64,000 nucleotides of DNA, taken from contig NC_089447.1 in the NCBI RefSeq assembly GCF_026210795.1, forward strand, positions 126,501 through 190,500. Reading direction: 5' to 3'. This document shows, one piece after another, positions 1-64,000 of the stretch (its first letter is position 1; each line of letters opens with the position of its first letter). This stretch comes from Rhizophagus irregularis (Eukaryota; Glomeromycota; Glomeromycetes; Glomerales; Glomeraceae). The position numbers and the translations under genes are program-made. The notes under the pieces are model-generated. The model was given only the letters and a program-made list of their open reading frames with translations, was not told the origin of the DNA and did not search any database.

Positions 1-61
1 AAATAATATATCATGTGCACCTTCATCATAACTAGTTAGGAAACTAACCTTAACTAGTTTT

Positions 62-514
62 TTAGCAACGCTTAGCTTCAGGAATAAGATGTATTTGACA
101 ATTGGGTATATAAAGATGTGTAATATTTGTATTTTCATCATTAACAAAAAGACGAATAATTTCATTCATAAAAAAATCTATTTCATAAATTTTAGCTCCA
201 GCCATTGAGTTTGTATGTTCAATTGCGATTAAATCTAAGTGCTTACAAAAACTAATATTATTAAATAATGAAAAATCAAAACCTAGCATAACTAATTTAT
301 TTCTTGTTTCATTTGATAAATGTAAAATGATTACTTCTAATAGTAACTTCTCTTCGTGATAAAAATTAGTGTATTTCCAAGGATTTTTCCACAGAGTTGA
401 AATAATTATCTCACACCAAGATTTATTAATTAAAAGATAAGTATAAAGAGGCTTTTCAATTTTATTCAACTCTTTGAGTATCAAATAAAGAACTTCTCCG
501 TTTAATTTGGACAT
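62..514 (-). CDS. F-box protein, N-terminal part, probably frameshifted
   Basis: The frame encodes 150 residues. Residues 4-46 look like an F-box: LNGEVLYLILKEL, then LLINKSWCEIIISTLW and KNPW, the usual pattern by which such proteins bind Skp1 in an SCF ubiquitin ligase. Fungal F-box proteins of this style are normally 400-500 residues with a leucine-rich C-terminal part, so this one is cut short. The stop follows PEAKRC. In the next frame the minus strand stays open from about position 60 to the window edge (KKLVKVSFLTSYDEGAHD), which suggests a frameshift or deletion and that the gene continued beyond position 1. The start is the only Met before the F-box. Seen: F-box pattern and premature stop. 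Inferred: decayed or mis-assembled gene. Confidence 0.6.
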   Translation of the reverse strand: MSKLNGEVLYLILKELNKIEKPLYTYLLINKSWCEIIISTLWKNPWKYTNFYHEEKLLLEVIILHLSNETRNKLVMLGFDFSLFNNISFCKHLDLIAIEHTNSMAGAKIYEIDFFMNEIIRLFVNDENTNITHLYIPNCQIHLIPEAKRC

Positions 515-1718
515 TATTTATTATTATTTAATTACGAGCGAACTGGACTTTATTATTTCCTTGTAATTTTTATGTCGCCTTAATAAAATCTTGGTACACT
601 GTATAACATGACATGCATCACGGCGGATTTATGAAATACCCTAAATTTGTCCGTCATGTCAAATTAAATAAATATTTGACAGTCTTTTAGTCACCAAATT
701 TCCCAAATTTATTAGTGAACAGTCAAAAATGAGCCCTAAAAAATTTTTTTGTACCCCAAATCTTGCGTCTAACCAATTTTTCCGTTACCTAACCAATTTT
801 TCCAGTGTTAAAGGTGCGTCACATTTGACATTTTTTAGGAATGTTTCTGTAAGTCAATTTTAATTCCCGAGGGCGCAGCAGGGTTTTTTCCAAATTTCAT
901 AAATCCGCTGCAATGGTAGGTTGTACGATTAATAATCAAATTTAGCTGAAGGCGCAGTAAATTGCCACACCTGATAGGATCCAAGTCACACAAGACTAAT
1001 AACTTTCCAATCACAAAAATATTGCTCGGCTAGTTAATAAGCACAAAACAAACGAAATTTTAGCTGGTGTTAAGGTTTCAAAGTTTCAGAAGGACCCCGA
1101 GCAATGCATAAAAGAGTGTTTGCGTAGAACGAACCAAATAGCGTGGTGATCCTTCCTTTCAGTTTAGATAATGCCAGGCGGCATGTTATTCTGGCCTGAA
1201 GTGGCGCGTAGAGCTAAGTGCCGATCTCTTGTTACCTATTTATATATTGCTCGGGTCCTGTTTCGGGGCATCTGTTTTGGTTTTTACTTTTTAAAAAATA
1301 GTACTTCCACACGCCCGCAATGCCAAGAATTATTCTAAACCAATGATTGTAGTATACATGCTCAAAATATTTATTAGTCCGGAGCGTAGCGAAGGACTCT
1401 ATATGTTCTAGCCGTGGTGGTACAAAATATCCCGTTGTCCGTCCGCTTGTTCTTTGAGTCGACGTTTAATTGGTTCTTATATTACTATATTACACGAAAT
1501 TATCTCGATCGGTTAATTGAGCATGTGATTATTGATTATCTACCTATATACTGATAAGCTCCGGACTACGTAACGGTTTACCGTTTCCCTAGTTATTTAT
1601 GCATTTGAGTGCATGATTCGGCTTTATGCGTGATGATCATTTCTTTCTTGATTAATTTTTTTTCGTTAAATCATTTAGAATAGCTGCCTTTTTTTATTAA
1701 AAAAAAAATAATTATCAA
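515..1718. other. Intergenic stretch with short inverted repeats
   Basis: No convincing coding region. Two near-complementary arms around the sequence ATTGCTCGG lie at about 1091-1105 and 1245-1259, with a third ATTGCTCGG near 1020. A motif GTCC-GGAGCGTAGCGAAGGAC at 1377-1397 recurs with one extra base at 47279-47300, so it is a dispersed short repeat. TAACCAATTTTTCC occurs twice near 770-805. Confidence 0.5.
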
Positions 1719-4700
1719 ATGAGTGATATATCTGTAAAAATTAATGATAATGATAAATTCATTATCAACAAAAATATAAATATTAATAATAACGCCGATA
1801 AACCACATAATGGTAAACCTATTACTATTATGAGAGTATCACCAAATGGAAAGTATCTCGTTACCTATAGTAAAGATGATGAATCAATTGTTGGTTGGAA
1901 TATTGCAAATGTAGAGGAAGGACAACTTAAATCAGACTACAGTCGTACTCATAAAGGTTATCATGAAATAGAAGAAATATGTGTTTCTGATGATAAAAAA
2001 CTCGCGTATATCCATGACATATATTTAGGTAAGTCATAAGCGATAGTTATTTAATGATTTGTTTATAGTAATAGACTAATAATATTCATTTTCATTTTTT
2101 ATTAGAAATAATTGATATTAACAATAATCAAATAATTGAATTAAATGCAAAAATTAGTCACCTCAAATATCATTATTGCACCTTTAATTTAAAAGGTGAA
2201 TTTATTTTTTGTAACGATGTTAAGAATAGACATCGTATATATCATAAAATAATTTGGGTTTATTCCACACAAACTAAAAATAACAAATGGGTATGTAAAG
2301 GAATTTACAAGATACCCAAAGATTTTGAATTGATTAGCATATCAAAATATGATAAACTTTATTTATTCTCAAATAACAACATTTATGAATGGAATATTCT
2401 CACTGAAAAAAGTGTAAGAATATTTGGCGGCGATGAGATATATAAAAGAGAGAAATTTTATAAGGTAAAGAAATTATTTTAAAAATATTTGAATATTCCA
2501 TATATATAATAATTAATTATTATAAATTAATAGCATGATTTTAGATGGAGAATTAAAAAAGATATCAGAATTTCCAGTAATGAAAAGTTTATATATTTAA
2601 GAATCAAGAATAAAATTATAATATATTCAATTGAATTAAAAATTCCTATTATTTCTTCATTGGATATAAATAATGGTATTTATATTATTATACTTTAGTA
2701 TTTTTATTATTAACGTTAAATTAAATTGTTTATTTTTCTCCATTTAGGTATTAAATCATATAATCTTCTGAATATTCCCGAATTATATACCTTATTACTT
2801 CCTGATGAACTGATTCATGATGATGTTTTATCAAGTAATAGAATGTGGAATTCTATCATGGAATATTGTTGGAAAGAATGTTTAAATCATTTAGAAAAGC
2901 ATTATCAGCTACAAAAAAAACATCAACCTGAAAGTTCAACAATTCCTCAATTTATATTCGATATTAAAACCAAATACACATTTGGAATTCTGGATGGATA
3001 CGTTTGGAAGATTAAACTTGAAGAAAGGATATCAAAAATGAATGAAAATAATAATAAATTAAATAATGAAATAATTGTTAAAGGTTTGGACTCTGAAGAT
3101 TCAAGTTCTGATGATGAAGCCGATAAAATTATTGATTCTTATATGTATACTAGTAATGTTGAGAATAAGGAAATATATAAATACTTAAACATTTATCTAT
3201 TTAATCCATATATGAATACTATAATTGCAAGTTTTCAAGAATTTAGTGAAATAAACGAATTGAGTACTAAAAATACTAAACAAGTGTTAATTCAAAATTC
3301 TAAAATCTACTGGCGGAGAATTGAAGTTGTTAATTTTTAAAAAAATCATCATTAATAAACGGAATAAATGGAAATTAATCTGCATGAGAATAGATAAATT
3401 TAATGTACAAGAATATGATTTATATGAATTTCACAAGCGTTTTTTGCATGGGAATAAGCTATTAAGTGAAAATGATATTCTAATATTAACAAAAATTGGC
3501 CTTTTTATTTATCATTTTAATGAAAATAACAACTTTATTTCTTTAAATTATTTTTATTATATGAATTTAAATATATATAACAAATATGAATTAATGAAAA
3601 ACTTACAGTATCATTATAAAAAGTCATTTTCAAAATCCACTTTACCTTTACCAAACTATAATAGTTTTAAATTGAGTGACAAGTGGGTTCTATATGTTAA
3701 AGATAATATAGAAAGTCTTTTGAAATATGGGGTTGAATTATTATCATTTGCAATTAAAGAACATAGATTAGAACTTATGGATGATATATATAGAAAATGT
3801 ATAATTCACTTTAAAGAAGATTTAAGAAATAATAAGATTTTTTTAAGTATCATTACTTCTACAATACCATTATTAAATGAATATTATCCAGAGTATATTT
3901 TAAGATATTCATTAGAAACAACCATGGTTATAGATTCTTTATCTTATACCATAAAATATCAAGATAATAATTTACATCTTTATTCTTTTCATTATCCTCA
4001 AATAATTAATTTAACTCAATCTATTTTATGGACAAAATACATTATATTATATCATAAATTATATATAAAGCATTATACTGTACATTGTTTATTATATTAA
4101 ATGTTATTCAATGTTTATTATTGCTCTTAATTTTACCTATTTCACCTATTTTTTTGGTCACATTTTATATATTATCAAAATACCATTTTATTAATGATTT
4201 TAATATTAGATTATACAAAAATAATATAGTTGATATAGCATTACTTACTGATAATATCTTTGGTACAATATTCAATGAGTATGATATATTTGCTTCCTTT
4301 TACTTTTATATTAATGATAATTTTTTAAAATATATGTCAAAATCAACAACACCAACAATTACTTTTATGATTCCTTATATTAAATTTGTTAATTATCCGC
4401 AAAATTATAATTGGTTTTGGGAATTCATTAGACCCCAATCTAGTTTATTTGTTAAAATAATAAGTGAAAATATATACAAAACATGGGATGGTGAAGCATT
4501 AATTAATTTTAAATGGAATACCTATGGAAAATATTATTATGTAATGATTTGGATGTCATTTATAGCTTTACTTGGATGTTTCAATGTTAGTGCAACAATT
4601 CCTCAGCAATATATTAGCAAGGATGTTCAAAAGCAACTTTTAATCACTTCAATTATACTTGGGTTTATTCATCTTAGTTTTGAAGTTCGTCAAATAATTT

Positions 4701-5528
4701 ATAATCCTATTAAGTGGATCTGTAATTTTTGGAATATTTTTGGTAATTTTGAATATTTCTTTTTAATTATTTGAATACTTTAAGTCTTTAACAAACTGGT
4801 AAAATTTCATAAGTGATTAATCATTTTATTTATATTATAGATATAATTGCATATGTACTTCCAATTTTCACTTCTATTTATTGGATTCAAACAGATGTTA
4901 GAAATATTCAATTACTTTCATTTTCATGCCTTTTTTTAGATATAAAATTTCTGTTATTTTTTAGAGTATTTGAATCTTTTGGCATATATTTTGCAATTAT
5001 TATTAGTGTTGCAAAGCAAATTGTTTATTTCTTAGTAGTCTTATTAATCATCATTATTAGTTTTGCACATGCATTTTATATCTTATTATCACCAACAGAG
5101 ATCGATTTTTCATTTAAGGAAAATGATCCTAATAATCCTTGGAATATTGTTCCTACTTATAAAGAAGTACTTGATAATGGAGCAATCAATTCTAATTCAT
5201 ATATTATTCAACAACCAGATGATAATACAAATATGTTTACAGATTATAGAACTTCTCTCTTTGCAATGTATTTATTTTTAACAGGTATATTTAAATTATT
5301 GTACTTATATGTGCTTATAGTATTTTTATCTTAATTTAGATACATTTATTATTATCATTAGGTGATTCAAGTGCATTATCCAATTGGTCATATATAAATA
5401 ATCCATCACTTGTAATATTAATTGTCTTGTTTTCACTCTTGATTGTTGTGTATCTTATGAATTTGTTTATTGGATTACTTAATATGGCAATTGCAAAAGA
5501 TAATAATAGAATCTCATATTTAATACAG

Positions 5529-6949
5529 CCCTATGAAAAAAAATCATCCAATTTTTGTACAATATTTGTTCAAGTCTGTGTGGAAATTGTACAATTATTG
5601 CAGATTTTTGGATAAAAATAGTTATGAAGTTTTTCAAAGCATATTAAAAGTATGCAATTTTTGTACAACTTAAATTTAGGATATAGAAAATGTTCAATTT
5701 TTGTGTGATTTTTATACAACTTAAATTCAGGATACAGAAAACATTCAATTTTTGTACAATAAAAATTGTGATTATTGTACAACTTGAAAATAGACTTAAA
5801 TTTAGGATACAGAAAGCAATTTTTGGGTAATCCTATTATACTACTTTCCATCTTACCTGTATGGTTACATTTGACCACTTTTAGGGTCGAATAGACCACT
5901 TTTAACCATTACAAATAGATTTTCCTAAGTAAAGTGATTTATGCAGTAAGGTTACACAAAATTCAACCGCATATTTGCTTATAAACGGGCATCTTCCGGA
6001 CCCATTGGTGAAATTTATGTATCATCTTGTAACTAAAAAAAAGTCAAAAACTTTTTATTAGGTTACACAATTAGTTCTGACCGGAATTATAATTTGGCCA
6101 GAATTATGCGGTAAAAATCAACTCTTAAAATTATATATGTTGGTCACGTGATCTGATCGTCAAAATAAATATGATGACGCGAAATGTTTTTGTTTATGTT
6201 TTTTTAACCTTTTAACTTTTCTTCAACCTTCTTTTAAAATATCAGCAGGTAAGAAAAACTTGTATTCTTTATCTTTTTATTTTCCTAACTTTTTACATTT
6301 TAATGTTACTAACTTGCTTTCTTCACTAACTTCATACTTTTTTTTTATTACTAATACTAATAATTTACTTTTTAACAACTACTAATTTGCTTTCTTCACT
6401 AACTTCATACTTTTTTATTACTAACACTAATAATTTACTTTTAACACTACTAATTTGCTTTCTTCACTAACTTCATACTTTTTTATTTAATACTAATAAT
6501 TTACTTACACTAATAATTTACTTTCTTCTTTGATGATACTACTAATTTACTTTCATGTTATTAACATACTTTATTTTATTTTATTTTCTTACAAATTTTT
6601 ATATTTATGATTATATCAAATTTAGTTTATTTATGAAATATTGTGTATATTTTTTATATTTTAAGTCAATAAAAAAAATTCATAATTTTACTTTATAAAT
6701 TGCCTGTTATTACTGTAAAATTTAACCTATAATTCCTAAAATATGGCCTAAAATTTGGCTCAAAAATCACACAATAATTGTATAAATTTAGGTCAAAAAT
6801 AGGATAATTATTGAATAAATTACCATGCAATAATTGTGTGATTTATTGCAATTTTTAGCACAATTATTGTATGGTCAAATATACAGAAATTGTAGTGAAT
6901 TTAATTGAATGATTTTTCAACAAAAATCACACAGACTTTTTTCATAGGG
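5529..6949. mobile_element. CCCTA-ended DNA transposon inside the channel gene
   Basis: The element runs 1421 bases. The left end CCCTATGAAAAAA and the right end TTTTTTCATAGGG are inverted repeats, and it is flanked by a 3-base duplication CAG (5526-5528 and 6950-6952). Removing it restores the exon frame across LIQ-KAE of the channel protein. The ends carry many short subterminal repeats (CAATTTTTGTAC and CAATAATTGTGTGAT types). Three-base duplications with subterminal repeats fit a CACTA-like (EnSpm) non-autonomous element. No transposase frame was found inside. Confidence 0.85.
6310..6515. repeat. Tandem repeat, about 70 bases x 3
   Basis: Units start at 6310, 6383 and 6451, each opening with TAATTTGCTTTCTTCACT (first copy TAACTTGC...) and ending in TAATTTACTTTTAACA. 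It lies inside the transposon at 5529-6949 and is pyrimidine-rich on the plus strand. Confidence 0.8.
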
Positions 6950-7398
6950 CAGAAAGCTGAGGTATATCAAAATTATTATTTTATACGACTTTTTGTATAA
7001 AAAAATTATTCTAATTTTTTTCTTTTCTCAGATTTTGGCTGAAATTGAGTTATTATACCTTTTACCAAATCAGAGACGTTGGAAAGCATGGTTTCCTGAA
7101 ACAATGTATGTTAATTTTTTTTATTTCTTCTAGGTTAATAAAAAGTGATTTCATCATGGACTAATAATAGTTAAAACTAATTTATTTTTCAAGATATTAT
7201 TATGCTAATTTTGATAAGATTCATAAAGAAGTTAAAAAATTAATTAATGACGGTCAATGGGATGCTAATGAATTTTCGGAGATAAGAGAAATGAAGCAAG
7301 ATTTACTAAACAAACTCAATATTCGGAATGATGAGACCGACCAGCAATTATTAAAAGAAATACGAGAAATCTTATTAAATAATAAGAAAAACAAGTGA

Positions 7399-8590
7399 AA
7401 TTTTAATTTATTATTACTAGTTGTTATATTATATCTAAACGAACACTCATTTTATTATTATTATATGGATTTATATAAACATATATAGTATGTCTGTATT
7501 GATATTGAATGAAATTAGAATTTTATCTTAGGATCAGTTTGTAGAATGACCGTTCTCTAATTTTATATTTAATAAAGTCAAATATATTATATTATTATGT
7601 GCTCTATACAGCATAACCTTTCTTGATAACATGCATTTTTATTATATATTTTACTCTATATAACTTATAAACTTGATTTGATTCATAATGATTTAGTGCA
7701 CATACTGTATATAATAAATACTGTGATTTCAAGACTTAGAGAAATATAGTATATCAAATATACTTCGTTGCTAAAAATTTGTTATAAATCTACGTTCAAG
7801 GTCTATTGTTACATTTTAATTTTTTACACTTGTAATTTAATAATTATAAGTGTAACATGTGTAGAGATGATGTGAACAACAAATATAGTTTGGTCTTTGT
7901 GTTCTTCAATGAGATGATTATTTTTATCTCCAAGGGTAAGCATTTCAGCAGCAAGTTGTGTTTCTCTAAACATTTGACTTGTTAATTTCTTTTTTTTCTC
8001 AATTGTTTATCCTGTTTTTATAAGAAAAAGTTTATAGATTTGATTTGTCAAATAATCAAAATATAAAAACATACAGACCTCTACAACTACTCTTATTAAT
8101 CACAAACTCAGGATCTATTGTTAATACAGGTACATACATTATCAATGATTAGCTTAATTATTAGTCTGCAGTGAAGTTTGCTACTAGATTTGAATTTAGT
8201 GCAAAATTTAAGAAACTTTTGGAATACATCATAAATTCAAAATGCTTTATACCATAACAATATTTATTTATTTTATGTAAAGCAGGAGAAGTACAATGAT
8301 ATGTCACTAATCTATTCTATCGAATAAAAACCAATCAACGCCATTATAAATCTTCGTCCAAACCAACGGCAAGCCGAAGGAGCATACCCTCACTTGTTGA
8401 ATCCCATCATCCCTGTGTCCCGACCTACACAGGTCAGCATAGAGCAAAATTACAATGAAAACAGGCGAACAGAAATTAAAAAAAAAAGAATTCGAGCCAA
8501 AACATCCGTATTTTTCTTTAACTATAACTAGCTTATACTTAAATACTGTCATGTATAGAATGGTGCATTTTTTTTAAAGGTTCATAATTG
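7399..8590. other. Intergenic stretch, no gene seen
   Basis: AT-rich sequence after the channel gene. The part at about 8310-8460 is less AT-rich and has an 81-codon minus-strand frame, but its composition looks like dispersed transposon debris rather than a gene. No domain was recognised. Confidence 0.4.
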
Positions 8591-8619
8591 CTTTTCTTTC
8601 GAAAAGATGTGATTGCGTT

Positions 8620-9560
8620 AATCTCGCGAAGGAGTAAGGGGATATATAACGGTAACAACCGATGAAGCCGAAGCTTCAGAATCATCTGAATTTGTAGATA
8701 GCGCGCGGAGGCGTTAAAGGACGTTTACGTTTAGATCCATATGTTTGTTTAAAATAAGTCGATGGATTGTTGATAATTTGTTGGTCTTTCGTCGAAACGG
8801 CAAAAAAACCAGAGTTGTTAGCTTTCGTAGTGACGTCTTCTATATAAACGGGCGCGTACGTTTTTGCGAAAATTGCTGATATAATTGAACGGCTTTATCA
8901 TATCCGTAATTGCATTGAGGGAGTGAGCTGACGTCAAAACGATGTCTAACTTTGTAATCAAAAAGGTTAATATTATATGTCAGTGATAAAATAAACGAGG
9001 ATCTCCTCGTAAATCAAGCGGTAAAGGTGGTAAAGGTTTTTTCAGTTTGTTTCTCTTCTAAACGCGACGTAGCCAATTTTTAGATCTTCGGAGCATTTGT
9101 TTTGGGTGGTCAGGGAAGCATTCTTTAATCTTCAAAAGATTAACTAAAAATTCGTTTGTCGTTTTTTCAGGTAAATGTTGTATCTGCTTGAAGACCACAG
9201 GTGGTCGTGGTCGAGCCGTGGGTCCTTTAAGATAAATGATGGTTTGATTGATCGACTGCTAGCTTGTTGATTTAGTACACTTGTGGTCAGACGATTCCAT
9301 CGTTCTATTTGCTGCGGCGAGCGAACCAAATCAAAATTTAAGGTTCGAATATTCTTTATAATATGGACGCTTAATCTCGAAGGTTTGTCGTTCTTGTAGG
9401 TAGGAGACATGGCATGTTCTAAAACGGCGTTTTTCCTCCAACATAATTATTGTATTTGCGTATGATGACCGTATAATTAACGCCGAGGCGTTGAGAGTGA
9501 ATTTCTTTGCGTTTTCTGAATGACATCTGCTCTCTATAAAATCGGTGTGCTTGAACAATA
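8620..9560 (-). pseudogene. Decayed gene of unknown family with basic KRKR stretch
   Basis: The minus strand has a run of open pieces in changing frames, with more G+C than the surroundings and protein-like composition. In order of transcription: a piece with HTDFIESRCHSENAKKF (about 9331-9550), a piece with NFDLVRSPQQIERWNRLTTS (9144-9350), a piece with FLVNLLKIKECFPDHPKQML (about 9070-9180), a piece with AKTYAPVYIEDVTTKANN leading into YGSKRKRPLTPPRA (about 8690-8890), and an end with NSDDSEASASSVVTVIYPL and a stop near 8620. At least three frame changes separate them. KRKR followed by PLTPPR resembles a nuclear localisation or DNA-binding tail. I do not recognise the family; a transposon or other mobile-element protein is possible. 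Not a functional gene as it stands. Confidence 0.4.
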
Positions 9561-10391
9561 TTATTAATGGATTGCAAATTTTTGGTCAATACATGAAGTT
9601 GTAGATGTTTGCCACATTTTCCAACGCCGTTTTGATAAAACGAACTGTTTTAATATATTTTATAAACTTTTTCTTTTTTTTTTTTGCCATATTTTCTTCG
9701 TAATAAAAGTTGGGAACAAAAGTCATTACCACGGTGCTATCGGATATAGGACCACTTTACTCTCCCGCTGTCTACGAAGTCTTCTCAGAAGTCAGTTTGT
9801 CAAGAAAACGCTACCACTAACAAACCTCTCGCAAGCTATCGTTCGCTTATACCGTCCCTGCAAAATTCAGTACTTTTCCTTCCGTACTATAAAAATCAAA
9901 TTGTGATACACGTGGCGTCGTGGCGGCGGCACATTGTACATTTTAAAAGATAAACTATTGGCCTTTACAGAATCGAGTCTCTTCTGACAAAGAAAATAAT
10001 CGACAAACTAAAACTTTTATCCGGTTTAGTTCCGGACCCCACGTGATATATTTAGGATTTTATTTCCCCTGTGGTGGTACACCTACCCGCAGCGTATGTG
10101 TTGCTAGATATTCAACTCTTCCGAGAAAGTGGAAACGAAAGTTTTTGTTGTATTTATAAAAAAATAAACTTTTTTACCATAATTCTAAATAATAGTAGAA
10201 ACTATTCTTGTAATTGGTGTTGTTACTGAAATTGAAATCTAACTGATCTTTAAATTCAGATAAAATTTGACGATCAATTAAATGAAATTGAAATTTCGAT
10301 TTTATTTTCATATATCTGATCAGCTAGATTTCAACACAGGAAACCGTAAAGATCGTCTGATCAAGATAATTATGACGAGTCTGTACGACAG
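9561..10391. other. Intergenic stretch, no gene seen
   Basis: Mixed composition with somewhat higher G+C at 9710-9900. No open frame of note and no repeat pair within the window was found. Confidence 0.4.
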
Positions 10392-10736
10392 ATGACAGTA
10401 TTTATACAAAAAATTTTTCTTTCACTCGAGTTTTGCTTTTTACTCTTCCGAAAACTAATGTCTTCATTGTCTTCAGTTCTAGTGGTCAATTCATACTTCG
10501 ATAATACACCCATTTTGGAGTGGTCATATCTTGGTTTTTTAAAAGATTTGAAGCCTTACTGCATATCTGATTCAAACTTAATTGAGAACCAAAATTCAAT
10601 ATTGAGGAAGCGATATTTAGCTTACTTAAAGAACTTTCTGAGTGTAAAAGAGAAACAAGGCTTGCAAATCGGAGATAATAAGGAACAATATGAATTTGTA
10701 ACTCTTCTTTTGCGGCAGGTCCGTCACCTTCTATAG
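10392..10736 (+). CDS. Hypothetical protein, 114 codons, unrecognised
   Basis: The open frame has 114 codons. The C-terminal 90 residues look protein-like, with SYFDNTPILEWSYLGFLKDL and then NQNSILRKRYLAYLKNFL, a charged helical pattern. An internal Met at about 10458 (MSSLSS) may be the better start, because the first 22 residues are hydrophobic and poor in pattern. The stop lies just before a G+C-rich minisatellite. No domain recognised and no introns proposed. It may be a real small gene, an exon, or a remnant of a transposon protein. Confidence 0.3.
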   Translation: MTVFIQKIFLSLEFCFLLFRKLMSSLSSVLVVNSYFDNTPILEWSYLGFLKDLKPYCISDSNLIENQNSILRKRYLAYLKNFLSVKEKQGLQIGDNKEQYEFVTLLLRQVRHLL

Positions 10737-10774
10737 TTTTCTGAACTGTCAAAGGCGATGTTTCGCAGCCAACA

Positions 10775-10947
10775 GGGGGTATTATAGGGGTGCCGTTCCT
10801 CTTTAATTCCTTCTCGCGGTGGGTGCCGTTCCTCGCGTTTCGTTCGTCTGTTGCTGGGGTGCATGTAGGGTGCATGTGGGGTGCTCATTGGGTGCTCGTG
10901 GATGCTGTTCCTTGCGCGTTCCTTGCGTGTTCCTTGCGTGTTCCTTT
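10775..10947. repeat. G+C-rich minisatellite
   Basis: A run of short related units, much richer in G+C than anything around it: GTGCCGTTCCTC repeats, then GGGTGCATGTG / GGGTGCTC repeats, then GTTCCTTGCGT three to four times (about 10907-10945). Two overlapping minus-strand frames here (Thr/Arg/His-rich) are products of the repeat and are not genes. Confidence 0.75.
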
Positions 10948-11277
10948 GTGACAACAGTTCAATCTCGTCATATTGAAAATTCCTAACCCTTTAGCTGTTT
11001 TTTAGAAAGAACCTGAAACGGGAAACTTTTGGAAAATTGTCGAAGTAGAGAGAGACCTAGGAAATGAGTTAGAAAACAAAAGGTGTGAATATCATATATT
11101 TTAGTTAATGATGTCGAATACATCCTCACTCACCTCATCTGTTATCCTTGAAGATTATTACCAAGCGTAAATCACAAATAGACGGGCTGGATTTGGTTCA
11201 TGCTTCTCGTCAGCAACAAAATTTCGAACTTGTTGATGAGTTAAACCCTTTTATAAATATTTCTGGGTCCAACTACT

Positions 11278-11776
11278 CCAAGAACACCACCAAAAAATTT
11301 TCGGTAACGTGACTTGGCGAGTTTTATTAGTCAGATTATATATCAGATATAAAGAAACGTTTAAGTATAGCCCTTTTCACTTTATAAAAATTTTTTTTTA
11401 TTAGAATAAGTGAATAAATTATTTATTATTTTAGAAATTTAACAATAAATCTTCGTGTTATTTATATAATTTAGTAATAGTAATAAAAAGATAATTTTTA
11501 TAATGTACTAAATGGAAAAGTCTTGTTCTTATTCAAAACTTGATAGTTCACCTTTAGGTTGTAAATAAATTTTGTACAGTATTTAATATAAAAAACGCGT
11601 TTTTATTTTCACAACAAAATAAAATACAATAAGATTAAGAAGAATAAACTATAATAAATTACTAACAGTTGGGGTGAGAAGTAAGAACTATGAAAAATAT
11701 ACTTTTCATCGATATATCTGCTATTTTTAGATTAGTAGTACAAAGTCACGTTACCGAAAATTTTTGGTGTTCTTGG
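11278..11776. mobile_element. Non-autonomous inverted-repeat element, about 500 bases
   Basis: Arms of about 36 bases: left starts CCAAGAACACCACCAAAAAA and continues into TTTTCGGTAACGTGACTT; the right arm is its complement (AAGTCACGTTACCGAAAA then TTTTTGGTGTTCTTGG) with one 3-base gap. No target duplication was recognised and no coding frame lies inside. Confidence 0.7.
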
Positions 11777-11789
11777 GTAAGCGGATAGT

Positions 11790-12000
11790 CACGTGATTTT
11801 AGAGAAAACTCATTTTTTCATAATATAACTTTTTAATACATGTATACCTTTAAATTAATTTAAAGTAAATGCATTTTGGCAAGTTTATTTAGAGCACAAA
11901 ACGAGGTTTTGAATACCGTTTTTGAGTTATTTGACTTTTTTATTTTCGTTAAAATGAATCTAACCAATTTTGGATATGATCAGCAAATTTTATTCGTTCA
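11790..12000 (+). repeat. Dispersed repeat, inverted copy at 39290-39515
   Basis: Shares long stretches with the complement of 39290-39515, including GAGCACAAAACGAGGTTTTG, ACCGTTTTTGAGTTATTTGA and CGTTAAAATGAATCTAACCA. Both copies adjoin a CCGCTTTAGA motif. Probably a transposon fragment. Confidence 0.7.
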
Positions 12001-12098
12001 AATGTGAAGTCAAAAACAATATCCAAAATTCACTTTTTTCCCTAAGTAGACTTGCAGAGCGGACTAAAATATACTTACCGCTTTAGATGGCCTCGTAA

Positions 12099-12284
12099 TT
12101 AGTAAGAAGACATTAAATCCGCCATATACATAGTTGAGATTTTAAATTTAGCATCTATCAATCCTAATGATTTTTTAGCTCGATCTTGATCACTAGCATG
12201 AAGACTGTCGAAATTTAAAGCATTAATTATTGAATTCAAAATTTGATAACGTGTATTGATAATATTTAATATTCCAACTGTGGA
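12099..12284 (-). pseudogene. Coding fragment, unrecognised
   Basis: A 61-codon open stretch on the minus strand with no initiator. It includes NIINTRYQILNSIINALNFD and SDQDRAKKSLGLIDAKFKI and ends MADLMSSY. The pattern recalls the middle part of BED/MYM-type hAT-like transposase proteins, but that is only an impression. It is bounded upstream by two stops. Likely a remnant. Confidence 0.3.
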
Positions 12285-12989
12285 TCATCATTTTTAAATC
12301 CAACATTCGTATATCAGCGGATTTGGTTACTTTCTAAATCTGAAAGATTTCATAATTCCGTTGCCTTTGTAATACCAAAAATCAAATAATAGACTATCAT
12401 TTAACTAAATAATAAGTTGAGTAAAAATCTAAAATTATTCAACATAAAGTAGACACAAAAAATCCATTTCACTAACAAAAAACACATTCTCACCTGCATA
12501 ATAATTTTAGTGTGTATTATTAGAAAGTAAGTATGCTTTAATAAAACAAAATGTAAAATAGAAAATTTATATAGTCACAATAGCTATGAATATTTTAAAA
12601 ATATTTTAAAACTCAATGAATATTGTTTAAAAAAATTTTTTTATAATAATTTTTATAAAATTGTCTATTTTTTATATTTTTCAAGTCATATAGTAACTAA
12701 TTCACATTTACATATTATTATAGGAACTTTACACTCAAACTGATTGTAAAACATATATACTTTCAATTTTATAAAAAAAAAAAATTCCAGAAATTATTGT
12801 GCAAAGTGAGATCCCATGGATATTATCAATATTATTAGAATCATATTTATTATATTTTTGGCTTAAAGAAGTATTTATCAAATTATTGTATAACAAACCC
12901 GAATAAAAATTTTTTTAATGTTCGTCCCCACGTTATGTAATGCTTTGTATAACAAAAATATCAAAAAATTAATACGTTGATTATAGGGT

Positions 12990-13110
12990 CTGGTACGAAA
13001 ATCTCGAAGCTCAAAATTCCGAAAATCCCGAACTGCGCAGCATTATGCTTAATGCTGGCCAATCTTTCGAGATTTCGTACCATTCGGGATTTTGACATTC
13101 GGGATTTTGG
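12990..13110. repeat. Inverted repeat with TCGGGATTTT units
   Basis: GGTACGAAAATCTCGAA near 12991 pairs with TTCGAGATTTCGTACC at about 13067-13082. TCGGGATTTT and its complement AAAATCCCGA recur inside and just beyond it. A hairpin or small transposon remnant. Confidence 0.6.
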
Positions 13111-14502
13111 GATCCCCTTAACATAAGTGTTTTTCAATCTAACTATGGATCCCTAATAACATAGTAAAAGTCATTGGGACAGTTTCACCGACAGGATCGT
13201 CTCAGTCCGATCGACATACCTAGTAAAATGCAGAAAAAATGGGGAAAAAAGAAAATTTGGTTTTATTACTATCATATAATGAAGGTTAGAAACATTTTTT
13301 ACTTTTTCTTAAGAAAATTTCTAAGGAACTACAAATCTCTTATATTATATATACCGTATGACATAGATTTAATAGTGAAATAAATGAAATATTGGTAAAG
13401 TTATTCAATTTTTCATTTTATACCACCGTTAAAAATAGGTAATAAATCAATTGTCTTCTCGAATTATTCAGAGACTTGTATTTATATAAACAGCATTTTA
13501 TTTTAGTTGTGCCCGTAAAAAATTTTTATCCAAAAATTCTTTTATATTTTCTACAAGACGAATAATTTTGACTTTCGATTGTGAATAACTAAATATGCTT
13601 CATTTACGAAAAATACTGGAACACTAGCTATATAAGAAAATATTAAAACTAATCCGGTTTTACTCCAGTACACAAACTGTGATTTGAACCAGTTTGATGT
13701 TTCATAGCATCGAAACTGAGTCAGCTTAAGTCAGAATTATCAAAAACAAAATTATCAAACTGGATGCGAGAATATATTCTGGTGGATTTCGCACAGTTTC
13801 AATGCTTTATCATATTTGATAAGATAAACTTTTAATTTCAAAAATAATAAATGTATCAATAACTGAATTATTATATTTACATGAAAAATAGGAACATTTC
13901 TTAAAATGACACTAGTAGTGAAGTGCATTTTCACGTGATCACCCATTTTATCACAAGGCATCACACCCACCTCTAAACGCGAAATACTAGGCAAAAACTT
14001 ATTTGTCACACTTTATTTGTCATCTGCACTTTCACGTGCAACTGCATAATGCCGTAATGCCGGCCCTGTAGGTGCTTTTTTTCACGGTTAGTTTGTTACT
14101 TCTGAGATCACATGTGATATTAGGATAATTAAAAATCACATGCAATTTTTTCAATTTAACATGACCATGACTAATCAAAAAAAAAATGCCACAATGGATT
14201 AATAATTTATAAAATATCTTGCTTTATTATTGACATTTATTTATTTGCGAAAAAAAGGCAATAAGGTTTCCAAAAAAAAATTCTTCATTTACTGTTACTA
14301 TCACTATTTGATCGGTTCTGTCGATCATATTGGTCCGTTCTAGCTCGAGTTCTACAAGTTATTGATGTCGATACACAATTTTACTTCAAGCTAATAATAT
14401 CACTTTAATCCCTGTTAATAATAAAAAAAAATTTTATAGTAGAAAGAAAAAAAAAATTTTTTCGTCCTACAAACTGACAAACTGATTTTTTAACGGATGC
14501 TC
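13111..14502. other. Intergenic stretch, no gene seen
   Basis: AT-rich filler. Small open frames at 13174-13383 and 13755-14009 have no supporting pattern and are not called. Confidence 0.4.
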
Positions 14503-14510
14503 TATAAATA
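14503..14510 (+). promoter_or_regulatory. TATA box upstream of YHVTCK gene A
   Basis: TATAAATA lies 226 bases before the ATG at 14736. The leader ends in a run of 21 A that includes the A of the start codon. Confidence 0.5.
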
Positions 14511-14735
14511 AGAGACGACTACGCGAATATAGTCAATCCTTTTATTTTCGTTTTTCACTTTAGATTTAATTTAACGCGAGCAATAATTTGTTAAAAAATA
14601 TTCTTTGTATTTTCCTGAATAATCTTTAACAATTTCGTTGCGCCAAATATTATACAATTTTGCGTTTTGGCAATAATCGTTCGACCTTACATTTTATTCA
14701 AAAAAATTTCACGTCAAAAAAAAAAAAAAAAAAAA

Positions 14736-15233
14736 ATGAGCACTGCACCAAACAACTTAGATTTAGTGGAAGCTTTGCAATCTACGGGATGCAAATTATT
14801 CTATCAACCTCCAAACGATATAAATATTTATCATGTTACTTGTGAAATGGTTTTTCAATCGGAAAATTCTGTTTCCTGTGACGACGATATTTTTGATTAC
14901 GAGTTTTTTTATCAAAATTATCATGTTAAATGTAAATTATTATCGCATTATTTGGTTGTAAATATGTTGAATAAGGAGATTTATAATAGAGATTTTGATG
15001 CAAACGAGTTAAGACATAGGTATTCATTAACTTCTTATCAAAAATTAAATCTCGAACTAAATTTAAGGGAAATTCTTCCTCTTTATCTCTATATCCCAAA
15101 TGGATCTTTACATGGAAATACTGAAGGAAATGTGACGCCAAATCAAATTTATTCCGACAATAATGTGCCCGATAATAATTGTGTCGTTTATAATCATGTT
15201 ACAAATGAAAATGCTCGTCATCAACAACAATAA
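14736..15233 (+). CDS. YHVTCK family protein A (unrecognised family)
   Basis: An intronless frame of 165 residues. The start is the ATG after the A-run; the upstream in-frame codons are leader. The core, about residues 17-115, is shared with the genes at 22143, 42365, 42862, 49098 and 52985: KLFYQPPNDINIYHVTCEM, then DYEFFYQNYHVKCKLLSH, LNKEIYNRDFD, and TSYQKLNLELNLREILPLYL. The two YHV(T/K)C blocks resemble each other, pointing to an internal duplication. The tail of about 45 residues is Asn/Gln/His-rich and ends HQQQ. No signal peptide or membrane segment is visible, so a soluble intracellular protein is likely. The family is not known to me, so no function is assigned. A TATA box lies upstream. 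Confidence 0.85.
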   Translation: MSTAPNNLDLVEALQSTGCKLFYQPPNDINIYHVTCEMVFQSENSVSCDDDIFDYEFFYQNYHVKCKLLSHYLVVNMLNKEIYNRDFDANELRHRYSLTSYQKLNLELNLREILPLYLYIPNGSLHGNTEGNVTPNQIYSDNNVPDNNCVVYNHVTNENARHQQQ

Positions 15234-15709
15234 TATTAACAATTACTTAATATAGTATTTATATACGAATTATTTCTTTATTAAGAATTAGATAATGTGA
15301 TTTTATAGTCACTAAGTTTCCTAAATACTAAATTTGTGAAACCTTTTTTATCAAGAAAATTTAAGCTATGATAATAATATATTAGTTGATTTTATTTATA
15401 GATAATATTCAATACAAGAATTAATAAATTTTTTGAATTATGCTTTGATCTTAACTATCGTAAAATGTGTATATAATGATGTTAAATCGATAAATTTTAT
15501 TATCCATATAAATGTCCATTACGTTTTTATTGCGCGTCACAGGTCAAAACTTAACAAAGAGACATGAATTATGACATTAAGCTCCTCCTAATGAATTCAG
15601 CTCGATATTTATGAGACGCTTCTGTGAGTCAGGCTTTTGATAAATAAATAGTTCATGGTGATTAGTGTTTGGATGCAAGTTAATCATCTTTTTCTTCTCG
15701 AAATTTCGA

Positions 15710-15890
15710 TCGACACGCAACAGCTTATTTTTTTTTTTTTGATCAACACAAAAAAAAAACCAAGTTTGTTGCTGCTGCTTGTCTTGATCGACACAAAAAA
15801 AAAATCCAAGTTTGATTGCTTTGATCGACATGAAGAAAAATAAAAATTGCTGCTTCAAAAGATTGTTTATTTTTGATCGACAAGTAATTG
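15710..15890. repeat. GATCGACA / poly-A minisatellite
   Basis: Four or five degenerate units of TTGATCGACAC, then A(9-10), then CCAAGTTTG, with GTTGCTGCTGC interruptions. Low-complexity frames on both strands here are repeat products. Confidence 0.7.
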
Positions 15891-16179
15891 ATAAATTGAT
15901 TTTTAATTTAAAATTATTAAATGTATTACACTGGTTCGCTACGAAATTTATGATTTTTTTTTTTAATTTATAATTGTCTTTCCTTGAAAACATTCTATAT
16001 AAAATTAATAAAAATGAAAAAAATTTTTATATTACTAAATTGAAACTTTTATTTTCTCTTGTTTCATATGGTCTGGTTCATTTCACTGGCAATCATTTCC
16101 CAATTCACCTTATCCTAATAACCCTAATAATTTTTTTAACTCTTATCCTAAAATCCTTTGCCTGTCGACAGCGTTGTAC

Positions 16180-16470
16180 ATAGGATATGTCCCGCCAAAA
16201 TTTTAATGTCCGGAACAATGTCCCGTCTAAAAATTACGAGTAGTAAAATAACTAATTATAAATTATCATATCTCTGCCAATATTAATGTTAGAGATATGG
16301 AATTACTACTATTTGATTCGTCTTGATAAGACGAATTCAATGGGCTATTTATTAAAATTGAATCAGTAGTTAAAAAAATAACAAATTTAAAGGCACGTGA
16401 TTTTAATGTCCCAAATCCCAATGTCCCTGGTTTGGACATGCCCTGGACTGTCCTGTCCATGGACATGTCC
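16180..16470. repeat. Stretch rich in ATGTCC / GGACAT repeats
   Basis: TATGTCCCG, AATGTCCGG and AATGTCCCG recur at 16188-16230, and AATGTCCC, GGACATG and TGTCCATGGACATGTCC at 16395-16475. The two ends are partly complementary, as in a degenerate inverted-repeat element. Confidence 0.5.
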
Positions 16471-16599
16471 TGTCTCAATGACAACACCGCCTGTTGGCCT
16501 TTCGCTGAAACGTTTGTCGATGAGATAATTGTCGATGAAATGAAATGATTGTCGGTGAAAGAATGCGTTAATGCGACCTTTCATATTAATATTCAAATT

Positions 16600-17400
16600 T
16601 TCAAACCAATATACAGTAAATAATACAACACAAAATATTCCTAGTTTTATTATTTATTTGTTTCATTAGATTTTATTTTCTATTTGTTAATTAATTTATC
16701 ATTAAATTCATGTCGAATGCTTTATTTGTTTCATGTTTCGGCAAAATAAATATTTGTCAGTAACCATTTAAGACACTAACTATGTTAATTTAGCTTCTAA
16801 ACATTTATAAGTTCTGTTTAATTGACTTTTGTACATTATGAATGATTGTACAACTGTTTTTTTACATTGTATTCAAATTACTTTATACATTTCCCTTAAA
16901 AATTACCTACGTAAGAACGCGTGTTTGTTACACGATAATGGTGATCACATCAATTTTATATATTTAAAACACAAAAGTTGGATTTTAAAAAAATCATTTT
17001 TGTATGTATAAGCCTTGTTATTTCAAATAATGCCGGATTCAACTGCTTTCATGTAATTGAGTCAACTTTACGTTAGGATGTCAAGTTCCAAGCAATCTAG
17101 ACTCTGTAAAAAGAGTTTACACATGTTTTTTATTCATATTTCCTCGTAAATGCATCATATTCGCAGAATTTGCAATTTCAAACTTTGGAAATTATTCCGT
17201 GGAGGTTTACGGAAAATATGGAAAATTTTAATAATTTTTAAGAAAAAATTATCAGTTTCGGAAATGCCAAAGTTTACTATTATACATACAGTAATGATAA
17301 AATCCATTTTAAGATAAGCGATTAAGATTTTCTATGACTTATTGAGTATAACATATAAATACATATAATTTCTAAATCGAAATTTTTAATTTAAGATGCC
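16600..17400. other. Intergenic stretch, no gene seen
   Basis: AT-rich. A 60-codon plus-strand frame at 16829 has no recognisable pattern and is not called. Confidence 0.4.
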
Positions 17401-17412
17401 CTGCTAAACTTG

Positions 17413-17535
17413 CTAAATATCACCGCTGGTGATTGTTACCTTACCAGAATTAGGGTAGAGTTTTGGGCGGAATTAAAATGTCATGAAACTCCGCCCGCTA
17501 ATATTTGCTAATGCTGGTGTGGTGATGATCACCGT
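17413..17535 (+). repeat. Dispersed repeat, inverted copy at 45632-45762
   Basis: Contains AAATATCACCGCTGGTGATT, ACCTTACCAGAATTA, and ATGAAACTCCGCCCG. The complement of 45632-45762 has the same blocks in the same order. The two ends hold ATCACC/GGTGAT palindromes. Confidence 0.75.
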
Positions 17536-17879
17536 GCGGTGATTTTTGACATTTTCAACATAAATAAAGCAATTTATAATCACAAAAAGTGAAATAAAAA
17601 CCGGATCAATCGTTAACACTATACAGTGATTATGGAGTAGATAAAATATCCCAAATTGCATACAATTCCCAAATCCGAATTTGGGGATACGATCGGATTC
17701 TTAATTCTGGCCGAAATTACAATTTGATCAAAGTTAAATCAACAGATCAACAATAAAATTTATCACAATCACTGATTTGCAATTTCCGACTTCCGATCAT
17801 CATGCACGATATGTGGCGCAGTTGCGATTTAGTTTTTGGGATAAAGAGGAGGTTTCCCGGGTACATTTTCTCCGAGTTC

Positions 17880-18480
17880 ATTCATTACTTATTTTAGATA
17901 GACGCTATTAATTTTCTCCTGCACCTATTTCTTTCATGATTTTGGCGTATGATAGACAAAGCTTCTCCTGCATATCTCATTCATAAATTACTTGTTTTGG
18001 GATCGTACTAATTTCTGATATTGGAATTATCTCTTTCATATATTCCGACGTGAAAATCTCTTTCAATATATTACTTATTTTGGATATATTAACTTTTGCA
18101 CATACATTCTTTATCTCTTTCATATAATTTGGCGTACGATAACGAACTTCTGGGCGTCTCTTTAATATATTACTAAGTTTGGATCATTAATCATTTATCT
18201 TTCTTGGCGTGCATTAACGACACATATCTCTTTCATAAATTGCTTAGTAAGGATAGCTTATTTGCCCTTTTATATAATTTTGCATACAGTAATGAAACAA
18301 CTCCTGCATGTCTCTTTCATATATTGCTCAGTTTATATTATTTACTTACCTATTTTGTATAATTTTGGCTTATGATAATGAAACATCTCCTGCATATTTC
18401 TTTCATATATCTCTCAATTCGGATCATAAGTTTACCTTTTTCATATTTTAACATACAATTATATCATTCGTTTACACATT
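17880..18480. repeat. Minisatellite, about 105-base unit, five or more copies
   Basis: Degenerate units carry CTCCTGCATATCTCTTTCAT, ATATTACTTAGTTTGGATCA and ATAATTTTGGCGTATGATAA in the same order. The downstream end is clearest (18300-18440). Complementary, related blocks occur at 41480-41850. Confidence 0.7.
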
Positions 18481-18589
18481 TTTAATTTTTCACCTTATTT
18501 TGTGCACGAATCAGATTAAGATAATCTAGTGACGTGTTAAATTGAAAATATAATTGTGGAATTTGCCTATAATTTGTCCTTACTGACCT

Positions 18590-18745
18590 GATAATGTATG
18601 GATAATGTCTGAAATATTCATATTCCGGCACATTATCCGGATATTTCGAAATATTCATATTTAGGTAAATTATCCGGACATTTCAAAATGACCGGAATAT
18701 TTTATGTTTCGGTACATTATCCGGACTCAAAGTGTCCGGAAACTT
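18590..18745. repeat. TCCGGA-containing short repeats
   Basis: CACATTATCCGGATATTTC, AAATTATCCGGACATTTC and TACATTATCCGGACTC follow one another at roughly 60-base spacing. Confidence 0.65.
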
Positions 18746-19475
18746 TCACGGACGTTTTCTAAACATCGGACATCATCATTGCAATTTCCGAACATCTCTT
18801 TTTTACGGAAAAAAATTGATCATTTTCAAAACAACTTTGATTTTGCATTCAAAGAGTTTTAGAAAGCATAATACGGAATATAGAGAAGCCAAATACCAAG
18901 AAATATTCTCGTTATTCCTTATTTATAGTTAAACCAATTCAAGTACTTCGTCGTATAAAGCCGATAAAGTTGTATCCATCTGAATATGTGGAGTAGCAAG
19001 AAGTAGAATATGTAATGCAAGGATTTTATAAGTTTTGATTTGGTTTGAATAAAAAAAAAATTCCACACAAAGGTTTTTTTTTCTTTTTTTTCTTTTGTAT
19101 TTTAATTAGATTAAAATTATTTCAACATGCTATTTTCCATAATGAAAAGTATGAAAGGACTAGATTAAAATAAAAATTTAAATTTACCGCACAATTTTAA
19201 CATAACGTATTCTGATGATTTTTTTTCCAGTGCTAGATACAACAATTTATTTAATCGCATTGCGAAATGATTAAATAAACTACTAAATAAATTCAACGAT
19301 ATTTTATATTAAAAAAGAAACTATTAGATATTTATATGAAAAAGCAGATGATCAATTCCATATTCGACATAAAATTCTTGATAAACAAATAAAATTTCTA
19401 AATTTGAAATGTTGGGATGAAGATGATCTACAAATTAATCATCGTTAAATCACATGATGACGAAGAATAAGTATT
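18746..19475. other. Intergenic stretch, no gene seen
   Basis: AT-rich with A- and T-runs. Nothing recognised. Confidence 0.4.
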
Positions 19476-19564
19476 AGTTATTTACTAATCTAGTAGTATA
19501 TAAATGGGTTATCATCCGAAGGATGATGGCCCATTTATATACTAAACTAGATCAGTAAATAACT
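19476..19564. repeat. Long palindrome, 42-base arms
   Basis: The left arm opens AGTTATTTACTAATCTAGTA and ends TGGGTTATCATCC. The right arm is its complement with three or four differences, and only GAA lies between them. A second perfect palindrome, TCCGCCAGTTTATAACTGGC (then GGA), follows at 19592-19614. Extreme foldback potential; possibly a fold-back element. Confidence 0.85.
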
Positions 19565-20159
19565 TTTTTATCATCCTAGATATACTAATTGGTCCGCCAG
19601 TTTATAACTGGCGGAAAAAATCCTAAATACCAATTAGTAGCCAGGTGATAATAATTTTTTATCGCATGAAACAACTATATTAGTATATTGGATAGCAATT
19701 AATTATAGACAAAGAAATGTTTTGAGCAATTTCCTTAAAAATTCGGGAGAACGATTATCACGATCAAATAAATTTGAAATTAATGCGCAGTAAGGAGTTG
19801 TAAATTTTCGATGAGATGACAAGTTTAAAACGTAACGTAACCTTTCATTTTATTGCGTATTCACTTACTGACTTCGCTTTATTTATCGACATAACATTCT
19901 TCTGAATGAAATTTTGCCTTCTTTAAAGTTTTTTTGAAAGATATCCTATGTATTTATTATATATAATTCATTTTAAATATTATTGAAATTTCTGGATAAA
20001 AAACTTTTTCACAATTAACGAGATTTAACTTATTACTATTTGGGGTTGAACTGACGAAACTTATGCTAATAAAAATTACTTGGTGCCATACAGAGCTCAT
20101 TATATCAGAATTTAAGGCTTGAATAAGGTGTAAAGCGAGGAAGTATGAAAATTCAGCAT

Positions 20160-20949
20160 ATACTTGGGTGCCGAAACCTACATATGCCGAAATATATTTG
20201 GATTTGACATATGCCGAAATATAGTTTCGGCATTTTGCCGAAATCCCAAATCCCAAATCCCAAACTATTGCCGAAATCCCAAATTATTGCCGAAATCCCA
20301 AATTGTTGCCGAAATCCCAAATTATTTTCGGTCGGACTGAAATGATCTGCAAAAAATTCCTTTTTTTGGAAAATTGCGTGACCATTTTCAATTTTGATAG
20401 GGAACAAAATTTCCTTTATTTGGATTTGTGTAACATCATGTGATACAATTTGACCAACAACGATTTGGAATTTAGCAACGATAGGGATTTTTCGGCTGGA
20501 GCTGTGAACACATTGCGGTCGACTCTGACCTTGTGGTAATGTAAAGATTATGGTAGCATTCGGCAGACCAACGCATTATCCCCCAGAAATGGGGAGAGGT
20601 TAGAGGGTAGATTTGGGGTCCCTGGGGCATTCTCGGGGGACGCCCTAAATCTTAGTTCGAAGGGTGAGGTCCCGTAGGGGATGAATTTCCAAATTTCTAT
20701 ACACGTATTTTAGTTGTCCATCATGTAAATGCTGTCTTACTTTAATTTGTAATAGTTTTGGTTATACTACTCTTCTAGTAATAAAATAAAAATAAATAAA
20801 TAAATTGGGATTTTTCGGCAATAATTTGGGATTTCGACAACAATTTGGGATTTCGGCAATGGTTTGGGATTTGGAATTTCGGCAATCGGCATATGCTGAA
20901 AGGGGTTTTGATTTCGGCATATAGCCGAAAAGTTTCGGCACCCAAGTTT
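20160..20949. mobile_element. MULE-like non-autonomous element
   Basis: It has 16-base perfect ends ACTTGGGTGCCGAAAC (20162-20177) and complement (to 20947), flanked by a direct repeat AATTCAGCAT at 20150-20159 and 20950-20959. Nine- to ten-base duplications are typical of Mutator-like elements. Both subterminal regions are built of GCCGAAATCCCAAAT units in opposite orientation. No transposase inside. The middle is G+C-richer (about 20560-20690) but not coding. Confidence 0.85.
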
Positions 20950-21026
20950 AATTCAGCATGTATGATTTTTCTTTGCGAGATTCGCGTAGTCAATATATGT
21001 AAACGTTAATTACTTAGTATACTATT

Positions 21027-21148
21027 GGGTATTACTAAATATCACCAATGGTCACGTGAATTTATGATGTAATTCCGCCCAGTATTTTATTAAATTTTTT
21101 AATTCCGGCCAAAAGTATCATAATGTATGGTGAACTTTAGTAATACCC
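21027..21148. mobile_element. Small inverted-repeat element (122 bases)
   Basis: Left end GGGTATTACTAAATATCACC and right end GGTGAACTTTAGTAATACCC are complementary over 20 bases with two mismatches. A tiny MITE, related at its ends to the AAATATCACC blocks at 17413 and 45762. Confidence 0.75.
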
Positions 21149-22080
21149 ATATTGGCCATATAAAATTTGGTTTAACGGTGTATTTCACCTATGTAATACA
21201 TTAAATTTTTTAAAATTTCGCTTTGAAATTCACCAAAAGTAAATTTTACCTTTATGCGTAAACTAATATTTTCATTATATTTTTGATTATATAATGTCGT
21301 ATTAAAAATTGTAAATTTTATTTTTTTTTGATTTTTTTTAAGCTGAAAAAATTTAGATTTTGATATAATAAATATAATTCACATAATATGGTAAAAATCA
21401 TTCCTTAACCTAATGATCCAGTCGTGAATACTTCAAACATTTCTCAAACCCGCGTACGGCGTACTACCTAAATTATAATTAAAATTACTTGTATTTTAAA
21501 CGTCAATATAAATGAATTTTATGCCAGTTCATTGATTTTCTATTCATATTTTTCATGTGATATAGGTTAATGTAGTAATTATCCTTTTGTATATTACGTC
21601 CAAATAAAAAATTTTTTAATAATTCAAGTTCAGAATTTTTTTTTTTACTTTTTACAATAACTGAAGCGCCTAGAAAATAAATGAATTTTATTTTATACCT
21701 GTTGATTATACATACAGTTGGTACAGTACATCTATCCTAAGATTACGATTCATGGTATGGCCAATTTTCATCTAGACGTCCCTTTACCTAATTACCTTTA
21801 TTTTGGAATCACAGTCTCTTCCGAAGTTTACATATTTTGGGTTCACTTTGCAATAATTTCTATCCTGTTATTCATAATAAGATCTATATTTACAATTTCA
21901 CGTTTAGGTTAAAGGAAGGTTATCACATTATTATTTAACGAATTACTTCTTGTGATGACTATGTCAACAAATACGTAACTTGTCAAATTTTGATTTGCTA
22001 ATTTAATTAGAGTATTCACGTGAAGACATTCACTTTTATAAATGATCAACATTTTATTAGCGTTACTGCAAACCATAAAA
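21149..22080. other. Intergenic stretch, no gene seen
   Basis: AT-rich. The frame at 21718-21912 has no recognisable pattern. Confidence 0.4.
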
Positions 22081-22088
22081 TATATAAG
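22081..22088 (+). promoter_or_regulatory. TATA box upstream of YHVTCK gene B
   Basis: TATATAAG, 55 bases before the end of the leader at 22143. Between it and the ATG lies a T-run, an A-run and a G-run in direct succession. Confidence 0.5.
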
Positions 22089-22142
22089 ACCTATTCCCAT
22101 CGAAATTTTTTTTTTTTTAAAAAAAAAAGGGGGGACGAAAAA

Positions 22143-22772
22143 ATGAATACGAATACTACTATTACTTCTAATCCAGAAAACAAGGTTTCAATTCAAACTA
22201 TGCAAAACCATCAAGTTTTTCAATCGAATGAACTTAGATTATTCTATCAAGCACCAAATGATGATAATTTTTATCATGTAACTTGTAAAACGATTTTGCA
22301 AGATTCTATTTCCTGGAACGATGATGATTATGATTACGAATTTTTTTTTCAAAGTTATCATGTTACATGTAAATTATTATCACATTCTTCAATTTTAAAT
22401 ATATTGAATAAGGAAATTTATGGAAGGGATTTCAATTTAAATGACTTCAAACAAAAATATTTATTATTAACTTCACGACAAAAGTTAAATCTCGAAACAA
22501 GCTTAAAGCAGATTCTCCCTTTGTACCTCTCGCAACATCCTATTCCTGACGAAGAGACGAGACTAGATTACGATAAAAGTTTAGATTCTTCTCACGATAA
22601 AAATATTGAAAATAATATTATGGTGACTCAAGGATATTCAACGGTTAACAGCCAAAACAATTTCGACAATAGCTGGCAACACAATGATTATAATTCTCAA
22701 CAAGATAATGAAATTTATACTTATGTCGATCATTCATACGATTTTCCTCAATACCCAAATATCCAACAGTAA
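22143..22772 (+). CDS. YHVTCK family protein B (unrecognised family)
   Basis: An intronless frame of 209 residues from the first ATG after the homopolymer leader. The core, about residues 32-135, is the clearest copy in the window: RLFYQAPNDDNFYHVTCKTI, YDYEFFFQSYHVTCKLLSH, ILNILNKEIYGRDF, and SRQKLNLETSLKQILPLYL. A variable tail follows (residues 140-209) with DEETRLDYDKSLDSSHD and then Asn/Gln/His/Tyr-rich sequence ending YPNIQQ. The tail segment EETRLDYDKS matches KDTRTDYSRS in the member at 49098, so part of the tail is conserved too. There is no signal peptide and no membrane segment. Function unknown; a soluble, possibly nuclear protein with a low-complexity tail is a guess only. Confidence 0.9.
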   Translation: MNTNTTITSNPENKVSIQTMQNHQVFQSNELRLFYQAPNDDNFYHVTCKTILQDSISWNDDDYDYEFFFQSYHVTCKLLSHSSILNILNKEIYGRDFNLNDFKQKYLLLTSRQKLNLETSLKQILPLYLSQHPIPDEETRLDYDKSLDSSHDKNIENNIMVTQGYSTVNSQNNFDNSWQHNDYNSQQDNEIYTYVDHSYDFPQYPNIQQ

Positions 22773-25180
22773 TAATATTTTGATAACATCACGTTTATTT
22801 TTCAATTTTCGATTTTTCTTTTACACCTTCACTTTTCTTTTCTTTTTTTTTTGTTTGCTTAGGAATTTATTTTCTTTGTAATAAATTTGGTTATATTTGA
22901 TACTGTATCTTTTTACTTTTTATTTGGGTTTATTACACGTTTTAACAAGTTCAAACGTACGGTATGATAATCTATAAAATGGGAACCAATAACGATTTTG
23001 GGATTTTCATTATACAGCAAAGTATATAGTATATATGAATTTTTTTAGTAAGAATAAATAAATAAAGTTCTATTATAAAAAAAATATATTCTCAAAAATT
23101 TTTTCCGAATTAAAATTAAAAATATGATTGCTGATATAAAGAAAAAAATAATAAATAAATAAAAATAAAATAAAGTTTTATTATAAAAAAAATATATATT
23201 CTAAAAATTTTTTTCCGAATTAAATTAAAAGAATAAAATAAAATATTGCTGATATAAAGAAAATTATTAATTCGCGAACACAGATCCACTTTTTGATCAT
23301 GCTAATTTCATAGATCATTTAGATGAAATATTTATTAAATTTAAAGTAGTGACCAAGAAATCAATTTACAAATATGAACAATAATTAAATTTAATATAAA
23401 TATGGTGAATATAGATTTTATACATAAATAAAACGTTGATAGTTAAACATATATTGGCCAACAATAAAAAAAAAGAAAAAGTTGTAACCAATCAATCAGT
23501 ATATACTGAATAATAATGATTTTATAGTAAAGTTTCACATGCAAAATATAAGATTAATTTATACCTGCAAACAAAATATTACATACTTTTCCCTTTGATT
23601 TACATCAAAAAATTTTATTGTACTCATGTAAACTTATGCAAATTTATTACGCAAATTTACGCCACATAATACAAACTACGTAAACATACGTATTATAGTC
23701 TTATATAGAAATAAACATGCAAATTTGTAATATTTACATAAATTTATGATGTAAACATATGATGTAAATTTACACAAATTTTACGCAATATACTATCTAT
23801 ATTAAGTAATAAGCGTAAAATTCACATGTGTTTTATGCAATATTAAAAATTGTAAATGTAATGATGCACCAATTAGAAAATTTTTTTTGATATATGAGGT
23901 TTAATTTCTAAAATTGTATAATTCTCATGAAATATAATAAATAAAACTGCGGTTGTTGCCTTTTTAGTAATCATTCTATAATAACGTAAATTAAAATATT
24001 TAATAATATTGTATAAAATAATATTTACAAGTAATATTTTATTAAATCTGGTATTATCTGGATATCAATAAATTTAAATTTAAAAATATATAAAATATAT
24101 TAGATTAAATGATCTGCATTATATTTCACATCTGTTACAATTAAAAAGTTATATATATTTTATATTATTATATAAAAATTTATAAAAATAAAATTTTATA
24201 AATAAACTTAATAATAACCAATTATACTAATTTTTGTTATAACGATAAGCATTATTTTTAATAATAAGTAATTATTTATATAATTAGAATTTAATATAAT
24301 AATTTAAAATAGACTAATTTTAGCTTATAATAAACTTTTTTTTACTAAAATCATTTATATAAAATTTTATATATTATATACAGTATATTAAAATTAAAAT
24401 TATAAATTAGCTATATTAGTATTATATTAGGCCAATTATGTAGCTAGTCTTTTGGAAATATCCATCTTGATTTTTGAAAAGCTAGTATCCAATACTAGCA
24501 GTACAAGATATTTATCCTTCAAGGTATATTTTAATTAAAGTAGCTGATTAACTGCTAGTACTTTAACAGCTTAACTGCTTACCACCCTAAGGTTAGCAGA
24601 TTCAAGTATATTTATTAGCATTATATTAGTATATAATAAAAAAATAATAAATGATTATATAACAAAAATAAATTGCATTTTGTGAAAATCCATTTCAAAT
24701 ATAATATGATCAACTTTATAATTTAATTTAAAAAATATAATTCCATATTTTAATTTGTAAATTATAATAATTATTTTATAAATTAACTTATTTAAATAAA
24801 ATTTTTATACTAATAAAAAATTAGTTGAATTATATAAATAAAAAATTTCTGCTAAATTTGTTAAATTTGATTTCTTTAATATAATTATACTGTATATATA
24901 TAAATACTTTATATATTTAATATTTAAAATAAAAAATAAATTTTTTACAAATATGATAAATGTAATAAATGAATTGATTCATTATTTTTTTTTTATTTTT
25001 AAAATATAGACACGACTGGAGTATTCATTATTTATTAAATTTTTATTTCACAGAATTCATTATTTAGAACCAGTCCACGTGACTATATTTTGTTAGTATC
25101 CTATTTGTCACATATTAAATGTCACATGGTAAATTTTCTTAGTGCCAGCTAAATTCCTATAATGCTGGTAACGAGCCATG
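22773..25180. other. Very AT-rich gene-free stretch
   Basis: No open frame of interest. It contains a direct duplication of about 110 bases (see 23053-23265), degenerate ACGCAAATTTACG-type repeats at 23620-23830, and an island of CTAGTA-rich sequence at 24440-24610. Confidence 0.6.
23053..23265. repeat. Tandem duplication, about 110-base unit x 2
   Basis: Both units carry AATAAAGTT(C/T)TATTATAAA, a TATATTCT block, TTTTTTCCGAATTAAA and ATTGCTGATATAAAGAAA in order. Confidence 0.8.
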
Positions 25181-25224
25181 ATGTTGGCCAATTACGTGAC
25201 AGATTTACTGTGCAATCTACAGTC

Positions 25225-25378
25225 AGCTCTTAATATAACGAACCCTCTGTATTAAATTTTATGTCTAATAAATATAATTCGTTATAACAAGGGATATTTG
25301 ACGTATTTGGTTGGTTAAATGTCACGTGTTATGAAAATTTCGGTATGAAGCGAGTTCGTTATATCGTAGGGGGTTTTT
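25225..25378. repeat. Probable small inverted-repeat element
   Basis: CTTAATATAACGAACCC near 25230 is matched by the complement of GAGTTCGTTATATCGTAGGG near 25352 (shared ATATAACGAAC). The boundaries are uncertain. Confidence 0.4.
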
Positions 25379-26211
25379 AATTTAAATATTTAAAGTCAAT
25401 TCTAAAAAAATAAATTTGAAGCTTTGAAAAATATTTTTTCATATTAAATATATCAAATCAATTTAGCCTAACAAGTAACAATCTTTGGATTTAGTTTAAA
25501 CTTAAATTATATTCGCATCAAATTCTCAAATTTAATTTTAGTGTAACTTATGCGGTAGTTATTTATAAATCCGCAAATATAAAGTAAAATATAACGCACA
25601 AACTAATATTATAGATTTAAAAATTTAAAAATATATTATTTTTTTACTAAAAAGTATGGTAAAATTTTAAACAATAAAGGCCATTTTTATAAGATCTGAA
25701 TAATCGAATTCAGAAAAAATGTAATTTATAAATTTGAAGACTTGAATAATTTGTTATCTATTGATTGTAAAAAGATGAAAATTAGCTCATTGAATTCATC
25801 ACATCAAGAAATATATCTAACGGTAACAATTTCTTATTACGTGATGTCAGATATTAGCTTAATAATCTATACACTTATCACTAAAATTATAGATGAATTT
25901 TTACAATTGATTCACAGATCTTAAATCTGAATTAATTAATCAAATTAAATTAAAAGTATTAAATTTTAACACGTGATACGCGATAAAAGCACATGACGCA
26001 ACTTTTGACCTACTAATATCACATATAGGTTTAAAAAATATAAAAATTAATAATTTTATGTCTTAAGTAATAAAGAATTTGAACCTCCATTATATACATG
26101 AAGATGTCACATGGTATTGTTGATGTATTGATATACTGTATTTGCGAGCGAAGGATGTAAGATTCCTATAAAATTGACACTCTAGTTACAAGGTATATTA
26201 TCACCATTGCC

Positions 26212-26808
26212 GATCGAGTAAGGTTGGATTAGTCCGGTCCAGTCCGATCCAATCCCAAAAAGACCGGCCTTTCAGCTAGGACCGGACCGGACCGGCAGTC
26301 CTTAAAGTTTTTAAATTATCTTATTATATCAACGGTATTCTTGGGTTGATAATGAAATGCAGGTCGCACAAAAAATTGACATTAATTTATTATATTTATT
26401 ACCTTTGTTTTCATTGTAAACTAAAATCTCAAAGTTTAAGAGTAAAAATACTGGATAGAATTATACAACTATCGAAATATGAAAAAAAATTGTAATTGAA
26501 ATAAAAAAATAAAAGTAAAATTATCAATTGATGCTGATGCATATACGAAAAATTTTTTATTTCTCATACTTTAACATTTTTAAAGCATCAATGAGAAATC
26601 AAATGATATTGATATTACAAAATACCAAAATATGAAAATTTTGATATTTCAAAATGAAAACTTTATTAATAATATATAATTTATCATTTTTATATTAGAT
26701 AGAAAATTTTTGGACCGGTCCGGTCTTCAAATCTCGGACTGAAGATCGGGAAGATCGGTCCCAAGACACAGGACCGGTCTTTGCTGGGATCGATCCAACC
26801 CTACGATC
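26212..26808. mobile_element. Inverted-repeat element with GGACCGG-rich ends
   Basis: The left end GATCGAGTAAGGTTGGATT and the right end ATCCAACCCTACGATC are imperfect inverted repeats. Just inside both ends are clusters of GGACCGG / CCGGTCC, while the middle is AT-rich. No coding frame inside. No clean target duplication was recognised. Confidence 0.7.
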
Positions 26809-28037
26809 AAGTATTGTGACTCCGAAATCATTTAATCGAGACATTTCGAAACATATAATTTACCTTAATAAAAGAAATTTTCGTGCTATAAGTTAGTGTT
26901 TCGGGCGAATGAAACTTCCGAACTAGTTTCACACTGAGAGCAAAATCCGAAATAGGCGAAACTTGCAAAACACTTTTTATTTTTTTGTGATACATTTTAC
27001 GATAGTACAAACAACACAAAATTTATTAATAAATCGCAACTTTTACAATTTACATAGTATCAACTATTTCATCAGCTTCAGCAGCTGGGTCCCATTCAAT
27101 ATCATTTTCATTTTTCATCCATAGATTCTTCTATTTCATCATTTTCACTCTCTATACTATCTATACTATCTTCAATTATATCTTCTAAATTATTAATAAT
27201 AAATGTATCTAAATTTAAATAATTTAAATCTAATTCTTCCTCATCACCAATTACTATTTCCTTCTCATTAATGTAATAGTTAGGCAAATCATCTTCTAAT
27301 TCAAGAAGGTCTTGGTCGGGATTCAAATGAGCGTCAACAAAAATTTGATGAATTTCTTCAGCAGATCTTTCCACGCTGTAATGTGGTAATTCTTTTTGCC
27401 AGCTGCATGAGGCGTAACAGAAAAAAGTTTCACTGAACTAGGTAATCCTCATCTTCAGAAAGCTATCCTCAATGGAAGATCACCGTTCATCTGGAGTTTC
27501 AGTTTCACTTACTTTAATGTCGGGGGCTTTTCTCTTTTACGGTATTTCTTTATCTGGTACATTAATTCTTTACGTTCCCATTTTTTTCCCCATTTTCATA
27601 AAAATTTCATCTGCTATCAATAACAAATCTCTAAAGTTCCTTACGCCCAGTAAATACCTATTTAATTTAATAAAAAACAATTCACAAATAATTCACATTA
27701 GGGTTTAATATTATTTATTATTCCAATATTAAAAAATATAATTAATTTTTTTTTTTAATTATTATAAGTTATTGTGCTTTGCAACGATTAATATCACAAT
27801 TATTAACCAATGATAACAGAAGATTTTGTCACGTAGTGGTCAAATATGTCCAATCAGAATGCTAGAATTGGTTAATGCAAAGCACAATCACGATAATCCC
27901 ATTGACTTTAGCTTTTGATTTTTTAAAAATAACAAAATGATCGGCAAGTATATTTAATTAACGAAGTGCGATAATTCATATTTAATATTAATGTTATTAA
28001 TTATTATTTTTATTATTATATAATATATTATGGAAAT

Positions 28038-28315
28038 AAAATTTGTGCGCACCCGCGCATGTGCGCACCCCTCCATTTTTGGTAATTTTTATATAGTAAA
28101 TTTGTCGATCATCAATTATCATGTGACTTTAGTAAAATCCCGATTTTTTTAAATATTCATGCCGCAACTCTTACGTACATATTATAGAGCCTTAAATTTT
28201 ATTTACTATGCGTATTTTTGCCCATTCTACAACTTTACTTAATGAGCCATGAAGGGTTTAGAATGTCATTTTTGACTTTTATATATAATATATCCATGGG
28301 GTGCACACAAATTTT
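28038..28315. mobile_element. Small inverted-repeat element, about 280 bases
   Basis: The ends AAAATTTGTGCGCACCC and GGGTGCACACAAATTTT are complementary with one mismatch. It lies inside the shattered BED/hAT transposase. GCGCACC is repeated next to the left end. Confidence 0.65.
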
Positions 28316-29008
28316 AAACCCATATGTTATTACAAATTTATAATTATTTGTTAAAAAAATAAAAATTAAAATTTTTCTAATCGTCACAATTGAGAAATTA
28401 CAATATTTTTTTAATTGATTTATATAAATTATTTTAATAGTTACTAATTTACTTTTTAGAAAATCTATTGTATTCAAACTTACGGGATGTAAAACAAACT
28501 TACGGGATGTAAAAAAAAGTATGATAAATATGCCAGATCAGCAAATTCGATTAAAAAATTGAAATACACTGCTGACGAAAAGTACAACGATTCTTGATCG
28601 GTAATTTTTTAATTGCCGCTCCAAGTTTTGCAAGTCCAAGGAAACAATCAGCAAGAGTGCAGGATTGGGATTCTAATGCTGCAATTGATTGTTTAATAGG
28701 GTGTGGCGTAAATGCCAATACACGCACATCATCAAAAAATGCGCGTCAGTGATCGAAGTACTGATAAGGCCGTTCCAAGCTGATTCTTCGTTTAACATAA
28801 CATAAGTAGAACGGTGAGAGGGGGGGGATACTAAAAATAATACAACTATAATAATTTCACGTGATAATTATACTGCAATTTTATTAGATGTATGATGTAA
28901 TTTAAAAATGTATTAAACGAAAAATAAATAAAAATAATTAAAGTATTTTAAAATTATTTATTTGTATAATTGTATGTTAAAACTAATTACACTATTTGTC
29001 AATATAAT

Positions 29009-32000
29009 CTATGTTTTACGGCGCTTTGAGGCACGTCCGTTAGTCTTAATCTCTCCTTTAGTATGAAAACCTTTTCTATTCTCTATACACATCTCACATA
29101 GTGGATAAATTTGTTTGAAACGCTGTTTCAAAGATTCCGGAGGTGCCACCAAACCTTCACTTTCTCCACAATAGTAACAAATTGGATAATTTCCTGATTT
29201 ACGGCTTGAATAATACAATACTTCAATTGGTGAGTCACAATTGATACGTGTTCGTACAAACACTACTTCTTTCAAGTAGTGATCATCAGGAAAAATTGGT
29301 GCACCGCAGGAGTATGAATATGACTCTAGTACTTGTTGAAAATCTTGTTGTTCGTCACTATTCAAGAATTTGTCACTATACACACAGCGACGCTTTTTAC
29401 AATCTTCACAATCAATATAACCACGGATTTTCCCTACAACTAGAATAGATTTTGGAATAGGTTCTGCGTTCGCCTGTGATTGCATATATGTTGGTCTATA
29501 TTCTTCGGTAGTTCAGTTCCATAGACACTTTGAAAAGCCGCGTAATGGTCAGTATTCTCTATTTTTTAAAAGGGAGTTTATATGTTGAATTACATTAAAC
29601 TTATGAAATAACAATTGATATTAAACATACAAAATAATAATTAATAGATACCTTGCGAAGGGATCGGATCTGGAAGAAAACTCAAATCATGAAATTCTTG
29701 TGAAGGAAGACGAATTGGTTTACAATATGGACAAGTAGGATTATTGCACTTTTTTATCTTAATGTCAATGGAGTATATTAGGGGGGATAATAATATCTTT
29801 GGCAATTCTGCTTAAAATATTTTAAATGAATTTCACTATAGTCATCACAAAACCTGAAAACTATAGGCGCGCGCATGGCAATGAGTATCCATAAATTCAA
29901 TCAATGCAGAATGACGACGTATTTGCGATTGTGTGGTTTCGTCAATTTTCAAAGTGGGGTCTATAACAAAAATTGACTTCTCAAAATAATAAATAATATT
30001 AATATCAATTTGCATTTCAACAGATAGAATTTCATGGTGTATATAGTATTAAATTTTGTGGTTATAAAAGTTTAATTCAATAATAATATTTATTATCATA
30101 CGAAATTGATTATTACCTCAAATAATTTAGTAATTATTTCTTCACTTGCTGATCCATGACATTTGAATTTCTTATCTTTTAATACTAGCCGTTCTGTTCG
30201 ATTATTTAACATGTCTTGAATATTTGCTATACTCTCTATTAATTCAGAATTTAATTCATTAAATTCTTGAGCCTTTTTACGTATATCATCTAAGGTATTT
30301 GCCGTTTCAAACAAAGCTTCAGATTCAGGACTCATCTGATTACGCTTAAGTGCTACACCTTGTAAACCCAAATTCAAGATACTCATAATACGTTCAGCTG
30401 GATTTGTCCAGCTATGATTGGGCACAGTGCGAACTGCAATGAGCATGTCAAAATCCCCCTGTAGAAAAAGAGCAATCAATGCAATCTGCACAGATCCATA
30501 ATTGCATCGATGATCCGGCCCTCCATCAGTATAAAGGCATAGTATTGGTGGCGTTACTTGATGTTCATATTGGATATTAAGTGCATTTAAAAACTCAGTT
30601 GAATGTCTGATGGCAGAACTTGGCTCAAAGGTTGTATCTTTATAAGATACAAAAACTTGACCATCATAAAATGATCCAAAAATATCCTCAGGGATTGATA
30701 TGAAAAACGTAACTGATGGTGTTAAAGATAGCTTTGTGAAGTCATGATCTGCAGCAGCCAATGTACTATTTTGATCCACCATAGAGCGCCGGTTTCATAC
30801 ACCTGTAGAAACTGCAACATCTTCTCCAATAGGAACTTTATGTTTGTCATCTGCAGAAATCAAACAAGTCCACTGATGGTACTTAATGCAATATTCTCTA
30901 AGATACCGGAAAAGTGCTGCACAATAATGTGCATCATCACTATTTTTCTGAAGCAACCGACCTTGTACCTTAAATTTTACGTTGAATCGACCAGTGTGAT
31001 GTATAGATCGTGTTGCAATAGCATTTGTAGGGCAAAACTGTAGGCGGATCCATTCTTCTGATGGAATATGAATAGTAAAAGGAAGAGGATTACCATGGAT
31101 GATATATAATTTTTCCATTATTATTTCACGAAGATCACGAACAGATAAGGCTAATGGCATGTATAGAATAGTTTCATGTCTCCGTTCATCTACTGCAAGC
31201 AAGTTCTATTATTAATTCCAAATAAAATAATTTTATTATTTTTAGTGAATTAGAACACTTTATAACAAATTAAACAATAGAAAGTCCAACCTGTTCATTG
31301 AAATATGCTTCTGTTTCATCCCAAAATATATTAAATTTTGTTCCATCAAAACCATTATTTGTTCGCAAATCAGATATAATGGTGGGATCTGCCAAAGTTA
31401 ACATCAATTGTAATCTCTCTTCTACTTCACGACTGATAGAATTTGAAGATACGGCAGCATTACCAGTGAGATCAAAATGAAGCATACGTAGTACAGCTGG
31501 TGTAACTTTCTGAATGTACGAATACTATAAAAATTATTATGAGTGAGATAAAATAATATATTTGTTAAACATCTATTGCATTATTTTTACCTTATTAAGC
31601 ACATTCTTTTGCATTTGTCGTGTAAAATAATGAGGTAAACCTTCGTGAATCCTAGCAAGCATTCGTACTTTCAACGTTTCATTTTGTTCATCATTAAATT
31701 CTTCAGCTTCCGGAATTTTCCATACAAAATTAATGGTTCCCAAATGACTGCCTTGATGATACCTAAAAATGATAAATAATTATTATATAAATTTATAATG
31801 TAAATAAATTAATATAATGTTATAGATTTATATTTGAACCTATATATGCCTATTGGGAACATGAGCTGCAATTCTTTTATAAATCAGTATCTTTTCATAA
31901 CATCATTTGGAAGATATTGCTGAATGTTAACATGTTCATAAACTTGTTTTTCAAATAAAAGATTGTTCAGTTGTTTATATTTATCTTTGAGGTTATCACG

Positions 32001-32888
32001 TTTACAAGCAGCAGTCCGATACATAATACAGTTATTTTCAGGACCGCGAGCACTTTCATCACAATGGTGATGCTTGGTCATAATAATAGTAGCTTCATTT
32101 AGATACTGAACATATTTTTCCAGAATTCCAATTAGCGAAAGAATTGCTGGAACTACTTGATTCCATATATCATTACTTGCCCATGGTTGACTAATAGATA
32201 ATCCAAGAGAACTTGAAAGTTGAAGAAGTTTATGTTGTGACAATTGAATTTTTTTATGATGACCGGAATGGTAATATTGGTTATATGTATCACCATCTTG
32301 ATAGGTTTTCAGTTGTGTGAAAAGGATAGGCAAGTGACATGAACGTGCATTTAATGTGGAGTGATGTGGATCAATATACCAGATTGCATCCTTAATACGA
32401 TTTACAAATATTTTGCCAATCGTATCGTGCACACCACCCATCCAGCCAACTTTTAGATCTTGAAGAAGTTCGATAATTTCATTATAAAGTTGATCACAAT
32501 TATTATATTCAGTAATACGTTGAGGAAGTAAAAGTTTTCTTGAATTTTGCATTAAAATGCTAAAAGCACTTTCTCTATTTTGAGTCGGAATAGGAATATC
32601 TTGTGTATTTAAATTTGACTCAACAAAACAAAATTTAACTCGCAAAAACCCTAAAACTTCTAGTATTTTTAAGTCTCCTTTTAGTCCATTATCAACTTCT
32701 CGCCAGTTTTCAGACTTTTCTTGTCTAATAAAAATTTTAACCTCCCTATCGTTATATTGTCCTAATGTTATTGCATCAAAAAGGTCAGAAAATTTATTAT
32801 CTATGGCTTCTATACTCACTACACGTTCAGAAATAACACACTTAATACTTTCATTAACTTGAACCAAAAGATAAAGCATATTTTGCAC
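29009..32888 (-). pseudogene. Large DDE transposase with Cys-rich C-terminus, broken
   Basis: Exons on the minus strand: 31840-32888, 31591-31762, 31276-31524, 30117-31205, 29854-29960, 29652-29757 and 29009-about 29560, with GT..AG introns of 60-90 bases. Likely catalytic residues sit in LISADDKHKVPIG, LCLYTDGGPDHR and WTNPAERIMSILN (D, D, E). The C-terminus has zinc-binding pairs (CEDC, CYYCG, CEMC). Three lesions: a stop after DVMKRY (31884-31886), a CGA-to-TGA-type stop between STGV and NRRSMV (30795-30797), and a frame change near 29505 before YMQSQANAEP. I know this protein type as a repeated one in glomeromycete genomes but cannot place its superfamily. Dead as it stands, but only lightly decayed, so it is a young copy. 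Confidence 0.8.
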
Positions 32889-33097
32889 AAATATTTTACC
32901 ATAAAAGACTAATTAAAAGCATCCGTGTTTTACATAAAAAATCGCGAAAATATATTTAAATTTTATAGATCTATATCTATTTTGTAAATATCACGAGGGG
33001 CTTTCTTTAAAAAAGTACATTATCACTGATATATAAAATAATCAATAAAATATCATCACATGACTGAAACGTCGCAATTCTATTGGTCACGTATAAT

Positions 33098-36000
33098 TAG
33101 GGATGGGGAAGTTCCCGAAATGAGCGGTTCGAACCCAGTTTAGAACCAAGAACTGAACCGGACCTGAGAACCGGTTCAATTCTCTAGAACCGAACCCTCC
33201 GGTCTGAACCATTCGGTTCGGTTCAGTTCGATTTGTTAATACATGTGCCGATCAATAATTTGATCATAAATTTATTATAGTTATCCTATAAAAAATTTTA
33301 TCCGTTATTTCTGTAAAAATTCCGTAAAAATGAGCCTTTTACGGATCCAATGATCCATTCACTGAAAATGTAAATAACGATAAATTCCGGGATATAAGGT
33401 TATTATTACGTTATTTTGTATCATGCCGGAATTACATAAAATCGAACAATATGTAAGTAATGTAAATCTTATAGTTTATTTGATTACATAATCGTTATAT
33501 TTACGTTGATCCGATACATACTTTATTATATTTTTGCTATATATTTTTATATGTATTCGTTATTAATAAATATAACACTAAATTAATAATTTTAAATAAT
33601 TTATAAAAACATTTGAGTATTTGAACTTAATTTATGAAATTAATTCTATCATACGTACAAACAGTACAAAAAATTATATAAAAATATCTATAAAAATATA
33701 AACGGAATTATCCGTGAGAAATTGATTTTATCATGAAGATTGAATTCTAACTATGACAAAATTCCGGATCATAATTCACAAAAAAGTAAAAATTGATAAT
33801 ATATATTAATATAAACAATGTGATGATTAACCTAAAAAAGAATCTACTTTCCTTGTGTAATAGCCGATAACTGGATTATTCATAAATAAATACTGATGAT
33901 CTAAGAATAATATTCTCTTTTCGGAATGGACGTTCTGAAAGAATGTCAAGCGACGAAGAATTCAACCCCAACCAAGAAAATCTAGAAGAATATGACACTG
34001 AAGAGTGGGAAGGTTCTGAGGAGCAAATTTGTTCAGAACTTAGTGATTTGGACATATCAAATACGTTAGGAAGTACCGTATAGTTATACTTTGATAAGAA
34101 CCCATCATACACACCAGGCTATAATGTCTGTAAAAAGTGTTCACATAGATATAAAATAACAACGGGTGTTAGTACTTTACGAAAACATCTTAATAAACAC
34201 CAATTACGAGCACCTACGAAGAAATATCAAGTCTTGACTAAAAAAGGCGTTCCTTTCAACTATGATGAACAAAAAATTCACGATAAATACCTTACCAATT
34301 GGTTGATATGTGATCTCCAGCCCTTTACTGTTGTTGAAACTCATCATTTTAAAGCATTTCTTAATTTCTTTTGCCCAAATTATATCATTCCTGACCGGCA
34401 TAAGGCAAAAGGTATTAATTTATCGTGTAAAATCTTTTAAAAGGCATATCTAATTATCTTTCTATTTAAATAGATTTCATAATCGATACATTTACAGCCC
34501 AAAGAAACACAGTTATTGGCGAACTTCGTAAAATTACAGGGAAATTCGCATTAACGGCAGACATGTGGACGTCTACTATAAATCAGGAGGCATTTTTAGG
34601 AATCACGATTCATTATGTAGATCTTGATTGGAAACTCCAGAACTTTCTTCTAGATATCATTCCTTTCAAAATTAGGCACACCGGAACAAATATTGCACAA
34701 GAAATAAAGCGCACCTTGGAGGAGTTCAATATTTTTGATAGAATTATCGCGCTCACGACAGATAATGAGTCCGCTATGATAGTTTGTGGAAGAGAGATAG
34801 CTTTAACTATAGAAGACGAAATTTCTTCCATGACTTTTTCTCATTGCCGATGCGCTGCACATGTCCTAAATTTGGGCGTACAGGAAGGATTAAAACTTAT
34901 TAATGATTCTGTTAAAAAAGCGCGTAAACTTATGAAGAGTATCAAAAATTCAACTCGCTTGTGTGATGAACTTCGTCTCCTATGTGATTTAAAGAATATG
35001 AAATACCTTAAACCTCTTATTGATATAGTTACTCGCTGGAACTCGACCTTTTATATGCTAAGATGGTTGGAAGCACTTGAACCAGCATTAGTCTTACTGG
35101 TAGCTGATAATCGATCAATCAGTATCTATTATCCAAATGATGATGACTGGATTGCTATCAAAGTAAATAAAACCATTTAAATAATAAAATAATTTTTATT
35201 CAATTTTCTAATATTACTTCCTTTACCTTTAAACTAGGATACACTCTTACTTCTTGAACTCCTGGAAAGAGCTACCAAGTATTTATCTGCATCTTCCTAT
35301 CCAACTATAGGAGAAACTCGTTTTATTTTTTCAGGAATCCAAGCACATTTAATAAAATATATGGAAAAGGAAACTTTTACTCAACGTGATATGGCATCTT
35401 CAATATATAGGAAAATTCGACAATACTGGATGATTATGGACGAATCTTCAATAATTTCTGCAATTGTAGACCCTCGAAATAAACTTACAGTCTTCCCAGA
35501 AGAATCAAGGTTGAATGCTCTCAGGCATATCCAAGCCATATACAAGATTTACAAAGAGCAATTCACACCTACGAATACAGTGCAATATGCTTCTAATAGC
35601 AAACGCCAGTATTTTTTACTACTCCAACAAGAAAATGAAGTAGACCGAATTAATGAAGAAATGTTTACTTCAACAATAGAATTGGAAGAACTGGATCATT
35701 ATCTCCAATTACCAGTTGATGTGGGAACTGACCCTCTTATGTGGTGGCAAGCGCATTATAACGAATTTCCAGTTTTATGTAATATTGCGCGAGATTTTCT
35801 CCCTATTCAAGCAACTAGCGTTGCATCAGAGCAAGCATTTTCGGTTGCTGGAAACACAATTACTAAAACCCGAAATCGTTTGTTACCAGAGACAGCAAGA
35901 GCATGTCTGTGTGTGAAAAGTTGGATGGATAAGGGTTTGATTGAATAATAATTAGTAATTTTTATATTGAATAATGCTTTAAAAAAAACATTATATTAAT

Positions 36001-36471
36001 AAATAATGGAAAGAACAATATAATTGTATATTTGTATTCTTGGGAGGTGTGATTTAGGTTTTAGTGAGAAAAAGGTTATAAAAAACTTTTTCTTTTTAAT
36101 TGTTGAAGTACATTTACAGTAATTTTATTAATACTGCAATAAACGTTTTAATTTTAGCTTTATACATTTTTCTCAAAAAAAAAATTCGCGTTTATTTAAT
36201 ATTCAATTATTTATAAAGTGCACAAAAGAAACTAACCTTAAAAGGTTAAAATCAAGGTTTTGCATACACTAGAGACCAATTAAACTGCGATATTAACAAA
36301 CAAAGTTGTGGCTTGTCAGATGATCAGATGACATACCGTTAATTATTTAAAATTCAAACTGACCTGAAGAACCGAACCGCTCAGAATTACTTTTTTGAAC
36401 GAACCGGTTCAAAACCGGTTAAACCGCTTTGCGGAACCAGAACCGAACCGATAGAACCGTCCCCATCCCTA
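33098..36471. mobile_element. hAT transposon, 3374 bases, perfect 8-base duplication
   Basis: The ends TAGGGATGGGGAAGTTC and GAACCGTCCCCATCCCTA are inverted repeats. The target duplication CGTATAAT is exact (33090-33097 and 36472-36479). Both ends carry many GAACCGGTTC / GAACCGAACC motifs, presumed transposase binding sites. It contains one transposase gene on the plus strand. It is the innermost and therefore youngest large insertion of the stack. Confidence 0.95.
33943..35948 (+). pseudogene. hAT transposase with BED zinc finger, one internal stop
   Basis: Three exons, 33943-34411, 34474-35162 and 35238-35948, give 622 codons with one TAG at 34081-34083 (codon 47). The stop stands where BED fingers normally have Trp, just before LYFDKNPSYTPGYNVCKKC; LRKHLNKH completes the finger. 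The catalytic core follows: GKFALTADMWTS, ALTTDNESAM, RCAAHVLNLGVQ and IVTRWNSTFYMLRWLE. The C-terminal dimerisation block has LEELDHYLQLP, DPLMWWQAH, FPVLCNIARDFL and QATSVASEQAFSVAGNTIT. Full length for the family. The start is the first ATG before an acidic N-terminus. Apart from the TAG it looks intact; a G-to-A change of TGG would explain it. An N-terminally shortened product lacking the DNA-binding finger remains possible. Confidence 0.9.
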
Positions 36472-37443
36472 CGTATAATGTATAATATTCGTCTTAAATT
36501 TGCTAAAATATGGGGGGGGTTATGTTAAACGAAGAATCAACTTGGAACAGCCTAATATTGCCGTTGAAAGAATTCCAGGTTTTTCAGATTTTAACTAGAT
36601 AATATTTAAAAAGTGAATATAATTATAAATCAAAAATTCTACGAATAAATTTCATAATCTTACATTTTCTAAGGGTATTTTATGACGCATAATTGAATCT
36701 ATACAATCATACATAGTATGCCATCTTGTATCTATTCATTTTTTAATCCTCCACCACTAATATCACAAGTTTTGGCCTCATCTTTTAATGCAGCACCTTT
36801 TTTATTTCAAATGTTAATTGAGAATGATAAAATAAACAAAAATAATTTAAATTACCTCCTTGATGGCTTTTTTTTTTAAAATATGTTACTATGGTATTAT
36901 ATTTGTTAAAATACGATTTGCAAATGAAGTAGAGCAAATATCAAATTAATAGATGTGCTATACAACGCACATTAAGAATATTCTTATATTTTTCTGCAAT
37001 TATTTGTCGTGCATTTCGAATATTTGCCCCTGAATCCGATACAATTGCCGAAAAATTTGCAGTTCGATTTTGGCTATTATTTCATAAATTGTTTTGGCTA
37101 AAAATTCACCAGTATGTCGCTTATGGGTCCTTTAAGCACCACAGATATTCCCTATGATCAGGCGTATGAATCAAGAAATTCCAAATTGATTCATTTGCTA
37201 AGTCCGTCCACCATCACATGCTTATAAATTTAAAAATAAAAATTAAATTAAGTTTCATTGAATATTAATTGAATAATATTATAATAAACCTCACATAATG
37301 TTAAATTAGTTGTATTTGTTAATTTCTTGACAACTCGTACGTTTACAACTTTGATAAGAGTTTACCGGAAAGTACTTCCTTTGATGGAGGAGTGTATCCT
37401 GGTGTAGAGTCTCCAAAAACTCAATAAAAACGGATTTCAATTA

Positions 37444-37613
37444 GGGCAGTGACATATATTAGCTAATATTATTTTAATAGTAACGTTTACTCCCCCACCC
37501 CCAGGTAAGATTTTATGACCAATCACAACCATTTCACATGGTTTATATTATGTGTAACCTAAGATTTTCTTTTACTCCCCCCCTAAAATATTAGCTAATA
37601 TATGTCATTGCCC
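37444..37613. mobile_element. Tourist-like MITE, 170 bases, TTA duplication
   Basis: The ends GGGCAGTGACATATATTAGC and its near-complement share 27 bases. TTA flanks both sides (37441-37443, 37614-37616). GGGC ends with a TTA target fit PIF/Harbinger-type MITEs. It splits the outer hAT transposase after RAFVVCGI. Confidence 0.8.
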
Positions 37614-37725
37614 TTACATACCATGCAAATACCACATACTACAAATGCCCTTACACAAGTCCGACCAATTTCATGAATTCTTTCCTCAGTAAGTATAGTA
37701 CTTTCATAAAAATCAGATATTTTTG

Positions 37726-37980
37726 CCCTATAAAAAAAGTAGATACGTTTTTTATACTGAAAGATACGTTTTGTATACTGAGGGATACGTCTAGATACGT
37801 TTTGAGATACGGAAAAATGCATAATTCCGTGTCTCACATGATACGTTTTTTCATCGTCTTCGTATACAAAACGTGTCTTGCAAGATATGGAATTGTGCAT
37901 TTTCCCGTATCTTAGACGTATCTAGACGTATACAAAACGTATCTTTCAGTATAAAAAACGTATTTACTTTTTTTATAGGG
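37726..37980. mobile_element. CCCTA-ended MITE, 255 bases, TTG duplication
   Basis: The ends CCCTATAAAAAAAGTAGATA and TTTTTATAGGG are part of arms of 60 or more bases rich in GATACGTTTT units. The 3-base duplication TTG lies at 37723-37725 and 37981-37983. The termini resemble those of the 1421-base element at 5529, also with a 3-base duplication. It interrupts the outer hAT transposase before KISDFYEST. Confidence 0.85.
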
Positions 37981-38849
37981 TTGTTTGATTAGCAGTCCAG
38001 CACTATTATTAAGTTTTCGTTTCTTAGTTGTTACTTGTTCAAGGTTAGTCATATTTCCATCGGCTTTTCGGCAAGACGATTTAAAAAAAATTATCTTGTA
38101 TTAGCCGGAACTTCTGGACATTCGTTAGCTTCCAAATCTTGTGGTGAGCCTTTTTTCCAAAAGTAATTACAGTACGTACAAGTTGCTTCATAATGACCTT
38201 CTGATACTTTTACACCTTGTATAGCATGACCTCCCCATACCACGGACTTAGGACGCCCACCAGCGTTTTTTCTTTTTTTTTTGGTGTAGTTATAGGACTT
38301 GCATTTGGATAAGGGTTAGAAAAGTTAAAATCTTGTCAGACATAATTAAAAAAAGTAAAACTGAGTTGACTTTTATTGTTTTAAATGAAAAAGGAATAAG
38401 CAAAATAGTGAGAAAGGTTTATTTACATACAGACGCGTGACAATTTTAGTTTTGCCAAATTTCGGAAGTTTCGCCCAGTTTCGGAAATTTCGCCAGGTTT
38501 AGGCAGTTTCGAAATGGTCGAAACCGAAACTTAAAATTAGCGAAATGTTTCGCCAATCACAAAACAGTTTCGCCCGAAACATTAACTATTTATAAATAAA
38601 AGTTAAATTCACTTCTGGTAAATTAATTTTAAATTAATGTAAACTTAATTCTTATAAGATATATCAGCAGGTAATATTATATTTTTCGTTCAATTTCGAC
38701 GAAAATAATGATGCTAAATTGTATTATAAACATAAAAAAAATTAAAAAAAATTATGAAAATTTTAGTTTTTTTAATTATTTTTCCATTAAAGCTGGTAGT
38801 CACGTGATTTTTAACATTATATGTTTAGACAATTTTTACAAATGAACGA

Positions 38850-39110
38850 ATGAAATTTAAACAATATCAACCTGCACGTTCTCGACAGTTGAATCCTTCG
38901 CGTCATTCGTCTTCTCAAAAAGGTTATATTTGTCCTCAAACAGTAAATATAATAATCGCGCGGATCTTATTTTTATTATCCTCGCTTCTAATTTTTTACA
39001 TAGCGGTTCGATGTTTCAGCAGATTTATGATGGTTTATCTGCAGAGGTTTCTACTTTTTCTTTTCCTCAACGTTCTGTTACTTTTATGGTTTAGTTTACC
39101 TACGTACTAG
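38850..39110 (+). CDS. Small hydrophobic protein, 86 codons, doubtful
   Basis: A basic N-terminal third (QPARSRQLNPSRHSSSQKG) is followed by two hydrophobic stretches (LFLLSSLLIFYIAV and FLLFLFLNVLLLLWF). It could be a small membrane protein, but the same composition could arise from an out-of-frame AT-rich exon. The possible splice donor after PQT (GTAAAT) is not followed by a clear partner exon. It lies next to the repeat at 39290. No family recognised. Confidence 0.25.
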   Translation: MKFKQYQPARSRQLNPSRHSSSQKGYICPQTVNIIIARILFLLSSLLIFYIAVRCFSRFMMVYLQRFLLFLFLNVLLLLWFSLPTY

Positions 39111-39289
39111 TTTAGTTTTTATATAATATATAGTTCTTCGCTGTCTTGATTCGGTCGGGTTTCTAGATAGATATATATTTAATACTAGTTAGGACCTGAA
39201 TTTTTAGGTGGTATTTCTACATTGTGTTTTTTTTATAATTTATTAGCCTATAAAGTTCCAATGTAATTTAAAAAATAAATAAATAGAAG

Positions 39290-39515
39290 AATGAATTTGC
39301 CGATCATATCCAAAAATGGTTAGATTCATTTTAACGAAAAGAATAAAGTCAAATAACTCAAAAACGGTATTCAAAACCTCGTTTTGTGCTCTAAGTAAAC
39401 TTGCAGAGCAAGATAAAATGTACTTACTATAAGTTAATTTAAAAGTTATACTTTGCGCGTTGAAAAGTTATATTACGAAAAAATGAGTTTTTCCTCTAGG
39501 ATCACGTGAGTTTCC
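39290..39515 (-). repeat. Dispersed repeat, inverted copy of 11790-12000
   Basis: See the 11790 entry: long shared blocks in the opposite orientation, and a CCGCTTTAGACG motif just beyond it at 39518. Confidence 0.7.
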
Positions 39516-39519
39516 CCGC

Positions 39520-41140
39520 TTTAGACGTCCCTATAATTGGGAATCCTTTTTGACGTGCTGCTGTATGACGTCAATAATCAAATCAAATTCTTTGTACCTA
39601 AAAGCTAAAATATTATCAGTCAAATTGTGCAACCTAATTTTAAGGCTAAAGTTTGGATTTATTCATGTACATGTAAAAAACGATTTCTATCTCTGAGACA
39701 AATCAATATAAAAAAAAAAATGTTACCAATAATCAAAATTAAATAAATATTTTCGCCCAAATTTTTTTTTTGAAAAACTTATGTAAACGCCATTTTTATT
39801 AAATTTATAACTTAATACTTTTAAAAGATAAATTGAGCATAAAATTAATATTTTATTGTTTTTTAAAAAAATAATAGTATCTTTTATTACAAAATATAAA
39901 TTTAGATAGGAAAATGTTGGTCCTACGTTCAAAAACAATAAACGACGCCATTATTTTTGCCGGGGACTGTAGTAAAATTTATCGACAAATTTCGTCAATA
40001 GACTTAAATTTTTTAAATTAATTAAAAATAACTAAAAATTGGTAAAATGTACATCCACAAGGATTTCAAGCACATACAGAATTACATGTGATGAAGTTAA
40101 AACTGGATTTTTAAATTGAGACAACTAATTTGAGTCATCCGGGCCACGGGTCATTAAGATTATAAATCCCGACTTGATTTAAAATTCGGAAACGGATTAA
40201 TTAACCCTGCCTATACGAAGCCCCGAAAAAGCTATAAATAGATTTGTAATCTTTCAATATGACAAAACTTACCCAATACTCAAATCATACTTCTGAAATC
40301 AAAAATCGCAGTTTATATAATATAAATAAACATGGCAGAGTTGATATTATCGAATATTTCGATTATATAATTCAGATAACTATTTGGTTAGAGTAGCAAG
40401 TGTACTCTGCTTGACTAGTTCCTAGTTTGTGGTGTGGTTTGGATGCTTAATATTCCCAAACATGCTTCGGACTAGAAAGATTATGATTTGAATGGTTTAG
40501 AAATAAAATGAGTAAAATGGAAATTATCTTTAAATGTTATTGGCAATGGTTCTTTCGAAAATTGATATTCGGGTTTTTTTTTTAATTTTATTTTTTGGGG
40601 GAAACATTTATAACGTTTATATAAGTTTTTCATAATAGTGATTAATACCAGCTTATCAATTAAATAAAAAATTTATTTATTAAACGAATAAATAAAAAAA
40701 AAATTTTTTTTTCTTTATGTATAGCAGCTCACTTTTTCGATAGTAATGAACAGAAAAATTTTTTTTTTATATTAACCAGATAATATTTATATTGAAAGGC
40801 TCAATATGTATGAATATATTTGGTAATAGATAGATAATATTTATATTTAACAGATAACACAACTCAAATAAATATGAATATATTTGGTAATAATAGTGTG
40901 GGGGTGGTGAAAAGATCAACCTGTCCGGGAAAATTCCATTTTTATAATTTTTATATAAATGAATAAATCGGAATTCTTGCTGTATTATGGAATAAAACGG
41001 ATTTTTAACAATTTTATTCTGACCGTGACAACTAGCCAATCGTCATTGCATATTTTATTGACTATATCATGATAGAATTTGTAAAGCAATCGGTTTTGGC
41101 TAAAATTATTGTCGTGTCACTAGCGCAACCTAGGTTGGCC
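39520..41140. other. Intergenic stretch with a short tandem repeat
   Basis: No gene seen. AGATAATATTTATATT ... TGAATATATTTGGTAATA occurs twice in tandem at about 40777-40895; the minus-strand frame over it is a product of the repeat. Confidence 0.5.
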
Positions 41141-41147
41141 TGCATTA

Positions 41148-41235
41148 AGATATAAGCCGGCTAGAATTATCAAATGTTTCCTACTATAATTGGTAATTTT
41201 TTATCGGAATAAAATCGGAATTTTTTCCGTTATCG
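41148..41235 (+). repeat. Dispersed repeat, direct copy at 61398-61480
   Basis: Both copies have TAAGCCGGCTAGAATTAT, ACTATAATTGGTAATTT, and AAATCGGAATTTTTTCCGTTATCGTG (26 bases in parts: AAATCGGAATTTTT, CCGTTATCGTG). The second copy lies inside the TA-flanked element at 61280. Confidence 0.75.
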
Positions 41236-42364
41236 TGCCGGGACTCTGACCTGTCTTATCTATTTTTTATACGATAAACAAATTAATGCAATGTGACAAA
41301 CAATAGTGACAAATTGGATTTCAAATTAATATTCCTAGTAAAAAATGAAACTGGAGGGGGGTGACACAAGTGAAAACAAATTAAGCAACTTTAACAAAGT
41401 CAAATACATATGTCACATGATCTTGTTGGTCTGTGAATTTATTCCCGGCTTGCACTATGATTTTGGCCCGCATCAGTATTGCGCCAAGATCGACTTACCC
41501 AAAATAAGTAACTTGAAAGCGATAACGCAGGAGTATTACACGATTCTAAAATGAGATAGTCTTGGCGTATCTGAATGATCCAAAATTAATAGAGTTAATG
41601 CAGGAGATGTTTCATAAGAGTGCACAATTCTAAATCAAGTTTATCTTTTCCGATTAATATTATGCAAAAAGTAGTACATGAAAAAGATGATGCAGGAGAT
41701 GATGCAGGAGAGGTTACAATTCTAAAATAAGATAATCTTTACTGATTTAAAATTATACAAAATAAGCAGTATGTAAAAGAGAGAAATTTCTTGATGAGAT
41801 GTGGCAAAGAGTACAATGTTCTGAGTAAGATTTCCCTGAGTCAAATTATTTGAGAATCGGAGGACGCAACATTTGTGATGTAAGTGGCGCAGAGTATTTT
41901 AACTGCGGTCCTTGACGAATAACGTCGTTTTATCTTATGTGTTCGTAAATATTTTAATAACAAGATTAAATTCTCTTTTGATTAAAACTTAAGAATGCGA
42001 TTCACGTTGTCATTCCCAGTTTACAACGTTATATTTAAGGTATTAAGGTATTACAACTTCGAGTTAATTCAAAATTTTATAATTGTCGTTATTTAATCTT
42101 ATTTCTCTAGACGTTTTAGACATTATTTGAATATTTCATAAGGCAATAAAACAAAACCAAATAATTTTAAAATGATGTTAATTTAGCTTAATTGCTAAAA
42201 TTTATTTCAAGAAATAATGTACATACAGTACATACAAATAAATAAAGTGATCTTTATAAGTTAATACCGTAATAAGTCACCAATTTAAATCTAAATAAAA
42301 AATAAAATGAACCGTAAACTCTAATATTCATGCCCCAATATGTTTCCACTAGAAATTGATCATA
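41236..42364. other. Intergenic stretch, minisatellite relatives, no gene
   Basis: At 41480-41850 blocks such as ATGCAGGAGATGTTTCATAA and ATGATGCAGGAGATGATG are complements of the unit found at 17880-18480, in degenerate order. No coding region supported. Confidence 0.5.
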
Positions 42365-42745
42365 TTAAATATAAAAAAGAAGATACTGCTTCAAATTTAA
42401 TTCAAGATTTAATTTTTGATGCGCAGTTAATGATATATAATCCTGGTCTAAATCATTTACATCAAAACCTATTCCATAAATTTCCTTATTCAATATATTT
42501 ATAATCAAAGTGTACGATAATAATTTACATGTAACATGATATCTTCCGTTCGAGCTCTCGCAAAAAAATTCGTAATCGTAATCATCATCACAAAGTTGTT
42601 GTAAAATTTCTTTACAGGTTACATGGTAAAAGTTGTTATCATTTGGTGGTTGATAAAATAATCCAAATTCGGCTTGCGATGTTGATTGATGGTTCTGTAT
42701 GGGCTGAATTACAGCCGCTTGGTTTTCTGAGGCATTCATGTTCAT
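42365..42745 (-). CDS. YHVTCK family protein C, short tail
   Basis: A 126-residue intronless frame. Core: FGLFYQPPNDNNFYHVTCKEI, then DDDYDYEFFCESS, YHVTCKLLSY, INILNKEIYGIGFDVNDL and AHQKLNLELNLKQYL. The second half-motif carries a four-residue insert (SNGR) that makes it look more like the first half-motif. The tail is missing: the protein ends right after the core at LFYI, where genes A and B continue with a low-complexity segment, so it is either a short variant or freshly truncated. It lies 116 bases downstream of gene D on the same strand, a local tandem duplication. No clear TATA box was seen. Confidence 0.8.
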   Translation of the reverse strand: MNMNASENQAAVIQPIQNHQSTSQAEFGLFYQPPNDNNFYHVTCKEILQQLCDDDYDYEFFCESSNGRYHVTCKLLSYTLIINILNKEIYGIGFDVNDLDQDYISLTAHQKLNLELNLKQYLLFYI

Positions 42746-42861
42746 ATTTCTTTGGGGAATTGTAACGAAAGTTTCTGTAACGCGTGTGTTACTGCTGTAG
42801 TGCAGATGATTTGAGCGTTAAAAATTTGATATTCATTACATTTTCATTTCTCAGATAAATT

Positions 42862-43236
42862 TTATACGAACCTTTTTATAATTTGATATTGTAGAAAAAG
42901 AAAGTTCTCTTTCAAGCTCAGTTCGAGGTTTATTTTTTGATTAGAAGTTAATAAGGATTTGCGTTTCAGGTCACTCATATCAAAATCTCTTCCATAAATT
43001 TCCTTATTTAATATATTTACAATAAAGGAATATGATATTAGCTTACATGTAACATGATAATCTTGGTGAAAAAACTCATAATCATAAGTATCATCCATAG
43101 TTTTTTCCGTTTCCGGACCTTGAGAAATTATTTGGCAAGTTATATGATAAAAATTATCATCATCCGGAAGTTTATAAAATAATCTAAACTTGTTCAAATT
43201 TTGATTCATCGCAGTCAAAGTAGTAATAGTATTCAT
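42862..43236 (-). CDS. YHVTCK family protein D, short tail
   Basis: A frame of 124 residues from the Met of MNTITTLTAMNQ. An in-frame Met 18 codons upstream gives a basic leader that family members lack, so the inner start is preferred. Core: KFRLFYKLPDDDNFYHITCQI, DTYDYEFFHQDYHVTCKLISY, IVNILNKEIYGRDFDMSDL and SNQKINLELSLKENFLF. It ends soon after the core (IIKRFV), so the low-complexity tail is lost as in neighbour C. A TATA-like box (minus strand TATAAAAT) lies at 43373-43380. Function unknown. Confidence 0.8.
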   Translation of the reverse strand: MNTITTLTAMNQNLNKFRLFYKLPDDDNFYHITCQIISQGPETEKTMDDTYDYEFFHQDYHVTCKLISYSFIVNILNKEIYGRDFDMSDLKRKSLLTSNQKINLELSLKENFLFLQYQIIKRFV

Positions 43237-43372
43237 GCTTCGCTTAGTAGTTGTAAATTTTCTAATTAAGTGTAACTCGTATCTTTCCAAGATAAAATTT
43301 TCTATTGTTGGGGTAACGAAATATATGAGGCCACCAAAGATGACTTAATTAAACGTATTTGGTAGTAGAAGA

Positions 43373-43380
43373 ATTTTATA
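43373..43380 (-). promoter_or_regulatory. TATA box upstream of YHVTCK gene D
   Basis: TATAAAAT on the minus strand, about 137 bases before the preferred ATG at 43236. Confidence 0.45.
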
Positions 43381-44069
43381 CGCTGCTCGCTCTATTTTAA
43401 AGGTTATTATTATTATTATTATTATTTTTTTTTTTTTTTTTTTTTTAGGACGCATTTTGGAGGACTTTCCGCGATTTTTATAATGATCAGAGTGCTACAA
43501 AAAAAATTTTTTTTTTTTATATATTGTATATTTTGTACACCGAATTCTTTTATATTTGGAACAAGAACTTTTTAGTTTTAAAATAATAAACAAAATGAGT
43601 TACTTAAGTCTTTTAATCTGAGAGAGTAAGAGAATATGTTTCTATACTATAAGTATTATTACTACTAAAATCATGTGATGATCGGCTTGATTTAATAAAT
43701 AAAAAATTCTTTTTATTTTAAAAGTTTGCATAGGTAACACTTTTATAAATTTAAAGACAGTAATGTTTAATTCTAAAAACTATATGCGCCAGAATTAACT
43801 AAAAGTTTCATGCGGATCTTCTAGGGGTTTGATATATAGTAATTTTCAGTTAAAAGAAATTTTTTTAATGAGAAATTTAAACGATTAATAACAAATTATA
43901 AGATTCATTCCCGATTATTAGCGTCAGCATATTATAAAGTATTATAAACATATTAGGAGTAGTGGTCATAATAAGTAATTATATATTACTTATAAATATT
44001 ATATACTAGAAAATTCCGTCGCGTTTATTCCATTTTGTTATTAAAAAAAATTGATTACGAAAAATATCG

Positions 44070-44300
44070 GAAAAAAATATGCAACACCAAATGATTGCCG
44101 GTTGCCGGCATCTAGAGCTGCATTTATAATATAAAATAAGCAGTGTTACAAAACCATCAGTGTTACAAAAAAAAGAGTTATATAATCACAAAGAAAAATC
44201 AAGGGCTAATACGTAAGGTGACGTCAGTGGATGGATGGAAGGAAGGAAATTGCATTGGTTAACACAAAATCGTCTAATGCAGTACAGTAAATGTCCTTCC
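44070..44300 (+). repeat. Dispersed repeat, inverted copy at 47795-47960
   Basis: Shared blocks with the complement of 47795-47960: AAATAAGCAGTGTTACAAAA, GTGTTACAAAAAAAAG, GTGGATGGA and GCAGTACAGTAAA, in the same order. Confidence 0.7.
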
Positions 44301-44499
44301 GGACAATTACTTATATTACTTATAAATATGGCATAGATAGTGTTACAGTGTGACCACATGCAATCACGGGATTTACACAATACATTATATGATAAATTTA
44401 TAGTAAACGCGTAATCTCAAAAAAATTATATATATAAATACCATTTTCTTCATCCTTGGTTACTATTTCACTCTGAATGTATCGATAGAAACATTATAA

Positions 44500-45340
44500 T
44501 TAGAGTTGGGTGCCGAAATATCTCGAATATAGCAAAATGTCAAAACTCTTGCCCACCACCTCCCTATGCAAGCGAAGATAATTTCCAAGACAAATTTCTA
44601 GCAACTTATCAAAGTGTAACCAAGTTTATACGACGTAAAGATCAAGATCTTGCAATGGTTAACGCTTTCTATCTTGGACAACTATTAGACTAACTGCAAA
44701 CTCCAACGGAACGACTTTCATATAAACAAAAATTGACGCCTATGGCAGAAAAGACCTACGACATCTTTGAATTCTTTCCACCGAAATCAATCAAATCTTA
44801 AAGTTGAATTTCGGCATCAATTTTGGATTTTCAGCAACAGTTTGAGATTTTGGAAAGTTTGGGATTTGAAGGTTGACGTCTCAACTGTTTTTAAATAGTT
44901 GCGAAATTACAGCTATATAAAAAACTTAGAGTTGTGTTTGCGAGTTGCGAGTTACGACCCTATAAATAATTTTTCATTAAAATGATCACGTGTCTGAGTT
45001 TCTTCGAAATAAAAACTAGAAAAATGATCATTTATCGAAGTTTTTCCAGAATTTTTTTTATAGGGCGATTATTAGTAAGATCTAGTTGCGGCTACATCTC
45101 TACCAAGAACTGAAATACTTTTGCTAATTGGGATTTCAGCACTCAGCAATGGTCTGTAATTTTAGTAATGGTTTGGGATTTTGCAACCATTTTGGACTTT
45201 GGTAATAGTTTAGATTTCGAAATTTGATTCCAAACCATTGTCGAAACTCAAACCATTTCTGAAATCAGGAATTTAGTTTGGATTTCCGCAAGAGTTTCGG
45301 CATTTTGCTATAGCCGAAATATATCGGCACCTAACTCTAA
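44500..45340. mobile_element. Inverted-repeat element, 841 bases, GGGTGCCGAAA-type ends
   Basis: The ends TTAGAGTTGGGTGCCGAAAT and TTAGAGTTAGGTGCCGATAT (complement of the right end) extend about 40 bases and end in TATAGCAAAATG on both sides. Internal ATTTCGGCA / GGTTTGGGATTT units match those in the element at 20160-20949, so the two belong to one group. No clean target duplication. Confidence 0.8.
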
Positions 45341-45631
45341 ATTTATATACGTGCGTACTACGACAATAATTTAACTTACTTCAAGTAACATTATTAATCC
45401 ATGGATTCTTTAAACAAATCTGCTGCAAATACTATTCTTTTGATGCTAATAAATATGTCAAGTATTGAATGAATCAAAAATTCAATTTTAAACAGAAATA
45501 ATACTTTACAGGAATTCAAATGTCATAGTCTTTAGTATATTGCAAGATCGTTTTCAATATCATTAATAACTAATTAATAGAGTTAAATTGGAATTTCATG
45601 ATCAATGATCTTTAAGAAAAATCATCGCGCG

Positions 45632-45762
45632 TTGATCATCGCCGCACTAGTATTAGCAGATATTAACGGGCGGAGTTTCATGACATTTTTAATTCTGCCC
45701 AAAATTCTATCTACCTTAATTCTGGTAAGGTGACAATCACCAGCGGTGATATTTAGCAATAC
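45632..45762 (-). repeat. Dispersed repeat, inverted copy of 17413-17535
   Basis: See the 17413 entry; the two copies share about 100 bases of aligned sequence in opposite orientation. Confidence 0.75.
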
Positions 45763-47300
45763 TCTTATTTTAAAATATGGGTGTTTTTTGTAATTTTATG
45801 GAAATAATTTCCATTTGATCTAAACAAAAGTCCCAATTAGGACGAAAAAAATTTTACTAGAAAATGGAAACTATTGTAAGTCTGAAGCAAAAATTTTTTG
45901 TACCAATTTTATTTATCGAATTTTACTAATAGTTTGGGCTAGATAATATTAATTGCATAACTAAATGTATGCGCAGTGATAACAGAGAATAAATAAAAGT
46001 GTATAGTTTCTATGAAAATTAATTTTTTTTTTCGTTTTATAACGCTTAAATTTTTCACAATTTATTTTGTAACACTTGTAACACTTGTCATTTGGTTTAT
46101 ATTGTTAAAAAAACGACAAAATTTGAGACGAACGTGTTATCGTAAACCGATTGTACGATAAGACTTAATATACATTAGTTTTTTTTTAGTTCTTAGTTTT
46201 TTTTCACTCCTTTTGCTCACTTTGCTGTAAAATTCGTCTTAAGAGGTTATAATTTATTTGATATTGTATTTTTTATTTATGTTATTCATTATTTTATGGT
46301 TACTACTACTATACTTAAATATTTTTTGCTGATAGGACAGGAGACATATCTTACTAATAAAAATCGTTTTTAATCAGATTAGCGCCTTAGCTTATAGAAA
46401 TTTACACAGATTTATAGATTGTAAAAGATATGTATACAGTAAAATATAAAATTTTTATAGTATTATACTGTATGACTCAAAAATTCTGAAGAAAATATGC
46501 TCATTTATTATAAATTTTTTTTATATACTGTACACAAAAAAATCAATAAATGAAAAATCACGAAAATTATTCTAGTGTTTCTTTGCTCTTTTTCTTAAAA
46601 CACTGCAAAATTTTTTACAAGAATTTTTAAGATAATAAATATCTTTATCTATTTTTTTTTTTTTTGGAAAAAATTATGAAAAAATTCTGTGTTACACAAT
46701 AGGCTAGTTCACAATATTTGATTGGGATGTCTACAATCAGGCCAATCACAAACATATTATTATTGTGCGCTTTTCAAAGTTTATTGTAAAAATAAAAATG
46801 ATAAAAATCCTAATAAAATTCTGAACTTGAATAATTTTTTTATTTAGATGCAATATATGAAAGGACAATTCATAATTTTTTATAATTATTTCAATTATGA
46901 ATATAATTACTGCGTTAGCCTTTATCACATGAAGCACATGAATAGGAAATCAGAGAACTGTCACAAAATTGACGTACAAAGACCGCAGTATGCATATGAC
47001 GCAATTAAGTGATAAATTATTATATGCAATATATTAACTATATTAAACATATTTACATTTGGAACATTGATCGCCAGGCCGAATTTGGTCACGTGCTCGG
47101 TCGTCTGCTACAGTAGTGTACTGTTACGCGTGTTTGATATTCGAATTCGACTCGAGTATTAATTTAACCCACGCAACAACATGACAAAGAAAATCAAAGA
47201 AAACAAATTTATCTAAATCCCAATCCCGTTCAATTTAGAGGAAGGAGCAATATCGTATAACAAGAATCGCAGCTTATTGTCCGGAGCGTTAGCGAAGGAC
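45763..47300. other. Intergenic stretch, no gene seen
   Basis: AT-rich. The motif GTCCGGAGCGTTAGCGAAGG (47279-47300, ending GAC) repeats the one at 1377 and directly abuts the insertion site of the next element. Confidence 0.5.
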
Positions 47301-47308
47301 ATTTTACT

Positions 47309-47787
47309 ATGGAATGCCAGGCTGGACAGAAGTTTAAAGGTGAAGTACATATTGTTTGACATTTAAACACCATATTGTTTGAATTTGAAGTACAAAGCAT
47401 TTGGCGTTAAATATAAATCATTTGGCATTAAATGCAAAGTATTCATTAATTGCAAATCTTGAATTTTAAAAAATAATTTTCCTGAAAAGGAAATATACCT
47501 CCTTTTGAGACTTCCAAAAGAGAGAATTTCTTTTATAGAATTACTTAAATTTACACCATTTGAATTTTAACTAAATATGGAAAATTATTTCCACTTCGTC
47601 AAACTGTTTGACAAAAGGTTTGACTGTAAAGTTAAATTGTTTGACAGTATTACAAAGGGTTTGACCGTGAAGTCAAATTGTTTGACAGTAACAGCAAATA
47701 TTTGAATTTCACAGTTAACCTTAAATGTCAAACAAAACTTAACTCTCAAGTCTCAACGTTAAATTTCTGTCCAGTCCGGCATTCGAT
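47309..47787. mobile_element. hAT-type MITE, 479 bases, 8-base duplication
   Basis: The ends ATGGAATGCCAGGCTGGACA and ATCGAATGCCGGACTGGACA (complement of the right end) match over about 28 bases with four differences. ATTTTACT flanks both sides exactly (47301-47308 and 47788-47795). TTTGACAGT and TTTGACTGT repeats fill the right half. No coding frame. Confidence 0.9.
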
Positions 47788-47794
47788 ATTTTAC

Positions 47795-47960
47795 TGTACT
47801 GCGTTAAACGTAATCCATGCAGTTTTTCTTTTCTTCCATCCACTTGCTTTTTCTTTTTTTGATTATATCGATATACCTCCTTTTTTTTGTAACACCGATG
47901 ATTTTGTAACACTGCTTATTTTATTTGGTGTTACATATTTTTATATTATACTATAATTTT
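47795..47960 (-). repeat. Dispersed repeat, inverted copy of 44070-44300
   Basis: Lies directly beside the MITE at 47309. The 92-codon plus-strand frame at 47678-47956 runs from the MITE into this repeat and is therefore not a gene. Confidence 0.7.
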
Positions 47961-49097
47961 TTTCAAATTAATGCGATGGACTCTAACGGTTGTCGTTTTC
48001 CAATAAATAAACATGGCAGGTGTTAATTTAATAATTTACAGTACGTACACACTTTTTGGATAAATTCTCTTAGAGATAATTTTAAATGATTTAGTTTCGT
48101 TAATTTATAACTATTCACACTCGCAATAAATCTCGACAGGTTTTTTAATGTATCTAAACAAATAAAATATTTAATTTTTTAACGTAAAATTTAAAAATAA
48201 AAAATGAAATTTAAAAAATATCGGAAATAAATAATATAAAATATACCAACCGACTTTCAACAACGGATTATAATGTATTTCCCTACAATGCATCCGCAAT
48301 TATTACAAAAATTATAAAAGGTTGAAACATTGTGTTTATAATTATTCTATTATAACTTTCATTTCTAATTTCTACTGGTGTGAAATCCTTTTAATTATTT
48401 TTGCCAATGAATATATTCAATATTATTAAAAGGTTTAAAGCTTACTTAAAAATATATTAATATTAATTTCACCAAATCTCTTTTTTTTTCTAAAAAAAAA
48501 AAAAAGTTTTTTAGTTGGATTGTCAACGTGGAAACAATCGGTATAAATTTGGCCTGAACCTTGATTTTTACAGTAGCATTTTTAATTGCACATAATTATG
48601 TTAATTGTTAAAAAACATATTTTATAATCTTAATAGTTACTACAATACGAGCCACCAGAATTCAAAGGAAATTGAGGAAATTGAAGTTATCATAATAATG
48701 TATAATACATAAATATAAATAAATACGGATAATCTTTTCAATATTATTTTTTTTTATTATCTTAGAATTTTTATTATAGAGTATATGGATATTTTGATAT
48801 AAATTTATAAATTTAAAATTGACAAATTCGTCCGATCGACGAATAAAATATGCGTTGATAACACTAACCATTAATGGATAATGAATATAAACACAAAAGC
48901 AATTAAAATGTCGAGCTTAATAAACAGATAAAAAATAAACAATTATGTTAATTATAATACAATACTTATAATATTACTTAATTTAGCTTACAATCAACCA
49001 TATTTGAAATTTTCATATAAAGTTTGGGATAATTTGAATAATTACTTGTTTCAAAAATTCAAATTATTCTAAACTTAAATCTTACATTTTGGTTTTT
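47961..49097. other. Intergenic stretch, no gene seen
   Basis: AT-rich filler with a T-run followed by an A-run near 48480-48506. Confidence 0.4.
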
Positions 49098-50117
49098 TTA
49101 AATTAAAAAAAATTGGTGATGTGGAAAATTATTATGTTGTTGCTGCGGCGAATAAATACAATTTCCAACTTCACTTCTTGGCAATTCATTATTCTCATAA
49201 CTATAAGTTGATCTCATTTCTTGTGAAATATTGTTTTGATCAACTTCTTGTTGATGTTGTTGATGTTGTTGATGTTGTGGATGCTGTGGATGACTTGTTT
49301 GAGCAATATTATTATTATTAGGTGACAAAATAAAGTCACAATTCTGATTGGTAGTATCTTTCGACCCATTATTCTCATGAAATAAATTTGTATGTCGTTG
49401 TGTGTAACCACCATTAACAGGGGCATGATCATCGCTTGGGAGAAGATAATACGGATCAACTTGTTGTTGATGAGTGTAATCTCCAATTGCATCTTGAGGA
49501 ACATAATTATTATAACCAACGTTGTTATAATTCATATGACTATCTTGAAATAATGATATTCTCTCAGGAGTATGTTGTGGCGCTTGTTGCTGTAGATGAT
49601 GATCATTTGGAATATTATTATCGAGTTGTTGATTATTATAGGTACCATTTTGTTGATGATGTAAACCATTATCAAAATGAGTTAGATTATCTATTACTAA
49701 AGTTGCTGAATTATGATCACGAAAGGAGTTGATACTTCTACTATAATCTGTTCTCGTATCTTTTTCAGGAACATGAAATTTCATAAAATGTGAAGGAAGT
49801 ATTATTTTTTTCAATTCTTGTTCAAGATGTAATCTTTGGTTTAAATTTAATGATTCACATTTCAAAATACTCTCATCAATTTCAATACCATTTAATAGAT
49901 TTAGAACTGAAGCATGTGAAATCAATTTGTACATAACATAAAAATTTTCATTTAAATGTTCATAAAAAAATCCACGATCGTCATAATCATAATGATCATT
50001 CAAATTGGAATCTTGCGGAATTTTTTTACATTTTATCAGATAAAAATTGTCATCATGTGAAGTATGATGATAAAATTTATATTCATTATTAACTTGTAAA
50101 GATAATTTGTTTGACAT
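49098..50117 (-). CDS. YHVTCK family protein E, long Gln/Asn/His tail
   Basis: The longest member, 339 residues, intronless. The core is divergent: YKFYHHTSHDDNFYLIKCKKI, FFYEHLNENFYVMYKLISH, SVLNLLNGIEIDESIL and LNQRLHLEQELKKIILP. Here the two half-motifs are plainly alike (FYHH...DDNFYLIKCK and FFYE...NENFYVMYK). Then KDTRTDYSRS, matching gene B, and about 220 residues rich in Asn, Gln, His and Tyr, including a run of HQQ repeats near the C-terminus (codons around 49245-49290). Such tails are typical of disordered regulatory or phase-separating regions. TATA-like sequence at about 50176-50187 on the minus strand. Function unknown. Confidence 0.85.
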   Translation of the reverse strand: MSNKLSLQVNNEYKFYHHTSHDDNFYLIKCKKIPQDSNLNDHYDYDDRGFFYEHLNENFYVMYKLISHASVLNLLNGIEIDESILKCESLNLNQRLHLEQELKKIILPSHFMKFHVPEKDTRTDYSRSINSFRDHNSATLVIDNLTHFDNGLHHQQNGTYNNQQLDNNIPNDHHLQQQAPQHTPERISLFQDSHMNYNNVGYNNYVPQDAIGDYTHQQQVDPYYLLPSDDHAPVNGGYTQRHTNLFHENNGSKDTTNQNCDFILSPNNNNIAQTSHPQHPQHQQHQQHQQEVDQNNISQEMRSTYSYENNELPRSEVGNCIYSPQQQHNNFPHHQFFLI

Positions 50118-50175
50118 AGTCCTGAAATAGGCGTAACGTTTGAGTATTAATGAAAATTCTATTAAAAAAAATGTG

Positions 50176-50187
50176 ATTATATATACA
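50176..50187 (-). promoter_or_regulatory. TATA-like sequence upstream of YHVTCK gene E
   Basis: Minus strand TGTATATATAAT, about 60 bases before the ATG at 50117. Confidence 0.4.
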
Positions 50188-50479
50188 CAGTATTTCTATA
50201 TACAAATGTTTTTTAATTCTCTTTGAAAATATTTAAAAAACAATAAAGTTTTTAAGATAATAAAATTTGAAAATACAAAAATATATACTGTATATGTATG
50301 TATATACATATATATTGCAGTAAAATTATTTAACAATTTTTTTTTTAAAAAAAAAAAAGAAAGAAAGAAAAGTTGAAAAAAAAAATAGCTTTAAATTGAG
50401 TATGGCGTTTAAAAAAAAAAAAAGAATTGAATTTAATTTGAAAATGTGAAATTCATAAAATGTGAATATTGAACAAACA

Positions 50480-50647
50480 ATGTTAATCATTTTTATAGCG
50501 TTTTTAGCGTTTTGGTTAAGAAAATTTGTGTTCCCCATTTTTCTCCGAAATGGCGTGATGTTTATTATTATTTACATTGTGTTAATGGTGTTTTGTAACA
50601 CGTCAACAAAACAAGTATGGAAATGTTTAAAAGAGAATGATGAATGA
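50480..50647 (+). CDS. Small membrane protein candidate, 55 codons
   Basis: From ATG: two hydrophobic segments (LIIFIAFLAFWL and GVMFIIIYIVLMVFC) separated by a basic linker (RKFVFPIFLRN), then a short charged tail ending CLKENDE. This looks like a hairpin membrane protein, but such frames arise easily in AT-rich DNA. It is divergent from gene E with a long A-run between them. No family recognised. Confidence 0.3.
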   Translation: MLIIFIAFLAFWLRKFVFPIFLRNGVMFIIIYIVLMVFCNTSTKQVWKCLKENDE

Positions 50648-52984
50648 TAAGTTTTTCATAGAAGAACATAATTTTTTTTTAATTTTTAGTTGGACAAAAT
50701 ACTTGTCGAAAACTGCAACTTTATTTCATATACAGTTAATACGTAGACGTTTAATTGATTGAATTAAGATCGCATTATTTCATTAACATTAAAAATTTCC
50801 GGGCGTAGTAATAGTTCTCATCATTTTCAATTGCTTTTTTAAGCCATTTTAGCTTCGATTATAGTAAAGTCTACCATTTTTTTTTTAAGCCTGCTGCTTC
50901 TTTTCCTGAAAAAATTCTTTCATTCAAATTATTATTGGAAATTATTATTCGTATTTTACTTGATGATCATTTACGCCCTCATTCTTTCAATTCGTGTCAG
51001 CTGTAATAAATATTTACATTTGTTGTACTATTTATTTACTTCATTATTTTACTTACAAACTTTGCTTGTCTACTGCGAATCAATTACGAATATTATTCAA
51101 CGCAGCTTAAATATATATATATATATTTTTTTTTTCGCTGACAAATGGATATTTTTAGCAAAAGCGTCTCGTTACACACTTGTGATCATGAGACAATGAG
51201 ACATAACAATCAAATGAGACTTTCAAATATAGTAAATTTGAATAGGTTATACATTAACTTATTGGTTGTTTAAAAAAAATATATTATCTGTTATTGTTAT
51301 AAATTATTGTTTTTTTATAATAAATAAATTCTGCCAAAATCGGATAATAATCAAAAATCCGGTTGGATAGGCAACTTTATATAAAAGTTAAAAAAAATAT
51401 TAATAATTGTTTCTCGTTAAAGTTTTATTTAAGTAAATAATCCAATAAATCAATTTTTTTTTGTATTTATACTTTGAATAATTTACTTTTGTGACTTTAG
51501 AAAATCTTTTCTCCCCGTAAAATTACGTGTATTTTTGCTGTTACTATATGTCTGTCTATACGTTGAAAGGATCTTGAAAAAGTGGTTTTTAAGGAATTGT
51601 ATAATGGTTTATTTATTTTTTATGAAACGTTACGAATAAACTATATTCTATTGTTTAAAAAATTAGCCAATGCGCTACTTTGATATAGTTAGAATAAAAT
51701 ATTTCTGGTACACAAAATGATCATTGGATTATTTATTAACGGATTTTTTTAAAAAAATATTACGCCCTCAAACATTAGTGCTGGCCAAATCACTTGAGAC
51801 ATTAAAAATTGGTTAGTCGTATGACATCATCATCTAACTAAAGCAAGGCACAACTTAAAACATTTACCGAAATTTAATATCGTTCAACGAATACTTAATT
51901 ATACAATTATAATATTTATCGCACTTTTTTTTAATAGTAATTTAGCATTTGTCTTTTAAATTTATTAAAAAAAAATGAACAAATTACTTTACTCAGTAAA
52001 ATTTTTTAAATTATGGGACGTGAGTAACATTAATCTCCACTCCGGGTGAGAAATAAATCTACTCTTTTTTTAGGAAATATACAGTATTAATTTTTTTAAA
52101 AATTTTAAACAACGGAATTAAAGTAGGGAGATTATGATACGGAATTACTGATTTTTTAACGATTATATATATAGACATTTTTTACTATTTAACAAAAAAA
52201 AAAAAGAATTTAATTCTATAAGAGAATTAAAGTAATTGATGAGATTTTGATTATATACTATAAATAGGATTTCAATTTCTTTGATTTTATACAGTATGTT
52301 ACAGTAATCTTCAATACTGTTAATTTCTTGACATTATTGTGATTCAATTTTCATAATTTTTGATTAAAGGTTTATGTAAATTTCTTTGCATTCATAAGAT
52401 ATTGTTTCTAATCGAATGAAATCCATCCACAATTATAATCGGATAAAATGAGCGTTTCATAACCATCTTTGATAATATTCTGAATAAGAGGATCATCGTT
52501 CAAATCTAACTAAGTTAACATTCCTGTACAGAAGACAACCAAATTAATATTATATGTTAAGAACAAGTATTCCGTTATCCTAACATTTGTATTAAGTCGG
52601 CAACTAGTGTATTTGAACATTATTTTTCAAAGTGGTTTTTGATTAAAATAACTTAAAGTTTGATATATGGCAAGTGGGATATAATCTTATTGTGTGAAAA
52701 TAATGAAATAGCATATAAATGTCTACATAATAACCAATTCGGACTTACTAATTGTTTAGGAGAAAGGTAAAGGAGAAGTGATGGAGAGAATGACGATGGT
52801 TGGTGATAAAAGAGGAAGAGATAAAGGAGATGGAAGTGGTATAAACTCAACAAATGATAAAACAAACGATCATTAATATTGTTCGATGAGTACAAGTATA
52901 GACGAAATTCTTAAATTATCCAAGAGCATATTTTAATATGTAAGAACTATTATTAATTGAAATAGTAAGTAGGACTCGAAGAAA
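50648..52984. other. Intergenic stretch, no convincing gene
   Basis: AT-rich with T- and A-runs. At 52650-52760 the plus strand has a short protein-like piece (DIWQVGYNL, then NNEIAYKCLHNNQFGLTNCL) with a stop between; possibly an old gene remnant. The 80-codon minus-strand frame over it is not supported. Confidence 0.4.
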
Positions 52985-53407
52985 TTAATCTTGAACCGTT
53001 CCTACTATAATTTCATCCGTTTCTTTTGAGACGCGCAGATAAAGTTCTACCATTAAGCTTTGTTCGAGTATGTATTTTTGTGACGGAGTCAATGGTGGCT
53101 CGTTATATAGTGTATTCACATCATACTCATAATTCAATAAGTCTAAAACTGCGGAATGAGATATAAATTTACATCTTACATAATAATTTGTTGTCAAGTA
53201 TTGATAAAAGAATTCATGATCGTACTCAAGATTGTCATCCGGATCGTTATGATCATATGACAAATCATCTCGAACAATTTTGAAAGTTACTAGAAAAATT
53301 TTTTCAAAAATTTTTTCATTTGTTGAGCTATGATAAAATCTTCCTTTAATAAGTGGCCGACGTTGCACAATTGTCGCAACTGTTGTTTGGTTAATAGAGG
53401 TAGACAT
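52985..53407 (-). CDS. YHVTCK family protein F (divergent)
   Basis: 140 residues from MSTSINQTTV; an in-frame Met eight codons upstream is less likely, because the decayed copy at 60606-60870 begins at the equivalent of the inner Met (MFTSSVT). Core: IKGRFYHSSTNEKIFEKI, EYDHEFFYQYLTTNYYVRC, KFISHSAVLDLLNYEYDVNT and TPSQKYILEQSLMVELYLR, ending DEIIVGTVQD. The first half-motif has lost its YHVTC signature, while the second keeps YYVRCK. A TATA-like box lies at 53487-53494 (minus strand). No membrane segment. Function unknown. Confidence 0.8.
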   Translation of the reverse strand: MSTSINQTTVATIVQRRPLIKGRFYHSSTNEKIFEKIFLVTFKIVRDDLSYDHNDPDDNLEYDHEFFYQYLTTNYYVRCKFISHSAVLDLLNYEYDVNTLYNEPPLTPSQKYILEQSLMVELYLRVSKETDEIIVGTVQD

Positions 53408-53486
53408 TGTGTTTTGGTGCTTTTTAAGCACCTAGTAAGTAAAAGGGAAACCGAATTTTGAAGAACTAAGTCGTGAATTTGTGGGT

Positions 53487-53494
53487 TTATATAG
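53487..53494 (-). promoter_or_regulatory. TATA box upstream of YHVTCK gene F
   Basis: Minus strand TATATAAA, about 80 bases before the ATG at 53407. Confidence 0.45.
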
Positions 53495-53499
53495 TATCA

Positions 53500-55288
53500 T
53501 AATATCATAATGATCGTCCCTTCGTATTACCGTATTAACGACGTGCATATCTCAACGAACTTAATTGAACTTTATTATATGCAAAACTATAAATTAAACA
53601 CATGCATTTAATTATATAATTGTGACCTGCATAAATTTTTGTTTGTCACAATTTATTTATTATAACCAAATGTATACTAACTACACTTCGCACTGTATGC
53701 TATCAGAAGTATATACAAACGAAATTTTTTTTCATGTTTCTTAATATCGTATTATTCGTATAACTGTTAATAATAAGCTTAGCTACTTGATTATTAAACC
53801 GAATATAATATATATATGAACTCTTAAAGCTTATTAAAGCTTTAAAAGAAATTTAGTTCAGGTGATCAATTTAATGATTTTCACCGCTAATAACAACATT
53901 TTTGGATTTTAATAAATTTATGGTAAACGCATTAAATTTATTTTTTTGATTGGTTGCAGTTATTTATTTTTTTTTTTAAAAAAAAGAAGAAAGCAAAAAA
54001 AAAAAAAGATTAAACATGAATGAAATCGGTTTTACATTTTTAAATTTTGGATGCAGGTTTATTCCCGTTTATCCGCTGATTTCAATATGCCTTTTATGCT
54101 TAAAAATGAAGAAAAAATTTTTTTTTTTTTCATTCTTAAACTAATGGAGTAATGTCTATTTGCCGAAATTTTTCCATGTTTATATTCTTCTTGTTTCATT
54201 ATTAAAAATTAGAAAATGTCTTTTTATTTGTCGTTTAATTGGAGTCATAGTGTAAATGCTTTCTAAAATATGACTTAATAATCAATTTTTTAAAAATAGT
54301 TATTAAAGTTTTTTTTTTCTTTGTACCATACTGTATTGTAGCTTTAACCATTTTATATAATAAATAAAAAAATTTAGGCAAATCGCAAATCTCATAATCA
54401 TGAAGATACTTTCTCTAGAAAGAATACAAAGATCAACATGTCAGTCAGATTACACAGGAGTCACAACAATGACGAAAATAGAAATCATAACAAAGAAGAA
54501 TTTTCAAACCCCTAATCACGAGTAAAAAAAATGGATGAATAAGGAAAATGTGTAACCTATTGTTAAAGGCGTGGTTGTCATTAGATCGAATTAGGAAATT
54601 AATGAAAGTAAAAAATTTATTAATGTTTGTGCCACATACTATATCATGAATTCTCTCGTTCCCGGTTTTGGAATAATAAAGAATTTTCTATAATTCTTAT
54701 CAGGTGTCACCTACTCGGGGAAATGTTTAACAAATTTACGTTAGTATTGCATTATTAATAATAAAATCTATGTATTCTTATATAAGCATCCGTCAAAATT
54801 TCCCAACGGTGTTCGGCATTTCCGTAGTTAACAAAATGCCGTATGAACGCCGTAAATGAATAAGACATTTTTTTTTATTAAAATATATATATATATATTT
54901 AGTAACGGTTCATTGCGCACGTCATTTTTTCTTTTTTTTTTAGGAGCGGTTGTTCTTGACTTCATGGACATTCCGGTAAGTAAGGAAGATTTTTTTTGAT
55001 GTTTACTTTTAAGAAACAACGTAAACTTCGTTTCTTTATCTCTCTTTTATATATTTACAGCATGTAAAATTACGACATTACGGCACTTGCCGTAACCTAA
55101 AAATAATCTACTAACGTTTATGATAAAGCATTGGTTCATATAAATTAAATATTATACTAATCCTTTTTCCTTTTTATATATATTTTTATACTGTATGTCG
55201 TAATAACATCATTTAAACTCGCCATTTTTATTAAATAGTTCAATAATTATAGAAGTTTTGAAAATATTTATCATATTAAATTATAATC
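53500..55288. other. Intergenic stretch, no gene seen
   Basis: AT-rich with several T-run/A-run junctions (about 53960-54010, 54115-54130). Nothing coding recognised. Confidence 0.4.
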
Positions 55289-55715
55289 ACTGGTCGAAGT
55301 AGGGGGATGTGCAATACATTTACACTAGAGAAATTTTATATACACGTCACATTTCAAATTGATTTACCAGTAATTTCAATTAATTCCAATTAAAGTGTAT
55401 ATTAAGGAAATTTGTTGTAAACTTGTCCAATTTCCATGAAGTGTATATGTCATTTGAAATTTACAAGTTTCTATTATATAAATGTATTTTAAATTGTGAT
55501 AAAACCTTCTTTATATATCATTTAAACTTATAATACATTAAACAGAAATTTTTTATGATATAAGAAATGTTAATGAAATTTCGCTCATATTTGCAAATAT
55601 ATAGCTAAAATATTAACAATAAATACAATAAATTATTATAAATTTTATATAAATTTTATGTATATTATAATGAAACTTCACTTCTATTTAAGAATCATAA
55701 ACTTCGTAGCCACGC

Positions 55716-56930
55716 TCAATTAAGGCAATGTATTACTAGACCTACACTAAAGATGACTTTAGCAAGGCTTTCTTTGTGAATTAAAAGAAATTTCATACAC
55801 TTTGCCAGCTGGTGAGAAAGCCTATGATCTCTAACCTCAAACTTCTTTTCTACAAGATCCCTAAACATTTGATTCAGAGACCTAGACCATCTAAAAAAGA
55901 GAAAATTGAAATGTTAGTAAAAACATTTCATTGAAATGCATAATTAGAAACAAATCTCACCAAGTTTTCACGTGTTTAAAAAGTCAAAAAACCAACCATC
56001 TGAAAAAAGAAAGATGATGAATATTAGTGATCATTCTTTGTTAAAAGAAAAATTAAAGAAAAAAATTGAACTTACGAAATCCATGTTCAAAAATATCTCT
56101 GGATACCAAAGAGCAAGTCATCTATAAAAGAAAAAAAAGTTAGTAATCATTTTTTAATGTCAAAGAAAAAAATATCTTACCGAAATCAGCCTCCAAAGAG
56201 CTGAAGACTTATCCAAATAAGAACGAAAATGAAGTTGTTAGGTTAATATTATATTAAAAAAAAAGTTTAAGAATATAAAAAAAAAGTACACCATAACCTA
56301 CGTGTCTAAAGATCCTAATGAAGCCGTCTAAAAAACTGAATTCATTAAAAATAATTTAAAAATCACTTTCCCTTTTTTTAAATTAAAAAAAAGAACTTTA
56401 AAAAAAGAATTATCAGAAGTCCATGTGTCAAAAAAATCCACGTTAAAATGAGAGAAAAAACTTCATCTTCCATTAACAAAATTCTGCTTCAAAGATCCAA
56501 AGTACCATAAGGCTAAAAAATAAAAAAAGAAAAATTTCATTAATAAAATTCTTTTAAAATAGGTTTCTTAAAGTCAATTCTGAATTCAAATAGCTTACCA
56601 AAGTCTGGAAATACAGAACCTATAAAGATTAAAAAAAGAAGCGTCAGACATTTCTTACAGATAAATGACGAATTCCTCTCAAAAGAAATAACTCACTATC
56701 CAAAAGTCTTCCACAGACAAGTCATTACCTACAAAAAAATAAAAAAAAAGGAAATTTAGTATGTTCCTCATAATTAATGGCGAAATTCTTTTCCCAAAAA
56801 TTTTACTTACTGTCCAAAAAGTCCCTCCAGAGAACATTACCTACCAAAAAAAAAAGAAGGAACATTTAATACATTTTTTATAGAAACTTTTTCCCCAATA
56901 ATCACCAATCGTCTGAAGATTCTCTGTTAC
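55716..56930 (-). CDS. Candidate micro-exon gene inside the CACTG element
   Basis: The minus strand shows a regular series of acceptor-exon-donor blocks. Exons (transcription order): 56906-56930, 56811-56840, 56697-56728, 56599-56619, 56506-56512, 56302-56327, 56181-56207, 56076-56121, 55972-55999 and 55716-55890, that is 25, 30, 32, 21, 7, 26, 27, 46, 28 and 175 bases. All have AG before and GT after; most donors are GTAAG or GTGAG. Joined, they stay open for 138 codons. Micro-exon products resemble each other (LWRDFLD, VEDFW, LYFQTL, IRIFRH, LWRLIS), as if one exon-intron unit had multiplied. The last exon is the most convincing: SLNQMFRDLVEKKFEVRD, HQLAKCMKFLLIHKESLAKV, ending VIHCLN. The 5' end is not resolved; the frame at 57233-57466 (MESGPILSCV) may belong to it. 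The 7-base exon and two donors were chosen to keep the frame. No family recognised. Confidence 0.45.
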
Positions 56931-57721
56931 CTTTAAAAAATTAAAAAGAAAATTTTAATACATTTCTAATACTAATAATGAACTATTAAAACAAAACTAA
57001 CTTGCCATTTATTTTAATTTCCAGTTCTTGTTTTATTGTAAAGTATAATTTTTACTTTTGTTTTCTTCAAGTCCAGCTATCATAGGCTTGGAAAAAATTT
57101 TATGAAAAATAATAAGAAAAAAAAAGAAAATTATAGTAAATAACGATAAAACAAAAAAAAATTCAAAAAATTGATAAAAATAAAAAGAAATCACCTAAGA
57201 GAGCACTATTTGCGAAAATGTTCAGTTGAACTTCAACTTTGAGCCATTGGAATTATTTGTTCATTTCCTTTAATTTTTGTCAGTTGTTCATACCAATAGC
57301 TCATTGATGTCATTGTTGTGAAAAAAAAATTAATGAAGGAGAAAGAGGGAAAGGAATTATGGGAAAGAACAAACTTTTTTTTTAAAGAAAGATTATCCGT
57401 CATTGAACTGCGCCTATCAGTTATTATATCATGTGATACACATGACAAAATAGGACCCGATTCCATTTTGAGGATTGATATAACATAAACTATTTTAACT
57501 ATTTTAACTATTTTTAATCACGAATAAACTATTTTTTAATTTTCTTTACATTTTCTTTTATACTCTTCAAAATAATAAACTGCAATTATGGTTTTTGATG
57601 CTTGGAATATGTTCAACTTAACCATCACAAAATGACACAAATAGCAAATACAATAATATAACATTAATTATTATTTCTCACAAACATTCTAGATTTTTTA
57701 ATATAAATTGACTTGAGATTA

Positions 57722-57870
57722 TTAGAGGTCATAAGCTTTCTCACCAGCTGGCAAAGTGTATGAAATTTCTTTTAATTTCACAAAGAAAGCCTTGCTAAAG
57801 TCATCTTTAGCATAGGTCTAGTAATACATTGCCTTAATTGAGCGTGGCTACGAAGTTTATGATTATCTCT
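57722..57870. repeat. Inner inverted repeat arm copying the last micro-exon-gene exon
   Basis: The complement of 55690-55843 with only a handful of differences, including one extra T that would shift the frame. It contains CTTTCTCACCAGCTGGCAAA and GGCAATGTATTACTAGACC (complement). The match is far better than that of the outer ends. Confidence 0.85.
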
Positions 57871-58219
57871 TTGCTTTTTTTTGTAATTTTGTAATAATAT
57901 AAATTTTGTTTTAGTATAGCAAAATTTCAATAATAGTAAGTAAATGGCTTGTTGCAAATTTAATATCATATTTCAAGTAAATTTCAAGCTATTATATGCG
58001 TAATAAACATTGATATTAAATTTAATTAAAATTTATTTAGAATTTATACATTATAATTAGCGAATTAGTTTTAAAATCATAAAATTTACAATAAATTTTA
58101 CCCGTTTCAATCTATAAATTAAATTTGATGGAGATTTCTTAAGCGTAATTGAGATCAACAAATGTATAAGCTATTTATGGGCAATAAACTTCATGCAAAT
58201 CATCCCACTTCGACCAGTG

Positions 58220-58999
58220 AATGTAACAATTACTACCGTAAAGTTCTGTATTTTTCTATGTAAATACTAAATAGTATCCATTCTGGATTCGAAGAAGTTT
58301 TAAACTTTTGTATAATGTAAATATGGAATATGAATGATATGTAATTATTGCAGAATTCTGTGTACGTTGCAGGTCAATTATAGCTGGTATCGTCCTGTTA
58401 CAGGACTCCTGTAATTAAGCAATTCGTATGGGGTAGCACGATTCTGAAAACAATGATAAAATTTGCAAGAATCTGAATTCAAATTTAAATTGAAAAAGAG
58501 CGAATTTGTCATATAAATTCATTTAAAAATTAAAATGTTTTTTTTTTAAGGGTTTTATTGAATATTAATGTAGGTTAAATTTAAAATTAATATCGTGAAT
58601 AATTGTTGGATTATTTTGGCCATAAATTTCGTTTTATTTATATATTAAGAAGTAAATCTAGAAAAGTAGGAATATTGTAGTTCATCTTTATAATTTTTTC
58701 AAGGCCATAATTTATTACATAAAGTTGACTAAAGTACCCCATAGTATTGTATCATACTCATAAATTTGGTGCAGAAGACCCGGGTATTATACATGAAGAG
58801 TTCATTGTATGTAATTTGTATGGTACCCGGTATTATTCATAAATTAAATATAACCAGCCCATACTCAACAAATCTTGTACTCCTTCTTAGACCAAAGTAC
58901 CCCTAAAGTATAGAACTCCTGAATTGTATTATACCCAGGTATCTTAGCCAACCGTTTACGATAAGTTAAATAACTCAATGTGATAACGCACATTTTTTG
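58220..58999. other. Intergenic stretch, no gene seen
   Basis: AT-rich. ACCCGGGTATTATACATGAA and ACCCGGTATTATTCATAAA at about 58789 and 58827 are short direct repeats. Confidence 0.4.
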
Positions 59000-59134
59000 T
59001 TAAACATGTAAAGTAGAGCTTTGTAGACTAGATTTCTTTTTTTTTCGTTGTGGAGACAATGGTATCTCGTTATTATAGTACGTATTTAAGTCAAATCCCT
59101 ATATATATTAATCATGTTGGATTAAGATAATTTT
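59000..59134 (-). pseudogene. YHVTCK family fragment
   Basis: The minus strand reads NIYRDFDLNTYYNNEIPLSP then QRKKK and a stop, preceded by a broken equivalent of the KLLSH...LN block. This corresponds to the NKEIY-RDFD-N and SYQKLNLE part of the intact members, closest to the style of gene F (DVNTLYNEPPLTPSQ). No start, half-motifs missing. A dead copy. Confidence 0.6.
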
Positions 59135-59629
59135 AAAGCATTGGGACAAGCTTCGTTTGTTTTTTTAGAATATTAAAATTATTTAAATTTATTTTATTAT
59201 CGAGTGAACAGGAATCAGTGCAGACTGCGTAAAATAGTACATGATTAACCAACCCGCTGGTAACCCAACGGGCTGGTGGAAAAATCATTTAAATTGAATC
59301 ACAGTTCACAGGAAACGTGGTTTTTTTCGTTCGAAATTAATCGCATGATACAATTAATTTCATTGGCTATTCGTGTTGATTTACCCGACACTTTTCTGCC
59401 CCACGTGATTTTTGTGATGCTTTTTGTGTAACATTTATCTGAGAAAAATTTTAATTGCAAGTTTTTTTCGCTTCTCGCACTTTTAAAATAATAAATAAAA
59501 AATCACATTTTCATATTTTATAGTTTAAGTATAAAAAATACTAAAATTTTATGTTTTTAAATTTAAATTATTTACTTTCTATAAAACAATAAAAATACGC
59601 TTTATTGATAAAATGATAAATAATACCAA

Positions 59630-59800
59630 TAACCGACACCTAAATAAATATAAAAAATGCGTGTCTCATAATAGATATAATAAAACAAGTACAATAAATA
59701 ACACTTAAATAAATATAAAAATGCGTGTCACCTAATTGATATAATAAAATAAGTACACCTAAATGAATATAAAAACGCGTGTCATTATGAAAAAGTTAGA
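59630..59800. repeat. Tandem repeat, about 60-66 bases x 3
   Basis: Units carry ACACCTAAATAAATATAAAA, a GCGTGTC block and GATATAATAAAACAAGTAC, starting near 59635, 59700 and 59756. Confidence 0.8.
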
Positions 59801-59888
59801 GACAAGTATTAATTTTAAGTTTCATATAGAAATTTTTACATATTAATTACATTAATTAGTAATAATATTTAGAATTAATTTTACATTC

Positions 59889-60104
59889 ACCTCTGGTGAA
59901 TTTCACCGAGACATGATTTACATTATGCTTTATGCATAAATTTAATAAATTTTACGCCTGCTAATAAAATATAATTCGGAAAGATTTTTGATTATGGTTT
60001 TTTTTACTTTTTTTCAAAAATGAAAAATGAAAAATTTTAATATAGTAATTATAAATCACGTAATATATTGAAAATCACCCCGGTGAATTTCACCTCCGGT
60101 GAGT
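59889..60104. mobile_element. Small element with CACC/GGTG ends
   Basis: CACCTCTGGTGAATTTCACCG at the left is matched by GGTGAATTTCACCTCCGGTG at the right in inverted sense. About 215 bases; no coding frame. Confidence 0.55.
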
Positions 60105-60605
60105 ATTAAAATGATCCTAATATTTATTTATAGAATACTTCACAAGACGAATAGGCAATGAATTTTATGTAATTAATATATAGTACAAGTGAATAGATTA
60201 CATAACCTATCAATTTTTTAGAGAAATATGCAATAAATATTTCCAAATATCCATTATATCACTTCTAAATAGGTTAAAGAACAACTTTCACTATTAAAAA
60301 AAATAATATAAATACGTAACCGGTTCTTAACATTTTTTATTTAAAAAAATGAATTAAAAAAAAAGAAATACTAATAAAAAAGTTCGTAATCTTAAAGAAA
60401 AAAGAAAAGAAAAAAATGAAAAGTTCAATCATTCAGCACGAAATCCAGTGGAAATGGCTCCGTTCATATGCAAATTCCTAATAAATTCCTAATCCAAATA
60501 ACACAGTCTTTGTTAACATAGTGATAAGCGTGAAATAATATTATTGCACTTCCACGTCTAAATCGTCTAATGGTATATCATTTAGATTTTAATCTCGTCC
60601 GCTTC

Positions 60606-60870
60606 TTATGAAAACCGTAAATAAAACTTTACAAACAAGCTTTCTTCAAGACTTAATTTTTGTTGTGGGAATAATGCTATCTCTTTAATTCGTGTATTTA
60701 TATCAAACTCCTCACTATTTAATAAATCTTCACCCGTTGAGGATTTTCTTGAACTAATTTATAAGCTATCAAAAAATCATTTGGTGTACTATGAAAAAAT
60801 CTCCCCTTAAAAGCAACCGACGTTGAATAATTTTTGCGACCGGATAAATAGTAACTGATGAAGTGAACAT
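60606..60870 (-). pseudogene. YHVTCK family pseudogene, relative of gene F
   Basis: The N-terminus MFTSSVTIYPVAKIIQRR then LLLRGDFF aligns with MSTSINQTTVATIVQRRPLI of gene F. One frame change gives FFHSTPNDFLIAYKLVQ; another gives EDLLNSEEFDINTRIKEI and FPQQKLSLEESLFVKFYLR, matching LDLLNYEYDVNT and TPSQKYILEQSLMVELYLR of gene F. The second half-motif (YDHEFFYQ...YYVRCKFISH) is missing between the two. At least two frameshifts plus an internal deletion. Confidence 0.75.
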
Positions 60871-61277
60871 ATCGTTCCTTTAATATATATATCGAAGTAG
60901 ATGATGTTCTGTTTCGATATTTAATTAAAAATTGAAATGAAAAGATAGTAGAATTATAAATGTATTCATTTTTTCAAAGAGCACAAAAAATATACATACA
61001 AACAATTACTAGTAGATTTATTTACAAATAAAAAAGATAGAACGACTTTTCTGTTCAATTTTGATTGTTGTTGTTTCAATAAACATCCTAGATTACGATT
61101 TGCCAATCAGGCCAACAATTTTAAAAATTACCTCAACCTATTCTTGTGAAATTCTGTGATACTAAGAAATCATCGTCCCTGTGAGTTACGTATTTTACCT
61201 TTATATAGGGTTAATGATTGATATCAAACGACAGGGCTTATTCTTGACGAATATCTTTCATATTGTCTCAACTGAAT
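60871..61277. other. Intergenic stretch, no gene seen
   Basis: AT-rich upstream region of the pseudogene at 60606. Nothing recognised. Confidence 0.4.
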
Positions 61278-61279
61278 TA

Positions 61280-62565
61280 CACAGCGAAATTCGATAAACC
61301 GGATCTTTGGTAAACCGGATTCGGGTTTAAACCGGATTTTTTTGCTGGAACCAAATCACGTATGTGATATAATTAAATCGTAAATTATTGTCGTGATGTA
61401 AGCCGGCTAGAATTATAAATGTTTCTTACTATAATTGGTAATTTGTTATCGTAATTAAATCGGAATTTTTCCGTTATCGTGATAAAAATTTGCGGAATAA
61501 ATCCGGGTCTCTGTGTTGGGTTATATGATTCGATATATAGTAGCACGTGATCATAAACCAATAAAATTTAAATAACGTGTGCGGTAAATCTTAATTTTGG
61601 CCGGAATTATAAAAATCTTAATTCCGGCTGAAGTTATATATTTCATTTAATATCAAATTTCATGAAAAAAAAAATTTCGATATATCAGTCGCCCCATTAA
61701 CGAATAGTAAATTTTTTTAAAATGAACGGTTTTTTTTTTGATTTTTTGATATAAAATCACGATTGATTATGTAAATTTAACCCATTTAAAAAATAATAAG
61801 ATGATTTTTTTGCAGTATTTCTTATAATAAGCACCAAAAAAAATTTTAAATCAAAAAAATACTAAGTAAATTACACAATTTTATATATATTTTTACCATT
61901 TTTAACATTAAATAATAAAATCTCAAGAAAAAGCTTGGACAAATGTCCAATGGTATATAATGTATTGAAGATTTTGATTTTAATAACGAACGTAAAAATA
62001 GCATCAGCAAGTGTTTTCACTTGTATTGCGCAGGGATAAAAATTTTATAATTAAAATCATCAGTAATTATTTAGGTTGCACGAATTTTGCTTGTTAATGA
62101 TAATTGCTAACGTGAACATACTTCATTTTATACATTGATATTATTTTTGTTATCAAGAATTAAAATTTGCAATATACTTTATATTATTAGATATTTGACT
62201 AAGATCGTACTTAGGATTTCATTACTTAACTTAAATAATAATGAAAATATATGTAAAAAGGTACGCTCGTCATGTTTACTTGGACTTAAAAAGGTGATTT
62301 ACATAGTATTTTTTTGATTAAAAAAATTTTTTTTGACATTTATATAAGAAATGCTATAAAAAACCACTATATTATTTTTTAAATGGTCAAATTTACATAA
62401 TCAATCATAATATTATATTAAAAAATATCATTTTTTAAAAAAAACTGTACTGTGCAAATTGCCGATCAAATTTTGGTTGAGTGAGTGATATCGAAATTTT
62501 TTCGCTATACCAGATATCGGATATTATTAGTGGAACTGAGATCTGGTTTATCGAATTTCACTGTG
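61280..62565. mobile_element. Mariner-sized inverted-repeat element flanked by TA
   Basis: The left end CACAGCGAAATTCGATAAAC and the right end complement CACAGTGAAATTCGATAAAC match over about 26 bases with few differences. TA flanks both sides (61278-61279, 62566-62567). Length 1286 bases. TA duplication and this length fit Tc1/mariner, but no transposase frame remains inside. The left part carries AAACCGGAT repeats and the dispersed repeat shared with 41148. Confidence 0.8.
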
Positions 62566-64000
62566 TACTCGAATTACCCAGGTTTCTTTATTAAAGCAAT
62601 TACCCGAATTAATTAAATAATGTATGGTAGTTGGGTACTATAATTAAAGACTTAATGGCAGCTTTACATTTTCTCGTTTCATCCCTATTTTTATTCATGA
62701 TTGAGGTGATAATTGTTTTGTTGTCAATTCTGAAAGTTATTCTTTTGATCTTTGCTTTCTAACGAAGATTCTAACAAATATACAATAATTTGATGTTCAT
62801 GTTTGCACATAACATTATTCCAACCACATTTCTCGTCTAGAAAACTTTATTTCTATTTTTTTTCTTAATCCAATTATTAATAAAAATGTCATAAAATAAA
62901 GTTTTTTTTTTTTAAAAAAAAAATATATAGCATAGCGAGTTTCAGAATTCTGCCAATAAAAATAGTCAAGTGATAAAAATAATGTGATTATTTCCTTTTT
63001 AGTTCAGCCAAAAAATTTTATCTCCCGATCGCTACACAGTACACAGGATTAATGGATGATGACCTGTTAATATCTCGATCTGAGTGATTGGGCACAAAAT
63101 AATATTTTGTCGATCAACAGAATTTTGTCAAAACAATACATACTCTCCTAATTACGTGAGAAATTTTAAACCGAATAATATTTTATTTAAATTCTACAAC
63201 CTTAAACTCAATCTTTTAACACGATACTTAATTCTCGAGTCCGTCTAATTCTCAAGTATATTGGATATTATTTACAAATAATGTAATCTCTTCAACAAAG
63301 CTAATATCTTAGATATGAAATACAATCATCATAATGCAAATTATACCCAGAATTATTTCTAATTTTTATCACTCAATCCATGCTTATTACCTAAGAATAT
63401 ATATTATATGTTTCGTTAGTTAGTTTTTCATTTTAATTGTAATTCAAAATGTTAATTACGTTAAACGATAACCTGGCTGAGAGTATTTAACCAATTCTAA
63501 ATTAAATACAGTGTTTTTGTAAAAATGTCATGTATTTTACTAATGTGAAAAAATTGACATTATTTGATAAATGCGCATTAAACCACGTATTACTAAATCT
63601 ATACTATCTTCCGTGTTACAGAAGTCTCTACCAAATCTCTCGCTGACAAGCATAAATAACTAACAATCTCATTGATTGGACACTCACTGCACAATAATGG
63701 ATTAACTATAATGATCACCAATCTCTTTGCAATATTCAAAAAAATATCGGAATTCGCATCAAATCTTCAATGTATCTTCAAATTAAACCTGGAACATACC
63801 CAATCGCAAAAGGCCCGAAACGATACTCCGTATTCCGTATTTCTTTCGTTTTATTTGACCGGAAAATAACTACATGTTTGGCCCGCTACTGCGTCTCTTA
63901 ATCTTATATTTAGATAAAGCTACACGCACCTATCATGCCACTTTAGCTTCGACATCAATACTAAGTTAAACCGGTTCTCAATCTTTAACTGAATAATATC
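62566..64000. other. Intergenic stretch to the window end, no gene seen
   Basis: AT-rich. Short frames (for example 63672-63869) have no recognisable pattern. A T-run followed by an A-run lies at about 62902-62926. Confidence 0.4.

Follow-up and report, generated by a model that had tools for sequence, protein, structure and literature searches.

A family of genes with a shared core of about 100 residues, named here the YHVTCK family after one of its conserved blocks, is spread across the genome of Rhizophagus irregularis (146.7 Mb, 32 contigs). These are almost certainly coding genes that form a real family. We favour, with a probability of about 0.45 for family and function taken together, the view that these fungal genes form a large birth-and-death family encoding intracellular, probably non-enzymatic binding proteins. 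The window, i.e. the whole stretch of 64,000 nucleotides analysed here, lies in this genome and is best read as holding five genes that bear six copies of the domain, not all of them intronless (Table 1).

The union of three queries against the whole genome, built from all 308 rows obtained, comprised 163 domain segments on 23 contigs, of which 147 were free of internal stops in at least one search and 16 contained a stop in every search that caught them. A single query returned 109 genome matches at E ≤ 1e-3, while 19 further rows picked from the 70 of another search raised the total to 171 segments (148 stop-free), a count in which broken relics may be entered twice. Across the genome, 125 domain segments fell in 12 clusters, compared to a mean of 10.3 and a maximum of 28 clustered segments over 200 trials of random placement. 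The first-pass annotation had described eight copies in one window and explained them by local amplification. The former is an understatement, and the latter fails as a full account, as the window forms an edge of a cluster at 141–749 kb of contig C19 and 11 more clusters lie elsewhere.

Within the window, the six open frames noted at first pass are all present, starting at 14736 and 22143 on the plus strand and at 42365, 42862, 49098, and 52985 on the minus strand, and every copy between 42 and 61 kb lies on the minus strand. One core is common to all six (family profile i-E 1.9e-39 to 1e-17); the profile itself includes four of these six cores, and cross-tblastn, the fairer check, agrees. 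The reading of the frames as six intronless genes was only partly sustained, in that the 42.4 and 42.9 kb frames (42365–42745 and 42862–43236) are, from their sequence, best read as exons 2 and 1 of one spliced two-domain gene. An identical donor and a phase-2 intron fit 8 of 8 two-domain loci, a pattern matched by shuffled gaps 0.03 times per set of 8 (maximum 1); in the 42 kb copy, a second in-phase acceptor would shorten the intron to 77 bases. Both here and at locus L002, the B frame contains its own in-frame ATGs and may be translated separately. At locus L009, on contig C17, the two domains lie within one continuous frame.

Table 1 Features of the YHVTCK family in the window (positions are those of the window).
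Feature	Position	Strand	Description	Basis
Gene c14	14736..15233	+	One core (14790-15077) and short tail, 165 aa	ORF, family profile i-E 1.1e-34
Gene c22	22143..22772	+	One core (22227-22520) and tail, 209 aa	ORF, profile i-E 7.5e-39
Two-domain gene, exon 2	42365..42791	-	Domain B 42380-42670	ORF 42365-42745, profile
Two-domain gene, predicted intron	42792..42871	-	80 bases, phase 2	Acceptor GCAG/TAAC
Two-domain gene, exon 1	42872..43236	-	Domain A 42901-43194	ORF 42862-43236, donor AAAAG/GTTCGT, phase 2
Gene c49	49098..50117	-	Core (49800-50087) and tail, 339 aa	ORF, profile i-E 6.9e-19
Gene c53	52985..53407	-	Diverged core (53042-53344) without tail, 140 aa	ORF, profile i-E 1e-17
Possible c53-type trace	59036..59098	-	About 21 residues, weak	c53 subfamily profile, E 0.041
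Decayed c53-type copy	60627..60811	-	Frame broken	tblastn and c53 subfamily profile

Two decayed copies had also been proposed. The one at 60.6 kb is borne out: the subfamily profile matched pieces in different frames (60627–60743, E 2.5e-12; 60734–60808, E 4.7e-5), and the genome search recovered the same relic at C19:187082–187240 with two stops. The one at 59,000 shrinks to the weak trace listed in Table 1, which is absent from the tblastn list at E ≤ 1. Relics occur within the genomic clusters as well. As for the transposons reported around these genes, a hAT element was confirmed at 35.4–35.9 kb. A neighbouring family at window positions 1719–4774 was dropped as a cluster member, its 106 matches being, by eye, spread genome-wide.

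The core is an internal tandem duplication of a unit of about 32 residues, composed of a beta-hairpin plus a helix, followed by a C-terminal helix. For this duplication, hhalign gave a probability of 98.5% and a score of 58.3, while the best of 200 shuffles reached 17.6. The fold predicted from the six window sequences is E-E-E-E-H-H-H, with a pLDDT of 74.7 and a pTM of 0.63, two of the five models reaching only 54–55 pLDDT. One cysteine and three leucines are invariant, each in 65 of 65 members, and strongly conserved columns include D12 and E119; no set of acidic and histidine residues resembling a catalytic site was seen among the invariant columns of these 65 members. Three layouts recur, namely a core followed by an N/Q-rich tail, a low-complexity head followed by a C-terminal core, and two cores joined either by the conserved phase-2 intron or in one continuous frame.

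Disordered arms lie outside of the core. The 12 tails of 150 or more residues, pooled, contain 27.0% N+Q and 1.1% K, this pool including the tail of L009, which contains the second core and has only 12.5% N+Q. In the window, the tail of c22 (80 residues) has 25% N+Q, and that of c49 (229 residues) has 27% N+Q, 1.3% K, and 9% H. By composition, an N/Q-rich disordered segment as in prion-like proteins is thus present. In the one member examined for repeats (L022), the tail carries 3.3 copies of a 126-base in-frame repeat.

The core is under purifying selection, and the disordered arms change faster and also through in-frame tandem repeats. dN/dS was below 1 for all but one of 32 independent pairs of cores (pooled 0.41), and not near 1, the value named at first pass as speaking against the family; the exceptional pair had an omega of 1.32, from one synonymous and six non-synonymous changes. 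Pairs were picked greedily, lowest dS first and up to 0.9, from the 76 domain entries kept after removal of duplicates and of matches below 25 bits. Among them are two A/B pairs from within a gene and a few deep cross-subfamily pairs. All 30 comparisons of window cores gave omegas of 0.12–0.46, although dS was often close to 1 or higher: 0.13–0.28 for c14 against the five sampled members closest to it, 0.19–0.27 for c22, 0.21–0.40 for c49, and 0.27–0.46 for c53. For the disordered parts, pooled omega was about 0.52 with many indels, a value that is approximate since one row of the pool (L009) compares a frame with itself. The earlier description of the family as fast-evolving therefore suits these parts better than the core. 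In a tree of 65 of the 75 distinct domains (less than about 90% alike), to which two window cores were added, c53 grouped with six C19 rows with a support of 100/100 and belongs to a short subfamily with close relatives found only on C19. The c14, c22, and 42-kb copies sit in a poorly supported basal group of this tree, which has few columns, an unsettled bootstrap, and a midpoint root.

Two candidate features of gene organization were rejected. Of the 55 stretches of 250–300 bases taken upstream of the genes, 8 contained CACGTG, compared to 0.62 in shuffles. It was rejected as a shared promoter motif because it is common throughout: the 64-kb window has 20 occurrences, 30,390 bases of upstream sequence have 12, and 91,588 bases of gene and downstream sequence have 24. 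Long-tail and c53-type genes do not form a linked pair on C19, where a c53-type copy lies no more than 8 kb from 4 of the 15 long-tail genes, against a random mean of 4.04.

The family had been described as unrecognised, and this held, as no match recurred across members among the six window proteins or the 65 members scanned singly. Searched with Pfam-A (24,736 models), the window proteins gave no match above cut-off, the best being SMC_Nse1 (E 0.019, 15.3 bits vs. a cut-off of 23.3). The 65 members matched 29 Pfam families at E ≤ 1, none in more than three members (best TRAF_BIRC3_bd, two members, E 0.00043), eight NCBIfam families (one member each, best E 0.00099), and three PHROGs families (one member each, best E 0.005). 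PDB sequences and profile searches yielded no convincing relative of the core. Nor did the comparison of the predicted fold with known structures, proposed at first pass as a check, provide anything convincing: at E ≤ 0.001, Foldseek retained 0 of 266 matches in PDB and 0 of 533 in BFVD, and structure alignment against 994 PDB chains gave Z below 5 throughout (the first model reached 3.4 at best, the second 4.0). The missing match to a predicted model does not show that the fold is new. An endogenous giant virus origin was not supported, with no viral relative in IMG/VR, BFVD, or PHROGs; IMG/VR contigs, scanned with c22 in a search that reaches close relatives only, gave 46 pattern matches and 0 confirmed. 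A 1.5-Mb viral region is reported from chromosome 8 of strain 4401, and as missing from four other strains (accessible text of PMC10640383). Literature searches gave no paper for peptide words of the family and otherwise mostly off-topic ones, with none on this family among those listed, which suggests only weakly that it is unpublished.

For the binding proteins that we favour, we tentatively suggest a mechanism drawn from the sequence and the predicted fold. The folded core would dock on a partner, which may be a further family member, a protein of the cell, or nucleic acid, while the long lysine-poor, N/Q/S/T-rich arm would make weak contacts at many points, through which the proteins could gather into assemblies; many diverged copies would then offer many binding specificities. 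Because clade I and c53-type genes have no long tail, tail-driven assembly is not common to the whole family.

Nucleic acid could also be the main partner, the family then consisting of regulators that contact DNA or RNA through their two hairpin-helix units and activate or condense through the N/Q-rich arm. A duplicated hairpin-helix core with an N/Q-rich arm is a frequent plan in transcription and RNA factors, which the layout matches, and the homing endonuclease I-DmoI tops the Foldseek list and recurs in it, though at E 0.55 and TM 0.37. We nevertheless consider such regulators unlikely, given the 0 of 266 structural matches retained and a core without marked basic character (K 7.0, R 2.1, D 6.4, E 6.8%). 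NLS-like stretches occur in 2 of 76 entries, both within the core, so a nuclear role is not supported.

A clustered, diverging, many-copy family in a plant symbiont also invites a reading as effectors that act on the host, are exported with no classical signal peptide, and have diversified through duplication, for which the Glomeromycotina-specific disordered repeat effectors of the SP7 family are a precedent (accessible text of PMC11333574). SP7 proteins themselves carry a signal peptide, according to the same text. In a crude hydropathy scan, 64 of 68 starts fell below the threshold for a signal-peptide-like start, and the other four, mildly hydrophobic (reaching 1.6), were all of c53 type. 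We regard effectors as quite improbable.

Very improbable, in our view, are self/non-self or nucleus-identity factors, in which the prion-like arm would nucleate assembly when the variable core meets another variant. Fungal amyloid-signalling pairs have a similar plan in outline, the arms are repeat-bearing and variable in length, and the clusters contain relics as fast-turnover loci do, but no death- or NLR-domain partner was noticed. The fuller version, an identity system in which mixed assemblies of these clustered, renewed genes would govern tolerance between hyphae or between nuclei, and in which the core would be an undescribed fold, is less probable again. Mobile-element parts or remains without host function are scarcely probable: copies are many, some are decayed (the 16 of 163 with a stop in every search), and a hAT transposon gene lies nearby, but the cores are under purifying selection, the intron is conserved in 8 of 8 loci, the reading frames hold no element genes, and paralog alignments continue from the gene into its near flanks without common sharp ends among the matches listed.

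Well over a hundred genes in a model symbiont of most land plants carry a domain not recognised by Pfam, NCBIfam, or PDB sequences, and a name for it would immediately provide all of them with an annotation. Work on structure, expression, and strain comparison can start from the duplicated hairpin-helix core, the conserved intron, and the well-marked subfamilies. The family joins many other unexplained expansions in genomes of this kind, and pending a demonstrated function the surprise is moderate.

Among known systems, the LAGLIDADG homing endonuclease I-DmoI (PDB 5o6g) resembles the predicted core in its paired beta-hairpins with helices, but this match to a model of middling confidence is at chance level (rmsd 5.7 over 83 columns), and no sequence relation of the core to LAGLIDADG proteins was found. 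The sheet of the protein kinase N-lobe (Wee1 3bi6, GSK3, GCN2) superposes through two hairpins and a helix (Z 4.0, rmsd 2.2, 54 residues aligned), but the fit is confined to core residues 3–60, with no kinase motif and no C-lobe. At the genome level, Manley et al. 2023 described a burst of lineage-restricted Glomeromycotina genes and young regions along chromosomes, and the accessible part of their text names neither this domain nor the family (PMC10234402). The SP7-like effectors, as described in the accessible text of PMC11333574, are likewise R. irregularis paralogs with disordered low-complexity sequence and no general domain name; they carry imperfect repeats, and here a repeat is seen in the one member examined, L022. 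Disorder extends over nearly all of an SP7 protein, a signal peptide is present, and the core members number five, whereas the YHVTCK family has no recognisable signal peptide, more than 160 segments, and a folded core.

The shared-core family proposed in the first-pass annotation proved to be real: one core domain of about 100 residues is carried by six open frames in the window, and the columns invariant over these six cores include D, F-F, V, K, S, L-N, Q, L-E and L. Searches of the genome (146,748,485 bases, 32 contigs) at E ≤ 1e-3, whose match counts are lower bounds, returned at least 109 matches with the window gene at 22143 as query, at least 99 with a clade I core, and at least 100 with a C22-type core. 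The union of the three queries comprised at least 163 segments on 23 contigs, 147 of them stop-free in at least one search. Twelve clusters (three or more segments, gaps <150 kb) contained 125 of these 163 segments, compared to a mean of 10.3 and a maximum of 28 clustered segments across 200 trials of random placement. The largest clusters were C19:141-749 kb, on the contig where the window occupies C19:126501-190500, with 36 segments (44 once rows of the short subfamily typified by the window gene at 52985 were added), and C25:2.54-3.20 Mb, with 38. Another family cluster (G000:C8:1265179-1375470) ends near 1,370,742, the coordinate at which PMC10640383 places a 1.5-Mb giant-virus insert on chromosome 8 of strain 4401; this proximity may be a coincidence, strain and assembly being different.

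Nei-Gojobori counts over 32 independent pairs yielded ω < 1 in 31 core pairs, with a pooled value of 0.41, and not the dN/dS near 1 that the first-pass annotation had named as speaking against its reading. The exceptional pair differs by one synonymous and six non-synonymous changes. When the six window cores were set against their closest relatives among the fetched genes, ω fell between 0.12 and 0.46 in 30 of 30 cases, many with dS near or above 1. The family copies are therefore coding genes maintained by selection. Across disordered parts, which differ greatly in length, ω was about 0.52 for those pairs alike enough for alignment.

A midpoint-rooted tree, based on few columns, divided 22 from 45 rows (support 100/100). 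The domain is C-terminal in the 22 rows of clade I, mostly behind a low-complexity head, and lies near the N-terminus in the 45 rows of clade II, either alone, with a long tail, or doubled. The window gene at 49098 falls with the long-tail group, but on a long branch. The gene at 52985 clusters with six short C19 genes (100/100), and its close relatives (55-59% identity) were found on C19 only, as ten long matches, itself included, and broken ones.

The core is an internally duplicated unit. Each half of the clade I core contains an aromatic strand, a P-P-N-D-like turn, a Y-x-[IV]-x-C strand, a Ser, and an L-N-K helix, the first helix being mostly replaced by an acidic loop in the clade II cores of the window. 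Profile comparison of the two halves gave a probability of 98.5 and a score of 58.3 over 32 columns, against a maximum of 17.6 in 200 column shuffles. In the model predicted from the six window cores (pLDDT 74.7, pTM 0.63), two hairpins precede three helices, of which the second is short and the last, C-terminal one is long; a full-length model reached pLDDT 58.3 and pTM 0.48.

Two neighbouring same-strand frames, in the same or different phase, were found at eight fetched loci. All eight display a phase-2 donor (AG/GTTYGT) just beyond the first domain (A), and an acceptor 76-103 bases further on that opens the frame of the second (B) without a stop, although these loci are mutually related and hence not independent events. 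In sets of eight dinucleotide-shuffled gaps, introns of this type averaged 0.03 per set and never exceeded one. In six of the eight loci the B frame requires the splice, since it has no in-frame ATG ahead of the domain; the window pair (42862 and 42365, minus strand) and locus L002 have their own B-frame ATGs. One C17 locus (L009) carries both domains within one continuous frame, which supports adjacent domain pairs encoding a two-domain protein. The A/B pair was duplicated as a single unit, as the B domains of L010, L011, L020, and L028 form a single branch (100/99) and alignments of L020, L028, and L010 extend across both exons.

Pooled, twelve tails of at least 150 residues contain 27.0% N+Q against 1.1% K, with an N/K ratio of 15.8. 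AT-rich coding by itself would push up K along with N, so that this low-K composition suggests selection. One tail includes a 126-base (42-codon) repeat in 3.3 copies with 92% match. At two C19 loci (L003, L015) the frames stop early yet DNA likeness to sister genes continues for hundreds of bases, reflecting either decaying tails or tail introns.

One Cys and three Leu are invariant in all 65 cores, with aromatic and Asn positions ranking next. Because the conserved columns look structural and include no catalytic-looking residue set across these cores, we take the core to be a docking module that would bind a partner; its combination with K-poor, N/Q-rich arms suggests partner-binding proteins that would gather in assemblies. 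We assign this docking-plus-assembly mode of action a probability of about 0.4. Nucleic-acid binding by the family proteins is unlikely, and a crude scan detected no NLS-like stretch outside the core (2/76 positive, both within it). A role as unconventional effectors is improbable, with signal-peptide-like starts absent from a crude scan except in 4/68, all of the short subfamily, and one as identity factors slightly more so. That these maintained coding genes are mobile-element remains is very hard to credit.

Other features of the window
Feature	Position	Strand	Characteristics
hAT transposase remains	34563-35948	+	C-terminal dimerisation region clear (PF05699, E 2.3e-22); frame split into two ORFs
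Broken or multi-exon gene	1719-4774	+	Weak WD40-like start (best E 7.6e-5, under cut-off); hydrophobic end
Three ORFs (158, 228, 331 aa)	29012-32879	-	No Pfam match at E ≤ 0.01

The three ORFs look like pieces of an unclassified mobile element. The middle part of the broken or multi-exon gene had 106 genome-wide matches (E ≤ 1e-4), most within long open frames, and this gene may be a candidate member of the expanded ion-channel-like genes described by Manley et al. (PMC10234402). The hexamer CACGTG was over-represented given the AT-rich genome: it occurs 20 times in the 64-kb window, and the remaining 23 palindromic hexamers that contain four G or C occur 0-17 times each.

None of the libraries searched names the domain. 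Scans of Pfam, NCBIfam, and PHROGs gave scattered single-member rows and nothing recurrent; the best row, TRAF_BIRC3_bd (E 4.3e-4, 2/65 members), is what scanning 65 members can yield by chance. A PDB sequence search reached just E 0.44, and Foldseek structure searches had no match at E ≤ 0.001. LAGLIDADG rows topped the Foldseek list at E 0.55, and the family was not placed there; the best fold comparison (Z = 4.0) was to a kinase N-lobe sheet. The domain was likewise nameless in the literature searched, which is weak evidence on publication status. As a system, the family is of an established kind, being one of the expanded young-gene families of fungi such as this one, in a form for which we saw no description.
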